In this document: positions 1-64,000 of the stretch, piece after piece
Layout of the letters: every line of letters starts with the position of its first letter
Numbering within the stretch: position 1 is the first letter of the stretch
NCBI RefSeq assembly: GCF_005484985.1
Contig: NZ_CP027942.1
Span: 868,001-932,000 of the forward strand
Length of the DNA stretch: 64,000 bases
Source of the DNA: Agrococcus sp. SGAir0287
GTDB lineage: Bacteria; Actinomycetota; Actinomycetes; Actinomycetales; Microbacteriaceae
Reading direction: 5' to 3'
Position numbers and translations under genes: made by a program
The notes under the pieces: generated by a model
The model's input: the letters and a program-made list of their open reading frames with translations, nothing else
Told to the model about the DNA's origin: nothing
Database searches by the model: none

Positions 1-2
1 TG

Positions 3-470
3 CGCGACGTCGTCGGCGTCTCGGCACGGTGCGGCTGCGGTGCGCCGACGGTCGTGGCGACGAGGCCGCGGCTCGCGAACGGCACGCCGTTCCCCACGTT
101 CCACTACCTCACGCATCCCGACGCGACGATCGCGATGTCGCGCCTCGAGGCCGCCGGCGTCATGGTCGAGCTGCAGGAGCGCCTCGCCGAGCCGGGGGTC
201 GCCGCCGCGTACCAGCGCGCGCACGAGGCCTACCTCGCCGAGCGGGCCGAGCACGGCGAGGTCCCCGAGATCGACGGCATCAGCGCCGGCGGCATGCCCA
301 CGCGCGTCAAGTGCCTCCACGCGCTGCTCGCCCACGCGCTCGCAGCAGGTCCGGGCGTCAACCCCATCGGCGACGCAGCGCTCGCGCTCAGCGAGTGGCA
401 GCCCGAGACCTGCACGTGCAGCAGGCCCAGGGCGACGGCCGAGGCGGATGCGGTAGAGGGCGAGTCCTGA
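3..470 (+). CDS. DUF501 domain protein (5' end missing)
   Basis: The reading frame is open from the window edge, so the start codon and roughly the first 15-20 residues lie upstream. The visible part begins RDVVGVSARCGCGAPTVV and continues with PRLANGTPFPT and YLTHP, which match the conserved N-terminal half of the DUF501 family found throughout Actinomycetota. The Cys-x-Cys pair near the start and the later CTCS motif could bind a metal, but the function is unknown. In related genomes this gene usually follows eno and ftsB (from memory of family context; not visible here). It ends 70 bp before the NADH dehydrogenase gene on the same strand. Confidence 0.85.
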   Translation, partial: RDVVGVSARCGCGAPTVVATRPRLANGTPFPTFHYLTHPDATIAMSRLEAAGVMVELQERLAEPGVAAAYQRAHEAYLAERAEHGEVPEIDGISAGGMPTRVKCLHALLAHALAAGPGVNPIGDAALALSEWQPETCTCSRPRATAEADAVEGES

Positions 471-488
471 CCCGCATCCGGGCAGGGG

Positions 489-494
489 TACCAT
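489..494 (+). promoter_or_regulatory. Putative -10 box (TACCAT) and leader hairpin for ndh
   Basis: TACCAT is followed by a small hairpin at 496-517: GGAGGTGC, loop GCAA, then GCAC-CC-CTCC with a two-base bulge. The transcript would carry a leader of about 40 nt before the GTG at 541. No good -35 is visible. Confidence 0.35.
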
Positions 495-540
495 CGGAGG
501 TGCGCAAGCACCCCTCCCACGAGCAGAGAGCCCATTCATC

Positions 541-1983
541 GTGACCACACGCATCCTCATCGTCGGCGGTGGCTACGCCGGCTTCTACACCGCGCTCGGC
601 CTGGAGAAGATCCTCGGCCGCGGCGAGGCCGAGGTGACCGTCGTCGACCCGCTGCCGTACATGACGTACCAGCCCTTCCTGCCCGAGGTCGCGGCAGGCA
701 GCATCGAGGCCCGCCACGCCGTCGTCTCGCTGCGCAAGCACCTGAAGCGCACCGCCGTCATCACGGCGCGCGTCACGGCCATCGACCACACGGCGAAGAC
801 CGCGACGATCTCGCCCGAGGACGGCGAGCCGTTCGACCTCGAGTACGACGAGCTCGTGCTCACCGCCGGTGCCGTCTCGCGCACCTTCCCGATCCCGGGC
901 GTCGCCGACGTCGCGATCGGCATGAAGACGATCGAGGAGGCCGCCGCCGTGCGCGACCGCCTCATCGCGAACTTCGCACGCGCCTCCGTGCTGCCCGAGG
1001 GCCCCGAGCGCACGCGCCTGCTGACCGTCGTGGTCGTCGGCGGCGGCTTCGCCGGCATCGAGGTCTTCGCCGAGCTGCGCTCGCTCGCGACGAGCCTCAT
1101 CGAGCTGTACCCGTCGATCACGATGGACGACATCCACTTCCACCTCATCGAGGCGATGGGGCGCATCATGCCCGAGGTCAGCCTCGAGACGGCGAAGAAG
1201 GTCGTCGCGCAGCTCGAGGCGCGCGAGGCGCACGTCCACCTGGACACGCAGCTCAAGTCGGCCGTCGACGGCATCGTCGAGCTCTCCACCGGCGAGACGT
1301 TCGAGTCGGACCTCATCATCTGGACGGCCGGCGTCATGGCGAACCCGATGGTGCGCAAGACGGGCCTGCCGCTCGACGAGCGCGGCCGCGTCACGGCGAA
1401 GACGACGCTCCAGGTCGTCGACGGCGACGAGATCGTGGCGAACGCCTGGACCGCCGGCGACGTCGCAGCCGTGCCCGACGTGTCGAAGACCCCCGGCCCC
1501 GGCGGCTTCTGCGTGCCCAACGCGCAGCACGCCGTGCGTCAGGGCAAGCTGCTCGCCAAGAACGTCGCCGCAGCCCTGCGCGGCGAGGCTCCCCGCGAGT
1601 ACATCCACGCCAACCAGGGCGCCGTCGCGGGCCTCGGCCTCGGCCAGGGTGCGTTCCAGAAGGGCAAGATCGGCTTCACCGGTCCGCTCGCCTGGCTCGC
1701 GCACCGCGGCTACCACGGCCTCGCGATGCCCATGTGGGAGCGCAAGCTGCGCGTGTTCGGCGACTGGATGGGCGGCTTCGTGCTCGGCCGCGACGACGTG
1801 CAGCTCGCGATGCGCGAGACGCCGCGCGAGGTCTTCGAGGAGTTCGCCTCGCGGCCGAAGCCCGCGTCCGACGCCGTCGAGGCGCCGAAGGCCGCGCCGA
1901 TCGCCGACACGCAGCCGGCGAAGGCCGAGGAGCAGAAGGCGGCCGCCGAGGCAGCCGACGAGAAGGCAGCGACGAAGGCCTGA
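541..1983 (+). CDS. ndh: Type II NADH dehydrogenase (NDH-2), FAD-dependent
   Basis: Peripheral-membrane flavoprotein that oxidises NADH and reduces quinone without pumping protons. It has an N-terminal FAD dinucleotide fold with GGGYAG at residues 9-14, a second GGGFAGIE fold near residues 165-172 for NADH, and the C-terminal FAD-contacting GDVA segment near residue 305. The 480 aa length is slightly above the usual 400-460 because of an Ala/Lys/Glu-rich tail of about 50 residues with no recognisable domain. It starts with GTG. It stands alone between DUF501 and a strong convergent terminator. NDH-2 and related Rv1812-like oxidoreductases share this fold, so the exact electron acceptor is inferred. 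Confidence 0.88.
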   Translation: MTTRILIVGGGYAGFYTALGLEKILGRGEAEVTVVDPLPYMTYQPFLPEVAAGSIEARHAVVSLRKHLKRTAVITARVTAIDHTAKTATISPEDGEPFDLEYDELVLTAGAVSRTFPIPGVADVAIGMKTIEEAAAVRDRLIANFARASVLPEGPERTRLLTVVVVGGGFAGIEVFAELRSLATSLIELYPSITMDDIHFHLIEAMGRIMPEVSLETAKKVVAQLEAREAHVHLDTQLKSAVDGIVELSTGETFESDLIIWTAGVMANPMVRKTGLPLDERGRVTAKTTLQVVDGDEIVANAWTAGDVAAVPDVSKTPGPGGFCVPNAQHAVRQGKLLAKNVAAALRGEAPREYIHANQGAVAGLGLGQGAFQKGKIGFTGPLAWLAHRGYHGLAMPMWERKLRVFGDWMGGFVLGRDDVQLAMRETPREVFEEFASRPKPASDAVEAPKAAPIADTQPAKAEEQKAAAEAADEKAATKA

Positions 1984-1994
1984 GCCCCGACCTC

Positions 1995-2038
1995 ACGACG
2001 AGGGTCGGCACCGTGATCGGTGCCGGCCCTCTCGTCGT
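1995..2038. terminator. Bidirectional intrinsic terminator
   Basis: Long inverted repeat with arms reading ACGACGAGGGTCGGCACC (one wobble and a two-base bulge on the return arm) around the loop GTGATC. It sits between the convergent ndh and hydrolase-like genes. Confidence 0.7.
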
Positions 2039-2062
2039 CGGGCCGCGTGCGCGCCGCTCGCC

Positions 2063-3016
2063 TCAGCGGCGCTGGTCGGCGAGGAACGCCGAGACGAGCG
2101 GCAGGTAGGCGGGCGCGAGCTGCGATCGGCGGTCGACGCCGTCCGCGGGGGCGGCGACGAACATCCCCTGATCCGCGTCCGGCAGCACCGCGCCGCCCGA
2201 TCGCGCGTTCGGCAGCAGCCGCTGCCCGTACGCGGCGATGCTCGCGTGGATCGAGAACGTGGGATCCGCGGCGCCCAGCAGCACGAGCACGGGGCAGCGC
2301 ACGAGCGGCAGCACCGTGCTCGAGTCGTACGTCAGGATGCCGCGCAGGCGACGCAGCGACGCCGCGTCGTCGTATGGGCGCCGCACGACGGGGAACCAGG
2401 GCTCGTGCTCGTAGCGCTGCTGCAGCGCGAGGACGTCCTCGATGGGCACGTCGCTCGCGACGAGCCGCGAGCGCTCGTCGACCCAGGCCAGCGCCGAGGC
2501 CAGCGCGCGTCCCTCGAGGCCCGCGTGCACGAGCGCGCGCTCGAGCCGCTCCCGCTCGTGCTCGCGCGGCGAGGTCGCCGGCCCCGACTGGACGATGACG
2601 AAGTCGACGAGGGTCGGATCGAGCGTCGCGGCGAGCAGCGCGACCCAGCCGCCCTGCCCGACGCCGTAGAGCCCGATCGGCTGCCCGGCGGTCGCGGGGC
2701 GGCCGCGCAGCACGCGCGCGGCGTCGAGGGACTCGTGCGCGCGATCCTCGAGCGTCTGCGAGCGCCAGTCGCCGGGCGAGCCGCCGCATCCGGGTCTGTC
2801 GTGGCGCAGCACCACGGCTCCGGCATCCGCGAGCCACGCCGGCCGGCCGCCCCATCCGTAGCGGTCGCCGTCGTCGGCGCCGTCGACGAGCACGAGTCCG
2901 GGCAGGGGCGCGTCGTCCGGCACGTGGAGGATCGCCTGGAGGTCGCCCATCTCGGTGGGCACGACCGTGCAGATCTCGTGGGCGTCCTCGTCGACGAGCA
3001 GGCCAGCGCCGCGCAT
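2063..3016 (-). CDS. Alpha/beta-hydrolase fold protein lacking Ser and His of the triad
   Basis: The 317 aa sequence follows the BAAT/dienelactone-hydrolase-like family through the fold, including the HDRPGCGGSPGDWR loop and the nucleophile-elbow strand. However, the elbow reads GLYGVGQGGW where relatives have G-x-S-Q-G-G, so the nucleophilic Ser is Gly (codon GGG). The C-terminal catalytic His region reads DADQGM where DADHG or GADHG is expected (codon CAG). The acid region (GAADPTF) is kept. It is probably non-catalytic, acting by binding, or it has been repurposed. An upstream in-frame ATG at 3106 would overlap the MFS gene; the ATG at 3016 is preferred because TAGCGT lies 7 nt before it. 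It lies downstream of the MFS gene on the same strand. Confidence 0.82.
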   Translation of the reverse strand: MRGAGLLVDEDAHEICTVVPTEMGDLQAILHVPDDAPLPGLVLVDGADDGDRYGWGGRPAWLADAGAVVLRHDRPGCGGSPGDWRSQTLEDRAHESLDAARVLRGRPATAGQPIGLYGVGQGGWVALLAATLDPTLVDFVIVQSGPATSPREHERERLERALVHAGLEGRALASALAWVDERSRLVASDVPIEDVLALQQRYEHEPWFPVVRRPYDDAASLRRLRGILTYDSSTVLPLVRCPVLVLLGAADPTFSIHASIAAYGQRLLPNARSGGAVLPDADQGMFVAAPADGVDRRSQLAPAYLPLVSAFLADQRR

Positions 3017-3023
3017 GGTAGCG

Positions 3024-3029
3024 ACGCTA
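3024..3029 (-). promoter_or_regulatory. -10 box (TAGCGT) for the hydrolase-like gene
   Basis: Seven nucleotides separate this box from the ATG at 3016, so the transcript would be leaderless. It also decides the start against the longer in-frame ATG at 3106. Confidence 0.5.
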
Positions 3030-3092
3030 TCAGCGGGTCCGCCGGGCTCCCAGGGGCCAGTCCCAGGCGTCACCCGCCCCGCGTCGGACGCA

Positions 3093-4613
3093 CTAGGAGC
3101 GCCCACCCTCCCGGCGCGCCGCGCCCGATCCGGCGCCGTCCGGCGCCGACCCGTCCGGCGTCACTCCGCTCTCGGCGCCCTGCACGAGCGAGAGGGGCGC
3201 CGTGACGTCCTCCAGCGAGCGGCCGGCCGCGCTCACGCCGAAGATGCCGCAGATGACGCCGCCCGCGATCATGACGCACGAGCCGAGCACGTAGCCCCAG
3301 AAGAGCGGATCGCGATCGGTGCCGTCGCCGATGAGCGTGCCGTAGAGCACCGGTGCCGCCGCGCCGACGGCCTGGCCGATGGAGAACACGTACGAGATCA
3401 CCTGGCTGCGCAGCTCGAGCGGGAAGATCTCCGACACCGTGAGGTAGGCGGCCGACGCGCCCGCCGAGGCGAAGAAGAACGACGCGCACCAGAAGATCGT
3501 GTGCGTCGTCGCGTCGAGCACGTCGGCGCGGAACAGGAACGCCGACACGAGCAGGATGAGACCGGCCAGCACGTACGTGCCGAACAGCATCCGTCGCCTG
3601 CCCCAGGTGTCGAAGAGCCGCCCGAGCACGAGCGCGCCGGTGAGGTTGCCGAGGGCGAACGCGATGAAGTACTGCGACGCCGTCGCGGGCGGCGTGTCGT
3701 AGAAGTTCTCGAGCACGAGCGCGTACGTGAAGAAGATCGCGTTGTACAGGAAGGACTGCGTCACCATCATCGTGATGCCGACGAACGTGCGCCGCGGGTA
3801 CTCGCGGAAGAGGACCTTGGCGATCGTCGTGAACGGCACGCGGCCGATCTCCCGCACCGTGATGGCCTTCGTCTCGTCGACGTCGCCGATCTGCTTGCCC
3901 TCGGCGCGGATGCGGTCCTCGATCTCGGAGACGTTCCGCTCCGCCTCCTCCTCGCGGCCGTGGGTCATCTGCCAGCGCGGGCTCTCGGGGATGTGGCGGC
4001 GCAGGTAGATGAGCAGGAGGCCGAGCACGGGGCCGATGAAGAACGACAGCCGCCAGCCGAGATCCTGGCTGAAGTAGTCGGTGTTCAGGAAGAACGACGA
4101 GGCGACGGCGCCGAGCGCGGCACCGCCCCAGTACGTGCCGTTGATGGCGATGTCGACGCGGCCGCGGTACCTCGCGGGGATGATCTCGTCGATCGCCGAG
4201 TTGATCGCCGCGTACTCGCCGCCGATGCCGGCGCCGGCGACGAAGCGCCAGATGTAGAAGAACCACGGCGCGAACGACAGACCCGCGATCGCCGAGCCCA
4301 GCAGGTAGACGCCGAGCGACACGAGGAAGAGGTTCTTGCGGCCCAGCCGATCCGCGAGCCGGCCGAAGACGAGGGCGCCGAACACTTGCCCGAGCAGGTA
4401 GCACGTGCCGGCGAGACCGACCTCCTGCGCATCCATGCCGAGCGTCTGCGCGTAGCCGTTCGCCGCGACGATCTGCACCTCGAGGCCGTCGAGGATCCAC
4501 GAGAACCCGAGCCCGACGACGATCATCCAGTGGAACCTCGACCACGGCAGCCGGTCCATCCTGGCCGGCACGAGCGACCGGTGCTCCTTCGCCTTCGCGT
4601 CCGTCGACGTCAT
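3093..4613 (-). CDS. MFS transporter, sugar/metabolite:H+ symporter type
   Basis: Twelve-TM major facilitator of 506 aa. The cytoplasmic loop signature GRLADRLGRKNLFLVSL appears after TM2, PESPRW after TM6, and GRLFDTWGRR between TM8 and TM9. The central loop is long and charged. This combination fits the sugar/aromatic-acid porter subfamilies; the substrate cannot be read from sequence. The start ATG at 4613 has a GGGGAG ribosome site 5-6 nt upstream. The C-terminal tail is Gly/Ser/Ala/Asp-rich and hydrophilic. The hydrolase-like gene follows 76 bp downstream and has its own -10 box. The gene diverges from the racemase-like gene at 4758. Confidence 0.88.
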   Translation of the reverse strand: MTSTDAKAKEHRSLVPARMDRLPWSRFHWMIVVGLGFSWILDGLEVQIVAANGYAQTLGMDAQEVGLAGTCYLLGQVFGALVFGRLADRLGRKNLFLVSLGVYLLGSAIAGLSFAPWFFYIWRFVAGAGIGGEYAAINSAIDEIIPARYRGRVDIAINGTYWGGAALGAVASSFFLNTDYFSQDLGWRLSFFIGPVLGLLLIYLRRHIPESPRWQMTHGREEEAERNVSEIEDRIRAEGKQIGDVDETKAITVREIGRVPFTTIAKVLFREYPRRTFVGITMMVTQSFLYNAIFFTYALVLENFYDTPPATASQYFIAFALGNLTGALVLGRLFDTWGRRRMLFGTYVLAGLILLVSAFLFRADVLDATTHTIFWCASFFFASAGASAAYLTVSEIFPLELRSQVISYVFSIGQAVGAAAPVLYGTLIGDGTDRDPLFWGYVLGSCVMIAGGVICGIFGVSAAGRSLEDVTAPLSLVQGAESGVTPDGSAPDGAGSGAARREGGRS

Positions 4614-4745
4614 CGTCTCCCCGTCCCTCGTCGTGACCTGGCTGGGGCGTCGCACGTGCGCGGCGTCCGCATACGTTCCTAGACCTCGCCCGCGCGGGCG
4701 GAGCGGGCATTGACGGATGCGACGCGTGAGGAGTAGTGGCGGGCA

Positions 4746-4751
4746 TAGGGT
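4746..4751 (+). promoter_or_regulatory. -10 box (TAGGGT), leaderless start at 4758
   Basis: Six nucleotides separate the box from the ATG at 4758. A GAGG also lies directly before the ATG, so a very short leader is the alternative. Confidence 0.5.
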
Positions 4752-4757
4752 GCGAGG

Positions 4758-5957
4758 ATGCTCGACCTCGCCGCCGCGTCCCCCTTCGACGCCGACGCGC
4801 ACTGGCCGTCGATGGATGCTGCCACCCGCGACCTCGACGCGCCGCTGGCCGCGCTGTCGCTGTCGGCCCTCGCAGCGAACGCCGCCGACCTCGTGCGGCG
4901 CGCGTCGGGCACGCCCATCCGCGTCGCGTCGAAGTCGGTGCGATGCCGCGCCGTGCTCGACGCCGTGCTCGCGCAGCCCGGCTGGCACGGGATCCTCGCC
5001 TACACGCTGTCCGAGGCGCTGTGGCTCGCGGAGACGTGCGACGACGTCGTCGTGGGCTACCCGAGCGTCGACCGGGCGGCGATCGCCGCGCTCGCGGCAT
5101 CCGAGCGCCTCGCGAGCCGCGTGACGATCATGGTCGACGATCCCGCGCAGCTCGACCTCGTCGACGCCGTCGCCGCGCCGCGCACGCGTGCGACGATCCG
5201 CGTCGCGCTCGAGCTCGACGCGTCGTGGCGCGGACCGCTCGGCCACGTCGGACCGCGGCGCTCGCCCGTGCACGCCGCTGCGGACCTCGACTCCCTCGCC
5301 CGCGTCGTCGCCGATCGGCCCGGCTTCTCCCTCGTCGGCGTCATGGCCTACGAGGGGCAGATCGCCGGCGTCGGCGACGCGGCGAGCGCCGTCGTGCGCG
5401 CGATGCAGCGCGTCTCGGCGGCCGAGCTCGCCGAGCGCCGTGCCGACGCCGTCGCGCGCGTGCGACGCATCGCCGACCTCGCGTTCGTCAACGGCGGCGG
5501 CACGGGGTCGCTCGAGCGCACGAGCGCCGAGCCGGCCGTCACGGAGGTCGCCGCGGGCTCCGGGCTCTTCGGGCCGGGGCTCTTCGACGGCTACCGCGGC
5601 TTCCAGCCGGCGCCGGCGCTCGCGATCGCGCTGCCGGTCGTGCGCCGCCCGAGCGCCGACGTCGCGACGCTGCAGTCGGGCGGATGGATCGCGTCCGGCC
5701 CCGTCGGCGCCGACCGGCAGCCGACGATCGCCTGGCCGCGCGGGCTCGCCACGCTCGCGCGCGAGGGCTTCGGCGAGGTGCAGACGCCCGTGCGCGGCGA
5801 TGCGGCGCGCGATCTGCGCATCGGCGACCGAGTCTGGATGCGCCATGCGAAGGCCGGCGAGGCGTGCGAGCACGTCGACGCGCTGCACGTCGTCGACGGC
5901 GACGCCACGATCGCAGCCGTGCCCACCTACCGCGGCGAGGGCCGCACGTTCCGGTGA
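4758..5957 (+). CDS. Fold-type III PLP enzyme (alanine racemase / D-threonine aldolase-like)
   Basis: Alanine-racemase N-terminal barrel family, of the amino-acid deaminase/aldolase subgroup (COG3616-like). The PLP lysine lies in RVASKSVRC near residue 59. Barrel strands carry GVMAYEGQ and FVNGGGTGSL, the latter in the phosphate-binding position. The C-terminal part holds the metal- and substrate-binding HAKAGEACEHVD segment. The 399 aa length is normal for the group. Members act on D-amino acids or beta-hydroxy-D-amino acids; which one is not predictable. The next gene, an FAD oxidase, starts only 7 bp after its stop, so the two are probably co-expressed, a pairing common in Actinobacteria. 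Confidence 0.85.
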   Translation: MLDLAAASPFDADAHWPSMDAATRDLDAPLAALSLSALAANAADLVRRASGTPIRVASKSVRCRAVLDAVLAQPGWHGILAYTLSEALWLAETCDDVVVGYPSVDRAAIAALAASERLASRVTIMVDDPAQLDLVDAVAAPRTRATIRVALELDASWRGPLGHVGPRRSPVHAAADLDSLARVVADRPGFSLVGVMAYEGQIAGVGDAASAVVRAMQRVSAAELAERRADAVARVRRIADLAFVNGGGTGSLERTSAEPAVTEVAAGSGLFGPGLFDGYRGFQPAPALAIALPVVRRPSADVATLQSGGWIASGPVGADRQPTIAWPRGLATLAREGFGEVQTPVRGDAARDLRIGDRVWMRHAKAGEACEHVDALHVVDGDATIAAVPTYRGEGRTFR

Positions 5958-5964
5958 GCGCACG

Positions 5965-7260
5965 ATGACGTGGCGGAACTGGGCGCGCTCGCAGCGTGCG
6001 ACGCCGACCGCGGTGCTGCGGCCGGAGGACGCCGACGAGGTCGCGGGCATCGTGCGCGCAGCCCACGAGCGGGGCGCGCGGGTGAAGCCCGTCGGCGCAG
6101 GCCATTCGTTCTCGGCCGTCGCCGTCGCGCCCGGCATCCAGCTCGACCTCGCGCGGCTCTCGGGCCTCCTCGCGGTCGATGCCGCGCGGCGCGAGGCGAC
6201 GTTCGCCGCCGGCACGCCGCTGCACGCGATCGGCGACCTGCTCGCGCCGCACGGGCTCGCGCTCGAGTCGATGGGCGACATCGACCGGCAGACGCTCGCC
6301 GGCGCCGTCTCGACCGGCACGCACGGCACGGGTCTCGCATTCGGCTCCATCGGATCGACGATCGTCGCGGCGACGCTCGTGACGGGGACGGGGGAGGTGC
6401 TGCGCGTGAGCGGCAGCGAGCATCCCGAGCTGCTGCCGGCCGTCCGGCTCGGCCTCGGCGCCCTCGGGGTGCTCGTCGACGTCACGCTGCGGTGCTCGCC
6501 CGCGTTCACGCTGCATGCCGTCGAGCGCGTCGAGCCGCTCGAGGCCGTGCTCGAGGCGTGGCGCGAGCGCGCGGCCGGCGGCGACCACGTCGAGTGGTAC
6601 TGGTTCCACGGCACGGACGTGGCCATCACGATGACCCGCACGCGCGGGCCCGCCGACGCGCCGCCGATGGGCCCGGGCGTCGTGCGCAGGGTCGTCGAGC
6701 GCGAGGTGCTCGCCAACGGCGCCTGGGGCGTGCTGTGCGCGGCGGCCGCCGCCGTGCCCTCGCTCGCGCCGGGCCTCGCGCGGGTCGCGTCGACGCAGTT
6801 CGCCGGCCCCGAGGTGCGCGATCGCTCGGACCGCGTCTTCGTCGCGCCCCGACGCGTGCGATTCCGCGAGATGGAGTACGGGATGCCGCTCGACGCGGTG
6901 CCGAGCGCGTTCCGCGCGATGCGCGCGCTCGTCGAGCGCCGCGGCTGGCGCATCACCTTCCCCGTCGAGGTGCGCGCCGTCGCGGGCGACGACGCGCTGC
7001 TCTCCACCGCCCACGGACGCGAGACCGGCTACGTCGCCGTGCACCGGTACTGGCGCGAGGACCCGCGCGAGCACTTCGCCGAGGTCGAGCGCGTGCTCGT
7101 CGACCACGGCGGCAGGCCGCACTGGGGCAAGCTGCACACGCGCACCGCGGCCGACCTCGAGCCGGCGTTGCCGACGCTCGCGGCCTTCCGCGCCGTGCGC
7201 GACCGCCTCGACCCCGACCGCACCTTCGACAACCCGTACCTCCGCCGCACGATCGGCTGA
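5965..7260 (+). CDS. FAD-linked sugar-1,4-lactone oxidase
   Basis: D-arabinono/L-gulono-1,4-lactone oxidase family (FAD_binding_4 plus ALO domain), 431 aa. The N-terminal PCMH fold has VKPVGAGHSFS, where His is the position used for covalent flavin attachment in some relatives, followed by GSIGSTIVAAT. The C-terminal ALO domain ends PHWGKLHTRT and LDPDRTFDNPYL, diagnostic of the family. It is expected to oxidise an aldonolactone or polyol with O2 or another acceptor. The ATG at 5965 lies 7 bp after the preceding stop with only a weak ribosome site, which suggests translational coupling to the racemase-like gene. Confidence 0.88.
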   Translation: MTWRNWARSQRATPTAVLRPEDADEVAGIVRAAHERGARVKPVGAGHSFSAVAVAPGIQLDLARLSGLLAVDAARREATFAAGTPLHAIGDLLAPHGLALESMGDIDRQTLAGAVSTGTHGTGLAFGSIGSTIVAATLVTGTGEVLRVSGSEHPELLPAVRLGLGALGVLVDVTLRCSPAFTLHAVERVEPLEAVLEAWRERAAGGDHVEWYWFHGTDVAITMTRTRGPADAPPMGPGVVRRVVEREVLANGAWGVLCAAAAAVPSLAPGLARVASTQFAGPEVRDRSDRVFVAPRRVRFREMEYGMPLDAVPSAFRAMRALVERRGWRITFPVEVRAVAGDDALLSTAHGRETGYVAVHRYWREDPREHFAEVERVLVDHGGRPHWGKLHTRTAADLEPALPTLAAFRAVRDRLDPDRTFDNPYLRRTIG

Positions 7261-7270
7261 GCGCCGCCGG

Positions 7271-7276
7271 TAGCCT
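7271..7276 (+). promoter_or_regulatory. -10 box (TAGCCT), leaderless start at 7284
   Basis: Seven nucleotides before the ATG at 7284. No -35 is evident. Confidence 0.45.
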
Positions 7277-7283
7277 GGGAGCC

Positions 7284-7646
7284 ATGCCGCTCGACACCAT
7301 CACGCTCGCCGTCGTCGCCGCGATCGTCGTCATCGTGCTCGCCGTCGTGGCGTGGCAGATCGTCGCCGGGCGGAAGGTCTCGCGGGCGCGCGACGAGATC
7401 GTCGCCGCGCGCGCCCGCCTCGAGGAGGCGCGCGCCGCCGCGGCTGCCACGAGCGGGGAGCCGGCCGACGTCGCACGTGCGAACGACCGCGTCCAGCAGG
7501 AGCGTCGGGCGGTCAACGCCGCGACGCGCGAGGGCGAGGCGCTGCGCAAGCGCTTCCCGACGTCGCTGTACGCCGGCCGCATCCCCGAGCCGCAGTTCGA
7601 GGAGGCGGGCGGCGGCACCGCCGAGCCGCCGCGCATCGCGTTCTAG
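7284..7646 (+). CDS. LemA-like single-pass membrane protein
   Basis: A 120 aa protein with one N-terminal TM segment (about residues 6-27), a charged Ala/Arg/Glu coiled-coil-like region and a C-terminal stretch that includes VNAATREGEALRKRFPTSLYAG. That last part resembles the end of the LemA helical domain (typically YN..IRQFP..L.AG). It is shorter than canonical LemA at 180-200 aa. The role is unknown. It faces the YcaQ-like gene with a 16 bp convergent gap and no clear hairpin. Confidence 0.7.
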   Translation: MPLDTITLAVVAAIVVIVLAVVAWQIVAGRKVSRARDEIVAARARLEEARAAAAATSGEPADVARANDRVQQERRAVNAATREGEALRKRFPTSLYAGRIPEPQFEEAGGGTAEPPRIAF

Positions 7647-7662
7647 CCCGAAGGCCGAGCCG

Positions 7663-8877
7663 TCAGGATCGCAGCGTCGCGCGCAGCGCCGGCGCCCACG
7701 TGCCAGGCCCCGCGACGGCGACGGCCTCGAGCCCCTGCCACGCCGCGGCCTCGAGCACGCGCGGCGCGATGCGCGCCGCGAGCTCGCCCGCGCGATCGGC
7801 GAACGCGGGCTCGACGTGCGCGTGCTGCACGCGCAGCACGCCCGCGCGCCGATCGCTCTTGAGATCCATGCGCCCGACGATCGCGTCGCCCACGACCACC
7901 GGCAGCACGTAGTAGCCGTGCTCCCGCTCCTCGGGCGGGGTGTAGATCGAGATGCGGTAGTGGAAGTCGAACATGCGCAGGGCGCGCGGCCGGTGCCAGG
8001 CGATGGGGTCGAAGGGCGACAGCAGCGACGTCGCGTCGATCGTGCGGGGGATGCGCTGCTCGGCATGCAGGTAGGCGGGTGCACCCCATCCCTCGACCGT
8101 CACCGGCACGAGCTCGCCCGCCTCGACCAGCTGCTCGACGGCTCGCCTCGCGTCGGCGAGGTAGGCGAGGCGGTAGTAGTCGCGCAGGTCGTCGACCGTG
8201 CCGACGCCGAGGGCGACCGCCGCGCGCCGCACGAGCTCGACCGTCGCCACCTCCTCGGGCATCGCGTGCTGCAGCGCGGCCGGCAGCGCCCGCTCGGCGA
8301 GGTCGTAGACGCGCTCGAACCGTCGCCGCCCGAGCACCACGAGGTCGCCGGCGCGGAACATCGCGTGGACCGCGTGGTACGCGTCGCCGCGATCCCACCA
8401 GCCGCCCGGACCCCGCACGTTGGACGGATGCTCGAGCTCGCCGACCGTCGAGGGGCCGCGATCGCGGATGCTGGCGCGCAGCTCGTCGACGAGCCTCGCG
8501 TGCTGCGCGAGGAAGGCGGCGTTCCTGGGCTTCGCGCGGAAGCGCTCGGCGCGGAAGCGCAGCAGCGGCACGTCCTCCACCGGCACGATCGCCGCCTCGT
8601 GCGCCCACAGCTCCGTCGTGCGGCCCAGGCGCCTCGGCTGGCGGTCGTGCACGACGAGCCGATCGAGCAGGGCGCGGTCGTAGGCGCCGAGCCTGGCGAG
8701 CATCGGCAGGTAGTGGCTGCGCTCGAAGACGTTGACCGTGTCGAGCTGCAGCAGCCGCAGCCGCGCGAGGGCGCCCGAGAGCTGGCGCGTGCCCACCGAC
8801 GACGGTCGCGCTCCGAATCCCTGCGCCGCGAACGCGACGCGCCTGGCCTCCGCCGCCGACAGCCGTGCTCGCGCCAT
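7663..8877 (-). CDS. YcaQ/AlkX-type winged-helix DNA glycosylase-like protein
   Basis: HTH_42 superfamily, 404 aa. The diagnostic QLD motif (RLLQLDTVNVFERSHY) near residues 37-39 corresponds to the catalytic Q-x-D of YcaQ/AlkX/AlkZ interstrand-crosslink glycosylases. Three winged-helix repeats and a C-terminal beta domain (DPIAWHRPRALRMFDFHY) follow in the family order. It probably removes alkylated or crosslinked bases; some actinobacterial members instead protect against the producer's own genotoxin, but no biosynthetic cluster is near. The start at 8877 is chosen over an ATG 8 codons upstream because TAGGGT sits 7 nt before it. Confidence 0.85.
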   Translation of the reverse strand: MARARLSAAEARRVAFAAQGFGARPSSVGTRQLSGALARLRLLQLDTVNVFERSHYLPMLARLGAYDRALLDRLVVHDRQPRRLGRTTELWAHEAAIVPVEDVPLLRFRAERFRAKPRNAAFLAQHARLVDELRASIRDRGPSTVGELEHPSNVRGPGGWWDRGDAYHAVHAMFRAGDLVVLGRRRFERVYDLAERALPAALQHAMPEEVATVELVRRAAVALGVGTVDDLRDYYRLAYLADARRAVEQLVEAGELVPVTVEGWGAPAYLHAEQRIPRTIDATSLLSPFDPIAWHRPRALRMFDFHYRISIYTPPEEREHGYYVLPVVVGDAIVGRMDLKSDRRAGVLRVQHAHVEPAFADRAGELAARIAPRVLEAAAWQGLEAVAVAGPGTWAPALRATLRS

Positions 8878-8884
8878 GCCCTCG

Positions 8885-8890
8885 ACCCTA
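8885..8890 (-). promoter_or_regulatory. -10 box (TAGGGT), leaderless start at 8877
   Basis: Seven nucleotides separate the box from the ATG. The longer in-frame ATG at 8901 lies upstream of the box and is therefore excluded. Confidence 0.5.
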
Positions 8891-8958
8891 CGGCGCGCCA
8901 CCGACGCTCATCGCCCGTGCAGGGACGACGCATGTGCGGATGCGAGCACGCGCGTCGC

Positions 8959-8964
8959 TAGGCT
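8959..8964 (+). promoter_or_regulatory. -10 box (TAGGCT), leaderless start at 8973
   Basis: Eight nucleotides before the ATG of the AI-2E-family gene. Confidence 0.45.
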
Positions 8965-8972
8965 CATGCCCC

Positions 8973-10145
8973 ATGAGGCTGTTCGGCGGGCGCGATCGCG
9001 GGGATGCGCCGACGCGCCCCGCCGCGGGCGGCGTGCCGAGCGGCGCCGACACGGTGCCGCCCGGGCTCCGCATCGCGAGCGCGTGGTCGTGGCGCCTGCT
9101 CGTCGTCGGCCTCGCGCTCGCCGCGCTCCTCTTCCTCGTGGCGCAGCTGCGCATCATCGTCATCCCGCTCATGGTCGCGGCGCTGCTGACGGCGCTCATG
9201 ATCCCGCTCGTCGAGTGGCTGCAGCGACATCGCTGGCCGCGCGGGCTCGCGGTCGCGGTCGCGGTCGTGCTGCTGCTCGCCGCGGTGACGGCGCTGTTCT
9301 GGCTCGCCGTGTCGCAGATCCGCGGCGGCTACCCCGACCTGCAGCGTCGCGCGCTGGCCTCGTACGACGGGCTGCGGCAGCTCCTCCTCGAGTCGCCGCT
9401 GCATCTCACCGAGCGCGACATCTCGCGCTACACCGGCGCGGTCGTCGACGCGATCCAGCAGGACTCGCAGCAGATCCTGTCGGGGGCGCTCTCCGTCGGC
9501 TCGTCGCTCGGGCATCTGCTCGTCGGCATGCTGCTGACGATCTTCGCGACGATCTTCCTGCTCTATGACGGTGCGCGCATCTGGCGTTGGATTGTCCACA
9601 TCTTCCCGCGGCGCGCGCGCCAGGCCGTCGACGGCAGCGGACGCGCGGGCTGGGTGACGCTCGGCAACTTCGTGCGCGTGCAGGTGCTCGTCGCCGCGAT
9701 CGACGCCGTCGGCATCGGGCTCGGCGCCTTCATCCTCGGGCTCTTCTACGGCGGCTTCCCGCTCGTCGTGCCGATCGCGGTGCTCGTGTTCCTCGGCTCG
9801 TTCATCCCCGTCGTCGGCGCCGTCACGACGGGCGCGATCGCCGTGCTCGTCGCGCTCATCGCGCTCGGCCCGATCCCGGCCGTCATCATGCTCGGCATCG
9901 TGCTGCTCGTGCAGCAGATCGAGGGCCACGTGCTGCAGCCGTTCATCATGGGCTCGGCCGTCAAGGTGCATCCCCTCGCGGTCGTGCTCGCCGTCGCGGG
10001 CGGCTCGATCGTCGCCGGCATCCCCGGCGCGCTCTTCGCGGTGCCCGTCGTCGCCTTCCTCAACGTCGCGATCACGACGATCGCGACTGGCGCGTGGCGC
10101 ACGAACCCGCGCCCGCGAGACGTCTCGGAGGTGCCGACCGCATGA
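8973..10145 (+). CDS. AI-2E family transporter
   Basis: Polytopic membrane protein of 390 aa in the AI-2E/PerM exporter family. After a soluble 35-residue N-terminus come two hydrophobic hairpins, a hydrophilic periplasmic-type region (about residues 120-190), and a C-terminal bundle. The bundle carries the family signatures FLGSFIPVVGAV and QQIEGHVLQPFIMG. Members include quorum-signal exporters, but also Na+/H+ antiporters and peptidoglycan-related permeases, so the substrate is open. Its stop overlaps the ATG of ilvA (ATGA), so the two are translationally coupled, an association also seen in related genomes. Confidence 0.9.
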   Translation: MRLFGGRDRGDAPTRPAAGGVPSGADTVPPGLRIASAWSWRLLVVGLALAALLFLVAQLRIIVIPLMVAALLTALMIPLVEWLQRHRWPRGLAVAVAVVLLLAAVTALFWLAVSQIRGGYPDLQRRALASYDGLRQLLLESPLHLTERDISRYTGAVVDAIQQDSQQILSGALSVGSSLGHLLVGMLLTIFATIFLLYDGARIWRWIVHIFPRRARQAVDGSGRAGWVTLGNFVRVQVLVAAIDAVGIGLGAFILGLFYGGFPLVVPIAVLVFLGSFIPVVGAVTTGAIAVLVALIALGPIPAVIMLGIVLLVQQIEGHVLQPFIMGSAVKVHPLAVVLAVAGGSIVAGIPGALFAVPVVAFLNVAITTIATGAWRTNPRPRDVSEVPTA

Positions 10146-11389
10146 CGTCGCTCGACGCGCTGGGCACCATCCCCGGCCCCTCGCTCGCGGAGTTCCGCGA
10201 CGCGCAGCGCACGGTCGCGCCCGCTATCCAGCGCACGCCGCTCGAGCTCTCGCGCCACCTGTCGGGCATGCTCGGCTCGACGGTGCACCTCAAGTGCGAG
10301 AACCTGCAGCGCACCGGCGCCTACAAGCTCCGCGGCGCGTACAACATGCTCTCGAAGCTGAGCGAGGAGCAGCGCGAGCGCGGCGTCGTCGCCGCCTCGG
10401 CCGGCAACCACGCGCAGGGCGTGGCGTTCGCCGCCTCCGAGCTCGGCATCCGCTCCACGATCTTCATGCCGCTCGGCGCCGCACTGCCGAAGGTGCAGGC
10501 GACGCGCGACTACGGCGCGCGCATCGAGCTGCGCGGCCTCGACTTCCAGTCGGCGCTGCAGGCGGCCGTCGCGCACGTCGCCGAGACGGGGGCGACGTTC
10601 GTGCCGCCCTACGACCACCACGACATCATCGCCGGCCAGGGCACGCTCGGCCTCGAGATCCTCGACGAGCAGCCCGACGTCGAGACGATCCTCGTGCCGA
10701 TCGGCGGCGGCGGCCTCGCGGCGGGTGTCGCCTCCGCCGCGAAGCAGCGCGCTGCCGAGCTCGGGCGCCGGATCCGCGTCGTCGGCGTGCAGGCGGAGGG
10801 CGCCGCCGCCTATCCGCCCTCGCTCGCGCACGGCGCGCCCACGACGATCCACACGATGCCGACGATCGCGGACGGCATCGCGGTCGCGCGTCCGGGCGAC
10901 CTGCCGTTCGAGATCATCCGCGCCTGCGTCGACGAGGTCGTCACGGTCGCCGACGACGACATCGCGCGCGCCATCATCGCGCTGCTCGAGCGTGCGAAGC
11001 TCGTCGCCGAGCCCGCGGGCGCCGTCACGACCGCCGCGATCATGACGGGAGCCGTGCGCGATGCGGGCTCGACGGTCGCGATCGTCTCGGGCGGCAACGT
11101 CGACCCCATGGTGCTCGAGCGCGTCATCGGTCGCGGCCTCGTCGCGTCCCAGCGCTACCTGCGGTTCCGCATGGACCTGCCGGACCGGCCCGGCCAGCTC
11201 GCGATCATCGCGCAGATCCTCTCCGACGAGCAGGCGAACGTCGTCGAGGTGCTCCACACGCGCCACAACGAGTGGACGCAGATCAACGCGGTCGCGATCG
11301 AGCTGTCGGTGACGACGCGCGGCCCCGAGCACGCGCAGCGGCTGCTCGAGGCGCTGCGTCGCGCCGGCTACGAGCCGCACGAGATCTAG
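10142..11389 (+). CDS. ilvA: Threonine ammonia-lyase (threonine deaminase)
   Basis: PLP enzyme converting L-threonine to 2-oxobutanoate, the first committed step to isoleucine. The PLP lysine is K62 in TGAYKLRGAYN, the phosphate-binding loop is GGGGLAAG, and the C-terminus has one ACT-like domain (FRMDLPDRPGQL to the end). The single ACT-like domain and 415 aa length match the short biosynthetic/catabolic form common in Gram-positives, rather than the 500-aa enzyme with two regulatory repeats. It overlaps the upstream transporter by 4 nt and ends before a strong terminator. It feeds the ilv enzymes encoded at 27.8-32.9 kb. Confidence 0.93.
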   Translation: MTSLDALGTIPGPSLAEFRDAQRTVAPAIQRTPLELSRHLSGMLGSTVHLKCENLQRTGAYKLRGAYNMLSKLSEEQRERGVVAASAGNHAQGVAFAASELGIRSTIFMPLGAALPKVQATRDYGARIELRGLDFQSALQAAVAHVAETGATFVPPYDHHDIIAGQGTLGLEILDEQPDVETILVPIGGGGLAAGVASAAKQRAAELGRRIRVVGVQAEGAAAYPPSLAHGAPTTIHTMPTIADGIAVARPGDLPFEIIRACVDEVVTVADDDIARAIIALLERAKLVAEPAGAVTTAAIMTGAVRDAGSTVAIVSGGNVDPMVLERVIGRGLVASQRYLRFRMDLPDRPGQLAIIAQILSDEQANVVEVLHTRHNEWTQINAVAIELSVTTRGPEHAQRLLEALRRAGYEPHEI

Positions 11390-11412
11390 CAGGGCGCTGC
11401 TCGCCTGCGCAT

Positions 11413-11453
11413 GCGACGACGGCCGCCCGCGCGATGCGGGCGGCCGTCGTCGT
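11413..11453. terminator. Strong bidirectional hairpin between ilvA and greA
   Basis: A 17-bp perfect stem (arms begin CGACGACGGCCGCCC) around the loop GCGAT, between convergent genes. No U-run follows, as is usual in this very GC-rich DNA. Confidence 0.75.
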
Positions 11454-11461
11454 CGTGCGCG

Positions 11462-11953
11462 TCAGGCGCCGCGGTACGTCTCGACGTCGAGGATCTCGAC
11501 CTCGATCTCCTTGCCGCTCGGCGCGGTGTACGTCGTCGTCTCGCCGATCTTGAGGCCGAGCACGGCGGCGCCGATGGGGCTCGACTCCGAGTAGACGTCG
11601 AGGTCGTCGCCGGCCTCGTGGATCTCGCGGTTGCCGACGAGGAACGTCTGCTTGGAGCCGGCGATCGACGCCTTCACCACCGTGCCGGGCTCGACGACGC
11701 CGTTCGCCGCGGGCGCCTCGCCGACCTTGGCGGTGCGCAGCAGGTGCGTGACCTGCGCGATGCGGGCCTCGACCTGCGCCTGGTCGTCCTTCGCCGCGTG
11801 GTAGCCGCCGTTCTCCTTGAGGTCGCCCTCGTCGCGGGCCTCCTCGATGCGCTTCGCGATCTCGTTGCGCACCGGCCCGGTGAGGTTGTCGAGCTCTGCC
11901 TGGAGGCGGTCGTAGGCCTCCTGGGTCAGCCAGGTCTCCGTGGTGTCGGGCAT
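11462..11953 (-). CDS. greA: Transcription elongation factor GreA
   Basis: Secondary-channel factor that rescues backtracked RNA polymerase by stimulating transcript cleavage. At 163 aa it has the N-terminal antiparallel coiled coil with the acidic tip ARDEGDLKENGGYHAAK (the Asp/Glu pair that places the second Mg2+) and the C-terminal FKBP-like domain with SPIGAAVLGLKIGE. The start ATG has an AGAGAGG site upstream. It follows DUF4307 on the same strand, with a hairpin between them. Confidence 0.93.
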   Translation of the reverse strand: MPDTTETWLTQEAYDRLQAELDNLTGPVRNEIAKRIEEARDEGDLKENGGYHAAKDDQAQVEARIAQVTHLLRTAKVGEAPAANGVVEPGTVVKASIAGSKQTFLVGNREIHEAGDDLDVYSESSPIGAAVLGLKIGETTTYTAPSGKEIEVEILDVETYRGA

Positions 11954-11976
11954 GGGAGCCTCTCTGGATATGCGGG

Positions 11977-12000
11977 ATGCCGGTCCGAGCGGACCGGCAT
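11977..12000. terminator. Hairpin between DUF4307 and greA
   Basis: Perfect 10-bp stem ATGCCGGTCC / GGACCGGCAT with the loop GAGC. It could end the DUF4307 transcript. Because a TAGGGT box (12009-12014, minus) lies just upstream of it, it could instead be a greA leader hairpin. Confidence 0.5.
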
Positions 12001-12011
12001 TGGCGACGACC

Positions 12012-12404
12012 CTATCGCAGCCAGCAGCGGTAGACCAATCCGCCGATCGCCTCGTCGGCGGTGCGCACGAGCACGCTCTGGCCCGTCGTCCAGCGGTCGG
12101 ACGGCTCGACGTCGAGCTCGACCCAGCCCACCGTCGTGTGGTTCTGGTCGAACGCGTTCACGGCGCAGCGCACGGGCGTGCCCGGCTCGACGGTGACGGT
12201 GAAGTCGATGCGGATGGCGTGCTCGTCGATGCGGGTCGAGCCGGTGTCCTGCGCGTCGATCGTTCCGCGCGGGTCCGCCAGGCCGCCCCATACGACCCAC
12301 GCGAGCATGACGAGCACGATGCCGACGGCGACGGAGACGCCGATGATGCGATCGCGACGCCGACGCTCCGGGGTGCGGCCGTAGCGGGCTGCGAGGTCGG
12401 TCAT
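12012..12404 (-). CDS. DUF4307 membrane protein
   Basis: A 130 aa protein with a basic N-terminus (RRRRDR), one TM helix (about residues 22-42) and an extracytoplasmic beta-rich domain ending YRCWLR. It matches the DUF4307 family, which in Micrococcales is usually encoded between greA and mca, exactly as here. The function is unknown. Its promoter overlaps head-to-head with that of mca. Confidence 0.85.
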   Translation of the reverse strand: MTDLAARYGRTPERRRRDRIIGVSVAVGIVLVMLAWVVWGGLADPRGTIDAQDTGSTRIDEHAIRIDFTVTVEPGTPVRCAVNAFDQNHTTVGWVELDVEPSDRWTTGQSVLVRTADEAIGGLVYRCWLR

Positions 12405-12443
12405 GTCGGCGGTTCCGTGGGAGGATCGTTGGGTCCCGATCCC

Positions 12444-12453
12444 AGCCTAGCCT
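12444..12453. promoter_or_regulatory. Overlapping divergent -10 boxes for DUF4307 and mca
   Basis: The sequence AGCCTAGCCT reads as TAGGCT on the minus strand and TAGCCT on the plus strand, sharing the central TA. Each box would serve one of the divergent genes, so the two polymerases would compete for the same DNA. Confidence 0.45.
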
Positions 12454-12469
12454 CGCGAGCGGAGGAGCC

Positions 12470-13327
12470 ATGCGTCGCCTGCTGAGCGTGCACGCGCATC
12501 CCGACGACGAGTCGAGCAAGGGTGCGGGCACCATGGCGCGGTACGCCGCCGAGGGCGCGCAGGTGACGGTCGTGAGCTGCACGGGCGGCGAGTCCGGCGA
12601 CGTGCTCAACGAGGCGTTCGCCGACACCGTGCACGCCGCGCGCGACATGGCGGGGCTCCGACGCGTCGAGATGCGGCGCGCGCAGGAGGCCCTGGGCATC
12701 GATCACATCTGGCTCGGCTACGTCGACTCCGGGCTGCCCGACGAGGGCGAGCCCGTGCGGCCGCTGTCGTTCGCGACGATCCCCGTCGAGGTCTCCGGCC
12801 GACCGCTCGTGCGCATCATCCGCCGGCTGCGCCCGCAGGTCGTCGTCACGTACGACGAGCGCGGCGGCTACCCGCATCCCGACCACATCCGCTGCCACGA
12901 GATCACGATGTGGGCGATCGAGCACGCCGCGAGCGACGCGAGCCCGGAGCTCGGCGAGCCGTGGGCCGTGTCGAAGGTCTACTACGACCGCATGTCGTCG
13001 TCCGACAAGGTCGAGGCGTACCTCGCGGACTACGAGCTGCACGACCCCGAGTCGGATCGCATCGAGCGCATCCGCGAGATGGCCGAGTGGATGCGCGACC
13101 GCACGCCGCGCGTGACGACGCGCGTCGACGTGAGCGACCACCTCGACGCTCGCGACGCCGCGCTGCGCGCGCATGCGAGCCAGGTCGCACCCGACACCCC
13201 GTACTTCTTCTGGCCGCACGACGTCGTGCGCCGCGCATGGCCGACCGAGGACTACGAGCTCGTGCGCTCGACCGTGGGCGAGACCCTGCCCGAGACCGAC
13301 CTGTTCGCAGGGATCGACGAGGAGTGA
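12470..13327 (+). CDS. mca: Mycothiol S-conjugate amidase
   Basis: Zinc amidase of the LmbE/PIG-L fold that cleaves mycothiol-toxin adducts to a mercapturic acid plus glucosaminyl-inositol. Zinc ligands are visible in HAHPDDE (residues 8-14) and YPHPDH (about 134-139). The 285 aa length and the C-terminal APDTPYFFWP segment favour Mca over the deacetylase MshB. A GGAGGAG site precedes the ATG. Its presence implies a mycothiol-producing actinobacterium. A small membrane protein follows after 5 bp. Confidence 0.92.
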   Translation: MRRLLSVHAHPDDESSKGAGTMARYAAEGAQVTVVSCTGGESGDVLNEAFADTVHAARDMAGLRRVEMRRAQEALGIDHIWLGYVDSGLPDEGEPVRPLSFATIPVEVSGRPLVRIIRRLRPQVVVTYDERGGYPHPDHIRCHEITMWAIEHAASDASPELGEPWAVSKVYYDRMSSSDKVEAYLADYELHDPESDRIERIREMAEWMRDRTPRVTTRVDVSDHLDARDAALRAHASQVAPDTPYFFWPHDVVRRAWPTEDYELVRSTVGETLPETDLFAGIDEE

Positions 13328-13332
13328 CCACC

Positions 13333-13620
13333 ATGCTCGCCAGGCTCGCCACGACCGCGCAGGGCTACGACCCCGACTCGGTGACGCCGGGCGTCATCGG
13401 CTTCGTCGCGACGGCCGTCGTCGCGGTGATCGTGTGCTTCCTGCTGTTCGACATGAACCGCCGCGTGCGGCGCGTGCGGTACCGCGAGGAGGTGCGCGCG
13501 CAGATCGCCGCCGAGCAGGCGGATGCGGACGCCGAGGCGCCGAGGGACGGCGAGGGCGGCGTCGCCGCATCCTCGCCCGTCGAGCCGTCGACGCCGGAGC
13601 CGGGCGGCCGCCAGGGCTGA
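13333..13620 (+). CDS. Small single-pass membrane protein downstream of mca
   Basis: A 95 aa protein with an N-terminal extracytoplasmic segment (TAQGYDPDSVTPG), one TM helix (about residues 21-41), then a cytoplasmic Arg-rich stretch (NRRVRRVRYREEV) and an acidic/Pro-rich tail. Short proteins of this build often follow mca in Micrococcales. It starts 5 bp after the mca stop, so it is probably in the same operon. No function can be assigned. Confidence 0.75.
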   Translation: MLARLATTAQGYDPDSVTPGVIGFVATAVVAVIVCFLLFDMNRRVRRVRYREEVRAQIAAEQADADAEAPRDGEGGVAASSPVEPSTPEPGGRQG

Positions 13621-13625
13621 CGCCG

Positions 13626-14036
13626 TCAGAGCACGTGCACGGCGGTCGCACGCCAGCGCTCGTCGAGGCCCTCGAGCCGCATCGCCACGGCGCGCGTGCG
13701 GCCGGGGGAGCGCACGATCGCCGTCGCCTCGACGACGCCGTCGCCGGGGTGCGTGACGACGACGGGTCCCACGTCGTAGTGCGCGCGGATGGGCTGCTGC
13801 CGTCGCAGCGCCCGTGCCCGTCGCGCCGCGATCGATCGTCGTGCGAGATGCAGGTAGGTGTCCTCGGTGACCCAGCGCGCGAGCTGCTCGACCTCGCGGG
13901 CGCCGAGGAGCACCTCGATGACGCAGCGCGTGAGGTTCTCGACGAGGGGCGTCGGATCGGGCAGATCCCGGGTCGAGCACGGCTGGTAGTCGAAGTACTC
14001 GTCGAGCGCTGCGGCCGACATCCTCGCCCGTGGCAT
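13626..14036 (-). CDS. Rv3235-family protein
   Basis: A 136 aa soluble protein. The NTF2/SecA-accessory-like region includes RCVIEVLLGAREVEQLARWVTEDTY and the end GLDERWRATAVHVL, matching the small Rv3235 family that in many Actinobacteria sits next to secA. The role is unknown. GAGGAG lies 8-9 nt before the ATG. It converges on the mca-linked membrane gene with a 5 bp gap. Confidence 0.8.
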   Translation of the reverse strand: MPRARMSAAALDEYFDYQPCSTRDLPDPTPLVENLTRCVIEVLLGAREVEQLARWVTEDTYLHLARRSIAARRARALRRQQPIRAHYDVGPVVVTHPGDGVVEATAIVRSPGRTRAVAMRLEGLDERWRATAVHVL

Positions 14037-14188
14037 GTGCTCTGCTCCTCGTGTCCTGGGTCGTGGCGCACACCGTAGACCGGCTCGCGGATGCTGGGAA
14101 TGGGCAGGACTCCCCATCTGTGGACAATCGCGCCCGCCGACGGCCAGGGGACTGTGGACAGCGCGACGGGCGCTGCCGCCCCGGCGGC

Positions 14189-14194
14189 TAGCGT
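14189..14194 (+). promoter_or_regulatory. -10 box (TAGCGT), leaderless start at 14201
   Basis: Six nucleotides before the GTG start; no ribosome site is present. Confidence 0.45.
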
Positions 14195-14200
14195 CGGCGC

Positions 14201-14782
14201 GTGCGCTTCGACGACCTGTTCGACGACCTCGAGAGCCAGCTCGAGGCCGAGCTGGGAGCGCACGAGCGCGACACCCTCGCCGAGGAGGAGCGCTTCCGCG
14301 TCGGCAGGCTCGAGCTCGTCGAACGGCTGCGCGCCGCGCCCCGCTCGCTCGACCTGCGCCTGCGGTCTGGCGAGCGGCTGCGCATCGAGCGACTCGCGGT
14401 CGGCAGGGACTGGCTGAGCGGCACGATCCGCGACGTCGGCGGCGACGGCGCCGGCTGCATCGTGCCGATGCGCTCCATCGCGGGGGTGCGGCTCGACGAC
14501 GACGCGGTGACGCGGTCCCTCGCATCCGCGCCCGCGCCGCACGGTGCGCCGCCTCCGCTCGCGGCGCGCCTCAGCCTCGGCTTCGCGCTGCGCGACCTCT
14601 CGCGGCGGCGCGCAGCCGTCGAGGTGCGATGCCCCGCGCCGCTGCACGGCACGATCGATCGCGTGGCACGCGACCATCTCGACCTCGCGATCCACGAGGC
14701 GGGCACGACCCGGCACCCGCGCCACGTGGTCGGCGTCGAGCTCGTGCCCTTCGCGGCGATCGACTGGGTGCGCCTGCCGTAG
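14201..14782 (+). CDS. Conserved hypothetical, two-repeat beta protein
   Basis: A 193 aa soluble protein with an acidic N-terminus (FDDLFDDLESQLEAELGAHE). Two similar segments follow, each with a pattern like 'LRLRSGERLRIERLAVGRDWLSGTI' and 'ALRDLSRRRAAVEVRCPAPLHGTIDRVARDHL', suggesting a duplicated small beta-barrel, perhaps Sm/SH3-like. I do not recognise a named family. It is encoded between the Rv3235-like and BldC-like genes and starts with GTG directly after a -10 box. Confidence 0.7.
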   Translation: MRFDDLFDDLESQLEAELGAHERDTLAEEERFRVGRLELVERLRAAPRSLDLRLRSGERLRIERLAVGRDWLSGTIRDVGGDGAGCIVPMRSIAGVRLDDDAVTRSLASAPAPHGAPPPLAARLSLGFALRDLSRRRAAVEVRCPAPLHGTIDRVARDHLDLAIHEAGTTRHPRHVVGVELVPFAAIDWVRLP

Positions 14783-14796
14783 TCCGAGGGCCGGCG

Positions 14797-15057
14797 TCAG
14801 CGGCGTCGGTCGTGGCCGAAGAGATCGGCGATCGACGCGGTCTGCGACTCCTGCCACAGCGCGCCGCGCCGCTGCGCCTCGTACTGCTCGTCGATCCACG
14901 ACTGCAGCACCGCGAGCTCGATGCGCCAGCCGCCCGCGACGCGGATGCCGGGCAGCGAGCCGGAGTCGACGAGCGCGACGACGTCCCGCGGCTCCACCCC
15001 GAGCATCTCGGCGGCGTCCGCGGCGCTGAGGAAGCGGCGCTCGATCACGGCACCCAT
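14797..15057 (-). CDS. BldC/excisionase-type helix-turn-helix protein
   Basis: An 86 aa MerR-like DNA-binding domain without an effector domain. FLSAADAAEMLGVEPRDVVALVDSG forms the HTH and GIRVAGGWRIE the wing, the arrangement of HTH_17/BldC proteins. These bind direct repeats and act as developmental or house-keeping regulators. The ATG at 15057 has GAGGAG 7 nt upstream; longer in-frame starts add a low-complexity Pro/Ser stretch with no family match. It diverges from the SAF/CpaE gene pair, which it may regulate. Confidence 0.82.
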   Translation of the reverse strand: MGAVIERRFLSAADAAEMLGVEPRDVVALVDSGSLPGIRVAGGWRIELAVLQSWIDEQYEAQRRGALWQESQTASIADLFGHDRRR

Positions 15058-15197
15058 GATGCTCCTCGACGCGCTGGGCGGGATCGGGGGTTGTGGAGAG
15101 CGCGTCGGCTGTGGACAGCCGCGACGGGCGTCGGCCGCGCTCTGGCACGGTACCTGCACGCACCCACCCGGGTGCGCTCGACGGCAGGAGGAATCGG

Positions 15198-15800
15198 ATG
15201 CGACGCGCATGGCTCGACCCGCGGCTCGCGATCGGAGCCGCCCTCGTGGTGGCGTCGATCGTCGGGGTGTGGCTCCTCGTCCAGTCGACGAGCCGCTCGA
15301 CGACGGTGTGGGTCGCGAGCGAGACGCTGCTGCCCGGCGACGTCATCGGTGCCGACGACGTCGTGGCGACCGAGCTGCGCATGGAGGGCGCGACCGACGC
15401 GTACCTGTCCGCCGCGGCGACGCCCGAGGGCCTCGTCGTCGTCTCGCCCGTCGGTGCGGGCGAGGCGCTGCCGCTGACCGCGCTCGGCGATCCCGAGTCC
15501 GTCGACCTCGCGACCGTCGTGCTCGCGCTCGACGGGGGCCTCGCCTCGAGCGTCGCGGAGGGCAGCGTCGTCGACGTGTGGGCGGCGCCGCCGGGCGAGC
15601 AGGGTGCGTTCGAGGCTGCGACGGTGCTCGTGGCCGACGCGATCGTCGTGGGCCTCGTGGAGGACGACGGCATCATCGCCGACGACGCGGTGCGGCTCGA
15701 GGTGCTCGTGCCGCGCGAGGATGTCGCGGGCGTGCTCGACGCCGTCGCCAACGCGCACGCCGTCCACGTCGTGCCCGTCGCGACCGCGGTGACGCCGTGA
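15198..15800 (+). CDS. SAF-domain membrane protein (CpaB/RcpC-like)
   Basis: A 200 aa protein with an N-terminal TM helix (about residues 9-28) and a SAF domain beginning [18 protein letters not shown], as in the Flp-pilus assembly protein CpaB/RcpC. The SAF fold binds carbohydrate or peptidoglycan. A strong AGGAGGAA ribosome site precedes the ATG. Its stop overlaps the next start (GTGA), coupling it to the CpaE-like ATPase. No other pilus gene (tadA/B/C, flp) is in the window, so a pilus role is uncertain. Confidence 0.82.
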   Translation: MRRAWLDPRLAIGAALVVASIVGVWLLVQSTSRSTTVWVASETLLPGDVIGADDVVATELRMEGATDAYLSAAATPEGLVVVSPVGAGEALPLTALGDPESVDLATVVLALDGGLASSVAEGSVVDVWAAPPGEQGAFEAATVLVADAIVVGLVEDDGIIADDAVRLEVLVPREDVAGVLDAVANAHAVHVVPVATAVTP

Positions 15801-17026
15801 CGACCTTCGCGATCTCGGCGCCGCTCGAGCGCGAGGACGCGCTCGCGGAGCTCGCCAGGCGGCACGGGCACCGCGTCGCCGTCCGTGCCGCGCGGGCGAG
15901 CGAGCTCGTCGAGCGGCTCGCGCACGTCGAGGTCGACGCCGTGCTGGTGTCGCCGACGGCGCCGCACCTCGACGGCGAGCTCGTGCGCGCATGCGACGCC
16001 AGGGGCGTGCGCGTGCTCGCCGTCGTCGACGACGCCGCGGACGCGGGCGCGGCGCGTGCATTCGGCGTCGAGTCGGTGCGCTTCGCCGACGGCTTCCCGG
16101 CGATCGAATGGGCGATCGTCTCGCCGCACGCGAGCCGCGAGCAGCGGCCGCGGGGGCGCGTGCTCACGGTATGGGGACCGGCGGGCGCACCCGGTTGTAC
16201 CACGGCGGCCATCGGGCTCGCGACCGAGCTCGCCGCTCGCGGCCAGCGGGTCGCGCTCGTCGACGCCGACAGCCATGCCGCATCCATCGCGCCGGCGCTC
16301 GGGTTGCTCGACGAGGCGCCGGGGTTCGCCGCCGCCGCGCGACTCGTGCGCACCGGCAGCCTCACGGTCGACGAGCTCGGACGCGTCGCGCAGACGCTGC
16401 AGACCGCGCTCGGCGACGTGCAGGTGCTCACGGGCATCACGCGGGCCGGGCGCTGGCCCGAGCTCGCGGCGGATCGCGTCGCAGGCGTGCTCGACGCCTG
16501 CCGCGACTGGGTGGACTGGACGATCGTCGACGTCGCGTCGAGCCTCGAGCGCGACGAGGAGATCTCCAGCGACGTCTTCGGGCCGCGCCGCAACGCCGCC
16601 ACCATCGCGGCGTTGCGCGCCGCCGACCGCGTGGTCGCCGTCGCGAGCGGCGACCCCATCGGCATGACGCGGCTGCTGCGCGCGTACCCTGACCTCGTCG
16701 ACGTCGTGCCGTCGGACCGCATCGCCGTGGTCGTGAACAAGGTGCGCACCGGCGGCGCCGGGCTCGCACCCGCCACGAGCGTCGCGCAGACGCTGCAGCG
16801 CTTCGGCGGCATCGCGCCGAGCGCGCAGTGGCCGCTCGACCAGGGCGCCGTCGACGCCGCGCTGCTGTCGGCTCGCCCGCTCATCGAGGTCGCTGGGCGC
16901 TCGCGACTGCGGCGGGCGATGCAGGCGACCGCCGTCGACCTGCTGCCCGCGCAGCCGACGCGTACGGCTGCGCGCGCCGCCGCACGGGGCGCGCGCAGGC
17001 GAGGGATGCGGTTCGCACTACGCTGA
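15797..17026 (+). CDS. CpaE-like MinD/ParA-type ATPase with atypical P-loop
   Basis: A 409 aa protein with an N-terminal receiver-like/CpaE domain (residues 1-115), then a deviant Walker A at about residues 133-142 reading GPAGAPGCTT. The position of the catalytic Lys is Cys. Later motifs are VALVDADSHAASIA (Walker A'), the Walker B-like WTIVDVASS and VVVNKVRTG. CpaE proteins localise the Flp-pilus or secretion machinery. Close relatives, as I recall them, carry Arg at the Cys position; TGT is one transition from CGT. ATP hydrolysis is therefore doubtful. It is coupled to the SAF gene. Confidence 0.8.
   Translation: MTTFAISAPLEREDALAELARRHGHRVAVRAARASELVERLAHVEVDAVLVSPTAPHLDGELVRACDARGVRVLAVVDDAADAGAARAFGVESVRFADGFPAIEWAIVSPHASREQRPRGRVLTVWGPAGAPGCTTAAIGLATELAARGQRVALVDADSHAASIAPALGLLDEAPGFAAAARLVRTGSLTVDELGRVAQTLQTALGDVQVLTGITRAGRWPELAADRVAGVLDACRDWVDWTIVDVASSLERDEEISSDVFGPRRNAATIAALRAADRVVAVASGDPIGMTRLLRAYPDLVDVVPSDRIAVVVNKVRTGGAGLAPATSVAQTLQRFGGIAPSAQWPLDQGAVDAALLSARPLIEVAGRSRLRRAMQATAVDLLPAQPTRTAARAAARGARRRGMRFALR
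17019..17024 (+). promoter_or_regulatory. -10 box (TACGCT) inside the end of the CpaE-like gene
   Basis: Seven nucleotides before the GTG at 17032, so the kinase gene can be transcribed on its own as a leaderless mRNA. Confidence 0.4.
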
Positions 17027-17031
17027 CGCAG

Positions 17032-18513
17032 GTGACGACCCTCGCGACGCTCGTCGAGCAGCACGCCCGCCCCGGGGCCCCCGACGTGCCCTGGTTCCAC
17101 CGGCTCGTGGGGGACTGGCAGCTCATCGCCGACCTCGCGTTCGCCGACGTCGTGCTGTGGCTGCCCACCGAGGGCCCCGACGGCTTCGTAGCTCTCTCGC
17201 ATGCGCGCCCCTCGTCGTCCGGCACGCTCTTCTACCGCGACTTCATCGGCCAGCCGGTGCGGAACGCATGGCGCAGCCAGATCGACGACGCCTACCGCTC
17301 GCATCGCATCGTCGAGGCGACGCACCCCGAGCCGGGCACCGACGGCGACACCCGCGTGCGCGCCGTGCCCGTCGCGCGCCGCGTCGGCGAGGAGCTCGTG
17401 ACCGTCGCCGTCATCACGACGCACTCGAACGTCGCCGAGCGCACGCCAAGCAGGCAGGAGCTCACGTTCAAGCAGTGCGCCGACGACCTGCTCGGCATGA
17501 TGACGGTCGGCGACTACCCGGACGAGTCGGCGCCGACCGGTCCGCGCCGCGGCGCGCCGCGTGCATCCGACGGCCTCATCCGGCTCGACAGCGCCGGCAC
17601 GGTGACGTTCGCGAGCCCCAACGCGCTCTCGGCCTTCGTGCGCCTCGGCTTCCGCGAGGAGCTCGAGGGGCGCTCGCTCGCCGAGGTCACGACCGAGGTC
17701 ATCGACGAGTCGCACGACGTCGACGAGACGCTGCCGCTCGTCGTGACCGGACGCGCGCCGTGGCGCACCGACATCGAGACGCATGCGGTGACGATCTCCT
17801 TGCGCGCCGTGCCGCTGCGGCGCGACGGCGAGCGCATCGGCGCGATCGTGCTCGCGCGCGACGTCACCGAGCTGCGGCACCAGGAGCAGTCGCTCATCAC
17901 GAAGGACGCGACGATCCGCGAGATCCACCATCGCGTGAAGAACAACCTGCAGACCGTCGCGGCGCTGCTGCGCATCCAGGCGCGTCGCACGCACTCCGAG
18001 GAGGCGCAGCAGGCGCTCGTGAACGCCGAGCGCCGCGTCGCGTCGATCGCGGTCGTGCACGACACGCTCTCGGAGGGGCTCAGCCAGTCGGTCGACTTCG
18101 ACGCCGTCTTCGACCGCACGCTCAAGCTCACGAGCGAGGTCGCCTCGATCCATCACGCGCAGGTGCGCACGGAGCGCCGCGGGTCCTTCGGCGTGCTGCC
18201 CTCCGCCTACGCGACGCCGCTCGCGCTCGCCCTCACGGAGCTCGTCACGAACGCCGTCGAGCACGGGCTCGAGGGCAGGCAGGACGGCCTCGTGCGCATC
18301 AACGCCGACCGCGACGACGACACCCTCACGGTGCGCGTCTGCGACAACGGCTCGGGCCTGCCCGCCGGTCGCGTGGGATCCGGGCTCGGCACGCAGATCG
18401 TGAAGACGCTCATCACGGGCGAGCTCTCGGGCGCGATCGACTGGGGCCAGCGCGTCGATCAGGGCACGGAGGTCACGATCCAGGTGCCGCTGCGCTTCCT
18501 CGACCGCGACTGA
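17032..18513 (+). CDS. pdtaS: PdtaS-like sensor histidine kinase
   Basis: A 493 aa soluble kinase with an N-terminal GAF-like domain (about 1-150), a PAS domain (about 180-285), then a HisKA_2 dimerisation box EIHHRVKNNLQ with the phospho-accepting His at 299/300. The HATPase_c domain has the N-box ELVTNAVEHGL, G1 DNGSGL and G2 GSGLGTQIV. This order and size match PdtaS of Mycobacterium, whose partner is the RNA-binding ANTAR regulator PdtaR; no regulator is next to it here. It lacks TM segments. It ends at a strong hairpin facing whiB. Confidence 0.88.
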   Translation: MTTLATLVEQHARPGAPDVPWFHRLVGDWQLIADLAFADVVLWLPTEGPDGFVALSHARPSSSGTLFYRDFIGQPVRNAWRSQIDDAYRSHRIVEATHPEPGTDGDTRVRAVPVARRVGEELVTVAVITTHSNVAERTPSRQELTFKQCADDLLGMMTVGDYPDESAPTGPRRGAPRASDGLIRLDSAGTVTFASPNALSAFVRLGFREELEGRSLAEVTTEVIDESHDVDETLPLVVTGRAPWRTDIETHAVTISLRAVPLRRDGERIGAIVLARDVTELRHQEQSLITKDATIREIHHRVKNNLQTVAALLRIQARRTHSEEAQQALVNAERRVASIAVVHDTLSEGLSQSVDFDAVFDRTLKLTSEVASIHHAQVRTERRGSFGVLPSAYATPLALALTELVTNAVEHGLEGRQDGLVRINADRDDDTLTVRVCDNGSGLPAGRVGSGLGTQIVKTLITGELSGAIDWGQRVDQGTEVTIQVPLRFLDRD

Positions 18514-18544
18514 CGTCGCCCGGCGGGCGCCCCCGGGAACGCGA

Positions 18545-18576
18545 CGACGGGCCGGCCCCGTGGGGCCGACCCGTCG
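18545..18576. terminator. Bidirectional terminator between pdtaS and whiB
   Basis: A 15-bp stem beginning CGACGGGCCGGCCCC with one wobble pair and a two-base apex, between convergent genes. Confidence 0.7.
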
Positions 18577-18595
18577 GTCGTTCGAGCGGCTGGGC

Positions 18596-18844
18596 TCAGC
18601 TGGCGCGGCGCGCGCGTGCGGCGCGACGCTTGAGCGCGCGGCGCTCGTCCTCGCTGAGACCGCCCCACACGCCCGAGTCCTGGTTGGTCTCGAGGGCGTA
18701 CTGCAGGCACTGCTCCGTCACGGGGCAGCGAGCGCAGACGGTCTTGGCCTTCTCGATCTGGTCGATCGCAGGACCCGTGTTGCCGATCGGGAAGAACAGC
18801 TCCGGGTCGACCGTCAGGCATGCGGCGTCGTCGCGCCAATCCAT
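18596..18844 (-). CDS. WhiB-family iron-sulfur transcription regulator
   Basis: An 82 aa protein with the four cluster ligands C9, C37, C40 and C46 (C-x2-C-x5-C spacing), the GVWGG turn, and the basic C-terminal DNA-binding tail [13 protein letters not shown]. It is closest in build to WhiB1/WhiB2-type proteins, which sense O2 or NO through a [4Fe-4S] cluster and act with the primary sigma factor; the subtype is not certain. AAGGAG lies 7 nt before the ATG. It is convergent with pdtaS. Confidence 0.92.
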   Translation of the reverse strand: MDWRDDAACLTVDPELFFPIGNTGPAIDQIEKAKTVCARCPVTEQCLQYALETNQDSGVWGGLSEDERRALKRRAARARRAS

Positions 18845-18982
18845 AGGGGCACTCCTTGTAATGTGAGGTGAGAGGTTCCATGCGTGCAGGCGAGCACGCG
18901 AAGACTCAGATGGGGCGGCGTCGTCGCCAGCGACCCAAGGAGCAATGCTCCCACACCGGCCGAGACCAGGGCAAGAGGTTCG

Positions 18983-19408
18983 ATGGATGCAGCGCTGAGC
19001 GAACGGCCGCGCGCCGCGGCGATCCTGGCCGTCATCGTGTTCGTCGAGGCGGTCGCGATCCTCGGCGTGGCGATCTGGTCGGTCGTCACCGTGATCGGCA
19101 CCGATGCGCGCGAGGTGACGGCGGGGCTCTTCTGGGGCGCGTGCCTCGTGGGCCTGTCGTTCTTCCTGCTGCAGGCGGGCCGCGGCGTGCTCGACGGCCG
19201 CTCCTGGTCGCGCGCGGCCGTGGTCGTCTGGCAGGTGCTGCAGATGGGCATCGCATTCGGCACCTTCAACGGCGCAGAGGGTCCCGTGCCGCTCGCGCTC
19301 GCGATGTTCGTGCCCGCCCTCACCGCGCTCATCCTCGTCTTCCGGAAGCCCACGCGCGAGTGGCTCGCGCGGGAGCGGCAGGAGAAGCTCGACGGCGACG
19401 CCGGATGA
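18983..19408 (+). CDS. Small four-TM membrane protein
   Basis: A 141 aa protein with about four hydrophobic helices (starting AAILAVIVFVEAVAILG) and a charged C-terminus. The ATG at 18983 has AGAGG 6 nt upstream; an in-frame ATG 33 codons earlier adds a hydrophilic stretch without a ribosome site and is rejected. Its stop overlaps the next ATG (ATGA). It is the first of a chain of four overlapping genes: membrane protein, lipoprotein, ABC-F, GNAT. No family name is recognised. Confidence 0.75.
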   Translation: MDAALSERPRAAAILAVIVFVEAVAILGVAIWSVVTVIGTDAREVTAGLFWGACLVGLSFFLLQAGRGVLDGRSWSRAAVVVWQVLQMGIAFGTFNGAEGPVPLALAMFVPALTALILVFRKPTREWLARERQEKLDGDAG

Positions 19409-19869
19409 GCGCGCGCCTCGCCGCGGCCCTCGCGACCACGATGCTCGCCGCCGCTGCGCTCTCCGGCTGCGTGCTCCTGCCGCCGCAGCAGACGATCCCG
19501 ACGGCGCATCTCGCCGACGGCGACGAGCTCGCCGAGTACTGGGACGACGTCCCGGAGGAGGTGCAGGGCGACGCCTCGATCGTCATGACCTTCACCGACG
19601 TGCCGGCTGCCGACGACGAGGCCGCCTGGGAGGCGCTCACGACGCTCGAGATGGAGGCGGGCGTCGCGCTCGTCGACGCCGGCGTCGGCTACCTGGACGG
19701 CAACGGATCCGACGGCGTCGTCTACGACGTCTTCTTCTACGGCCTCGACCACGAGGCGATGTGGGACGTCGTCGAGCCCATCTACGCCGATGCGCCGATC
19801 GCATGGTCCTCCGTGACGATGTGGGACTCGTTCGAGGCGACCGAGCCCGCGGTGGAGCTCGTGCGATGA
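19405..19869 (+). CDS. Small secreted lipoprotein
   Basis: A 154 aa protein with a lipoprotein signal: N-terminal Arg, hydrophobic core and lipobox LSGC with the lipidated Cys at position 22. The mature part is very acidic, with an AAWEALTTLEMEAG stretch and aromatic-rich strands (YDVFFYGL). It overlaps the genes on both sides by 4 nt. The function is unknown. Confidence 0.75.
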   Translation: MSARLAAALATTMLAAAALSGCVLLPPQQTIPTAHLADGDELAEYWDDVPEEVQGDASIVMTFTDVPAADDEAAWEALTTLEMEAGVALVDAGVGYLDGNGSDGVVYDVFFYGLDHEAMWDVVEPIYADAPIAWSSVTMWDSFEATEPAVELVR

Positions 19870-21539
19870 GCGCGCGTCTCGTCGCGAAGGATCTCGCCGG
19901 TGGACACGGCCACCGCACCCTCTTCTCCGGCCTCGACCTCACGGTGGCGCCGGGCGACGTCGTCGGCGTCGTCGGCGCCAACGGCGCCGGCAAGTCGACG
20001 CTGCTGCGCATCCTCGCCGGCGTCGACGCGCCGCAGGCGGGTACGGTCATGACCGACCCCTCGGACGCGTTCGTCGGCTGGCTGCCGCAGGAGCACGAGC
20101 GGGTGCCCGGCGAGACGGTGGCCCAGCACGTCGCGCGCCGCACCGGCTGCGCCCAGGCGACGGCCGAGATGGACGCCGCGGCGGCGGCGCTCGCCGACTC
20201 GGGCCCCCGTGCCGACGGCCGCGACCCCTCGGAGGCGTATGCGGTGGCACTGGAGCGCTGGCTCGCGTCCGGCGCCGCGGACCTCGACGAACGCCTCCCG
20301 GAGGTGCTCGCCGACCTCGGGCTCGGTGCGGCAGGCGCGGTGGGCCCCGACTCGGCCATGACCTCCCTGAGCGGCGGACAGGCCGCACGCGTCGGGCTCG
20401 CCGCGCTGCTGCTGTCGCGGTTCGACGTGGCGCTGCTCGACGAGCCGACGAACGACCTCGACCTCGACGGCCTCGAGCGGCTCGAGCGGTTCGTCGCCGA
20501 GCAGCGCGGCGGCATCGTGCTCGTGAGCCACGACCGCGAGTTCCTCGCGCGCTGCGTCACGACGGTGCTGGAGCTCGACCTCGCGCAGTCGACGAACCGC
20601 GTCTACGGCGGTGGCTACGAGGCGTTCCTGGAGGAGCGCGCCACCGCGAGGCGGCATGCGCGCGAGGCGTACGACGAGTTCGCCGAGAAGAAGGCCGACC
20701 TCGTCGCCCGCGCGCGCACGCAGCGCGAATGGTCGAGCCAGGGCGTGCGCAACGCGATGCGCAAGGCGCCCGACAACGACAAGAACCGTCGCAGGGCGAT
20801 GACGGAGTCGAGCGAGAAGCAGGCGCAGAAGGTGCGGCAGATGGAGTCGCGCATCGCGCGGCTCGAGGAGGTCGAGGAGCCGCGCAAGGAGTGGCGGCTC
20901 GAGCTCGCGATCGCCGCGGCGCCCCGCGGCTCGAGCGTCGTCTCGACCCTGTCGGGCGCGGTCGTGCGGCACGGCGACGACGGCGGCTTCGTGCTCGGAC
21001 CGCTCTCGCTCGAGGTCCGCGCGGGCGACCGCATCGGCATCACGGGACCGAACGGTGCGGGCAAGTCGACCCTGCTGCGCCTGCTGCTGGGCAGGCAGGC
21101 ACCCGACGAGGGCTCCGCGAGCCTCGGCGCATCCATCGCGGTCGGAGAGATCGACCAGGCGCGCGCCGTCCTCGCGGGCACGACGCCGCTCGCGGACGCG
21201 TTCGAGCGGCAGGTGCCCGACTGGTCGCAGTCGGACGTGCGGACGCTGCTGGCGAAGTTCGGCCTGCGCGCCGACCACGTCGGCCGCCCCGTCGACGAGC
21301 TCTCGCCGGGCGAGCGCACGCGCGCGGGCCTCGCGCTGCTGCAGGCGCGAGGCGTCAACGTGCTCGTGCTCGACGAGCCGACGAACCATCTCGACCTGCC
21401 CGCGATCGAGCAGCTCGAGCAGGCGCTGGAGTCGTACGCCGGCACGCTGCTGCTCGTGACCCACGATCGCCGCATGCTCGACGCCGTGCGCGTCGACCGT
21501 CGCTGGCACGTCGAGCACGGCATCGTGAGCGAGCGATGA
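19866..21539 (+). CDS. ABC-F family ATPase (ribosome-associated)
   Basis: A 557 aa soluble protein with two ABC domains and no TM part. Domain 1 has GANGAGKST, LSGGQAAR and LLDEPTNDLD; domain 2 has GPNGAGKST, LSPGERTR and LDEPTNHLD. The Lys/Arg-rich linker between them (about residues 250-340, with KAPDNDKNRRR) is the P-site tRNA interaction region of ABC-F factors. Such proteins act on stalled ribosomes, and some protect against antibiotics; the linker alone does not say which. It overlaps its neighbours by 4 nt on each side. Confidence 0.9.
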   Translation: MSARLVAKDLAGGHGHRTLFSGLDLTVAPGDVVGVVGANGAGKSTLLRILAGVDAPQAGTVMTDPSDAFVGWLPQEHERVPGETVAQHVARRTGCAQATAEMDAAAAALADSGPRADGRDPSEAYAVALERWLASGAADLDERLPEVLADLGLGAAGAVGPDSAMTSLSGGQAARVGLAALLLSRFDVALLDEPTNDLDLDGLERLERFVAEQRGGIVLVSHDREFLARCVTTVLELDLAQSTNRVYGGGYEAFLEERATARRHAREAYDEFAEKKADLVARARTQREWSSQGVRNAMRKAPDNDKNRRRAMTESSEKQAQKVRQMESRIARLEEVEEPRKEWRLELAIAAAPRGSSVVSTLSGAVVRHGDDGGFVLGPLSLEVRAGDRIGITGPNGAGKSTLLRLLLGRQAPDEGSASLGASIAVGEIDQARAVLAGTTPLADAFERQVPDWSQSDVRTLLAKFGLRADHVGRPVDELSPGERTRAGLALLQARGVNVLVLDEPTNHLDLPAIEQLEQALESYAGTLLLVTHDRRMLDAVRVDRRWHVEHGIVSER

Positions 21540-22138
21540 CGGCTGCCCTCGACGCGGCGCACCGCACGCAGGACGCCACGATCCGGCGCCGACGGGACGA
21601 GGACGTCGCGCCGCTCGTCGACGTGCTCTGGGCGCAGCAGCCGCAGACGCGCTACCCCGTGCGGGACTCGCTGCCGTTCCCGGTCGAGGAGTTCCTGCAC
21701 GCGCACGACGCCGCCGGCGCATGGACGGTCGAGCTCGATGGGCGTGCGCTCGGGCACGCGTGCTGGGTGCCGACCGTGGCCGCGAGCGACGATCGCGGCG
21801 TCGACCCGACGGGACGCCTGACGACCGCGGCGGAGGCGTGCGCCGCCGCGCACGGCTGCGGCGTCGACGAGCTCGCCTGGGTCTCGTCGCTGTTCCTCGC
21901 GCCGGAGCTGCGCGGGATGGGGCTCGCATCGCGACTCCTCGCCACCGTGGTGGCGGACGTCCAGGGTGCCGGGCGGCATCCGTGCCTCGAGGTCGTCGAC
22001 CTCAATCCCGCGGCGCTGCGCCGCTATCGAGCGGACGGCTGGCGCGAAGTGCTGCGAGCGCATCCCGCGTGGTTGCGCGCCGCGACGGGCGACGCCACGC
22101 TCGGCACGACCACCATGGTTCGCCCGATCGACGCCTGA
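21536..22138 (+). CDS. GNAT-family N-acetyltransferase
   Basis: A 200 aa protein beginning with the typical DATIRRRRDEDVAPLVDVLW strand-helix. The acetyl-CoA loop is LAPELRGMGLASRLL (about residues 121-135, the R-x2-G-x-G/A pattern), followed by EVVDLNPAALRRYRADGWRE. The substrate is unknown. Last gene of the overlapping four-gene chain; its stop lies 7 bp from the stop of the convergent peroxiredoxin gene. Confidence 0.85.
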   Translation: MTAALDAAHRTQDATIRRRRDEDVAPLVDVLWAQQPQTRYPVRDSLPFPVEEFLHAHDAAGAWTVELDGRALGHACWVPTVAASDDRGVDPTGRLTTAAEACAAAHGCGVDELAWVSSLFLAPELRGMGLASRLLATVVADVQGAGRHPCLEVVDLNPAALRRYRADGWREVLRAHPAWLRAATGDATLGTTTMVRPIDA

Positions 22139-22145
22139 CGGCGCG

Positions 22146-22625
22146 TCAGCCCGCTGCCGGGGCGGCGAAGCCGAGCCGCTTGCGCAGCATCTCGACGTGG
22201 CCCTTCGCCTTCGTGTTGTAGAAGGCATGCTCGATGCGGCCGTCGGCGTCGACGACGAGCGTCGTGCGCCGCACGCCCTGCACCGTCCGCCCGTACAGCT
22301 GCTTCTCGCCGAACGTGTCGTAGGCGAGATGCACCTGCAGGTCCTCGTCGCTCAGCAGCGGGAACGGGATGGCGTCGCGCTCGGCGAAGCGCGCGAGGCG
22401 CTCGACCGCGTCGCGGGAGATGCCGAGCACCGTGAGCCCCTCGGCGGCCAGCGGCTCGATCGCGTCCCGGAAGCCGCACGCCTGCTGCGTGCAGCCCGGC
22501 GACATGGCCTCGGGGTAGAACCAGAGGATGACGCGCTGCCCGCGGAGGTCGGACAGGCGCACGTGCGAGCCGTCGTGGGCGGGGAGGACGAAGTCCGGGG
22601 CGAGGTCGCCGACTGCGAGAGGCAT
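22146..22625 (-). CDS. bcp: Bcp/PrxQ-type peroxiredoxin
   Basis: Thiol peroxidase of 159 aa that reduces hydroperoxides with thioredoxin-like reductants. The peroxidatic Cys is in SPGCTQQACGF, and the second Cys five residues on (C-x4-C) marks the atypical 2-Cys PrxQ subclass. The ATG at 22625 is chosen because the family begins close to PLAVGDLAPDFVLPAHDG; an earlier in-frame ATG adds 12 residues. The promoter region lies next to that of tRNA-Lys, which is divergent. Confidence 0.9.
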   Translation of the reverse strand: MPLAVGDLAPDFVLPAHDGSHVRLSDLRGQRVILWFYPEAMSPGCTQQACGFRDAIEPLAAEGLTVLGISRDAVERLARFAERDAIPFPLLSDEDLQVHLAYDTFGEKQLYGRTVQGVRRTTLVVDADGRIEHAFYNTKAKGHVEMLRKRLGFAAPAAG

Positions 22626-22666
22626 GCCTCCATCCTTCCCGGTCCGACACGCGGCTCGCATCGTGG

Positions 22667-22672
22667 TAAAGT
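22667..22672 (+). promoter_or_regulatory. Putative -10 box (TAAAGT) of tRNA-Lys
   Basis: It lies 28 nt upstream of the mature tRNA 5' end, in an unusually AT-rich stretch for this region. No clear -35. Confidence 0.4.
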
Positions 22673-22700
22673 GATTCCTCGGTTCGCAGCGATGCGCCGA

Positions 22701-22776
22701 GCACCTCTAGCTCAATTGGCAGAGCAGTTGACTCTTAATCAATTGGTTCCGGGTTCGAGTCCCGGGGGGTGTACCA
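22701..22776 (+). tRNA. tRNA-Lys (anticodon CTT), CCA encoded
   Basis: Complete cloverleaf. Acceptor arm GCACCTC pairs with GGGGTGT (a G-U pair at 1:72), the D arm is GCTC/GAGC, the anticodon stem GTTGA/TCAAT holds the loop CTCTTAA (anticodon CTT, reading AAG), and the T arm is CCGGG-TTCGAGT-CCCGG. The discriminator is A and CCA is encoded at 22774-22776. It is followed by a terminator and by decayed copies of itself. Confidence 0.93.
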
Positions 22777-22778
22777 CC

Positions 22779-22811
22779 GAAGAGGCTCCGTCATCACGAC
22801 GGGGCCTCTTC
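22779..22811 (+). terminator. Intrinsic terminator of tRNA-Lys
   Basis: A 14-bp stem beginning GAAGAGGCTCCGTC with one wobble pair, followed by a short pyrimidine run. Confidence 0.7.
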
Positions 22812-22813
22812 TG

Positions 22814-22890
22814 CGTCTCCATCTCGGCTCGGCAGCGCGGTCGACTCTTCATCGATTGGTTCCGGGTTCGAGTCCCGGGGGGGTGTACCA
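22814..22890 (+). pseudogene. Degenerate tRNA-Lys copy
   Basis: It aligns over its length with the intact tRNA-Lys 113 bp upstream. The 3' half, including the T arm and encoded CCA, is nearly identical but has one extra G. The anticodon loop still contains CTT, and its stem has changed from GTTGA/TCAAT to GTCGA/TCGAT, still fully paired. The acceptor 5' strand and D arm no longer pair. I call it a tRNA pseudogene; the retained anticodon and T arms are noted as a finding. Confidence 0.65.
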
Positions 22891-22893
22891 CCG

Positions 22894-22927
22894 AGAAGGG
22901 CCTCGTCGATCACGATGAGGCCCTTCT
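22894..22927 (+). terminator. Hairpin after the tRNA-Lys pseudogene
   Basis: A 14-bp stem beginning AGAAGGGCCTCGTC with loop GATCAC. It occupies the same position relative to copy 2 as the terminator does relative to copy 1, though its sequence differs. Confidence 0.6.
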
Positions 22928-22937
22928 GGCGACTCCG

Positions 22938-22969
22938 CTCCATCTCGGCTCGGCAGCGCGGTCGACTCT
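22938..22969 (+). repeat. Third, 5'-only tRNA-Lys remnant
   Basis: A 32-bp exact repeat of 22817-22848, the 5' half of the pseudogene copy up to the anticodon loop; the 3' half is absent. Confidence 0.7.
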
Positions 22970-22988
22970 GTGCGTCGCCAAGCAGATG

Positions 22989-23034
22989 TGAGGTTCTCGG
23001 CCGGATGTGAGGTCACATTCGGCCGAGAACCTCA
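22989..23034. repeat. 46-nt palindromic element, copy A
   Basis: Arms of 22 nt around a 2-nt centre (GG). The outer arm TGAGGTTCTCGGCC is shared with copies B and C; the inner part is GGATGTGA/TCACATTC. One G-T wobble lies 7 pairs from the centre. It is followed by AGATCTGT, as in copy C. It lies between the tRNA remnants and the lipoprotein gene. Confidence 0.8.
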
Positions 23035-23064
23035 GATCTGTCGGATGCTGAATGGGTGCGCAGG

Positions 23065-23952
23065 ATGAGCATGAGCGGACGTGGGAGCGGGAGCCGGGGC
23101 ATCGGCGCGCTCGCCGCGGCCATGGTGCTCGTCCTCGCGGGGTGCGCGAGCGCAGGGGCGGGAGGCGGCGAGGCGGACCCGGGTAGCACGAGCGGGGCAC
23201 CGCCCGCGCTCAGCGCCGAGATCGTGCAGGGTCGCGGCGACGTGCGCGACGGCGTCGTCGCCATCGTCGTGACGAACGACTCGGACGAGGAAGTCGTCGT
23301 CGATCATGCCGAGTACCGATCCTCGGCGCTCGTCGAGCCGCTCGTCGGCGGGGACGACTCGACGATCCCCGCCGGCGCATCCCGCGCCCTCCGCGGCACG
23401 CTGCCCCAGCCGACGTGCGCCACGGGTCCGATCGTCGACGAGGTCGTCGTCGTCCTCGCCGACGGCACCGAGGTGCGCCTCGACCCCGGCGACCCGTACG
23501 ACCAGATCCCCACGCTCACCGACGCGCCGTGCACGCGCCTCGCCGTCGAGCGCGTCGTCGACGTCGCATGGCTGCCGATCGCGGTGCCCGACCCCGCGCT
23601 CGGCGCCGACGCGACCGTCTCGCTGCGCCTCACGCCGACGGGGGATGGGGCCCTCGAGGTGCGCTCCGTCGAGCCGACGGTGCTGCTGGCGCTCGTGGAC
23701 GCCGCCGGGCAGCGCACGACCGAGGTGCCGCTCGACGTGACGATCGAGCCCGACGGCGGCGCGCAGACCATCGCCTTCGCCGTGCGGCCCGGCCGCTGCG
23801 ACGCCCACGCGATCGCCGAGGACAAGCAGGGCACGATCTTCGTCTTCCAGGTCGTGCTCGACGGCGTCGAGCGCACCCTGCAGCTGCCGAGCGACGACGC
23901 GACGCGCGATGCGCTGCTCGCCTACGTCGCAGCCTCCTGCGGCCTTGGCTGA
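23065..23952 (+). CDS. Secreted lipoprotein of unknown function
   Basis: About 295 aa with a basic N-terminus, hydrophobic core and lipobox VLAGC (lipidated Cys at 27 from this start). The mature protein begins with a Gly/Ala/Ser linker and then has beta-rich segments with four Cys, consistent with two Ig-like beta-sandwich domains. In-frame alternatives are GTG 23056 and ATG 23071; the last has AGGA 5 nt upstream, so the true start may be 6 bp downstream of the one given. It stands alone, 30 bp after palindrome A. Confidence 0.78.
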   Translation: MSMSGRGSGSRGIGALAAAMVLVLAGCASAGAGGGEADPGSTSGAPPALSAEIVQGRGDVRDGVVAIVVTNDSDEEVVVDHAEYRSSALVEPLVGGDDSTIPAGASRALRGTLPQPTCATGPIVDEVVVVLADGTEVRLDPGDPYDQIPTLTDAPCTRLAVERVVDVAWLPIAVPDPALGADATVSLRLTPTGDGALEVRSVEPTVLLALVDAAGQRTTEVPLDVTIEPDGGAQTIAFAVRPGRCDAHAIAEDKQGTIFVFQVVLDGVERTLQLPSDDATRDALLAYVAASCGLG

Positions 23953-23962
23953 GCCGCGCCGC

Positions 23963-24418
23963 TTACTGTCCACGCCGGGAACGCTCGTACTCGCCGTATT
24001 TGCGTCGCTGACGAGCTATCCGTAGGTCCGCCCAGCCCGAAGACAATGGCGCCCAGAACCGAGTTTCGAGCTTTGCGCGCTCCCAGTCGTGTTTCAGCAT
24101 CGCCTGCGCGTGCTGGGTCACGCGCTGGCTGTTCGTGGATGAGGGCTCATCGAGGAAGTCGTCGATGGCACGCAGCAAGGATTGGTCTTTGTATGGATTG
24201 AGGCGAAGGAAGATCGCCTCGCGAAGCCTTCGACGCTCACGACCAGACCTAGTCGTGAGCAGGAAGGGCAGATCAGTCCTCAGTGCTTCGCGCCACAACT
24301 GTCGCTGCTCCAGCACCGCACGAAAGCGAACGTCTCGGAGAGCCACGAAAATGCTCACTGCTGCGCCCACTAGCCCGGCTGCGAGCGCGGTCAGTGCAGA
24401 CCAGATCCAGTCATCCAC
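23963..24418 (-). CDS. Orphan membrane-anchored protein, foreign composition
   Basis: A 151 aa protein with one N-terminal TM helix (about residues 5-27) followed by a charged helical region rich in Arg/Leu/Gln and ending RRKYGEYERSRRGQ. I recognise no family. The DNA is clearly more AT-rich than its neighbours and uses codons rare in this window (TTT, AAA, CAA, AGA). The start is GTG with GAGGA 5 nt upstream. It lies between a lipoprotein and the aminotransferase gene, less than 1.2 kb from tRNA-Lys, a usual integration target. Confidence 0.65.
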   Translation of the reverse strand: MDDWIWSALTALAAGLVGAAVSIFVALRDVRFRAVLEQRQLWREALRTDLPFLLTTRSGRERRRLREAIFLRLNPYKDQSLLRAIDDFLDEPSSTNSQRVTQHAQAMLKHDWERAKLETRFWAPLSSGWADLRIARQRRKYGEYERSRRGQ

Positions 24419-24452
24419 GATCTTCCTCGCGCCCTTGCGTCACCTGGAACAA

Positions 24453-25676
24453 CTACTGCCGGTAGGAGGCCAGGAAGTTCCCGATGCGCTCGACGGCGAC
24501 CTCGAGGTCGTCGGCGTGCGGCAGCGTCACGATGCGGAAGTGGTCGGGCGCGGGCCAGTTGAAGCCCGATCCCTGCACCACGAGGATCTTCTCGCGCAGC
24601 AGCAGGTCGAGCACGAGCTGCTGGTCGTCGTGGATGGCGTGCACCTCGGGGTCGAGCCGCGGGAAGACGTAGAGCGCCCCCATCGGTGCGACGACCGACA
24701 CGCCGGGGATCGACCGCAGGCCCGCGACGGTCGCGTCGCGCTGCTCGAGGAGGCGCCCGCCGGGCGCGATGAGGTCCTCGATCGACTGGTGCCCCGTGAG
24801 GGCCGTCTGGATGCCGTACTGCGAGGGCACGTTGGGGCACAGCCTCGTCGAGGCGAGCAGGTCGATGCCCTGCAGGAAGCCGCGCGCGTGATGCTTCGGG
24901 CCGGAGATCACCATCCATCCCGCTCGGAAGCCCGCGGCGCGGTACGTCTTCGACAGGCCGTTGTACGTGACGCAGAGCAGGTCGGGTGCGAGCGACGCGA
25001 TCGACGTGTGCCGCGCGTCGTCGTAGAGGATGCGGTCGTAGATCTCGTCGGCGAGCAGCAGCAGCGAGTGCCGGCGCGCGAGGTCGACGATGCCGCGCAG
25101 CACCTCGGGCGAGTAGACGGCGCCCGTGGGGTTGTTGGGGTTGATGACGACGAGCGCCTTCGTGCGCGGCGTGATCTTCGCCTCGAGGTCGGCGAGGTCG
25201 GGCTGCCAGCCGTTCGCCTCGTCGCACAGGTAGTGCACGGGCGTCCCGCCGCCGAGGCTCGTCATCGCCGTCCACAGCGGGTAGTCGGGGGCGGGGATCA
25301 GCACCTCGTCGCCCTCGTCGAGCAGCGCCTGCATCGTGATCGTGATGAGCTCGGAGACGCCGTTGCCGAGGTAGACGTCGTCGACCGTCAGCTGCGGGAA
25401 CCCCTCCACGCCCTCGTAGCGGGCGACGACGGCGCGGCGGGCCGAGAGGATGCCCTTCGACTCCGAGTAGCCCTCGGCGTTGCGGATCTCGGCGATCATG
25501 TCCTGCACGATCGTCTCGGGTGTCTCGAACCCGAACGGCTTCGGGTTGCCGATGTTCAGCTTCAGGATGCGGTGACCCTCGGCCTCGAGGCGAGCGGCCT
25601 CGGCGTGCACGGGCCCTCGGATCTCGTAGAGGACGTGCTTGAGCTTCGACGACTGGTCGAGCGACTTGAGATCCAT
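24453..25676 (-). CDS. alaT: AlaT-type PLP-dependent aminotransferase
   Basis: Fold-type I class I aminotransferase, 407 aa, predicted to make alanine from pyruvate and glutamate, with possible activity on valine/2-oxoisovalerate. The N-terminal signature KLKHVLYEIRGPVH and LNIGNPKPFGFETP are typical of actinobacterial AlaT (Rv0337c-like). The PLP lysine is in NGLSKTYRAAGFR, with NPNNPTGAVY before it. It links pyruvate and branched-chain amino acid metabolism to the ilv genes nearby. The ATG is preceded by GGAG and by a TAGCAT box 6 nt away. Confidence 0.88.
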   Translation of the reverse strand: MDLKSLDQSSKLKHVLYEIRGPVHAEAARLEAEGHRILKLNIGNPKPFGFETPETIVQDMIAEIRNAEGYSESKGILSARRAVVARYEGVEGFPQLTVDDVYLGNGVSELITITMQALLDEGDEVLIPAPDYPLWTAMTSLGGGTPVHYLCDEANGWQPDLADLEAKITPRTKALVVINPNNPTGAVYSPEVLRGIVDLARRHSLLLLADEIYDRILYDDARHTSIASLAPDLLCVTYNGLSKTYRAAGFRAGWMVISGPKHHARGFLQGIDLLASTRLCPNVPSQYGIQTALTGHQSIEDLIAPGGRLLEQRDATVAGLRSIPGVSVVAPMGALYVFPRLDPEVHAIHDDQQLVLDLLLREKILVVQGSGFNWPAPDHFRIVTLPHADDLEVAVERIGNFLASYRQ

Positions 25677-25682
25677 CGCTCC

Positions 25683-25688
25683 ATGCTA
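25683..25688 (-). promoter_or_regulatory. -10 box (TAGCAT) of the aminotransferase gene
   Basis: Six nucleotides before the ATG at 25676. Confidence 0.45.
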
Positions 25689-25759
25689 GGTCGCACGCCG
25701 TGCGCGCTCGCACGGCCACTGCCGCTTCCGCGGCCCGGTGGCCACAGGCGAGGACGCGG

Positions 25760-26641
25760 TCAGCGCGGCGGCAGCTGCAGCAGGCCGCCGGAGACGCGGC
25801 AGGTCGCGGCGGCGATGGCCATGGCGTCGTCGAGCACGTCGCGCCACCACTCCTCGCCCACCTCGGTGCCGGTGATCTCGGCCTCCGCGAGCGCAGCCGA
25901 GACCGCGGCGATCGTCGCGTCGCCGGCGCCGATCGTGTCGACGATGGGCTCGGCCATCGCGTGGATCGGCGCATGCACGCTCGTGGCGTGCGCGTACGCC
26001 GTCGCGCCCTCCGGGCCCTCGGTCACGAGCACGCCGCGCGCGCCGAGCGCGAGCAGTCGGGATGCGACGGTGTGCGGCTCCGTGCCCCACACGAGCTCGG
26101 CATCCTCGTCGCCCACCTTCACGAGGCGCGCCTGCGCTGCGATGCGCTCGACGGCCTCGCGGAACCGCACGACGTGCTCGGGCGTCGGCAGGTAGCCGGG
26201 ACGCGGGTTCGGGTCGACGACGAGCCTGGCGGCAGGGTCCGCGATGCGCAGCAGCGGCCCGGCCTGGCTCGCATCGTCGAGCGCCATGCAAGAGACGACG
26301 ACGAGGTCGGCGGCGTCGAGCAGCGGCACGAGCGGCGTGACGTCGACGTGGCGACGCACGCCCGCCTCGTTGAAGACGTAGCGCATCGTGTCGCCGTCGC
26401 GCGTGGCGGTGGCGGTCGCGGTGCCGAGCGGCGCGGGCGTGCGCGCGAGCCGAACGCCGTGCGACGCGGCATGCCGGACGAGCGCCCGGCCGGGCTCGTC
26501 GTCCGCGACCATCGCGACGAGGTCGACGTCGACGCCGAGCCGGGCGAGGCCCACGGCCACGTTGAGCGCCGCGCCACCGGGCACGGTGCGACCGTCGACG
26601 ATGTCGACGAGCGCGTCGCCGACGACGGCGATGCGAGTCAC
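25760..26641 (-). CDS. PfkB-family carbohydrate kinase (fructokinase-like)
   Basis: Ribokinase fold, 293 aa. The N-terminal signature GGAALNVAVGLARLG (substrate and lid contacts) and the C-terminal ATP/anion-hole motif DTIGAGDATIAA, with the catalytic Asp in GAGD, are both intact. It is probably a fructokinase or a related sugar kinase; the substrate is not determined. GTG start. A small membrane protein gene lies 9 bp upstream on the same strand, and the two are probably co-transcribed from the box at 26868. Confidence 0.85.
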   Translation of the reverse strand: MTRIAVVGDALVDIVDGRTVPGGAALNVAVGLARLGVDVDLVAMVADDEPGRALVRHAASHGVRLARTPAPLGTATATATRDGDTMRYVFNEAGVRRHVDVTPLVPLLDAADLVVVSCMALDDASQAGPLLRIADPAARLVVDPNPRPGYLPTPEHVVRFREAVERIAAQARLVKVGDEDAELVWGTEPHTVASRLLALGARGVLVTEGPEGATAYAHATSVHAPIHAMAEPIVDTIGAGDATIAAVSAALAEAEITGTEVGEEWWRDVLDDAMAIAAATCRVSGGLLQLPPR

Positions 26642-26650
26642 GAGATGCGC

Positions 26651-26860
26651 CTAGAGGCCCAGCGAGCGGTCGAGCTCCTGCGCCCGCACGCGCTTGTCCT
26701 CGTCGACGACGGCGCCGACCGCGAGGGCGACGCCGATGCCCCACGAGGCCCACAGCAGGCCGAGGCGCCAGTCGCGGGGACCCTCGCGGGTCATCTTCGC
26801 GACGCCGATGCCGCTCGCGACGGCGGCGATGACCCCAGGGTTCAGGATGAACTTGCGCAC
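26651..26860 (-). CDS. Small hypothetical membrane protein
   Basis: A 69 aa protein, MRKFILNPGVIAAVASG at the N-terminus, with two hydrophobic stretches separated by a charged loop (MTREGPRDWR) and an acidic/basic tail. The GTG at 26860 lies 7 nt after TAGCGT and fits a leaderless start; a GTG three codons earlier would sit within the unwound promoter. The function is unknown. It is the first gene of a pair with the PfkB kinase. Confidence 0.65.
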   Translation of the reverse strand: MRKFILNPGVIAAVASGIGVAKMTREGPRDWRLGLLWASWGIGVALAVGAVVDEDKRVRAQELDRSLGL

Positions 26861-26867
26861 GCAGCAC

Positions 26868-26873
26868 ACGCTA
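26868..26873 (-). promoter_or_regulatory. -10 box (TAGCGT), leaderless start at 26860
   Basis: Seven nucleotides before the GTG at 26860. Confidence 0.45.
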
Positions 26874-26941
26874 CCGGGGCGCCATCCAAGACGGCATCGG
26901 GCTCGCGGCGCGGGCGTGGGGACGCTAGGGGCGCCGTGCGC

Positions 26942-27733
26942 TCAGGCCTGGCCGAGATGCATGCGCGCGAAGTCGACGGTCTCCTGGATGAGCGCGCGCC
27001 GGTCCTTCTCGGTGCGCACGCCGCGCGTCTTGATCTCGGCGATGACCTGGCCGTCGAAGCCGTCGCTCGCGAGCATCTGCAGCACCTCGGCGACGGGCTC
27101 GTTGCCGCGACCGGGCACGAGGTGCTCGTCTGAGGTGCGGTTGTCCTTGCCGCCGATGCCGTCGGTGAGGTGCAGGTGGCGCAGCCGCGGGCCGAGGTCC
27201 TTCGCGAGCTCGAGCGAGTCGCGGCCGGCGAGCGCGCAGTGCGAGAAGTCGAGCGTCGCGTGCCGCACGTCCATGAGGCTCGGATCGATGCCCGGCAGGT
27301 ACGCCTTGCGATCCTTGCCGCCCGTGCGCCACGGGAACATGTTCTCCACGGCGATCGCGACGTCGTACTTGTCCTCCGTCGCGCGCACCGACTCCTCGAA
27401 CGTCGCCGCGTACCTGCCCTGCCAGCGGAACGGCGGATGCACGACGACGGTCTCGGCGCCCGTGTCGACCGCGAGCTGCGCGGAGCGCTCGAGCTTCACG
27501 AAGTGGTCGTTGCCCCACACGAACGACGTCAGCAGCAGCGTGGGCGCGTGGATGGCGAGGATCGGCTGGTCGTACGCCTTCGCGAGCACCTTCAGGCGGT
27601 CGGCGTCGCGGGTGCGCGCATCCGTCGTCACCATGACCTCGACGCCGTCGTAGCCGCAGTCCGCCGACAGGCGGAAGCCGTCCTCGAGCGGGCGCGGGAA
27701 GACGCTGATGGTGCTGAGTCCGACGGGGATCAC
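26942..27733 (-). CDS. Xylose-isomerase-like TIM-barrel protein
   Basis: AP-endonuclease-2/sugar-isomerase superfamily, 263 aa. Barrel strands carry [50 protein letters not shown] and VIAEIKTRG. The Glu, His, Asp and Glu residues at strand ends form the usual divalent-metal site, so it is probably an active isomerase, epimerase or endonuclease IV-like enzyme of unknown substrate. The start is set at GTG 27733 rather than 27742, because a TAGCGT box (27741-27746) overlaps the upstream GTG. It diverges from ilvD. Confidence 0.8.
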
Positions 27734-27740
27734 TCGCGTC

Positions 27741-27746
27741 ACGCTA
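27741..27746 (-). promoter_or_regulatory. -10 box (TAGCGT), leaderless start at 27733
   Basis: Seven nucleotides before the GTG at 27733. It overlaps an in-frame GTG at 27742, which would then not be transcribed. Confidence 0.45.
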
Positions 27747-27815
27747 GCGCCCTCGCGCGTCGGACGCGTGACGCGGACGCGTCGAGCGGATGCCGTGCGG
27801 CGCTCGCGGCGCTCC

Positions 27816-27821
27816 TAGACT
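27816..27821 (+). promoter_or_regulatory. -10 box (TAGACT) of ilvD
   Basis: Eight nucleotides before the ATG. This leaves no room for a leader-peptide attenuator, T-box or riboswitch in front of the ilv genes. Confidence 0.45.
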
Positions 27822-27829
27822 CGGGTTCC

Positions 27830-29521
27830 ATGGCGATCGACATCAAGCCGCGCTCGCGCGCGGTCACCGACGGCATCGAGGCGACGACGAGCCGCGGCAT
27901 GCTCCGCGCCGTCGGCATGGGCGACGACGACTGGGAGAAGCCCCAGATCGGCATCGCATCGTCGTGGAACGACATCACGCCCTGCAACCTCTCGCTCGAT
28001 CGCCTCGCGCAGGGCACGCGCGAGGGTGTGCACGCCGGTGGCGGCTACCCCCTGCAGTTCGGCACCATCTCCGTCTCGGATGGCATCTCGATGGGCCACG
28101 AGGGCATGCACTTCTCGCTCGTGAGCCGCGAGGTCATCGCCGACTCCGTCGAGACCGTCGTCATGGCCGAGCGCCTCGACGGCACCGTGCTGCTCGCCGG
28201 CTGCGACAAGTCGCTGCCCGGCATGCTCATGGCCGCGGCGCGCCTCGACCTCGCCTCCGTCTTCGTCTACGCCGGATCGATCGCTCCCGGCTGGGTCAAG
28301 CTCTCGGACGGCACCGAGAAGGAGCTCACGATCATCGACTCCTTCGAGGCGGTGGGCGCGTGCAAGGCCGGCACGATGAGCGAGGAGGACCTCAAGCGCA
28401 TCGAGTGCGGATTCGCGCCCGGCGAGGGCGCGTGCGGCGGCATGTACACGGCCAACACCATGGCGTGCGTCGCGGAGGCGCTCGGCATGAGCCTGCCCGG
28501 CTCGTCGACGCCGCTGTCGGCCGACCGCCGTCGCGACATGTACGCGCACCGTTCGGGCGAGGCCGTCGTCGAGCTGCTGCGCCGCGGCATCACCGCCCGC
28601 GACATCCTCACGCGCAAGGCGTTCGAGAACGCCATCACCGTCGCCATGGTGCTCGGCGGCTCGACGAACGCCGTGCTGCACCTGCTCGCGATCGCGCACG
28701 AGGCGGGCGTCGAGCTGACGCTCGAGGACTTCCGCGAGATCGGCGCGCGCTCGCCGCACCTCGCCGACGTGAAGCCGTTCGGCCGCTTCGTCGCGCAGGA
28801 CTTCGACCGCGTCGGCGGCATGCCCGTCGTCATGGCCGCGCTGCTCGAGGCGGGCCTGCTGCACGGCGACGCGCTCACCGTGACCGGCAAGACCGTCGCC
28901 GAGAACCTCGCCGAGCTCGCGCCGGCGCCGCTCGACGGCACGGTCGTGCGCGCGATCGACGACCCCATCCACGCCACCGGCGGCCTCACGGTGCTGCACG
29001 GCTCGCTCGCGCCCGAGGGCGCCGTCGTGAAGACGGCGGGCTTCGACGCCGAGGTCTTTGAAGGACCCGCGCGCGTGTTCGAGCGCGAGCGCGCCGCGAT
29101 GGATGCGCTGACGAACGGCGAGATCCAGAAGGGCGACGTCGTCGTCATCCGCTACGAGGGACCCAAGGGCGGACCCGGCATGCGCGAGATGCTGGCCATC
29201 ACGGCCGCCATCAAGGGAGCAGGGCTCGGCAAGGATGTACTACTGTTGACGGACGGACGATTCTCAGGCGGCACAACCGGCCTGTGCATCGGACACATCG
29301 CGCCGGAGGCCGTGGACGCAGGTCCCGTGGCATTCGTGCGTGATGGCGACACCATTCGCGTCGACATCCCGGCTCAGCGCATCGACCTCCAGGTCGATGA
29401 CGAGGAGCTCGCATCCCGCCGAGCAGGCTGGGAGCCGCTTCCGCCGCGCTACACGCGGGGAGTCCTCGCTAAGTACGCCCGTCTCGTGCGCTCCGCCGCG
29501 CAAGGAGCCGTCACGGGCTGA
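27830..29521 (+). CDS. ilvD: Dihydroxy-acid dehydratase
   Basis: Iron-sulfur enzyme dehydrating 2,3-dihydroxy-isovalerate and -methylvalerate to the 2-oxo acids, the third common step of valine/isoleucine synthesis. At 563 aa, the three cluster-ligand cysteines are C52 (ITPCNLS), C125 (AGCDKSLPG) and C202 ([14 protein letters not shown]), a [2Fe-2S]-type set. The C-terminal part contains [11 protein letters not shown] and [10 protein letters not shown]. From about 29050 to the end the codon choice changes to triplets otherwise rare here (GTA, CTA, TTG, CGA, TCA, ACA), although the protein is continuous. First gene of ilvD-B-N-C. Confidence 0.95.
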
Positions 29522-29554
29522 CGCCACGCGACACGCGTCGCCAAGGAGATCGCC

Positions 29555-31342
29555 ATGACCATCGCGCCACGTCCGACGCCGCCGAGGGTGCAGGGGCCTG
29601 AGGTCCTCACCGGCTCGGGGGCCATCCTGCGCTCGCTCGAGCTGCTCGGCGTCACCGACGTCTTCGGGCTGCCCGGCGGCGCCATCATCCCGTTCTACGA
29701 CGAGCTCATGCAGCAGTCGGCCGTGCGCCACGTGCTCGTGCGCCACGAGCAGGGCGCCGGGCACGCCGCCGAGGGGTACGCCGCCGCGTCGAACAGGGTC
29801 GGCGTCGCGATCGCGACGAGCGGACCGGGCGCGACGAACCTCGTCACGGCGATCGCCGACGCGTACATGGACTCCGTGCCGCTCGTCGCGATCACCGGCC
29901 AGGTCTTCAGCCACCTCATGGGCACGGACGCCTTCCAGGAGGCCGACATCACGGGCATCACGATGCCCATCACGAAGCACTCCTTCCTCGTGACGAGCGC
30001 CGCGGAGGTGCCCGGCGTGCTGCAGGCGGCGTTCCACATCGCCTCCACCGGCCGCCCCGGCCCCGTGCTCGTCGACGTCACGAAGGACGCGCAGCAGCAG
30101 TCCGCGCCGTTCGTGTGGCCCGACCGCGTCGAGCTGCCCGGCTACCGTCCGGTCACGAAGGCGCACGGCAAGCAGATCCAGGCCGCGGCGGCGCTGCTCG
30201 CGCAGTCGGTGCGCCCCGTGCTCTACGTCGGCGGCGGCGTCATCCGCGCCCGCGCGTCGGCGGAGGTGCGCGAGCTCGCCGAGGCGATCGGCGCGCCCGT
30301 CGTCACGACGCTCATGGCCCGCGGCGCCTTCCCCGACTCGCACCCGCAGCACCTCGGCATGCCCGGCATGCACGGCACGGTGCCCGCCGTGCTCGCGCTG
30401 CAGGAGTCCGACCTCATCCTCGCCCTCGGCGCGCGCTTCGACGACCGCGTCACCGGCAAGGCATCCGAGTTCGCACCCGGCGCCAAGGTCATCCACGTCG
30501 ACGTCGACCCCGCCGAGATCTCCAAGATCCGCACGGCGGACGTGCCGATCGTGGGCGACGTGCGCGACGTCGCCTCCGACCTGTCCGTCGCCTTCCAGGA
30601 CGCCGTGCTCGGCGGTCGGCCCGACCTCACCGACTGGTGGGAGCGGCTGCACGGCCTGCAGGAGCGCTTCCCGCTCGGCTACGCGCCGACGACCGACGGG
30701 AAGCTCGCCCCGCAGCACGTCATCCAGCGCATCGGCGAGCTCACGGGCCCCGAGGGCGTCTTCGCCGCCGGCGTCGGCCAGCACCAGATGTGGGCGGCCC
30801 AGTTCATCCGCTACGAGCGCCCCAACGCGTGGCTCAACTCCGGTGGCGCGGGCACCATGGGCTACGCCGTGCCCGCCGCCATGGGCGCGAAGGTCGCGGA
30901 GCCGGACCGCGTCGTCTGGGCGATCGACGGCGACGGCTGCTTCCAGATGACGAACCAGGAGCTCGCGACGTGCGCGCTCAACGACATCCCCATCAAGGTC
31001 GCCGTCATCAACAACTCGTCGCTCGGCATGGTGCGGCAGTGGCAGAACCTCTTCTACGAGGGCCGCTACGCCTTCACCGACCTCGAGACCGGCGACGACG
31101 CGCGCATGATCCCCGACTTCGTGAAGCTGGGGGAGGCGTACGGCTGCCTCGCCATCCGGGTCACGAAGCCCGAGGAGGTCGACGCGGCCATCCAGCTCGC
31201 CCTCGAGACGAACGACCGCCCGGTCGTCATCGACTTCATCGTGTCCAAGGACTCGATGGTGTGGCCCATGGTGCCGCAGGGCGTGTCCAACTCCTTCGTG
31301 CAGTACGCCAAGGAGCACAGCCCGGAGTGGGGTGACGAGTGA
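29555..31342 (+). CDS. ilvB: Acetolactate synthase, large (catalytic) subunit
   Basis: Thiamine-diphosphate enzyme condensing pyruvate with pyruvate or 2-oxobutanoate. The 595 aa protein has the PYR domain with the catalytic Glu E65 ([14 protein letters not shown]), a central FAD-binding domain, and the C-terminal PP domain with the ThDP motif GDGCFQ...NNSSLGM. AAGGAG lies 7 nt before the ATG. The final A of its stop codon is the first base of the ilvN ATG, so subunit synthesis is coupled. Confidence 0.95.
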
Positions 31343-31851
31343 TGACGACGCACGTGCTCTCCCTCCTGGTCGAGGACAAGCCGGGTCTGCTGACCCGCGT
31401 CGCCGGCCTCTTCGCCCGCCGCGGCTTCAACATCGACTCGCTCGCCGTCGGCAAGACCGAGATCCCCGGGCTCTCGCGGATCACGGTCGTCGTCGACGTG
31501 GAGGACCTGCCGCTCGAGCAGGTGACGAAGCAGCTCAACAAGCTCATCAACGTCGTGAAGATCGTCGAGCTCGAGCCCACCGGCTCGGTGCAGCGTGAGC
31601 ACATGCTCATCAAGGTCAAGGTCGATCATGCGACCCGCTCGCAGATCCTCGAGGCCACGAACCTCTTCCGCGCGCGCGTCGTCGACGTCACGACCGACGC
31701 GCTCGTCATCGAGGTCACCGGCGACTCCGCGAAGTGCCAGGCGCTGCTGCGCCTGCTCGAGCCGTACGGCATCAAGGAGATCGCCCAGTCGGGCCTCCTC
31801 GCCATCGGCCGCGGCGGCAAGTCGATCTCCGAGCGGGTGCTGCGCGCCTGA
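31342..31851 (+). CDS. ilvN: Acetolactate synthase, small (regulatory) subunit
   Basis: A 169 aa regulatory subunit with an N-terminal ACT domain (VLSLLVEDKPGLLTRVAGLFARRG) and the ALS_ss_C domain, ending GLLAIGRGGKSISER. It mediates valine feedback inhibition and raises activity of IlvB. The ATG at 31342 overlaps the ilvB stop by one base; a GTG three bases earlier is an alternative start. Confidence 0.94.
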   Translation: MTTHVLSLLVEDKPGLLTRVAGLFARRGFNIDSLAVGKTEIPGLSRITVVVDVEDLPLEQVTKQLNKLINVVKIVELEPTGSVQREHMLIKVKVDHATRSQILEATNLFRARVVDVTTDALVIEVTGDSAKCQALLRLLEPYGIKEIAQSGLLAIGRGGKSISERVLRA

Positions 31852-32943
<1,092 letters not shown>

Positions 32944-32969
32944 CGCGCCCTCGCCCGAGGGCGATGATC

Positions 32970-33015
32970 TGAGGTTTTCGGCCCCTTCTGACATCAGAAA
33001 GGGCCGAAAACCTCA
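32970..33015. repeat. 46-nt palindromic element, copy B
   Basis: Arms of 22 nt around a 2-nt centre (CA). The outer arm reads TGAGGTTTTCGGCC: relative to copies A and C the C has become T, and the opposite arm has the matching G to A change (GGCCGAAAACCTCA). Inner part CCTTCTGA/TCAGAAAG, with a C-A mismatch 7 pairs from the centre. It lies between convergent ilvC and the ROK gene. Confidence 0.8.
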
Positions 33016-33043
33016 TTTCTGTCTGCGCGGGAGTCGCGCCCGG

Positions 33044-34222
33044 TCAGCGGGCGAGGTGCGCGTCGACGAGGTCGGGCGAGAGGACGTGCTGGCGCACGAG
33101 GATCGCCGCGCCGCGCGCACCCGCGAGCGCGCCGCCCTGCGACTGCACGATCGACAGGTGCTGCGTCGCGAGTGGGATCGAGCGCCGGTAGACGACCTCC
33201 CGCACTCCCGCGAGCAGCTGCTCGCCCGCGCGCGCGATCGAGCCGCCGAGCACGATGACCGCGGGGTTGTGCAGGCTCACGACGAGCGCGAGCGCCTCGC
33301 CGAGCACACGGCCCGCCTCCCGGGTGATCTCGAGCGCATCCGCGTCACCGGCACGCAGCAGCGCCACGACGTCGTCGCTCGAGGTCGCCGCGATGCCGCG
33401 CGCGGCGAGCGCCTCGGCGATCGCCGAGCCGCTCGCGATCGCCTCGAGGTCGCGCTCGTCCTCGGGCGTGCGCAGCGGCGAGGGGCTGTAGGGCACGCGG
33501 ATGTGGCCGAGGTCGCCGGCCGCGCCGTCGGCGCCGCGCTGCAGGACGCCGCCGGCGATGATGCCCGCGCCGATGCCGGTCGCGACCTTCACGAACACCA
33601 GGTCGCCGTGCCGTCCACCGCTCGCGGCGTGCTCCCCGAGCGCGAGGATGTTGACGTCGTTGTCGACGAGCACGGGCACCGCGAACGCGCGCTGCACGTG
33701 CCCCGGGATGTCGAAGCGATCCCAGCCGGGCATGATGGGCGGGTTCACCGGCCGGCCGGACGCATGCTCGACCGGACCCGGCACCCCGATGCCGACGCCC
33801 ACGAGCGACCCCTCGTCGAGCTCGGCGGCCGCGAGCAGCGCCCGCGCGTGCTCGATCGCGGCGTCGAGCGCCGCGACCGGTCCGTCCGCGACGTCGAGCG
33901 CGAGGGAGACCGACGAGAGCACGGTCGCGGCGAGGTCGGTGATCGCGATGTTCGCATGCCGTGCGCCGAAGTCGATGGCGACGATCGTGCCGCCTGAGGG
34001 GTCGAACGCGAGCATCGACGGCGGCCGCCCGCCCGTCGACGTCGTGGCGCCGGCCGCGCGCAGCAGGCCGGCGGCGACGAGGGCGTCGATGCGCGCCGCG
34101 ACGGTCGCGCGCCCGAGGCCGGTCGCCTCGACGAGCTCCGCCCGCGTGCGCGCCCGGCCGTCGAGGAAGTGCTGCAGCAGCACGCCCGCGCTCGTCGGAT
34201 GCGGTGGGGTCGCCAACGACAT
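33044..34222 (-). CDS. ROK-family transcriptional repressor
   Basis: A 392 aa protein with an N-terminal winged HTH (RAELVEATGLGRATVAARIDALVAAGLL) and a ROK sugar-kinase fold (IVAIDFGARHANIAITD, GVGIGVPGPV, VDNDVNILALGEH, GDLGHIR). The usual CxCGxxGCxE zinc loop after GDLGHIR is absent; the segment reads PLRTPEDERDLEAIASG. The ATG has GAGGAGG upstream. It is divergent from the sugar locus and probably binds the inverted repeat at 34303-34328, released by a sugar metabolite. Confidence 0.88.
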   Translation of the reverse strand: MSLATPPHPTSAGVLLQHFLDGRARTRAELVEATGLGRATVAARIDALVAAGLLRAAGATTSTGGRPPSMLAFDPSGGTIVAIDFGARHANIAITDLAATVLSSVSLALDVADGPVAALDAAIEHARALLAAAELDEGSLVGVGIGVPGPVEHASGRPVNPPIMPGWDRFDIPGHVQRAFAVPVLVDNDVNILALGEHAASGGRHGDLVFVKVATGIGAGIIAGGVLQRGADGAAGDLGHIRVPYSPSPLRTPEDERDLEAIASGSAIAEALAARGIAATSSDDVVALLRAGDADALEITREAGRVLGEALALVVSLHNPAVIVLGGSIARAGEQLLAGVREVVYRRSIPLATQHLSIVQSQGGALAGARGAAILVRQHVLSPDLVDAHLAR

Positions 34223-34302
34223 GCCGGCCTCCTCGCCTGGGCGCCGCAGGGTGCGACGGGCTTCCACCGTACTGGACGGGACTTGAGATCGTGTCATGTT
34301 CG

Positions 34303-34328
34303 ACTTTTGCTTTGTCGACAGCAAAAGT
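34303..34328. promoter_or_regulatory. Inverted-repeat operator in the ROK/isomerase gap
   Basis: Perfect 9-bp inverted repeat ACTTTTGCT - 8 nt - AGCAAAAGT in a locally AT-rich stretch. A TACGTT box at 34334-34339 lies just downstream and would drive the isomerase gene, so a bound repressor would block the -35 region. The AT-rich half-sites resemble known ROK operators in style; binding is inferred. Confidence 0.6.
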
Positions 34329-34380
34329 GGTGCTACGTTCGTCCCGAACCGGAGCCATCTCGATGAGGAGACCCGAGCCG

Positions 34381-35142
34381 ATGAGCGACATCGCACTGCA
34401 GCTGTACTCGATCCGCGAGCGCATCGCGTCCGACGGGCTGGCCCCGTCGCTCGCCGCCGCCGCCTCCGCGGGCTTCGACCGCATCGAGCTGTTCAACATC
34501 CTCGAGTGGGTCGACGAGCTGCGCACCGAGCTGCCGGAGAACGGGCTGACGGCGCCGACGGCGCACGCGCGGCTGCTCGGCGAGGACCAGGGCGCGATCT
34601 TCGCCGCCGCCGCGTCGCTCGGCGTGCAGACGATCATCGACCCGTACACGGACCCTGCGCTGTGGACCACCCGCGACGACGTGCTGCGCATCGCCGACCA
34701 CCTCAACGCGTCGGCCGCGGGCGCTCGCGAGCACGGCCTCGCCCTCGGCTACCACAACCACTTCTGGGAGGCGGAGCAGCAGATCGACGGCCGCACGGCG
34801 CTCGAGGTGCTCGCCGACGCACTCGACCCCGAGGTCGTCCTCGAGGTCGACGCGTACTGGGCCGCCGTGGGCGGCGCCGACGTGCCCGCCCTCCTGCGCG
34901 CGCTCGGGCCTCGCGTCGTCGCGCTCCACCTCAAGGACGCGCCGCTCGTCGACGGGGCGCTCTCGAAGGACCGCCACGACCAGCTGCCCGTCGGCGAGGG
35001 AGCGATCGGCTGGACCGAGATCCTCGACGCCGCTCCCTCCGCACGCCTGCTCGTCGTCGAGTTCGACGAGTTCCGCGGCGACATCTTCGACGGCGCCGCC
35101 ACGAGCCTCGCCGGCATCCGTTCGCTCACCACCGCGCGCTGA
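34381..35142 (+). CDS. Sugar phosphate isomerase/epimerase (TIM barrel)
   Basis: A 253 aa xylose-isomerase-like barrel beginning IALQLYSIRERIASDG, typical of the IolE/3-keto-sugar-associated group. Metal-site strands include LGYHNHFWE, VLEVDAYWA, VALHLKDAP and VVEFDEF, with Glu/His/Asp/Glu ligands present. GAGGAG lies 11 nt upstream. It is first in the cluster controlled by the ROK operator. The substrate is unknown; the company of two dehydrogenases suggests a keto-sugar or inosose intermediate. Confidence 0.83.
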   Translation: MSDIALQLYSIRERIASDGLAPSLAAAASAGFDRIELFNILEWVDELRTELPENGLTAPTAHARLLGEDQGAIFAAAASLGVQTIIDPYTDPALWTTRDDVLRIADHLNASAAGAREHGLALGYHNHFWEAEQQIDGRTALEVLADALDPEVVLEVDAYWAAVGGADVPALLRALGPRVVALHLKDAPLVDGALSKDRHDQLPVGEGAIGWTEILDAAPSARLLVVEFDEFRGDIFDGAATSLAGIRSLTTAR

Positions 35143-35246
35143 CCCACCGACCACCACGACCCATCCCACCCACCGTCGGCCACGCCGACACCCCCGCGCA
35201 GGCCTACGCCGGGCGGGGAGCACGCACACAGGACGAAGGAGTTCCG

Positions 35247-36554
35247 ATGAAGCGCATGACCACCATCGCGGGGGCCGCGGCCGCCGCAGCAGTGCTGCTC
35301 GCAGCGAGCGGCTGCTCGGCAGGCGACGGCGACGCCGGCAGCGAGGGCGGCTCGATCACCTGGTGGGCGACCCAGCAGAGCTCGACCATCAGCTCCTCGG
35401 AGGCCGCGTACCAGGAGTCCGTCGACCGCTTCACCGACGAGACCGGCATCGAGGTCGAGTTCGAGGTCATCCCGTGGGCCGATCTCTACAACCGCATCCT
35501 CACGGCCGTCTCCTCCGGCACCGGCCCCGACGTGCTGAACATCGGCACGACCTGGACCGGCTCGCTGCACGACACCGGCGCGCTCTCGACGATCGAGGGC
35601 GAGTCGCTCGAGTGGCTCGGCGGCTCCGACCGCTTCGTGCCGGCCGTGTACGAGGCCGCGCAGGTGCCCGGCGAGACGCAGGACGCCGTGCCCTTCCTCT
35701 CGAACGTCTACTCGCTCTACTACAACCCGACCATGTTCGAGGCGGCCGGCATCACGGAGCCGCCTGCGACGTGGGAGGAGTTCGTCTCGGTCGGCCAGCA
35801 GCTCACCCTCGACACCGACGGCGACGGCGCGATCGACCAGTGGGGCTTCTCGGGCGCCGCGGCGAACGTGCAGCAGAACGCGCACATGGCGTTCATCCTC
35901 GGCCAGCAGAGCGGCGGCGACTTCGTGGACGACGAGGGCAGCACCACGCTCGACAGCCCCGAGCAGGTCGCGGGCGTCGAGGCCTACGTCGGTCTCATGA
36001 CCGACTCGCAGATCATGGCCCCGTCGAACGCCGAGGTCGACCTCGGCGCCGACGCCGTCGACCAGTTCATCAACGGCGACGCCGCGATGATCCTGCAGCA
36101 GAACCCGATCGAGCAGTTCGCCTCGCGCGACTTCACCGACTGGGCCATCGCGCCCACGCCCGTCCTCGACGGCGGCGAGGACGTGCAGTCGATGATCGCC
36201 GGCACGAACATCACCGTGCTCGTCGACTCGCCCAACCAGGAGCAGGCGTTCTCGTTCGTCGAGCACATGACGAGCGTCGAGGAGCAGGCGTACCTCGCCT
36301 CGACCTTCGGCCTGCTGCCCGTCGTGACCGACGCCTACGACGAGCCCACCTTCGCCGACTCCGGCGACACGACGATCGCCGTGCGCCAGGAGGCGCAGGC
36401 CAACGCCTCCGCGCCCTTCCCCCTCGTCGGCAACATCGGCGAGATCGAGGCGGCGGTCGGCAACGCCGTGCGCGAGGCCTTCCAGGCGTACGCGACGGGC
36501 GGCGACGCCGACGTCGCCGGCCGCCTCGAGGCCGCGAACGGCCAGGTCCGCTGA
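35247..36554 (+). CDS. Sugar ABC transporter substrate-binding lipoprotein
   Basis: Family 1 solute-binding protein, 435 aa, with a lipoprotein signal (lipobox AASGC, Cys 23). The mature fold includes ITWWATQQSS at the start and GTGPDVLNIGTTW, ATWEEF, LDTDGDGAIDQWGF and FVEHMTSVEEQAYLAS, all typical of the maltose/oligosaccharide type. AAGGAG lies 6 nt before the ATG. A GNRA-capped hairpin separates it from the permease genes, which would allow surplus binding protein. Confidence 0.88.
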   Translation: MKRMTTIAGAAAAAAVLLAASGCSAGDGDAGSEGGSITWWATQQSSTISSSEAAYQESVDRFTDETGIEVEFEVIPWADLYNRILTAVSSGTGPDVLNIGTTWTGSLHDTGALSTIEGESLEWLGGSDRFVPAVYEAAQVPGETQDAVPFLSNVYSLYYNPTMFEAAGITEPPATWEEFVSVGQQLTLDTDGDGAIDQWGFSGAAANVQQNAHMAFILGQQSGGDFVDDEGSTTLDSPEQVAGVEAYVGLMTDSQIMAPSNAEVDLGADAVDQFINGDAAMILQQNPIEQFASRDFTDWAIAPTPVLDGGEDVQSMIAGTNITVLVDSPNQEQAFSFVEHMTSVEEQAYLASTFGLLPVVTDAYDEPTFADSGDTTIAVRQEAQANASAPFPLVGNIGEIEAAVGNAVREAFQAYATGGDADVAGRLEAANGQVR

Positions 36555-36566
36555 CACCACCCCGCC

Positions 36567-36592
36567 GGGGCCGGCGCGCGAGCGCCGGCCCC
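36567..36592 (+). terminator. GNRA-loop hairpin between binding protein and permease genes
   Basis: Perfect 11-bp GC stem GGGGCCGGCGC / GCGCCGGCCCC with the tetraloop GCGA. It is probably a partial terminator or a 3' stabiliser of the upstream message, not an operon end, because the permease ribosome site follows within 6 nt. Confidence 0.6.
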
Positions 36593-36608
36593 ACGGGAGG
36601 TCCGCACC

Positions 36609-37601
36609 ATGACCACCACCGCCACTCGCCCCGAGACCACGGCGCCGCAGCCGGCGCCGGTCGCGCCGAAGCTCCCGCGCCGCGGCACCCAGCAGCGCAA
36701 GGACCGCAGGCTCGCCTACCTGCTGATCCTCCCCGCCGTCCTCCTCGAGCTGCTCATCCACATCATCCCGATGATCCTCGGCGTGTGGATCGCCTTCATC
36801 GAGCTCGACCAGCGGAGCCTGCGCAACTGGCTGCAGGCGCCGTTCATCGGCCTCGACAACTTCATCCGCGGCCTCGACCCCTCGAGCGCCATCGGCTCGG
36901 AGTTCCTCGGCTCCGTCGCGCGCACCGCGTTCTACGTCGTGCTGACCCTCGGCGTCTCGTGGATCCTCGCGATGGCGGCGGCCGTGTTCCTCACGTCGAG
37001 CTTCAAGGGACGCGGTCTGCTCCGCACGCTCTTCCTCGTGCCGTACGCCATCCCCACCTACGTCGGCACCCTCGCCTGGGGCTTCATGCTCAACCAGCGC
37101 GACGGCGTCGTGAACCAGGTCATCGTCGACACACTCGGCCTCACGAACGATCGGCCCTACTGGCTCATCGGCGACAACTCGTTCATCTCGCTCGTCGTCG
37201 TGTCGATCTGGTCGATGTGGCCGTTCGCGTTCCTCATGCTGCTCGCGGCGCTGCAGAACGTGCCGACGGAGGTCTACGAGGCCGCGTCCCTCGACGGCGC
37301 CTCGAACTGGAAGCAGTTCTGGACGATCACGCTGCCGATGATCCGCCACGCCAACGCGGCGCTCGTGCTCATCCTCGGCCTCTGGCTCTTCAACCAGTTC
37401 AACATCCCCTACGTGCTGTTCGGTCCGCAGTCGCCCGCCCAGGCGCTGCTGATCTCGCCGCTCATCTATCAGAACTCGTTCCTGCTGTGGGACTTCGGTG
37501 CCGGCGGCGCGATGAGCTTCCTGCTGCTGCTCGCCCTGCTCGTGGTGTCGGTGTTCTACATCCGGCTCGTGCTGCCGAAGGGAGGCGATCTCGATGATTG
37601 A
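36609..37601 (+). CDS. Sugar ABC transporter permease (MalF/UgpA type)
   Basis: A 330 aa protein with a long soluble Thr/Pro-rich N-terminus and six TM helices. The cytoplasmic EAA loop reads EVYEAASLDGASNWKQFWTITLP, the coupling helix to the ATPase. GGGAGG lies 8 nt before the ATG. It overlaps the next permease gene by 8 nt. No ATP-binding subunit is encoded in the locus; a shared MsmK-type ATPase elsewhere is likely. Confidence 0.88.
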   Translation: MTTTATRPETTAPQPAPVAPKLPRRGTQQRKDRRLAYLLILPAVLLELLIHIIPMILGVWIAFIELDQRSLRNWLQAPFIGLDNFIRGLDPSSAIGSEFLGSVARTAFYVVLTLGVSWILAMAAAVFLTSSFKGRGLLRTLFLVPYAIPTYVGTLAWGFMLNQRDGVVNQVIVDTLGLTNDRPYWLIGDNSFISLVVVSIWSMWPFAFLMLLAALQNVPTEVYEAASLDGASNWKQFWTITLPMIRHANAALVLILGLWLFNQFNIPYVLFGPQSPAQALLISPLIYQNSFLLWDFGAGGAMSFLLLLALLVVSVFYIRLVLPKGGDLDD

Positions 37602-38433
37602 GACGCGCGGATTCAAGATCGCGAGGGCCATCACCCTCACCCTGCTGTCCCTGTTCGTGCTGATCCCGCTGTGGGTCATCGTGACGACGGCCTTCAAGCC
37701 GTTGGCGGACGTGTCGGGATCGTTCGTGTGGTTCCCCACGACGTGGACGATCCAGCCGTTCATCGACATGTGGTCGACGGTGCCGCTCGCGCGCTACTTC
37801 ACGAACTCGCTCGTCGTGACGGTCGTCGCGACCGCCTTCTCGGTGCTCGTGTCGATCCTCGCGTCGTACGCGCTCGCCAGGCTGTCGTTCCGCGCCAAGC
37901 GGCCCTTCAGCCTCGTGATCCTGTCGACGCAGATGTTCCCCGGCATCCTGTTCCTGCTGCCGCTGTTCCTGATCTTCACGCAGATCCAGCGCACGATCGG
38001 GCTGCAGCTCACGGGCAGCCTGCTCGGCATGATCGTGACGTACATGACGTTCACGCTGCCGTTCTCGATCTGGATGCTCACGGGCTACATGCGGGCCATC
38101 CCGGCCGCGCTCGAGGAGGCCGCGATGATCGACGGCACGGGCAGGATGGGAGCGCTCTTCCGTGTCATCCTCCCCGTCGCGCGCCCCGGCATCGTCGCGG
38201 TCGCCGTGTACTCGTTCATCACGGCCTGGGGCGAGGTGCTCTTCGCCGCCGTGCTCTCGAGCAACGCGACGCGCACCCTGCCCATCGGACTCCAGGCCTA
38301 CTCGTCGGAGGCCGACGTGCTCTGGAACCAGCTCATGGCGGCGTCGATCGTCGTCTCGATCCCCATCCTCGTCGGCTTCCTCCTCGTCCAGCGGCATCTC
38401 GTCGCCGGACTCTCGGCAGGAGCCGTCAAGTGA
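37594..38433 (+). CDS. Sugar ABC transporter permease (MalG/UgpE type)
   Basis: A 279 aa protein with six TM helices and the EAA loop ALEEAAMIDGTGRMGALFRVILP. It forms a heterodimer with the preceding permease. The C-terminal segment around GLQAYSSEADVLWNQLMAAS is typical of the MalG group. The stop codon region overlaps the first of two possible starts of the next gene. Confidence 0.88.
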   Translation: MIETRGFKIARAITLTLLSLFVLIPLWVIVTTAFKPLADVSGSFVWFPTTWTIQPFIDMWSTVPLARYFTNSLVVTVVATAFSVLVSILASYALARLSFRAKRPFSLVILSTQMFPGILFLLPLFLIFTQIQRTIGLQLTGSLLGMIVTYMTFTLPFSIWMLTGYMRAIPAALEEAAMIDGTGRMGALFRVILPVARPGIVAVAVYSFITAWGEVLFAAVLSSNATRTLPIGLQAYSSEADVLWNQLMAASIVVSIPILVGFLLVQRHLVAGLSAGAVK

Positions 38434-38450
38434 CCGCAGAAGGAGGCAGC

Positions 38451-39581
38451 GTGACGCTGCAGACCCCCGTCGGCATCGGCTTCATCGGTGCGGGCATGAT
38501 CAGCGAGCAGTACCTCACGAACCTCGCGCAGTACCCCGACGTGCGCGTCGTCATCCTCGGCGACCTCGACGTCGCCCGGGCGCGGGCGCAGGCCGACAAG
38601 CACGGCGTGCCCTTCGCCGGCTCGCCCGCCGAGGTGCTCGCGCACCCCGACGTCCAGCTCGTCGTGAACCTCACGATCCCCGCGGCGCACGTCGAGGTCT
38701 CGCTGCAGGCGCTCGAGGCCGGCAAGCACGTGTGGAGCGAGAAGCCGATCGGCGTGGACCTCGACTCGGCCCGCGCCCTGCTCGCGCGCGCCGACGAGCT
38801 CGGCCTGCGCGTGGGCATCGCGCCCGACACCGTCCTCGGGCAGGGCGTGCAGAGCGGCCTGCGGGCGATCGAGCGCGGCGTCATCGGCACGCCGATCGGG
38901 GCGACGACCGTCATGCAGTACGCAGGACCGGACCTCTTCCACCCGAATCCGGAGTTCCTCTTCGCGCCCGGCGCCGGCCCGGTGTTCGACATGGGCCCGT
39001 ACTACCTGTCGACGCTCGTGAGCGCCCTCGGCGCCATCCGCCGCGTCTCGGCGATCGGGCGCACGCCGCAGGCGACGCGCACCATCAAGGTCGGCGACCG
39101 CGCGGGGGAGTCGTTCCCCGTCGACGTGCCCACGCACGTCCACGTGCTCCTCGAGCTCGAGCGCGGCGTCGCGCAGTCGACGTTCTCGTGGGACACCGCC
39201 TACCGCCGAGCCGGGATCGTCGAGATCACGGGCTCGGAGGGCACGCTGCGCATCCCCGACCCCAACATGTTCGAGGGCGACCTCGAGGTCACGCGCGTCG
39301 GCGATGACTTCCGCGCCGACTCGGCCTGGGAGGCCGTCGAGACCGAGGGGGCCGTCGGCGGCCGCGGCATCGGCATCGTCGACATGGTGCGTGCGATCCG
39401 CGAGGGCCGGCCGCACCGCGCATCCGGCGAGCTCGCGCTGCACGTGCTCGAGGCGATGATCGCGATCGACGAGTCGATCCGCACCGGCCGGGCCGTGACG
39501 CTCGACTCGAGCGTCGAGGCGATGACGCCGGTCGAGACCGACTTCGATCCCACGCGAGCCCACGAGGGGGTGCGGGCGTGA
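38451..39581 (+). CDS. Gfo/Idh/MocA-family oxidoreductase (first)
   Basis: A 376 aa NAD(P)-dependent dehydrogenase with the Rossmann motif [21 protein letters not shown] (the conserved EKP whose Lys helps catalysis) and a C-terminal alpha/beta domain with [11 protein letters not shown] (the conserved Asp). The start is GTG at 38451, because AGAAGGAGG lies 5 nt before it; a GTG at 38430 overlapping the permease stop lacks a ribosome site. It probably oxidises a ring hydroxyl of a sugar, glycoside or cyclitol. Confidence 0.85.
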
Positions 39582-40687
39582 GCGACGTGCCCGCGCCCGT
39601 GCGCGTCGGCATCCTCGGCGGCGGGTTCATGGCGCGGGTGCACGCGCACGCGGCCCGGTCCGCGCGCGCCGAGCTCGTGGCGATCGCCTCGTCGAGCCAG
39701 CCCCGCGCGCTCGAGGCGGCCGCGGCGCTCGGCGTGGCGCACGCGCTGCCCGACGCCGCAGCCCTCGTCGCCACCGACGTCGACGTCGTCCACGTCTGCA
39801 CGCCGAACACGACGCACGCGTCGCTCGCCGCGCAGGCGATCGCGGCGGGCAGGCACGTGGTGTGCGAGAAGCCGCTCGCGACGAGCGTCGACGAGGCGCA
39901 GGCGCTCGTCGACGCGCTCGACGACGCCGGCCTCGTCGGCGCCGTGCCGTTCGTCTACCGCTACCACCCGATGGTGCGCGAGGCGCGCGCTCGGCTGCGC
40001 GACTCGGGCGAGGCGCTGCTGTCGGTCGACGCCGCCTACCTGCAGGACTGGATGCTGCTGCCCGGCGACGAGAACTGGCGCGCGGGCGCCGAGCTCGGAG
40101 GCCCCTCGCGCGCGTTCGCCGACATCGGCTCGCACCTGCTCGACCTCGTCGAGTTCGTCGCGGGCGAGCGCATCGTGACACTGTCGGCCACGACTCGCAC
40201 GGTCTTCGATCGGCGCGGCGACGCATCCGTGGCGAACGAGGACATCGCCGGCGTGCTCTTCCGACTCGCCGGTGGCGCGGTCGGCACGGCGCTCGTCACG
40301 CAGATGGCGCCGGGCCGCAAGAACGCCCTCACGATCGAGTGGCACGCGGCCGACGCGAGCTACCGGTTCGAGCAGGAGCGCCCGGACGAGCTGTGGGTTG
40401 GCGAGCGCAGCGGCTCCCGTCTGCTGCAGCGCGACCCCGAGGTGCTCTCGCCCGACGCCGCGCGGCTCTCGACGGTGCCCGGCGGCCACCCCATGGGCTA
40501 CCAGGACGCGTTCGACGCGTTCGTCGCCGACGCGTACGCCGCGATCGGCGGCGCCGCGCCCGACGGGCTGCCCACCTTCGACGACGGCCTGCGCGCCGTG
40601 GTGCTCACGGATGCGGTGCTGCGGTCGGCGGCCTCCGGCGAGTGGATCGAGACGACCGCCCGAGCACGACGGAGCGTTGCCGCATGA
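39578..40687 (+). CDS. Gfo/Idh/MocA-family oxidoreductase (second)
   Basis: A 369 aa protein with [15 protein letters not shown] at the N-terminus, [13 protein letters not shown] with the EKP motif, and [15 protein letters not shown] with the DIGSH motif. It is clearly a different subgroup from the preceding enzyme, so the pair probably catalyses two distinct steps (for example oxidation and re-reduction) rather than being a recent duplication. GTG start overlapping the previous stop (GTGA), and ATGA overlap with the next gene. Confidence 0.86.
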
Positions 40688-41709
40688 CCGACGGATCCCG
40701 CCAGGCACGACACCCCGTGACCCTCTTCACGGGGCAGTGGGCCGACCTGCCCTTCGAGGAGGTGGCGCGACTCGCCGCCGAATGGGGCTACGACGGGCTC
40801 GAGATCGCCGCCTCCGGCGACCACCTCGACCTCGCGCGCGCCGACGAGGACGACGCCTACGTGCAGTCGCGCCTCGACGTCCTCGACCGGCACGGGCTCC
40901 AGGTCTTCGCGATCTCCAACCACCTCGCCGGCCAGGCGGTGTGCGACGACCCCATCGACTTCCGGCACCAGGCGATCCTGCGGCCGTACGTCTGGGGCGA
41001 CGGCGACGCGGAGGGCGTGCGCCAGCGCGCCGCCGAGGACATGCAGCGCGCCGCGCGCGTCGCGCGCAAGCTGAACGTCGACACCGTCGTGGGCTTCACG
41101 GGCTCCTCGATCTGGCAGTACGTCGCGATGTTCCCGCCCGTGCCCGCCGACCGCATCGACGCGGGCTACGAGGACTTCGCGAGGCGGTGGAACCCCATCC
41201 TCGACGTGTTCGACGGCGAGGGCGTGCGGTTCGCGCACGAGGTGCATCCGAGCGAGATCGCGTACGACTACTGGACGAGCGTGCGCACCCTCGAGGCCAT
41301 CGACCATCGGAAGGCCTTCGGGTTCAACTGGGATCCGTCGCACATGCTGTGGCAGTCGGTCGATCCCGTCGCGTTCATCTGGGACTTCCAGGACCGGATC
41401 TACCACGTCGACTGCAAGGACACGCGCCTGCGGCCGCAGAACGGTCGCGCCGGCATCCTCGGCTCGCACCTGCCGTGGGGAGACCCGCGTCGCGGGTGGG
41501 ACTTCGTCTCGACGGGCCACGGCGACATGCACTGGGAGGACGCCTTCCGCGCCCTCGCCGCGATCGGCTACGACGGCCCCATCTCGATCGAGTGGGAGGA
41601 CGCGGGCATGGATCGGCTGCACGGCGCCGCCGAGGCGGTCACGCGCATCCGCGAGCTGCTCTGGCGCCTCCCCGAGGCGTCGTTCGACGCCGCCTTCTCC
41701 AACCAGTAG
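40684..41709 (+). CDS. Sugar phosphate isomerase/epimerase-like TIM barrel, long form
   Basis: A 341 aa protein of the family beginning [19 protein letters not shown], usually found beside Gfo/Idh/MocA enzymes. Metal ligands are apparent in [10 protein letters not shown] (Glu), GFNWDPSH (Asp/His), IYHVDCKDT (His/Asp) and [10 protein letters not shown] (Glu). It is longer than the first isomerase and belongs to a separate subfamily. It overlaps the preceding stop (ATGA). Last gene of the locus; palindrome C lies 19 bp after the stop. Confidence 0.85.
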
Positions 41710-41728
41710 CGCTCCTCGCCCGACCTTC

Positions 41729-41774
41729 TGAGGTTCTCGGCCCCTTCTGACGTCAGAACGGGCCGAGAACCTCA
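41729..41774. repeat. 46-nt palindromic element, copy C
   Basis: Arms of 22 nt around a 2-nt centre (CG). The outer arm TGAGGTTCTCGGCC is as in copy A; the inner part CCTTCTGA/TCAGAACG is as in copy B, with a C-C mismatch 7 pairs from the centre. AGATCTGT follows as in copy A. It lies after the sugar locus and before the DUF2332 promoter. Confidence 0.8.
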
Positions 41775-41788
41775 GATCTGTGCGCGAG

Positions 41789-41794
41789 TAGCGT
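41789..41794 (+). promoter_or_regulatory. -10 box (TAGCGT), leaderless start at 41802
   Basis: Seven nucleotides before the GTG. The box starts 15 nt after palindrome C, so the palindrome covers the -35 region. Confidence 0.45.
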
Positions 41795-41801
41795 TCGCAG
41801 C

Positions 41802-42806
41802 GTGGAGGATGAGACCGCGGAGAGCGCCGTCGCGGCGCGATGGCTGCGGTTCGCCGAGGTCGAGGGCGACCTGCGCTCGCCGCGCTACGCCGACTGGGCG
41901 CGCGGGCTCGCCGCCGACGACGCGCTGCTGGCGCGGCTCGCGCCGCTGACGCGCATCGAGCAGCAGCCGAACCTCGTGCTCTCGGCGATGCGCTTCGCGG
42001 GCGTCGACCCGCTGCTCCCGTGGCGCGAGGCGCAAGCGGTCGTGCACGAGCGATGGGATGCCATCGAGGCGTGCGTGCGCAGCCGGCGCACGCAGACGAA
42101 CGAGGCACGCCGACTCGCGACGCTGCTGCCCGCCTTCGCCTCGTTGCCGCAGCCGATCGCGATCGTCGAGGTGGGTGCATCCATGGGGCTGTGCCTGCAG
42201 CCCACGCACTGGTCGTACGCGTTCGCGACGTCCGCGGGCGAGCGGCTCGTCGGCGATCCGTCGGCGTCGCGACTGACGACGCGCCTCGCCGGCGGCGCCG
42301 AGCCGCGGATGCCCGACGTGACGTGGTCGGCCGGGCTCGACCTGCATCCGCTCTCCGCGGCGAGCGACGACGATGTGCGCTGGCTCGAGACGCTCATCTG
42401 GCCCGTCGGCGACGGGGAGCCGGATCGCGGACGGCTGGAGCGGCTGCACGCCGCCGTCGCCATCGCGCGCGAGCACGGTCCCGTCGTGCACGAAGGCGAC
42501 CTCGTGCACGACACGAGCACCCTCGTCGAGGCTGCGCGGGGGAGGGCGGCGACGACCGTCGTCTTCCACACGGCCGTGCTCGCCTACGTCGACGCCGCCG
42601 GCCGTGAGGCCTTCGCCCGGACGATGCGCGACGGCGACGCCGTCTGGATCTCGAACGAGGGGCTCGGCGTGCTGCCCGCGGTTCGCGAGCAGCTCGACGC
42701 GCTCGACGCGCGTCCGGACGCCGCCGACTTCTGCGTCGCGATCGACGAGCATCCGTTCGCGCTGGCCGATGCGCACGGGCGCTGGGTCCGCGTGCTCGAG
42801 CGATGA
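41802..42806 (+). CDS. DUF2332 family protein
   Basis: A 334 aa soluble protein with SPRYADWARGLAADDALLARLAPL and QPNLVLSAMRFAGV near the N-terminus, IVEVGASMGLCLQP in the middle and TVVFHTAVLAYVDAAGREAF near the C-terminus. These match the DUF2332 family, whose EVGAS(M)GL strand resembles the SAM-binding motif of methyltransferases. The function is unproven. GTG start, leaderless. The next gene starts 33 bp later with its own -10 box. Confidence 0.85.
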   Translation: MEDETAESAVAARWLRFAEVEGDLRSPRYADWARGLAADDALLARLAPLTRIEQQPNLVLSAMRFAGVDPLLPWREAQAVVHERWDAIEACVRSRRTQTNEARRLATLLPAFASLPQPIAIVEVGASMGLCLQPTHWSYAFATSAGERLVGDPSASRLTTRLAGGAEPRMPDVTWSAGLDLHPLSAASDDDVRWLETLIWPVGDGEPDRGRLERLHAAVAIAREHGPVVHEGDLVHDTSTLVEAARGRAATTVVFHTAVLAYVDAAGREAFARTMRDGDAVWISNEGLGVLPAVREQLDALDARPDAADFCVAIDEHPFALADAHGRWVRVLER

Positions 42807-42827
42807 GCCGGGCATAGGCCGGCGGGG

Positions 42828-42833
42828 TAGGGT
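42828..42833 (+). promoter_or_regulatory. -10 box (TAGGGT), leaderless start at 42840
   Basis: Six nucleotides before the GTG. Confidence 0.45.
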
Positions 42834-42839
42834 TCCGGC

Positions 42840-43256
42840 GTGCCTGACGACGATCGCGATGCCCTCAGCTGGGAGGGCGACGACGCCGACGAGACGCTCG
42901 TGACGGGCGAGCCCGAGCGCACGAGCGGCGCCAGGACCGCCGCGGGGGAGGCCGCCCACGCGACGACGGTCCTGGCGGGTCCCGCGCAGCGCACGCGTGC
43001 GATCGCCGGTGCGCTCTTCCTCGTCGTCGCGATCGCGTGGGCGGTCGGCTGGGTGCTCGTCATGCTGCAGAACCCGGCGCAGCAGCAGACCATCCTCGGG
43101 CTCGCGATGTACCAGCTCGGCGAGCTCCTGGCGGTGCTGGCGCCCATCGGCTGGTGGCTCGCAGCGCGTCGGCTCGCCGCACAGCCGGTGCCGTGGTGGA
43201 TCGCGGGCGTCGCCGTCACGGCGCCGTGGCCGCTCGTCGTGGGGGTGCTCGCATGA
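42840..43256 (+). CDS. Small two-to-three-TM membrane protein
   Basis: A 138 aa protein: an acidic N-terminal 45 residues beginning MPDDDRDALSWEGDDADETL, then hydrophobic helices (AIAGALFLVVAIAWAVGWVLVM, then LGELLAVLAPIGWWLAA and a third). Conserved in Microbacteriaceae under various uninformative names. Its stop overlaps the next start (ATGA). The function is unknown. Confidence 0.75.
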   Translation: MPDDDRDALSWEGDDADETLVTGEPERTSGARTAAGEAAHATTVLAGPAQRTRAIAGALFLVVAIAWAVGWVLVMLQNPAQQQTILGLAMYQLGELLAVLAPIGWWLAARRLAAQPVPWWIAGVAVTAPWPLVVGVLA

Positions 43257-43786
43257 GCGATCGAGGTGGGCGGGACGAGGACGACGTCGTGGAGCACGAG
43301 GACGGACGGGCCGCGACCGACGCGTCGGCATCTGACGATCGGACGCTCGACGCCGACGCGCGTGGGGTCGGGGTCGCCGATTCCGACGTGGAGGAGTCCG
43401 CCGCCGACGCGGATGCCGAGGACGCCGACGTCGACGCCGATGCCGATGATTCCGACGAGCGGGTCGAGCGGCGCAGCGACGTCGTGATCGTGACGCTCGT
43501 CTTCGTGGTGCTCTTCGGCTACCAGCTGTACGCGGCGGTCTCGAACCTCGTCGCCCTGCCCGAGGTGTACGCCGCCGCGGGCATCGCGGACGCCGTGCCG
43601 TGGGCCGTGCTCGCCGCGAACGTCGCGGCGCCCGCCGTCGTCTTCGCGGCCGCAGCCGCGGTCGCGCGCGGCCGACGTCTCGCGGCGCGCGCCGGCCTCC
43701 TGCTGCTCGGCTTCGGCATCAGCGCGCAGCTGAGCCTGCTCTTCGAGGAGCTCGCCCGTCAGGCCGCCATCGCGGCGTTCGGATAG
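43253..43786 (+). CDS. Membrane protein with acidic low-complexity N-terminus
   Basis: A 177 aa protein. About the first 75 residues are dominated by Asp, Glu, Ala and Ser (for example ADADAEDADVDADADDSDE), then three hydrophobic helices follow. The acidic tract would be intrinsically disordered and cytoplasmic by the positive-inside rule (ERVERRSD flanks TM1). It is translationally coupled to the previous membrane protein, which also has an acidic N-terminus. No family recognised. Confidence 0.72.
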   Translation: MSDRGGRDEDDVVEHEDGRAATDASASDDRTLDADARGVGVADSDVEESAADADAEDADVDADADDSDERVERRSDVVIVTLVFVVLFGYQLYAAVSNLVALPEVYAAAGIADAVPWAVLAANVAAPAVVFAAAAAVARGRRLAARAGLLLLGFGISAQLSLLFEELARQAAIAAFG

Positions 43787-43795
43787 CGCCCGGCG

Positions 43796-44113
43796 ATGCT
43801 GCACGGTGACGCACTCGGGACCGTCGTCGAGTGGCACGACGACGAGGGATGGGGCCTCGTCGCGCTGGCGACATCGGGCGCGGAGGTGTGGGCCCACTTC
43901 TCGATCATCGAGCATCGCGCGTTCGGGTCGCTCGAGGTCGGCGAGGAGGTTCGCGTCTGGTACCAGCCGGGTCCGGAGGCGGGCGCGCTCCACGCCGTGC
44001 GGGTGGTCCCGACGACGAACCTCGACGACGCCGTCGTCGAGCCGGAGCCGCCCGGCGAGGCCTACCGCTCCAGCCTGACGGTCGTCGAGGACCCGGACCG
44101 GCGGGACCCCTAG
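43796..44113 (+). CDS. Divergent cold-shock-domain protein
   Basis: A 105 aa protein whose first 70 residues follow the CSD fold: GTVVEWHDDEGWGLV replaces the RNP1 strand (KGFGFI in CspA) and EVWAHFSIIEH replaces RNP2 (VFVHFSAI); AFGSLEVGEEVRVWY matches the following strand. The aromatic nucleic-acid-binding positions are partly kept. The acidic tail of about 35 residues is not typical of Csp. It is probably an RNA/ssDNA-binding protein with altered specificity. It starts 9 bp after the preceding stop. Confidence 0.75.
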   Translation: MLHGDALGTVVEWHDDEGWGLVALATSGAEVWAHFSIIEHRAFGSLEVGEEVRVWYQPGPEAGALHAVRVVPTTNLDDAVVEPEPPGEAYRSSLTVVEDPDRRDP

Positions 44114-44138
44114 ATCGTTCGGACGGGATCGCGCGGCA

Positions 44139-45089
44139 TCAGCGCGCGAGCGTCCTCGCCCACCCCGCGTCGTCGGGGACGTCCGCCGCGGCGAGCCCGG
44201 CAGGGGGCTCGGCGCCGGGCAGCGGGATCGCCACGATCGCCGTCCATTCCCCCGCCTGCGCCGCGGGCGGGGAGGGGAGTCCGGCGACGAGCGCCATCTC
44301 GTCGGCCTCGGTGAGATGCGCGTCGACGAGCAGCGTCTGGCCGTCGCGCGAACGCCGGATCGTCTCCGCGAGGCATGCCTCGAGATCCTGCCTCGCGGTC
44401 GCGCCGCCGCGCGGGAGCGCCTGCAGCACGACCTCGCTGCCGTCGTCTGCGGGCGGGTCGACGATCGCCTGCGCGACGAGCGCGCCGTCCCGCAGGAGGG
44501 CGACGCTGCGATGCTCGTCGCGCGCGTCGGGTCCGTCGGCGAGCAGGAGGTCGGCGAAGGCCTCGTGCAGCACGGCCGGCTCCGCCGTCGGGCTCCAGGA
44601 CGCGTGCTGCCGGGCGTAGTGCTCGACGAAGAGCGCAGCGACCGCAGCGCGATCCGCGGCGTCGATGGACACGATCCGAGCGTCGCCGGGGGTGGATCGC
44701 GACGCGGCCCAGCGTCGCAGCGCCGGTGACACCGGGTAGCGCCACGGCGGCATGAGCTGCACGACCCGGCCCGCACGCTGCCGCGCGAGGGCCAGCAGGG
44801 TCGTGTCGAGCCGGGTCGGCTTGCACCGCAGCGGCAGCGTCGACACGGCGAGCTGCGCGTCGAGCAGCGCGATGGCCACCGCGTCGTCGGCGTCCGGCGA
44901 CGTCTCGAGGACGAGGGTCCTCACGCCCGGATGCACGCGGTTGTCGATGGCGCGGCAGTGGCCGAGCAGCGCGCCGTCGTCGTCGACCGCGACGAAGGAT
45001 CGGCGGTTCCCGCCGTCGCGCCACCGATCCCGCTCCAGGTCGAAGGCGGCGGCGAGCGCGTCCGAGGCGGTCGCCGGGCGGACGCGCAT
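44139..45089 (-). CDS. GNAT-like protein, probably two tandem domains
   Basis: A 316 aa protein. The N-terminus MRVRPATASDALAAAFDLE is the usual start of a GNAT domain, and FVAVDDDGALLGHCRAID is its beta-turn-beta. A second GNAT-like half runs from about residue 150 (RIVSIDAADRAAVAALFVEHY). The acetyl-CoA R/Q-x2-G-x-G/A loop is not clear in either half, so activity is uncertain. Its start lies 5 nt after the stop of the DoxX gene, suggesting coupling. Confidence 0.65.
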   Translation of the reverse strand: MRVRPATASDALAAAFDLERDRWRDGGNRRSFVAVDDDGALLGHCRAIDNRVHPGVRTLVLETSPDADDAVAIALLDAQLAVSTLPLRCKPTRLDTTLLALARQRAGRVVQLMPPWRYPVSPALRRWAASRSTPGDARIVSIDAADRAAVAALFVEHYARQHASWSPTAEPAVLHEAFADLLLADGPDARDEHRSVALLRDGALVAQAIVDPPADDGSEVVLQALPRGGATARQDLEACLAETIRRSRDGQTLLVDAHLTEADEMALVAGLPSPPAAQAGEWTAIVAIPLPGAEPPAGLAAADVPDDAGWARTLAR

Positions 45090-45094
45090 CGGGC

Positions 45095-45490
45095 TCAGAT
45101 GGCCGCGACGAGCACGAGCGCGCCGAGCACGACCTGCCCGGCTGCGCGCGGTCCGACGGGCACGGCCATCGGGCCGAAGCGCTCGGGGTTCCGCGCCGCG
45201 TACGCGTTGGCGGGGAAGACGGCGACGAGCAGGGCGATGAGGCCGATGCCCGCGGCGAAGCGGATGGGCTCCCATGGCGAGAGCAGCCCGAGGCCGCCGA
45301 TGATCTCGGCGACGCCGGAGACGACGACGAGCGAGCGCGGCGAGCGGATGCCCGTGCCGCGCAGCCCGGGCGGGATCATCGCCTCCATGCCGCGGCGCAC
45401 GCGCGGCACGAAGTGCAGCGCGCCCATGGCGACGAAGACGACGGCGAGCACGATGCGCAGCACCCACTGCACGATCTCGAAGGCATCCAT
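45095..45490 (-). CDS. DoxX-family membrane protein
   Basis: A 131 aa protein with four TM helices and the DoxX/DoxD-like features MGALHFVP, GVAEIIGGLGLL and PANAYAA. Related proteins take part in quinone-linked redox or in membrane oxidoreductase complexes with SodA in mycobacteria. Two in-frame ATGs (45499, 45490) are possible; GGAGG lies 9 nt before the second, but directly abuts the first, so the second is preferred. Confidence 0.82.
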   Translation of the reverse strand: MDAFEIVQWVLRIVLAVVFVAMGALHFVPRVRRGMEAMIPPGLRGTGIRSPRSLVVVSGVAEIIGGLGLLSPWEPIRFAAGIGLIALLVAVFPANAYAARNPERFGPMAVPVGPRAAGQVVLGALVLVAAI

Positions 45491-45551
45491 CGCCTCCATC
45501 CTCCCGCACGCGCGCGCGTCACCCGACCATCGGGGAGGGCGTCCGCGTGCG

Positions 45552-46052
45552 TCAGCGCGGCGGCATCGGCGCGCCCGGAGCGGGCGGACCCGCGGGCGGC
45601 CACGGCACCTGGCCCTGCATCGGCGGCACCATCTGCGGCGCGCCGTAGCCCTGCGCGGGCGGCTGCGGCTGCAGCTGCGGCACGGGCTGCGCGACGAGCT
45701 GCTGCGACTGCGGCGTCGAGCCGGGGCCGTCGCCGATCGGCTCGACCGTCACCGCGGTGCCGTACGCGCAGATCTCCGTCCACGCCTGCGCGATCTCGTT
45801 CGCGTCGAAGCGCATCGCGAGGATCGCGTTCGCGCCGCGCCGCTGCGCCTCCTCGACCATGCGGCCCATGACCTGCATGCGCGACTCGAAGAGCATCTGG
45901 GTGAACTCGGGGATCTCGCCGCCGCCGATCGCTCGCAGGCCCGCGACCCACGTCGTGCCCGCGTCGCGGCTGCGCACCGTGAGGCCCATGACCTCTCCGT
46001 GCACCGCGAGCACGCGGAAGCCGGGCAGGTCGTTCGTCGTGACGATGATCAT
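45552..46052 (-). CDS. YbjQ-family protein with Pro/Gln-rich tail
   Basis: A 166 aa protein. Residues 1-105 match the YbjQ/heavy-metal-binding family (DUF74): VTTNDLPGFRVLAVHGEVMGLTV, then RRGANAILAMRFDANEI and EICAYGTAVTVEPI. The last 60 residues are Pro/Gln/Ala-rich and disordered, an extension common in actinobacterial members. YbjQ forms pentamers of unknown role. It diverges from serA. Confidence 0.85.
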   Translation of the reverse strand: MIIVTTNDLPGFRVLAVHGEVMGLTVRSRDAGTTWVAGLRAIGGGEIPEFTQMLFESRMQVMGRMVEEAQRRGANAILAMRFDANEIAQAWTEICAYGTAVTVEPIGDGPGSTPQSQQLVAQPVPQLQPQPPAQGYGAPQMVPPMQGQVPWPPAGPPAPGAPMPPR

Positions 46053-46114
46053 GCGCTCGAGCCTTCCGCATGACGCTGCGAGTCCGCCATGCCGCGCCCG
46101 CTCGGACGTCTCGG

Positions 46115-46120
46115 TAGGCT
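46115..46120 (+). promoter_or_regulatory. -10 box (TAGGCT) of serA
   Basis: It lies 55 nt upstream of the GTG; unlike many genes here, serA has a leader and a ribosome site (AGGAG). Confidence 0.4.
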
Positions 46121-46175
46121 CGAGCAGGCACCGCGTGCGTGCCGTCTCCGCATCGCACATCCCAGGAGCATCCGC

Positions 46176-47771
46176 GTGTCCAAGCCCGTCGTCCTCATCG
46201 CCGAGACCCTCTCGAGCGCCACCATCGACGCACTCGGACCCGACTTCGAGGTCCGCCACGTCGACGGCACCGACCGCCCCGCGCTGCTCGCGGCGCTCGC
46301 CGACGCGAACGCCCTGCTCGTGCGCTCGGCGACGCAGGTGGATGCGGAGGCCCTCGCGGCCGCACCGCGCCTGCAGGTGGTCGCGCGCGCCGGCGTCGGC
46401 CTCGACAACGTCGACGTGCCCGCCTCGACGAAGGCCGGCGTCATGGTCGTCAACGCGCCGACGTCGAACATCATCTCCGCCGCCGAGCTCGCGATCGCCC
46501 ACATCCTCGGCCTCGCCCGGCACCTGCCCGAGGCGCACGCGTCGCTGAAGGCGGGGGAGTGGAAGCGCAGCCGCTTCACGGGCGTCGAGCTGTACGAGAA
46601 GACGATCGGCATCGTCGGCCTCGGCCGCATCGGCGTGCTCGTCGCCGAGCGCCTCGCAGGCTTCGGCGTGCGCCTCATCGCCTTCGACCCGTACGTGAGC
46701 CCCGCGCGCGCCGCGCAGCTGGGCGTCGAGCTGCGCACGCTCGACGAGCTCATGGCGGAGTCCGACTTCATCACGATCCACATCCCGCGCACGCCCGAGA
46801 CCACGGGCCTCATCGGAGCGCAGCAGCTCGCGCTCGCGAAGCCGACGCTGCGCATCGTCAACGCGAGCCGCGGCGGCATCGTCGACGAGGGTGCGCTCGC
46901 CGACGCCCTCCGGGAGGGCCGCATCGCGGGCGCCGGCCTCGACGTGTTCGTCTCGGAGCCGCCGAAGGACGACGCGCTCACGTCGCTGCCGACGATCCAG
47001 GTGACGCCGCACCTGGGGGCATCGACCGACGAGGCGCAGGAGAAGGCGGGCGTCGCCGTCGCGAAGTCCGTGCGCCTCGCGCTCGCGGGCGACCTCGTGC
47101 CGGATGCTGTGAACGTCGCAGGCGGCGTCATCGACCCGTACGTGCGCCCCGGCATCGGCCTCGCCGAGCAGCTCGGGCAGTTCGCCGCCGGGCTCGCAGC
47201 CGGCCCCGTCGAGTCGGTCGACGTCGAGGTGCACGGCGAGCTCGCGCAGTACGACGTCAAGGTGCTGCGCCTCGGGGCGCTCAAGGGCTTCTTCTCGCGC
47301 ATCGTGAGCGAGCAGGGCGTCACGTTCGTGAACGCACCCGTCATCGCGCAGGAGCGCGGCGTCACGAGCGAGCTGACGGTCGACGAGCGCAGCGACGAGT
47401 ACCGCAACACCGTCTCGGTGATCGCGGCCACGAGCGACGGCCAGCGCGTCTCCGTCACGGGCACGCTCACGGGGCCGAAGCAGGTGGCGAAGATCGTCGC
47501 CGTCAACGGCCACGACGTCGAGGTGCCGTTCGCGGCGCATCACGTCGTCATGACCTACGAGGACCGCCCCGGCATCGTCGCGATCTACGGCCGCGCGTTC
47601 GGCGAGGCGGCCATCAACATCGCCGGCATGCAGATCGCCCGCACGACGGCGGGCGGCAAGGCCCTGTCGATCCTCACGATCGACCAGGCGGCGCCCGAGG
47701 CCCTGCTCGCCGAGATCGGCGAGGCGATCGAGGCGGACTCGATCCGTCAGATCGACATCGTCGAGCTCTGA
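46176..47771 (+). CDS. serA: D-3-phosphoglycerate dehydrogenase
   Basis: First enzyme of serine synthesis, 531 aa, the long form with C-terminal intervening (ASB) and ACT domains as in Mycobacterium SerA. The NAD motif GLGRIG lies near residues 148-153, the catalytic Arg in NASRGG near 233, Glu in the SEPP region, and His in TPHLGAST near 279-285. The ACT domain starts VVMTYEDRPGIVAIYG and would carry serine feedback inhibition. GTG start with AGGAG 7 nt upstream. Confidence 0.95.
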   Translation: MSKPVVLIAETLSSATIDALGPDFEVRHVDGTDRPALLAALADANALLVRSATQVDAEALAAAPRLQVVARAGVGLDNVDVPASTKAGVMVVNAPTSNIISAAELAIAHILGLARHLPEAHASLKAGEWKRSRFTGVELYEKTIGIVGLGRIGVLVAERLAGFGVRLIAFDPYVSPARAAQLGVELRTLDELMAESDFITIHIPRTPETTGLIGAQQLALAKPTLRIVNASRGGIVDEGALADALREGRIAGAGLDVFVSEPPKDDALTSLPTIQVTPHLGASTDEAQEKAGVAVAKSVRLALAGDLVPDAVNVAGGVIDPYVRPGIGLAEQLGQFAAGLAAGPVESVDVEVHGELAQYDVKVLRLGALKGFFSRIVSEQGVTFVNAPVIAQERGVTSELTVDERSDEYRNTVSVIAATSDGQRVSVTGTLTGPKQVAKIVAVNGHDVEVPFAAHHVVMTYEDRPGIVAIYGRAFGEAAINIAGMQIARTTAGGKALSILTIDQAAPEALLAEIGEAIEADSIRQIDIVEL

Positions 47772-47821
47772 CGGGACCGAGCGGGGAGGCGGCCGCGCTG
47801 GACCGTGTCGTGGGTCGCGGC

Positions 47822-47827
47822 TAGCGT
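47822..47827 (+). promoter_or_regulatory. -10 box (TAGCGT), leaderless start at 47835
   Basis: Seven nucleotides before the ATG; it excludes an in-frame GTG at 47805 that lies upstream of the box. Confidence 0.45.
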
Positions 47828-47834
47828 CGCGGGC

Positions 47835-48545
47835 ATGCACGCATCGCAGTCGGATCCGACCCGCATCGTCCTCGTCCCGGGCTTCTGGCTCGGGGCATGG
47901 GCGTGGGACGACGTCGCCGAGCGGCTCCGCGCCGCCGGGCACGAGACGATCGCTCTCACGCTCCCCGGCCTCGAGCGCGGCAGCGACCCGGGCGCCGTCA
48001 CGTTCGAGAGCCACGTCGACGCCATCCGCGCCGCGATCGGCGACGGCCCCGCCGTGCTCGTGTCGCACTCGGGCTCGGCAGGCGCCGCGACCGCCGCGGT
48101 CGATCGAGCACCGGATGCCGTGCGGCACGTCGTGTGGGTCGACACGAGCCCCGTCGCCGACGGCTACGCGATGGATCCCGACCTCGAGGGCGACGGCCTC
48201 GCGCTCGATGCCGTGTGGGAGGACGAGCTCGAGGGCGGCTCGATGCGCGATCTCACCGACGAGCAGCTCGCGACCTTCCGCAAGCGGGCGGTGCTCGAGC
48301 CCGGCGCGATCGTGCGCACGTCCGTGTCGCTGCACGACGAGCGGCGGCTCGACGTGCCGCAGACGCTCGTCGCGACCGCCTTCTCGGGCGAGGAGTACCG
48401 GTCGTACGCCGAGCAGGGCGCTCGCTTCCTCGCGGGCCTCGGCGAGCAGCGCGCGCTGACGATCGTCGACCTGCCGACGGGCCATTGGCCGATGTGGTCG
48501 AAGCCCGCCGAGCTCGCATCGATCATCGCCGAGCGCGCCGCCTGA
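47835..48545 (+). CDS. Alpha/beta hydrolase
   Basis: A 236 aa hydrolase of the salicylate-esterase/hydroxynitrile-lyase-like group: oxyanion strand VLVPGFWLGAWAWDDV, cap start ALTLPGLERGSD, elbow LVSHSGSAGA with the nucleophile Ser (the first Gly of GxSxG is Ser), and the catalytic His in LPTGHWPMWSKP. Unlike the hydrolase-like protein at 2 kb, the Ser and His are both present. Substrate unknown. Leaderless start. Confidence 0.85.
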   Translation: MHASQSDPTRIVLVPGFWLGAWAWDDVAERLRAAGHETIALTLPGLERGSDPGAVTFESHVDAIRAAIGDGPAVLVSHSGSAGAATAAVDRAPDAVRHVVWVDTSPVADGYAMDPDLEGDGLALDAVWEDELEGGSMRDLTDEQLATFRKRAVLEPGAIVRTSVSLHDERRLDVPQTLVATAFSGEEYRSYAEQGARFLAGLGEQRALTIVDLPTGHWPMWSKPAELASIIAERAA

Positions 48546-48642
48546 GCGGGCGGCGCCCGCGGCGTCAGGGGTCAAGCTCGTCGTTTCGACACGCCGTGTC
48601 GCGGCTGCTTGGGCGTCGCCAAATGCTCACTAAGTTCAGGTC

Positions 48643-49428
48643 ATGGTCGCGACGCCTCGCTCTGATCAGGCCAGTTTGATCTCTACGGGCGTTGTCGCAC
48701 GCCTCCTCGGGCTGAGTCCCGATTCCATACGCGGGATGATCGACCTAGGGACACTGCCCGAACCCCAGTGGATGACGCTCGGCCGCCGTATTGAGCGTGT
48801 CTACAGTCAAGAGTGGGTACTGCTTGCTCTTGACCAGCTGGCGGAACGACGGCTGCCCGGCTTCGAGCGACTCCGGAGCCCGTTCGTTCCGCCAGGCGTC
48901 ACCCAGTTCGTTGTTCGTTTCGACAGCGGCGCCTGGACGCTCGAAGAACTCGTTTCGACGTTGACAGCGACCCAACGACTCTGGCATCTCTGCAATGATG
49001 CGGTTGGAGTCCCTGACGCTGATCGGGAGCCCATCGTCGTTCAGCGACTGCAGGCTGGGTCGCCTCTCGATCTGCTGATCGCTGTCAGTAATGCCGCGGG
49101 CCTAAGCACTCCGCCGGCAGCCGTTGCACTACTCATCTGGATTCTGAAGAACCCGGACAAGGTGAGCGGGATCTTGCCCAACTTCATCGCCGGATGGCAT
49201 GAGGGTTGGGCACGAGTCCATAAGGGAAAGTTGGAGCGCCTGCAGGCGAAAGTAGATTTCGACGATGAGGTCCGTTCCATCAGGGCCGACATGAAGTCGA
49301 CGCCCATCGCGACTGAGTTCGCCGAGCGCGATGAAGAATCGTTGGCACTGGAGCCGCCGCCAAAGAAGCCAAAGATCACGGGCCACGAACTAGATGCGCC
49401 GGCTTCGGACCCAGAGCTCGGTCCGTAG
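48643..49428 (+). CDS. Orphan HTH protein of foreign composition
   Basis: A 261 aa protein. The N-terminal 65 residues resemble a MerR/BldC-type winged helix (STGVVARLLGLSPDSIRGMID, then RRIERVYSQEWV). The middle has an unknown domain with VVQRLQAGSPLDLLIAVSNAAGL and a hydrophobic helix (AAVALLIWILKNPDK) followed by an amphipathic HEGWARVHKGKLERLQAK. The tail is Pro/Lys then acidic. Codons (TTG, TCA, AAA, GTA, AAT) and base composition are plainly different from both neighbours, suggesting recent transfer. No mobility gene is adjacent. I cannot name its family. Confidence 0.72.
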   Translation: MVATPRSDQASLISTGVVARLLGLSPDSIRGMIDLGTLPEPQWMTLGRRIERVYSQEWVLLALDQLAERRLPGFERLRSPFVPPGVTQFVVRFDSGAWTLEELVSTLTATQRLWHLCNDAVGVPDADREPIVVQRLQAGSPLDLLIAVSNAAGLSTPPAAVALLIWILKNPDKVSGILPNFIAGWHEGWARVHKGKLERLQAKVDFDDEVRSIRADMKSTPIATEFAERDEESLALEPPPKKPKITGHELDAPASDPELGP

Positions 49429-49453
49429 ACCCGAGCCGTTCCGAAAGATGGCG

Positions 49454-49993
49454 TCAGTCGCGGGTGCGGCGCACGATGTCGTCGACGGCGGCGACGATGC
49501 GCTCGACGTCGTCGTCGCTCGGCGCCCACGCGGGGTCGAGGCCCGAGCGCAGGTAGATGCCGTCGCTCATGAGAGCCACGACGGGCGCGAGGTCGTCGCC
49601 GATCGCGTCGGCGAGCACGCTGCGGTAGCCGTCGTCGACGCTCTGCAGCGCCTCGCGCAGCGACGGATGCTGCTCGGACTGGATGAGTCGGAAGCCGGCG
49701 ACGAACGCGCGGTCGATCGCGGTTTCGCGCACGATGGAGCCGCGGATGAAGCGGGCCACCGGATCCACCTCGCCGCGCAGCGACTCGGCGTCCTCGGCGC
49801 CGAGCGCGGCGAGCCGCGCCGCGAGGCCCTCGACGAGCGCCTCGCGGGAGCCGAAGTGGTAGAGCAGCCCGCCCTTCGAGACGCCGGCCTGCTCGGCCAC
49901 GGCCTGCAGCGTCGCAGCGCGCTCGCCCTGCTCGACCACCACCTCGACGAACGCGTCGAGGATCGCTTCGCGGGCCGTGGGTCGTTCGGGCAT
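49454..49993 (-). CDS. TetR-family transcriptional repressor
   Basis: A 179 aa protein. The N-terminal HTH is ATLQAVAEQAGVSKGGLLYHFGSREALVEGL (about residues 28-57), and the C-terminal ligand domain is of the TetR_C type, with FVAGFRLIQSEQHPSL. It is divergent from an MFS drug exporter and shares a palindromic operator with it, so it should be a local, ligand-relieved repressor of efflux and of itself. Confidence 0.9.
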   Translation of the reverse strand: MPERPTAREAILDAFVEVVVEQGERAATLQAVAEQAGVSKGGLLYHFGSREALVEGLAARLAALGAEDAESLRGEVDPVARFIRGSIVRETAIDRAFVAGFRLIQSEQHPSLREALQSVDDGYRSVLADAIGDDLAPVVALMSDGIYLRSGLDPAWAPSDDDVERIVAAVDDIVRRTRD

Positions 49994-50008
49994 GCCTCCA
50001 GCATACGT

Positions 50009-50037
50009 TGCCGACTGTACCGTCCAGACGGTACAGT
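50009..50037 (+). promoter_or_regulatory. TetR operator embedded in the MFS promoter
   Basis: TTGCCG (50009-50014), a 17-nt spacer and TACAGT (50032-50037) form a good promoter for the MFS gene. A 24-bp palindrome, ACTGTACCGTC-CA-GACGGTACAGT (50014-50037), fills the spacer and the -10, so a bound TetR dimer would block polymerase directly. On the other strand TATGCT (50000-50005) lies 6 nt before the regulator ATG, so the repressor gene is probably also leaderless. Confidence 0.8.
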
Positions 50038-50044
50038 ATGAGCC

Positions 50045-51598
50045 ATGTCCACGATCCAGACCGAGAGCGCACGCGCCGGCGTACGCGAGTGGATCGCGCT
50101 CGCCGTGCTCATGCTGCCCGTGCTCCTCGTCGCGATCGACAACACCGTGCTCGCCTTCGCGCTGCCCGAGATCGCCGGTGCGCTCGAGCCCACGGGTGCG
50201 CAGCAGCTCTGGATGGTCGACGTCTATCCGCTCGTGCTCGCGGGCCTGCTCGTGCCGATGGGCGTGCTTGGCGACCGCTTCGGTCGACGTCGGCTGCTGC
50301 TCGTCGGCGCCGTGGGCTTCGGCATCGTGTCGGTGCTGTGCGCCTTCGCCCCCACGGCCGAGGCGCTCATCGCCGGCCGCGCGCTGCAGGGCCTCTTCGG
50401 CGCGACGCTCATGCCCTCGACGATGTCGCTGCTGCGCAGCCTGTTCCGCGACCGCGTGCAGCGCCGTCTCGCGATCGCCATCTGGGCGACCGGCTTCTCC
50501 GTCGGCTCGGCCGTCGGGCCCGCCGTCGGCGGCCTGCTGCTCGCGCACCTCTGGTGGGGCAGCATCTTCCTGCTCGCCGTCCCGCTGCTCGTGCCCATGC
50601 TCGTGCTCGTGCCGCTGCTCGTGCGCGAGAGCCGCGACGAGGCTGCACCGCGCGTCGACGTGCTCGGCATCGTGCTCGCGATGCTGACGCTCGCGCCGCT
50701 CGCGGCAGCCATCAAGCACGTCGCGACCGACGGCGTCGACGTCGTGGCCGTCGGGCTCGGCGCCCTCGCGGCCGTGTCCGGCGCGCTGTTCGTGCGTCGC
50801 ATGGATCGCGCCGAGCAGCCGATGCTCGACCTCGGGCTGCTGCGCGACCGCGCGTTCTCGACCGCGGTGCTCGTGAACCTGCTCTCGGTCGTCGCCCTCG
50901 TCGGCTTCCTCTTCTTCCTCACGCAGCATCTGCAGCTCGTCGTGGGGCTCTCGACGCTCGACGCGGCCCTCGTGCTGCTGCCGGGCACCGCGGCGATGGT
51001 CCTCGCGGGCCTCGGCTCCGTGCGGCTCGTGCGCCGCATCCGCCAGGAGCTCGTGATCGTCGGCGCGCTCGTCGCCTCCACGATCGCCTACGTCACGGTC
51101 GCGGTCCTCGGCGCCGACATCACGGTCGCCGCGATCGCGGCGGCGTTCGCGCTGCTGGGCGCGGGCATCGGCGCGGCCGAGACGCTCTCGAACGACCTCG
51201 TGCTCGCGAGCGCACCCGTCGACAAGGCGGGTGCGGCGGCCGGCGTCTCCGAGACAGCCTACGAGCTCGGCGCGGTGCTCGGCACCGCCGTCCTCGGCGG
51301 GATCCTCACGGCCGCGTACCAGGCGGCGCTCGTCGTGCCGCAGGGGGTGAGCGCCGCGGATGCCGCCCGGGCGGGCGAGACGCTCAGCGGCGGCATCCAC
51401 GTCGCCGACGCCATCGGCGGGTCCACCGGCGCCGCGCTCGCTGAGGCCGCACGGCACGCATTCGACGCCGGCGTCGTGTGGACCGCCGGCGTGGGAGCGC
51501 TGCTCATCGCGTCCGCGGCCGTGCTCACCTGGGTGCGCCTCGTCCGCGGTCGCGGGATCGCCCCGACGGGGACGATCCCACGCCAGGACGCGCGCTAG
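50045..51598 (+). CDS. DHA2-type MFS drug exporter (14 TM)
   Basis: A 517 aa protein with 14 predicted TM helices. The motif D1-like LVAIDNTVLAFALPEI in TM1, the loop GDRFGRRRLLL after TM2, and GFSVGSAVGPAVGGLL in TM5 (motif C, the antiporter signature) place it with QacA/SmvA-like exporters. The substrate is probably a cationic or amphipathic compound sensed by the adjacent TetR protein. It starts 7 nt after the -10 box. Its stop overlaps the stop of the convergent DUF6458 gene by 3 nt. Confidence 0.9.
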   Translation: MSTIQTESARAGVREWIALAVLMLPVLLVAIDNTVLAFALPEIAGALEPTGAQQLWMVDVYPLVLAGLLVPMGVLGDRFGRRRLLLVGAVGFGIVSVLCAFAPTAEALIAGRALQGLFGATLMPSTMSLLRSLFRDRVQRRLAIAIWATGFSVGSAVGPAVGGLLLAHLWWGSIFLLAVPLLVPMLVLVPLLVRESRDEAAPRVDVLGIVLAMLTLAPLAAAIKHVATDGVDVVAVGLGALAAVSGALFVRRMDRAEQPMLDLGLLRDRAFSTAVLVNLLSVVALVGFLFFLTQHLQLVVGLSTLDAALVLLPGTAAMVLAGLGSVRLVRRIRQELVIVGALVASTIAYVTVAVLGADITVAAIAAAFALLGAGIGAAETLSNDLVLASAPVDKAGAAAGVSETAYELGAVLGTAVLGGILTAAYQAALVVPQGVSAADAARAGETLSGGIHVADAIGGSTGAALAEAARHAFDAGVVWTAGVGALLIASAAVLTWVRLVRGRGIAPTGTIPRQDAR

Positions 51599-51846
51599 AC
51601 GAGGTCGTCGCGGTGCTGGACGCGGTCGACGCGTGCACCCGTGGCGGGGTCGACGGTCGTCGAGCTGACGGTGCGCGATCGTCCGCGCGCCATCTGGATG
51701 GCGCCCGCGATCGTCACGAGCACGCCCGCGCCGATGAGGATGTAGCCGATCAGGGCCCAGTCGACGCCCGGGACCTGCCAGAGGCCGGGGACCGCGAACG
51801 CGACGATGGCGCCCACGGCGAGCAGGAAGATGCCGAATCCGAGCAT
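51595..51846 (-). CDS. DUF6458 small membrane protein
   Basis: An 83 aa protein with two TM helices (GFGIFLLAVGAIVAFAV and LIGYILIGAGVLVTIAGAI) and a short polar tail ending DRVQHRDDLV. This is the pattern of the actinobacterial DUF6458 family. GGAAGGAGAG precedes the ATG. Convergent overlap with the MFS gene. Function unknown. Confidence 0.8.
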   Translation of the reverse strand: MLGFGIFLLAVGAIVAFAVPGLWQVPGVDWALIGYILIGAGVLVTIAGAIQMARGRSRTVSSTTVDPATGARVDRVQHRDDLV

Positions 51847-52018
51847 GGTCGCTCTCCTTCCGGTCGGCGAGCGCGGACGCGCTCTGCGTGGGGCCGACGG
51901 TAGCCCGGCTCGCGCGACGTCGTCCCGCGCTGGACAGGGATGCCCCGTATGTGCTTGCAGTGCACGGCGACCGCCACTCGGATGCCGGCGGCGTGCTCGT
52001 GCGCATCCCGCCCGTCGG

Positions 52019-52024
52019 TAGGCT
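52019..52024 (+). promoter_or_regulatory. -10 box (TAGGCT) of leuB
   Basis: It lies 20 nt upstream of the leuB GTG, which has its own GAGGAGG ribosome site. Confidence 0.4.
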
Positions 52025-52044
52025 CGGGGGTCGAGGAGGTACGC

Positions 52045-53091
52045 GTGGAGCAGCTGCGACTCGCCGTCATCGGAGGCGACGGCATCGGACCGGAGGTCAC
52101 GGCCGAGGCGAGGAAGGTGCTGCGCGCCGCGCTCGCGGGCTCCGTCGAGCTCGTCGAGACCGAGCTCACGCTCGGCGCCGCCCACTTCCTCTCCACCGGC
52201 GAGGTCCTCTCCGACGAGACGCTCGCCGAGATCGCGCGCCACGACGCCATCCTGCTCGGCGCCGTCGGCGGCGACCCGACGGACCCGCGCCTCGCCGGCG
52301 GCATCATCGAGCGCGGCCTGCTGCTGCGCCTGCGCTTCGCGTTCGACCACTACGTCAACCTGCGCCCCACGGCCCTGCATCCCGCCGTCGAGAGCCCGCT
52401 GCGCGACCCGGGCGCCGTCGACTTCGTCGTCGTGCGCGAGGGCACCGAGGGGCCGTACGTCGGCAATGGCGGCTCGATCCGCACCGGCACGCCGCACGAG
52501 ATCGCGAACGAGACGAGCGTCAACACGGCCTACGGCGTCGAGCGGGTCGTGCGCTACGCGTTCGACGTCGCCGAGCGGCGCAGCAAGCGGCTCACCCTCG
52601 TGCACAAGACGAACGTGCTCACCCACGCGGGCGGCCTGTGGCGTCGCATCACCGACGCCGTCGCCGCCGAGCACCCCGACGTGGCCGTCGACTACCTGCA
52701 CGTCGACGCCGCCACCATCTTCCTCGTCGACCGGCCGAGCCGGTTCGACGTCATCGTCACCGACAACCTCTTCGGCGACATCCTCACCGACCTCGCCGGC
52801 GCGATCGCCGGCGGCATCGGGCTCGCAGCGTCGGGGAACATCAACCCCGACGGCACCTTCCCGAGCATGTTCGAGCCCGTGCACGGCTCCGCGCCCGACA
52901 TCGCGGGCACCGGCACGGCCGATCCCACCGCGGCGATCCTGTCCGCAGCCCTGCTCGCCGAGCACCGGGGCTGGGACGACGTCGCGAGGCGCATCCGCGA
53001 CGCCGTCGATCAGGACGTCGCGAGCCGCCCGGCATCCACCTCCACCACCGAGACCGGCGATCGCATCGCGGCGCTCGTCGCAGCCGCCTGA
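52045..53091 (+). CDS. leuB: 3-isopropylmalate dehydrogenase
   Basis: NAD- and Mg2+-dependent oxidative decarboxylase of leucine synthesis, 348 aa. Family motifs are [28 protein letters not shown] (substrate loop), the catalytic Tyr and Lys ([15 protein letters not shown]), the metal Asps in [15 protein letters not shown], and [25 protein letters not shown]. The GTG at 52045 has GAGGAGG 5 nt upstream. It is followed after 9 bp by ilvE. The leuC/D and leuA genes are not in the window. Confidence 0.94.
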
Positions 53092-53100
53092 GGAGTCACA

Positions 53101-54198
53101 ATGGCCCTGCAGTTCACGACCACCCCGTCCGCCGCCGCGAAGGCCCAGGCCGAGCGCGAGCGAGTGCTCGCCGACCCGGGGTTCGGCAAGCACTTCACCG
53201 ACCACATGGCCGTCATCGACTGGACCGTCGAGGACGGCTGGCACGACGCCCGCATCCAGCCCTACGGACCCTTCCAGGTCGACCCGGCCTCCGCCGTGCT
53301 GCACTACGGGCAGGAGATCTTCGAGGGCCTCAAGGCCTACCGGCGCGACGACGGGTCGGTGTGGACGTTCCGCCCCGATCAGAATGCGGCGCGCATGCAG
53401 CGCTCGGCGCAGCGCCTCGCGCTGCCCGAGCTGCCGACGGAGGACTTCGTGGAGTCGCTGCGCCGCCTCGTCGAGATCGACGAGGCGTGGGTGCCCTCGG
53501 GCGGCGAGGACTCGCTGTACCTGCGGCCGTTCATGATCGCCAACGAGGTGTTCCTCGGCGTGCGTGCGGCGCAGACGGTGCTGTTCTCGGTGATCGCGAG
53601 CCCCGCCGGCCCATACTTCCCCGCCGGCGTGAAGCCCGTCTCGATCTGGCTCTCCCGCGAGTACGCGCGCGCCGGCAAGGGCGGCACGGGCGCGGCGAAG
53701 TGCGGCGGCAACTACGCGTCGAGCCTGCTGCCGACGCAGGAGGCGTTCGCGAACGGCTGCGCGCAGGTGCTCTTCCTCGACGAGTCGGGCGAGGCGAACC
53801 TCGAGGAGCTCGGCGGCATGAACGTCGTGCTCGTGAAGGCCGACGGCACGCTCGTGACCCCGCGCTCCGAGTCGATCCTCGACGGCATCACGCGCAACTC
53901 GCTGCTCGACATCGCCCGCGACCTCGGCCACGCCGTCGAGCACCGACCCGTGACGCTCGCCGAGTGGCGCGACGGGTTCGCGTCGGGCGAGATCGTCGAG
54001 GCGTTCGCGTGCGGCACGGCAGCCGTGATCACGCCGATCGGCGCGATCAAGGCGAAGGACGCGGGCGACGCGTTCGGCGATCCCGAGGCGCCCGCGGGCG
54101 AGGTCACGATGCGGCTGCGCACGGCGCTCACCGACATCCAGTACGGCCGCGCCGCGGACACGCGCGGCTGGATGACGCAGCTCACGGGCGCGCGCTGA
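53101..54198 (+). CDS. ilvE: Branched-chain amino acid aminotransferase
   Basis: Fold-type IV PLP aminotransferase that makes leucine, isoleucine and valine from their 2-oxo acids. At 365 aa it is of the class II/eukaryote-like BCAT2 form: PYGPFQVDPASAVLHYGQEIFEGLKAYR, then the PLP lysine K200 in GTGAAKCGGNYASSL, and ITRNSLLDIARDLG near the C-terminus. GAGGAG precedes the ATG. Its stop shares a base with the next ATG (TGATG). Confidence 0.94.
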   Translation: MALQFTTTPSAAAKAQAERERVLADPGFGKHFTDHMAVIDWTVEDGWHDARIQPYGPFQVDPASAVLHYGQEIFEGLKAYRRDDGSVWTFRPDQNAARMQRSAQRLALPELPTEDFVESLRRLVEIDEAWVPSGGEDSLYLRPFMIANEVFLGVRAAQTVLFSVIASPAGPYFPAGVKPVSIWLSREYARAGKGGTGAAKCGGNYASSLLPTQEAFANGCAQVLFLDESGEANLEELGGMNVVLVKADGTLVTPRSESILDGITRNSLLDIARDLGHAVEHRPVTLAEWRDGFASGEIVEAFACGTAAVITPIGAIKAKDAGDAFGDPEAPAGEVTMRLRTALTDIQYGRAADTRGWMTQLTGAR

Positions 54199-54962
54199 TG
54201 CGCATCGTCCGCGCCTCGCACGAGGGCCGCATCGTCTTCGGCATCGTCGACGAGACCGACGTCGTCGTGCTCGCGGGCGACCCGCTGTTCGCCGGCTTCG
54301 ACACGACGGGGGAGCGCATCCCGCTGTCGAAGGCCCAGCTCCTCGCGCCCGTGATCCCGCGGTCGAAGGTCGTCGGCATCGGCCGCAACTACGCCGCGCA
54401 CGCAGCGGAGCTCGGCAACGACGTGCCCGAGAGCCCGCTGGTCTTCCTGAAGCCGAACACGTCGGTCATCGGCCCGGGCGATCCGATCGTGCTGCCGCCC
54501 GAGTCGTCGAACGTGCACTTCGAGGGCGAGCTCGCCCTCGTCGTCGGCCGCGTCTCGCGGCGCGTGGCCAAGGCGGATGCGCTCGACCACGTCTTCGGCT
54601 GGACGATCGCGAACGACGTGACGGCGCGCGACCTGCAGCAGTCGGATGGGCAGTGGTGGCGGGCGAAGGGCTTCGACACGTTCTGCCCGCTCGGCCCCGG
54701 CATCGAGACCGACCTCGACGTCGCCGACGTGCTCGTCGAGACCCGGCTCGACGGGGAGACGAAGCAGTCGGGATCCACGAAGGACCTCATCTTCGACATC
54801 CCGACGCTCGTCGAGCACGTGACGGCGGCCATGACGCTGCTGCCCGGCGACGTGATCCTCACGGGGACGCCCGCGGGCGTCGGCCCGATGACGGCGGGGC
54901 AGGTCGTCGAGGTGTCGATCGCTGGTCTCGGCACGCTGCGCAACCCCGTCGTGCAGGGCTGA
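54198..54962 (+). CDS. Fumarylacetoacetate hydrolase-family protein
   Basis: A 254 aa protein of the FAH fold: [32 protein letters not shown], the metal Glu pair in [21 protein letters not shown], and [18 protein letters not shown]. Members are acylpyruvate hydrolases, oxaloacetate decarboxylases or isomerases. The position between ilvE and gltX is usual in Micrococcales, but the role there is unproven. It is coupled to ilvE by a 1-nt overlap. Confidence 0.9.
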
Positions 54963-54970
54963 CGCCGCCC

Positions 54971-55963
54971 ATGGCGCTCGTGCCGCGGTCGGCGCTCGCG
55001 GGCGTCGCCGCCTGCGTCGGCGTCGCGCTCGCGGGGCTCGGCCTCCACCATGCGCTGCTCGCCGCGGGCGTCGACGTGCCGTGGCTCACGCTGTCCGTGC
55101 TGCTGGGCCTCGCGCTGGGGCAGACGCCGCTCGCGGCGGATGCTCGACTCGTGCCCGGCGCGAAGGTCGCCGGGCGCACGCTCATGCGCGCGGGCATCGT
55201 CCTGCTCGGCCTGCAGGTGGTGGTCGCCGACGTCGTCGCGCTCGGTCCTGTGCTCGTCGTCGCCGTCGTGGCGCTCGTGGGCGTCGCGTTCGCGCTCACG
55301 TGGTCGCTCGCTCGACTCGCGGGGATGAGCCCCGACCAGCGGGTGCTCATGGCTGCGGGCTTCTCGATCTGCGGCGCATCCGCCATCGGCGCGGTGGCGC
55401 AGGCGCGCGGCGCGTCGGAGCGCGACCAGGCGACGCCCGTCGCGCTCGTCACGCTGTGCGGCACGGCGGCGATCGGCGTGCTGCCGCTGCTGCGCGTGCC
55501 GCTCGGGCTCGACGACGCCGCGTTCGGCGCATGGACGGGGGCGAGCGTGCACGACGTCGGCCAGGTCGTCGCCACCGCGGCGATCGCGGGCCCCGGCGCC
55601 CTCGCGCTCGCCGTCGTCGTGAAGCTCGTGCGCGTCGTGACGCTCGCACCCATGACGGCGCTCGTCGCCGCACGTCGCCGCCGGTCGGGCGACGCGTCGG
55701 GCGAGCGGCCGCCGATCGTGCCGCTGTTCGTCGTCGGCTTCCTCGTCGCGGCCGCCGTGCGCGCGCTCGTGCCGCTGCCGAATGCGGTGCTCGAGGTCGT
55801 CGGCTTCGTGCAGCAGCTGCTGCTCGCCTCAGCGCTCGTCGGGCTGCTGTCGCGCGTCCGTCTCGTCGACCTCGTGCGGCAGGACTGGCGCGGCGTGCTC
55901 GTGGCGGTCGGCGCATCCGCGTGCATCGCGGCGATCGCGCTCGCGATCGTCGCGCTGGTATAG
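54971..55963 (+). CDS. YeiH/UPF0324-family membrane protein (putative sulfonate/sulfate exporter)
   Basis: A 330 aa polytopic protein with about ten TM helices. The family signature [16 protein letters not shown] lies in the middle, with [14 protein letters not shown] before it and [18 protein letters not shown] after. It starts 8 bp after the FAH gene, so it may be in the same transcript. Substrate unproven. It ends at a palindromic terminator facing the glutaminase gene. Confidence 0.87.
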
Positions 55964-55973
55964 CGAGCCACCG

Positions 55974-56003
55974 GTCGATCGGTCCGGAGCTGGACCGATC
56001 GAC
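55974..56003. terminator. Bidirectional terminator
   Basis: Perfect 12-bp stem GTCGATCGGTCC / GGACCGATCGAC with loop GGAGCT, between convergent genes. Confidence 0.75.
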
Positions 56004-56010
56004 GCCCCCG

Positions 56011-57285
56011 TCAGCCCTCGTGCTCGCGCACCTCGCGCTCGCGCACGACGCGCGCCTCGGGCCCGTCGCCCACGTCGATCGCGTCCGCGTCCCCGATCTC
56101 GAGCATGTCGTCGGGGTCGACGAACGTCACCGCGTGCCCGTCGAGCCCGAGTCGTCGGGCAGCCTCGAGCAGCATGCGGCGTCCGACGTCGCGCACCTCG
56201 TGCACGCGCGCGAGGTCGAGCACGATCTCGCGCTCGTCGTCGTCCTCGCGCTCGAGCTCGACGAGCAGCCGCTCCATGCCGACGAAGTCGACCGAGCCCT
56301 GCAGCTCGTAGATGGACTCGCGCGAGCCGTCGTCGTCGCGATCGGCGGACTCGTGGCCGTGCCGCAATGGACGCGCCGCCGGCGGCACCTCCATGAGGTG
56401 CATGCCCATGTCGGCCGAGAGCCGCTCGAAGATCTGCACCCCGCGCGTGGAGTTGCCGTGCCGGTCGAGCCGGGGCGAGAGCGCCGCGAAGCCGCCCTTG
56501 CCCGGCAGCGCGCCGATGAGGCCCCCGGAGACGCCGGACTTCGCGGGGATGCCGACCGTCGTGAACCAGTCGCCCGCGGCGTCGTACATGCCGCATGTCG
56601 TCATGACCGAGAGCGTCTGGCGGGCGACCCAGCGCGCCACGACCCGCTCGCCCGTGACGGGGTTCGTGCCCGCGTTCGCGAGCGTGGCGGCCATGACCGC
56701 GAGATCGGCCACGTCGACGAGCAGCGAGCACTGCCGCGTGTAGCCCTCGACGATCGCGTGCGGATCCGCATCGACGATGCCGTGGTTGCGCAGCATGTAG
56801 GCGATGGCGTGGTTGCGGTCGGCGGCCTCCAGCTCGGAGGCGCAGACGCGCTCGTCGACCTCGAGGTCACGGCCGGCGAACGCGGCGAATCCGGCGGCGA
56901 CGCGATCGGCGTCGAGCAGCGAGTGCACCGTGATCGCGCCCGCGTTGATCATGGGATTGAGGGGCCGATTCGACGACGGGTCGAGCGAGATCTCGTTGAA
57001 CGCCTCCCCCGAGGGCTCGACGCCCACGCGCTCCAGCACGGCGTCGAGCCCGTGGTCGACGAGCGCGAGCGCGTACGCGAAGGGCTTCGAGATCGACTGG
57101 ATCGTGAAGCGCACGTCGGCGTCGCCGACGGCGTAGCGCGTGCCGTCGGGCGTCGCGAGCGCGAGCGCGAGCCGCGTCGGATCCGCCCGCGCGAGCTCCG
57201 GGATGTACGCGGCGAGCTCGCCGCCGTCCTCCTCGGAGCAGGCTTCGAGGACCTCGGTCATGTAGTCGGGCAGCGGGGAGCGCAT
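56011..57285 (-). CDS. glsA: Glutaminase A fused to a STAS-like domain
   Basis: A 424 aa protein. Residues 1-305 are a beta-lactamase-fold glutaminase, L-glutamine to glutamate plus ammonia, with the catalytic S-x-x-K at S64-K67 (TIQSISKPF), NPMINAGAI, and PAKSGVSGG near 255. The last ~110 residues ([21 protein letters not shown], then [25 protein letters not shown]) look like a STAS domain, the anti-sigma-antagonist/SulP regulatory fold. The typical phosphorylatable Ser of STAS is not obvious. GAAGG lies just before the ATG. Confidence 0.9.
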
Positions 57286-57354
57286 GCCTTCAGCCCATCA
57301 CACGCTCCGCGAGGCGCCTGCCGGCCGCGATGGGCTGCGTGGCCCCGACCGCGC

Positions 57355-58548
57355 TCATCCGCCGCTGCGCCGGCCCTCCCGGAGGCGCACGACGGACTCC
57401 GCGGCGGCCACCGCCACGAGCACGAGGGTCGCGGTCACGCCGAGCACGACCGGGGGCACGAACGGGGCGAGGGCGCCGGCGGCCGCGAGCGCACCGATCC
57501 CCGCGAGCTGCGTCGGCATCCACCGACGCTCGAGCACGGAGCGGAAGAGCACGGTGCCCGTGAGGAACAGCGCGGGGCCGCCGAGGATGGCGAGCGAGGC
57601 TGCGAGCGACGGCTCGTCGGGATGCGACAGCATCTCCTTGTCGGCGACGCTCATCAGCACGATGCCTGCGATGACGGCGAGGTGGACGTAGGTGTAGGCG
57701 GTGCGCGCGAGCCGGCCGGGAGACTTCGATCGTGCGATGGCCTCCGACCCCATGCGCTCGCCGTGGTCGAAGTAGATCCACCACATCGCGGCGGCCGCGG
57801 CGAACGCGCTGACCATGGTGGCGACGGATGCGGGGGTCGTCTCCGTCGCGACGAACGCGAACCCGGTCACGAGGAACGACTCGCCGAGCGCGATCAGCAC
57901 GAAGAGCGCAGCGCGCTCGGCGATGTGCGTGCCGGTCACGTCCCAGCGTTCCATCGGCGCACGGCCGAGACCGGGGGTGCGGTATCCGGTGCTGGCCGCG
58001 ACGTAGTCGACGACGAGCGCCGCGCACCACATCGGCAGCTGCGCAGGCAGCGGCAGCAACGCACCGGCGATCCAGAGGACCGCACCGATGCCGACCCAGA
58101 AGAGCAGGCGCAGCACGAGCTCGGCGAGCTCGCGGTCGTGGCGCCACGTCGCCCACGCGAGGAACGCGGTGCGGCCCAGCTGCAGCACGACGTAGGCGAT
58201 GGCGAACGCCCAGGCACGATCGCCGAAGGACTCGGCGATCGAGACGCTCAGCACGAAGGCGACGAAGGCGAGCGCGACGACCGCGCTGCGCACCGGCAGA
58301 TGCTCAGGATCGAGCCAGTTGGTCACCCAGGTCGTCGAGATCCACACCCACCACAGCGCGCAGACCATGATCACGCCCTCGAGGGCGCCGAGCAGATCCT
58401 GGTGCTCGTACAGGTACGCGGAGAGCTGGGTCAGCGCGAAGACGAACACGAGGTCGAAGAACAGCTCGATGAACGTGACGCGGTCGGCGTCGCCATCCGA
58501 GTCGTGTCGCAGCACGTCGCGCCGCAGCCCGAACCATCCGCCCGTCAT
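57355..58548 (-). CDS. Low temperature requirement A (LtrA) family membrane protein
   Basis: A 397 aa protein with about eleven TM helices and LtrA signatures near the N-terminus: [37 protein letters not shown], then [22 protein letters not shown] and [10 protein letters not shown]. The role is unknown beyond a Listeria cold-growth phenotype. The ATG at 58548 is directly preceded by an in-frame GTG. It is upstream of glsA on the same strand, with a 69 bp gap. Confidence 0.88.
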
Positions 58549-58658
58549 GACGCGATGATGGCAGAGCCGCGGACGCCGGATCGCCCCGCGGCCGACCGCG
58601 ATGGGCAGGCGGGCTGCACGGCCGTGGGGCGCATGGTCGGAGCGGATTGCCCGCCGCC

Positions 58659-58664
58659 TAGGAT
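58659..58664 (+). promoter_or_regulatory. -10 box (TAGGAT) of gltX
   Basis: It lies 10 nt before the ATG at 58675. An in-frame ATG at 58663 overlaps the box and is therefore not the start. Confidence 0.4.
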
Positions 58665-58674
58665 GGGACACGCC

Positions 58675-60168
58675 ATGAGCGTCCCCTTCTCCACCGCCAC
58701 GGGCGCCGACGTGCGCGTCCGCTTCTGCCCGTCTCCCACCGGCACCCCGCATGTCGGCCTCATCCGCACCGCGCTGTTCAACTGGGCGTACGCGCGGCAC
58801 ACGGGCGGTCGGCTCGTGTTCCGCATCGAGGACACCGACGCGGCGCGCGACAGCCAGGAGTCGTACGAGCAGCTGCTCGAGGCGATGCGGTGGCTCGGCA
58901 TCGACTGGGACGAGGGCGTCGAGACGGGCGGTCCGCACGCGCCGTACCGCCAGTCGCAGCGCGGCGAGATCTACCGGGGCATCATCGATCGCCTGCTCGA
59001 GGCCGGGCATCTCTACGAGTCGTACGCGACCGCGGAGGAGATGGAGGAGCGCAACCGCGCCGCGGGCCGCGATCCGCGCCAGGGCTACGACAACCACGAG
59101 CGCGACCTCACCGACGAGCAGCGCGCCGCGTTCCGCGCCGAGGGGCGCCAGCCGAGCCTGCGCCTCAGGGTGCCCGACGAGGACCTCTCGTTCGACGACC
59201 TCGTGCGCGGCGAGATCACCTTCCCCGCGGGCTCCTCGCCCGACTTCGTCGTCGTGCGCCCCAACGGCCAGCCGCTCTACACGTTCGTGAACCCCGTCGA
59301 CGATGCGCTCATGGGCATCACGCACGTCCTGCGCGGCGAGGACCTCCTGTCGTCGACCCCGCGGCAGATCGCGCTCTACCGCGCGCTCGCCGACATCGGC
59401 CTCGTCGACGCGATCCCGCGCTTCGGCCACCTGCCGTACGTCATGGGCGAGGGCGCGAAGAAGCTCTCGAAGCGCGACCCGCAGTCGAACCTCTTCCTGC
59501 TGCGCGAGGCCGGCTTCATCCCCGAGGGGCTGCTCAACTACCTCGCGCTGCTCGGCTGGGCCATCGCGCCCGACCGCGACGTCTTCACGCGCGACGAGCT
59601 CGTCGCCGCGTTCGACGTGGAGGACGTGAACCCGAACCCGTCGCGGTTCGACGCGAAGAAGGCGGAGTCGCTGAACGGCGATCACGTGCGCGCGCTCGAC
59701 CCCGCCGACTTCGCGCAGCGCCTCGTGCCGTACCTCGGCGACGCGCTGTCGTCGCCGCCGACGGACGCCGAGCTCGCGCTGCTCGCCGAGGCCGCGCCGC
59801 TCGTGCAGGAGCGCATGCAGCTCCTCGGCGAGGCGGACGGCATGCTGCGCTTCCTGTTCCTCTCGGCAGACGAGCTGCACTACGAGGAGGACGCGCTCGG
59901 CGCGCTGCGCGACGACGCGCACGCGACGCTCGCCGCCGCTGCCGCCGCGCTCGCCGACGAGGCGGTGCCGTTCACGATCGAGGACGTGGAGCGCACGCTC
60001 CGCGAGGTGCTCATCGACGGGATGGGGCTGAAGCCGCGCCTCGCGTTCACGCCGCTGCGCGTCGCGCTCTCGGGTCGACGCGTCTCGCCGCCCCTGTTCG
60101 AGTCGATGGTGCTGCTCGGCCGCGACGAGACCGTCGCGCGCCTCCAGCGCCTCATGGCCCGCATCTGA
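58675..60168 (+). CDS. gltX: Glutamyl-tRNA synthetase
   Basis: Class I synthetase of 497 aa. The HIGH-like motif is [10 protein letters not shown] and the KMSKS-like loop is KKLSKRD; the catalytic core contains [14 protein letters not shown] and LRGEDLLSS, followed by the helical anticodon-binding domain. It is the discriminating or non-discriminating GluRS; Actinobacteria normally lack GlnRS and charge tRNA-Gln through Glu-tRNA-Gln and GatCAB, so this enzyme probably charges both, including the tRNA-Gln encoded 1 kb downstream. The oxidoreductase gene starts 2 bp after its stop. Confidence 0.95.
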
Positions 60169-60170
60169 GC

Positions 60171-61082
60171 GTGGACGTCGACGTCGTCGTCGTCGGCGCC
60201 GGGCCCGCCGGGCTCGCGGCGTCGCTCAACCTCGCGCGCGCCCAGCGCCGCGTCGCCCTGCTCGACTCGAATCGGCCGCGGCACGCGGCGACGCTCGTGA
60301 GTCACGGCTTCCTCAGCCGCGACGGCATCTCGCCGCTCGAGCTGCGCACGCTCGGCCGCGAGGAGGTGCTCGCCTACCCGACCGTGACGTACGAGCGCAC
60401 GATCGTGCACTCGATCTCGCCGGTGCCCGGCGGATTCGTCACGGTCGCGAAGCGTCCCGGCAACGACGAGCAGACGGAGGTGCACAGCCCGGCGGTCCTC
60501 GTCGCGACCGGCCTCACCGAGGCGCTGCCGCTGCCGTCGCTGGTGCGGCCCTGGTACGGCACGAGCCTGCACTCGTGCATGGACTGCGACGGCTACGACA
60601 AGCGCGGCCAGCCGCTCGCGCTCATCGGCGAGACCGACGACCTCGCCGAGCGCGCCCTCGTCATCCGCAGGCACACCGATGACCTCGTGATCTTCACGAA
60701 CGGCGTCGCCGAGGTCTCTCGCGACGACGAGGCGCGTCTCGGCGCGCTCGGCATCGCGGTCGAGCGCACGCCGATCGCGGCCCTCGAGGGCGACCGCGAG
60801 GGGATGCGCGAGGTCGTGCTCGAGGACGGCCGCCGCTCGACGCGCACAGGCGGCTTCGTGCGACCGCGCTGGCACGCGAGCATCGGCTTCGCCGACCTGC
60901 TCGGCCTCGACCGCGACGCCGACGGCCTCGTGATCGTCGACGGCAGCCAGCGCACGAGCGTCGCCGGCATCTACGCCGCCGGCGACATCACGCCGGGCTT
61001 CCGGCAGCTCGCCGTCGCCGCGGGCGAGGGCACGATCGCGTCGTCGGTCATCAACCGCGACCTGATCGCCGCTGGTCGCTAG
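60171..61082 (+). CDS. Thioredoxin-reductase-like FAD oxidoreductase
   Basis: A 303 aa protein with the FAD motif GAGPAG (residues 9-14), the CxxC redox pair C136/C139 in SCMDCDGYD, and the C-terminal FAD signature GIYAAGDITPGFRQL. The NADPH GxGxxA motif is degraded: LALIGETDDLAERAL replaces GGGDSA. It may act as a ferredoxin- or flavin-dependent TrxR-like enzyme or another disulfide reductase/oxidase. GTG start 2 bp after gltX, so it is translationally coupled. Confidence 0.82.
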   Translation: MDVDVVVVGAGPAGLAASLNLARAQRRVALLDSNRPRHAATLVSHGFLSRDGISPLELRTLGREEVLAYPTVTYERTIVHSISPVPGGFVTVAKRPGNDEQTEVHSPAVLVATGLTEALPLPSLVRPWYGTSLHSCMDCDGYDKRGQPLALIGETDDLAERALVIRRHTDDLVIFTNGVAEVSRDDEARLGALGIAVERTPIAALEGDREGMREVVLEDGRRSTRTGGFVRPRWHASIGFADLLGLDRDADGLVIVDGSQRTSVAGIYAAGDITPGFRQLAVAAGEGTIASSVINRDLIAAGR

Positions 61083-61174
61083 CCACGCTCGGGCGAGCGC
61101 AGCGAGCTCGTCGTCGACGCTCGCGCGCCACGCGGTGGGCCGCCGTCGATTCGCGTGCACCCTGCCCGTCGGCT

Positions 61175-61180
61175 ATGCTC
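61175..61180 (+). promoter_or_regulatory. Putative -10 box (TATGCT) of tRNA-Gln
   Basis: It lies 21 nt upstream of the tRNA 5' end, with a weak TTCGCG about 18 nt before it. Confidence 0.35.
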
Positions 61181-61201
61181 GATGCTTGGCCCGAGGGCCA
61201 T

Positions 61202-61273
61202 TGGGGTATGGTGTAATTGGCAACACGGCTGATTCTGGTTCAGTTGTTCTTGGTTCGAGTCCAGGTACCCCAG
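61202..61273 (+). tRNA. tRNA-Gln (anticodon CTG), no encoded CCA
   Basis: Acceptor arm TGGGGTA pairs with TACCCCA, giving the U1-A72 pair that GatCAB recognises in bacterial tRNA-Gln. The anticodon loop TTCTGGT holds CTG, and the discriminator is G. The 3' end is followed by CAA, so CCA is added post-transcriptionally, unlike the tRNA-Lys in this window. Confidence 0.9.
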
Positions 61274-61279
61274 CAAGCG

Positions 61280-61305
61280 GAGCGTCACCCGATCGGGTGG
61301 CGCTC
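61280..61305 (+). terminator. Intrinsic terminator of tRNA-Gln
   Basis: An 11-bp stem GAGCGTCACCC / GGGTGGCGCTC (one wobble) with loop GATC, followed by TTCTC. Confidence 0.75.
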
Positions 61306-61374
61306 TTCTCGTGCTCCGGGCGCGTGCGCGGCGCTGCACGGCGTAGGGTCGGGTGCGATCTCAGGAGGACCGTC

Positions 61375-61779
61375 ATGATCGTCGTCGCCGCTGTGTTCGC
61401 CGCCCTGGCGGCCGCCGTCCACGTCTACATCTTCGTGCTCGAGACGCTGCGCTGGGAGCAGCCGGCCACGCGCCGCATCTTCGGCACGACGCCCGAGACG
61501 GCCGTCGTGACGCGGTCGCTCGCCGCGAACCAGGGCGTCTACAACCTGCTGCTCGCGATCGTCGCGGCGGCGGGCGTCCTCCTCGTGCTCGTCGCCGATC
61601 CCGTCTCGGGGGAGCGCGCGGCGGGCGACGCGCTGCTCACGGCGGGGCTCGGCTCCATGCTCGTCGCCGCGCTCTACCTCGTCGCGACCGACCGATCGAA
61701 GGCGCGCGCGGCTGCCATCCAGGGCGCGTTCCCGCTGCTCGGGCTGATCTCGCTGCTCATCGCGACCCTCGCCGCGTGA
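61375..61779 (+). CDS. DUF1304 membrane protein
   Basis: A 134 aa protein with four TM helices. The family motifs AAVHVYIFVLETLRWE, RIFGTTPE and NQGVYNLLLAI are intact. AGGAGG lies 5-6 nt before the ATG, with a TAGGGT box about 25 nt upstream. Function unknown. Confidence 0.88.
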   Translation: MIVVAAVFAALAAAVHVYIFVLETLRWEQPATRRIFGTTPETAVVTRSLAANQGVYNLLLAIVAAAGVLLVLVADPVSGERAAGDALLTAGLGSMLVAALYLVATDRSKARAAAIQGAFPLLGLISLLIATLAA

Positions 61780-61801
61780 GGTCGGCCGCATCCGCGCGCC
61801 G

Positions 61802-62791
61802 ATGACCGTCGACCACCGCGTCCGCTGGACGAGCGGCGCCTGGCGTGCGGACATGCACCAGTGGATCCGCGTCGCGCTCGCCGATCGCGGCGAGACCGTG
61901 ACCCGCATCGACGAGCATCGCGTGCGGATCTGGTCGGCCGTGCTGCGCATCGAGACGGATGCCGGCGTGCGATGGGCGAAGGAGAACCATCCGGGATCGG
62001 CGAGCGAGATGGCGGCGACGGCGATCGCGCACCGCGTCGCACCCGGGCTCGTGCTCGAGCCGCTGGCCATCGACGTCGCGCGTGCCAGGCTGCTCACGGC
62101 GGACGCGGGCGTGCTGCACGAGGGCGGTCACGCGCCCATCGCGACCCGCATCGCGCTGGGGGAGACCATGGGCCGGCTGCAACGGGCGCTCGAGCCGCAC
62201 GCCGACGAGCTCGTCGCCGCGGGCGTGCCGGACATCCGTCCCGCACGTGTCGTCGCGCGCCTGCGCGAGCGCGTCGCGCAAGCGGGCGCGCTGCCGCCCG
62301 AGCATCCGCTCCACCTCGACGACGAGGCGCGGGCCGCGATCCTCGCCCGCGTCCCGCGCGTCGACGAGCTGCTCGCCGTGCTCGCCGACGCCGGCATCCC
62401 CGCGAGCCTCGAGCACGACGACCTGCACCTCGGCAACGCCTTCGAGGTCGGCGGCGCGCTGCGCATCGGCGACCTCGGCGACGCGGTCGTCGCGCACCCG
62501 TTCGGCACCCTGCGCGTGCTGCTCGGCAGTGCTCGTGCGCGCGGCGTCGCCAGCGACGACCTCGAACGGATCCGCGCGGCGTACCTCGCCGGGTGGCGCG
62601 GGCGAGCCGGCGGCAGGACGCTCGAGCGCGCGGCCGACGCAGCGATCGCCCTGTCGGGCGTGCAGCGGTGGGAGGCGTGGTGGCGGCTCACGCGCGACGC
62701 GCCCGTGTCCGCCGTCGACGAGTACCGCCCCTACGTGCAGCCGCTGCTGCGCACGCTCGGCGACGTCGAGGCCTCGCTCACCCACGTGTGA
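61802..62791 (+). CDS. APH-family phosphotransferase
   Basis: A 329 aa aminoglycoside-phosphotransferase/choline-kinase-like protein. The Brenner loop HDDLHLGNAF (about residues 203-212) has the catalytic Asp and Asn, and the metal Asp is in RIGDLGDAV. The N-terminal lobe keeps WAKENHPG as the likely ATP-lysine strand. Small-molecule kinases of this type are numerous in Actinobacteria; resistance should not be assumed. It starts 22 bp after DUF1304. Confidence 0.8.
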   Translation: MTVDHRVRWTSGAWRADMHQWIRVALADRGETVTRIDEHRVRIWSAVLRIETDAGVRWAKENHPGSASEMAATAIAHRVAPGLVLEPLAIDVARARLLTADAGVLHEGGHAPIATRIALGETMGRLQRALEPHADELVAAGVPDIRPARVVARLRERVAQAGALPPEHPLHLDDEARAAILARVPRVDELLAVLADAGIPASLEHDDLHLGNAFEVGGALRIGDLGDAVVAHPFGTLRVLLGSARARGVASDDLERIRAAYLAGWRGRAGGRTLERAADAAIALSGVQRWEAWWRLTRDAPVSAVDEYRPYVQPLLRTLGDVEASLTHV

Positions 62792-62806
62792 GCGCGGCAC
62801 GGCGCC

Positions 62807-63640
62807 TCAGGCCTTCGCGCGCTCGCCGCCGAACGCTGCGAGGGAGACGTCCTCCCATGCGCGCCACGTCGCGATGCGCTCCTCGTGGATGCCGACGATC
62901 GCGGGCACGACGTCGCCGAGGACGAGGCGTCGCGGCGGGCGCTCCGCGTCGACGAGCCGCAGCACGGCCGCGGCCGTCGCCGTCGGGTCGCCGAGCGAGA
63001 ACGTCGACGCGTCGGCGGCCCGCACCGCGTCGTACTCGGGCATGGGCGCGCTCCGACGGATCGCTCCGGAGAAGCCCGTGTCGTACGGTCCCGGCTCGAC
63101 GCACGTCACGTGGATGCCGAACCCGGCGACCTCCTGCGCGAGGGACTCGCTGAGCCCCTCCACGGCCCACTTCGACGCGTGGTACGCCCCGATGCCGGGA
63201 TAGGCGCGCACGCCGCCCTCGCTCGTGACCTGCACGACGTGGCCGGAGCGCTGGCGACGCAGGATGGGCAGCACGGCCTGCGTCACCCAGACGGTGCCGA
63301 GGACGTTCGTCTCCAGCTGCTCCCGCAGCTCGCGCTCGGTGAGCTCCTCGACCATGCCCCACTGGCCGTATCCGGCACCGTTCACGACGACGTCGAGTCG
63401 GCCGAGGTGCTCGTGCGCGGTGGCCACCGCCTCGAGGACCGCCTGCCGATCCGCGACGTCGAGGCGGAGCGGCAGCAGCGCGTCGCCGTGGACCGCCACG
63501 AGGTCGTCGAGCCGTTCGATGCGCCTGCCCGTCGCGACCACGCGGTCGCCGCGCTCGAGCGCTGCCCGGGCCCAGACGCGGCCGAGGCCGTTCGTCGCTC
63601 CCGTGATGAGCCAGGTCTTCGTGCCGTCGTGTGCTGTCAT
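62807..63640 (-). CDS. Short-chain dehydrogenase/reductase
   Basis: A 277 aa classical SDR: the cofactor motif TGATNGLG, VVNGAGYG, and the catalytic Ser-Tyr-Lys as S in QVTSEGG and Y/K in YHASKWA. Arg residues after the second strand (ATGRRIERL) favour NADP(H). It is divergent from a LysR regulator and is probably its target. Substrate unknown. Confidence 0.88.
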   Translation of the reverse strand: MTAHDGTKTWLITGATNGLGRVWARAALERGDRVVATGRRIERLDDLVAVHGDALLPLRLDVADRQAVLEAVATAHEHLGRLDVVVNGAGYGQWGMVEELTERELREQLETNVLGTVWVTQAVLPILRRQRSGHVVQVTSEGGVRAYPGIGAYHASKWAVEGLSESLAQEVAGFGIHVTCVEPGPYDTGFSGAIRRSAPMPEYDAVRAADASTFSLGDPTATAAAVLRLVDAERPPRRLVLGDVVPAIVGIHEERIATWRAWEDVSLAAFGGERAKA

Positions 63641-63683
63641 GCCTCGACGATCTCGAACGGCGAGCCATGCCACCAGCGACGAT

Positions 63684-63696
63684 CCAGCACTGCTGG
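63684..63696. promoter_or_regulatory. Palindromic site between SDR and LysR genes
   Basis: CCAGCA-C-TGCTGG is a perfect inverted repeat, flanked at a distance by a second pair, CACCAGC (63671-63677) and GCTGGTG (63713-63719). Nested dyads in a divergent gap fit LysR-type binding; this is an inference. Confidence 0.5.
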
Positions 63697-63721
63697 CAGT
63701 CCGTCCTGGAATGCTGGTGCG

Positions 63722-64000
63722 ATGACGCTCGACGTGCATCCCCAACTGCTCCGCGCGCTGCGCACCGTGCTCGAGGCCGGCTCGCTCACCGCAGCATCGG
63801 AGCGACTCGGCTTCACGCAGTCGGCGCTGTCGAAGCAGATCGCGGCGCTCGAGGCGGCCGCGGGCGCGCCGCTGCTCGTGCGTCGTCCGCGCGGGGTCGT
63901 CCCGACCGAGGCCGGCCGGCGCCTCGCGCGGCACGCCGCGGCAGTGCTCGATCGGCTCGAGGTCGCGGCCCGCGAGCTCGAGGTGCTCGACGCAACCGTC
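63722..64000 (+). CDS. LysR-family transcriptional regulator (3' end missing)
   Basis: The first 93 residues are present. The winged HTH reads LRALRTVLEAGSLTAASERLGFTQSALSKQIAALE, the standard LysR DNA-binding domain, followed by RRPRGVVPTEAGRRLARHA. The effector domain lies beyond the window edge. Divergent from the SDR gene. Confidence 0.88.
   Translation, partial: MTLDVHPQLLRALRTVLEAGSLTAASERLGFTQSALSKQIAALEAAAGAPLLVRRPRGVVPTEAGRRLARHAAAVLDRLEVAARELEVLDATV

Follow-up and report, generated by a model that had tools for sequence, protein, structure and literature searches.

Three palindromes in the window, a 64,000-nucleotide stretch of the Agrococcus sp. SGAir0287 chromosome, belong to a dispersed family of repeats that, as far as seen, is confined to the genus Agrococcus, of the family Microbacteriaceae. 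Three species share most of the places where these repeats stand, and the differences between the units at any one such place look like those that an exchange of entire units would leave.

Repeats are usually tracked by the gain and loss of places. Here most places are shared and the units differ in both arms together across three species, so that it can be asked directly whether paired sequence evolves under selection, through template switching or by copying from site to site. In addition, these palindromes of a high-GC actinobacterium lack a recognised RAYT (REP-associated Y1 transposase) and in two species avoid the terminus, and so offer a testable way towards an activity, as yet unknown, that copies them or organises the chromosome.

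The palindromes of the window and their family

The first-pass annotation had described three palindromes of 46 nucleotides, each with two 22-nucleotide arms and a 2-nucleotide centre, and all three were confirmed. With up to three mismatches allowed, their pattern occurs three times in the window and in none of 100 dinucleotide shuffles. The 46 nucleotides are the length of a core, and the repeated unit is longer. The eight nucleotides beyond each end of the core partly pair (in 32 to 75 of 95 units, depending on position) and vary between orthologous places like the variable positions of the core; the unit is therefore about 62 nucleotides long. In tandem dimers the units repeat every 60-62 nucleotides. 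The units and their neighbours are listed below, with genes called from codon usage by a simple purpose-made scorer.

22701..22773, + strand: tRNA gene, upstream of copy A
22981..23042: copy A, 62-nucleotide unit; core 22989-23034; subfamily III inner arm GGATGTGA, centre GG
23056..23952, + strand: gene starting 21 nucleotides past copy A; no Pfam match at E 1e-5
31918..32943, + strand: ilvC (ketol-acid reductoisomerase), ending 26 nucleotides ahead of copy B
32962..33023: copy B, 62-nucleotide unit; core 32970-33015; subfamily I, centre CA
33044..34267, - strand: ROK-family gene, its 3' end 28 nucleotides past copy B
40642..41709, + strand: xylose-isomerase-like TIM-barrel gene, ending 19 nucleotides ahead of copy C
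41721..41782: copy C, 62-nucleotide unit; core 41729-41774; subfamily I, centre CG
41802..42806, + strand: DUF2332 gene, starting 27 nucleotides past copy C

Copy A thus has a tRNA gene on one side and a same-strand gene on the other, copy B lies between convergent genes, and copy C is flanked by two co-directional genes. Some long open reading frames end in a TGA of a palindrome; a role of the palindromes in supplying stop codons was rejected, since these frames lost to the codon-usage gene calls. At gathering score, Rfam recognised two tRNAs in the window and nothing else, and at four unit loci the only further models, besides tRNA, were of miRNAs and snoRNAs, with scores that fell far short of gathering.

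Copy B carries, as described earlier, a C-to-T change in one arm compensated by G to A in the other. In copies A to C the seventh pair from the centre is indeed the only one that is not Watson-Crick (G-T, C-A and C-C). As a trait of the family this mismatch was rejected, because 84 of the 95 well-formed copies have a Watson-Crick pair at this position. The sequence said to follow copies A and C, AGATCTGT, begins inside the element, its first A being the element's final base.

Model searches found 29 copies of the unit in the window's genome (G000), 42 in a second species (G022) and 33 in a third (G009). Pair statistics use 95 of these 104 units, nine with indels or decay being excluded; a one-strand match at 2383259 (E 0.6, within a called gene) had been dropped before counting. 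Further Agrococcus species hold a related second dialect of units. The family search, in which 18 candidates from each genome were scored, found the G000 copies in part, so that misses are likely. A genome-wide family with covarying arms, as the first-pass annotation had proposed, was thereby borne out, and its units sit at gene ends: further copies exist, and they are neither devoid of covariation nor scattered at random within genes. A literature search, judged by titles and the openings of abstracts and largely confined to journals outside subscription, found no description of such a family from Agrococcus or the Microbacteriaceae.

The units contain nearly invariant blocks, namely GAGG, TCGGCC, and a GA beside the centre, while the centre dinucleotide almost never pairs (6 of 95). 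Under motif rules devised for this analysis they fall into subfamilies, by which flank, centre and inner arm are linked. For instance, the flank letters GT accompany 72 of 82 subfamily II arms and 8 of 108 other arms. Exact arm matches number 24 in G000; sixteen make up eight units, and the other eight belong to units whose second arm differs by at least one base.

In a set of 23 copies, the covariation score and the percentage paired exceeded those of all 500 shuffles, and for a further measure, pairs with both members changed, 50 of the 500 shuffles equalled the real value; pairing in this set is partly built in, because the search pattern required both outer arms and left the inner 18 positions free. 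Covariation persists within subfamilies at several columns, and is absent at the fourth pair from the centre.

Corresponding places in three species

For 22 of the 29 G000 copies, the corresponding place is occupied in both G022 and G009. The flanks of orthologous places are 87.4, 87.8 and 91.3% identical in the three species pairs. Orthologous units have identities of 0.767, 0.760 and 0.770, against 0.756, 0.729 and 0.751 for non-orthologous units (permutation P 0.44, 0.12 and 0.08; 20, 21 and 30 pairs). Units at the same place differ in the core, the outer eight nucleotides and the centre about as much as units at different places. The earlier annotation had offered a choice between selection for the structure and a structure-based copying mechanism. 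That choice was fairly put, and the comparison of species adds to it an apparent exchange of whole units.

The step in conservation at the unit boundary is partly an artefact of the method, because flanks were aligned with gaps and units without. Comparing orthologous with non-orthologous units at each position is safer, and reveals a small ortholog excess at the first four unit positions (about 0.43 against 0.33).

Membership of subfamily II is independent between corresponding places in G022 and G009 (9, 9, 6, 6; Fisher p 1.0); the tables involving G000 contain one or two type-II units and have little power. Turnover is not total, since ortholog pairs of the same type in G022 and G009 retain some memory of place (P 0.02). 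Five tandem dimers are present, each consisting of one subfamily II unit and one other unit. At two places, one species has a dimer and the other two have one member each. Differential loss from ancestral dimers could mimic exchange in part.

Gene ends and the chromosome terminus

Most units, 88 of 104, lie within 40 nucleotides of the 3' end of a gene (25/29 in G000, 35/42 in G022, 28/33 in G009). With a 15-nucleotide margin 102 are outside called genes, the other two being among the 42 in G022; under a laxer margin there is also an overlap between one G000 copy and the start of a called reading frame. Convergent genes surround 15/29, 17/42 and 16/33 units, respectively, and divergent genes 2/29, 5/42 and 4/33. 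Sampled stretches of the origin half of G000 contain 49 convergent junctions in 322, a baseline that applies to G000, and the G000 excess has a binomial P of 2.8e-5, computed with a hand count of 14/29.

The median folding energy of the 104 units is -43.2 kcal/mol, compared with -24.3 for 400 random 62-mers from the window. Like intrinsic terminators, the units place a stable hairpin near the 3' end of a gene. They are not canonical examples, because TTTT occurs within 20 nucleotides at none of 208 unit ends and no terminator-like site was found in 22500-42000 of the window. They resemble the bidirectional terminators of convergent genes in position and in a strong hairpin that can be read on both strands, but form a repeat family with a common sequence, have no U-tract and are apparently exchanged as blocks, and in two species none turned up near the terminus.

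One of the corresponding places is the end of ilvC. Among 21 of the 24 genus genomes, 18 have some hairpin within 130 nucleotides of it. This is a family unit in G000 and G022, a unit of the second dialect in G001, and another sequence elsewhere. The match of the R3 model to the G001 unit is circular, because that unit is part of the model.

Along the chromosome, none of the 29 copies of G000 lies between 0.955 and 2.200 Mb, with dnaA at base 1 (largest-gap test, P 1.5e-4). The largest gap in G022, 37.9%, is roughly opposite dnaN and was matched in 0 of 20,000 simulations. The unit-free share around the terminus is 38-40% of the chromosome in both genomes, and the two gaps are not independent, because most places are common to both. 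In 400 kb near the terminus the R1 model gave weak places (E 0.009 and 0.016). A terminator role leaves the absence of units there unexplained; ordinary gene-end hairpins do occur near the terminus.

Models for the origin and upkeep of the units

The balance of the sequence evidence tips slightly towards bidirectional 3'-end hairpins without a U-tract, standing at old and stable places, with their sequences renewed by block copying between sites together with homogenisation of arms. In this model, the units at gene 3' ends would be putative terminators or stabilisers of mRNA 3' ends. A unit would be copied from another site, either to the place itself or next to the unit already there to form a tandem dimer, and the dimer would later lose one member. 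The arms would be kept identical through template switching during replication, selection for the hairpin, or both. The linkage of subfamily, flank and centre points to the copying of whole units.

Another model, distinctly less probable, is that a dedicated and so far unrecognised system copies 62-nucleotide units among fixed gene-end sites near the origin. The sites would persist and their sequences cycle between dialects through heterodimers; in addition, a DNA-binding protein may recognise the origin-proximal part of the chromosome by these sites.

Somewhat less probable again is a non-autonomous miniature transposon, barely more than two terminal inverted repeats, whose putative transposase prefers gene-end hairpins, so that the same places are hit again and old copies are lost. 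This would agree with the block-like units, heterodimers and subfamily-linked flanks, and with the presence of both dialects and of hairpins of other sequence at corresponding ilvC ends. However, 13 junction alignments of 11 units, with spacers too diverged for a clear reading, contained no target duplication and no clean empty site (one holds a candidate decayed unit), and no larger element with exact arm ends was found in G000. Searches of viral contigs with the exact pattern, and of plasmids and phages with copy B as the sole query, gave no match, so that at the sensitivity used an origin in a virus, plasmid or phage has no support.

Binding sites for a chromosome-organising or nucleoid-occlusion type of protein are an unlikely explanation, slightly more so than a transposon. 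The units are missing around the terminus in G000 and G022, and their nearly invariant blocks would suit a protein. In PMC4726725, about 70 Noc sites and 24-52 SlmA sites are described as under-represented in terminus regions; these too are palindromes, a few dozen in number and scarce near the terminus. The Agrococcus units are longer, covary and sit at gene ends, and a protein site needs neither covarying variable positions nor such placement. Moreover, the gaps of G000 and G022 are linked through their shared places, and the nine second-dialect sites of G001 leave no comparable gap (largest 23%).

It is improbable that the palindromes are functionless and kept perfect by replication template switching alone (quasipalindrome correction). 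Such switching can repair stem pairing and yield compensated changes, according to PMC8794818, and in comparisons of orthologous units 12-13% of pairs have both members changed and yet stay paired; non-orthologous units give the same 12-13%. The model is weakened by the placement of units at gene ends and outside called genes, the convergent bias and the nearly invariant blocks, and correction in place would not link subfamily, flank and centre.

Movement by RAYT, as for REP/BIME elements, is highly improbable: PF01797 (RAYT / Y1_Tnp) had no match at E 0.001 in any of 24 genus genomes (of 14 named genomes, 5 gave the control match), GTAG stands at 3 of 190 unit ends (about 9 expected by chance), CGTC at 21 of 190 (about 9 expected) is somewhat over-represented without being a conserved tag, and 22 of 29 places are common to all three species. 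Membership of the RAYT-associated REP elements was rejected for want of a PF01797 match and of a conserved tag. The earlier comparison with REP elements therefore fails in its strict sense, the units at 46-62 nucleotides also exceeding the 20-40 bp given for REPs in PMC3733652. The likeness lies in short, extragenic, dispersed, hairpin-forming palindromes in which heterodimers are common, as the same paper reports preferential heterodimers for most GTAG and CGTC families. In contrast to these, the Agrococcus family has a few dozen copies, at shared places with swapped sequence. The untagged REP-like families that PMC3733652 names for M. tuberculosis and D. radiodurans, and the stem-loop sequence families of PMC2267715, are likewise untagged dispersed bacterial palindromes, similar to the Agrococcus units by description.

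Extent of the family

The first-pass annotation placed three palindromes in the window (bases 868001-932000 of the single 3.08 Mb contig of Agrococcus sp. SGAir0287, genome G000). All three are present where it put them, far beyond chance. They belong to a dispersed family of units of about 62 nt. A covariance model built on 23 copies, R1, finds 29 copies in G000 (one match within a gene being left out), 42 in G022 and 33 in G009, the last two being other Agrococcus species. At E 0.001 among 60 relatives, R1 matches these three genomes and one genome of another family (two strand-hits at 1.1e-4), with no match in the remaining 21 genus genomes. A low-sensitivity search of 299 genomes of the taxonomic family with a combined model, R3, matched five: three of the genus, and two of other genera at one place each. 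The exact pattern, run on one genome per species across 84,980 species (records near the window possibly being omitted), matched A. jejuensis alone, in 13 stretches. Viral contigs, plasmids and phages gave no match.

A second dialect, with arms GAGGGTTTGCGTCC, is found by pattern in 6 of 24 genus genomes. A model built from its units alone, R2, matches 13 of the 24, including G022 with 52 strand-hits; its search of G000 gave no match. Since R2 spans all 62 positions of most G022 units that it matches, the two dialects look related. Second-dialect units were seen paired 73 nt apart (L231, L233, L239; genomes G023 and G010), instead of the 60-62 nt of first-family dimers.

Unit anatomy and covariation

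Each arm carries almost unchanging GAGG and TCGGCC blocks, and the GA adjoining the centre is conserved. The centre dinucleotide is self-complementary in just 6 of 95 units. Between the conserved blocks, variable positions covary from arm to arm. Tested on the 23 copies against 500 shuffles, three measures exceed every shuffle (covariation score, doubly changed cells and percentage paired), further pair types exceed 497, and the number of pairs changed on both sides exceeds only 450. Because the pattern that yielded these copies required both outer arms, this test rests mainly on the inner positions, which were left free.

The units can be sorted into subfamilies, using motif rules of our own:

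Subfamily I: YTTYTGA
Subfamily II: CGATGTGA, with flank GT
Subfamily III: GGATGTGA, a label used in G000 only
Subfamily IV: nCTTGTGA

Covariation holds within subfamilies at several columns. It is absent at the fourth pair from the centre in every group, and likewise at most outer-flank pairs and the fifth pair in subfamily II. Of 41 subfamily-II units, 33 have CC at the centre; of the 54 others, 32 have CA. The GT flank occurs on 72/82 subfamily-II arms versus 8/108 other arms. Tandem dimers (three in G022, two in G009; period 60-62 nt) always join one subfamily-II unit to a unit of another kind.

Position along genes and chromosome

A gene 3' end lies within 40 nt of 88 of the 104 units, and convergent contexts are enriched (baseline G000). 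Divergent intervals hold 11 units, and two lie inside a called gene. No U-tract was found at the units. At the 3' end of ilvC, some hairpin occurs within 130 nt in 18 of 21 species, G014, G016 and G006 having none. The hairpin is a family unit in G000 and G022, a second-dialect unit in G001, and another sequence elsewhere. Because hairpins recur there, we read this as a putative terminator place. In G009 the family unit stands a little further on, beyond a local insertion of 71 nt; the hairpin tallied there is a different one. This insertion lies between the ilvC stop and the unit, within locus L175 (C11:1077410-1083472). It contains sequence repeated from the ilvC end along with a small hairpin, CCGGATGCGCGAGCGCATCCGG, and is absent from G000 and G022.

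Units avoid the terminus in two species. In G000, where base 1 is dnaA, no unit lies in 0.955-2.200 Mb; the widest gap measures 40.4%, with P 1.5e-4 once sites within 10 kb are merged. The largest G022 gap, 37.9%, was reached by none of 20,000 simulations and lies roughly opposite dnaN (1.677 Mb). Since most places are common to both species, these gaps are nearer one observation than two. In the 400 kb around the G000 terminus R1 reached at best 20.8 bits (E 0.009) and R3 at best E 0.43, neither a strong match; 11 ordinary gene-end hairpins do occur in that stretch. The nine second-dialect sites of G001 leave no comparable gap. Terminus avoidance resembles that of Noc and SlmA sites (PMC4726725).

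Turnover and possible mechanism

Corresponding places were matched between species by flank similarity. A counterpart unit exists in both G022 and G009 for 22 of 29 G000 units, in one for two, and in neither for five. Outside the unit, corresponding pairs are plainly more similar than random pairs; inside it, at most of the variable positions, they differ about as much as random pairs do (57 and 407 pairs). The first four positions show a small excess likeness. Overall, likeness at corresponding places is not clearly greater than elsewhere: permutation tests on 20, 21 and 30 pairs give P 0.44, 0.12 and 0.08. Subfamily II or other status is independent at matched places in G022 and G009 (9, 9, 6, 6); tables involving G000, with one or two subfamily-II units, carry little information. 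Among same-subfamily pairs, excess likeness appears in G022-G009 alone (P 0.02).

Nearest neighbours are barely closer inside species (52.1 versus 51.1 of 62; 61 of 95 units), so this turnover is not strong concerted evolution. Because two places have a heterodimer in one species and a single member in each of the others, the pattern suggests either exchange through dimer formation and loss, or an ancestral dimer from which different members were lost.

Units may function at 3' ends in both directions and be copied from site to site. Their arms would be homogenised by template switching, which PMC8794818 describes in hairpins, by selection, or by both. RAYT-driven mobility (REP-associated Y1 transposase, PF01797) is unsupported. 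The nearest known kind is REP-like palindromic repeats, where heterodimers are also common according to PMC3733652. The first-pass annotation drew a comparison with REP elements; tests of tag, size and RAYT were all negative, and the units are therefore not classed as REPs.

Other palindromes occur in the genus. Two of 58 nt and a different kind (ATGRGG...CCYCAT) lie 600 nt apart near 2.476 Mb of G000 C1 (L227:4943-5000 and 5544-5601), in a stretch without called genes. A perfect 59-nt palindrome in G016 (L205:3751-3809) starts CGAGGGTGCGAAAAACTTCG and has no R3 match. Ordinary gene-end hairpins are often near-perfect palindromes (L240-L259; in relatives, L188-L207), and several contain ACGAGGGC or AAGGGGCGGGGATCC.
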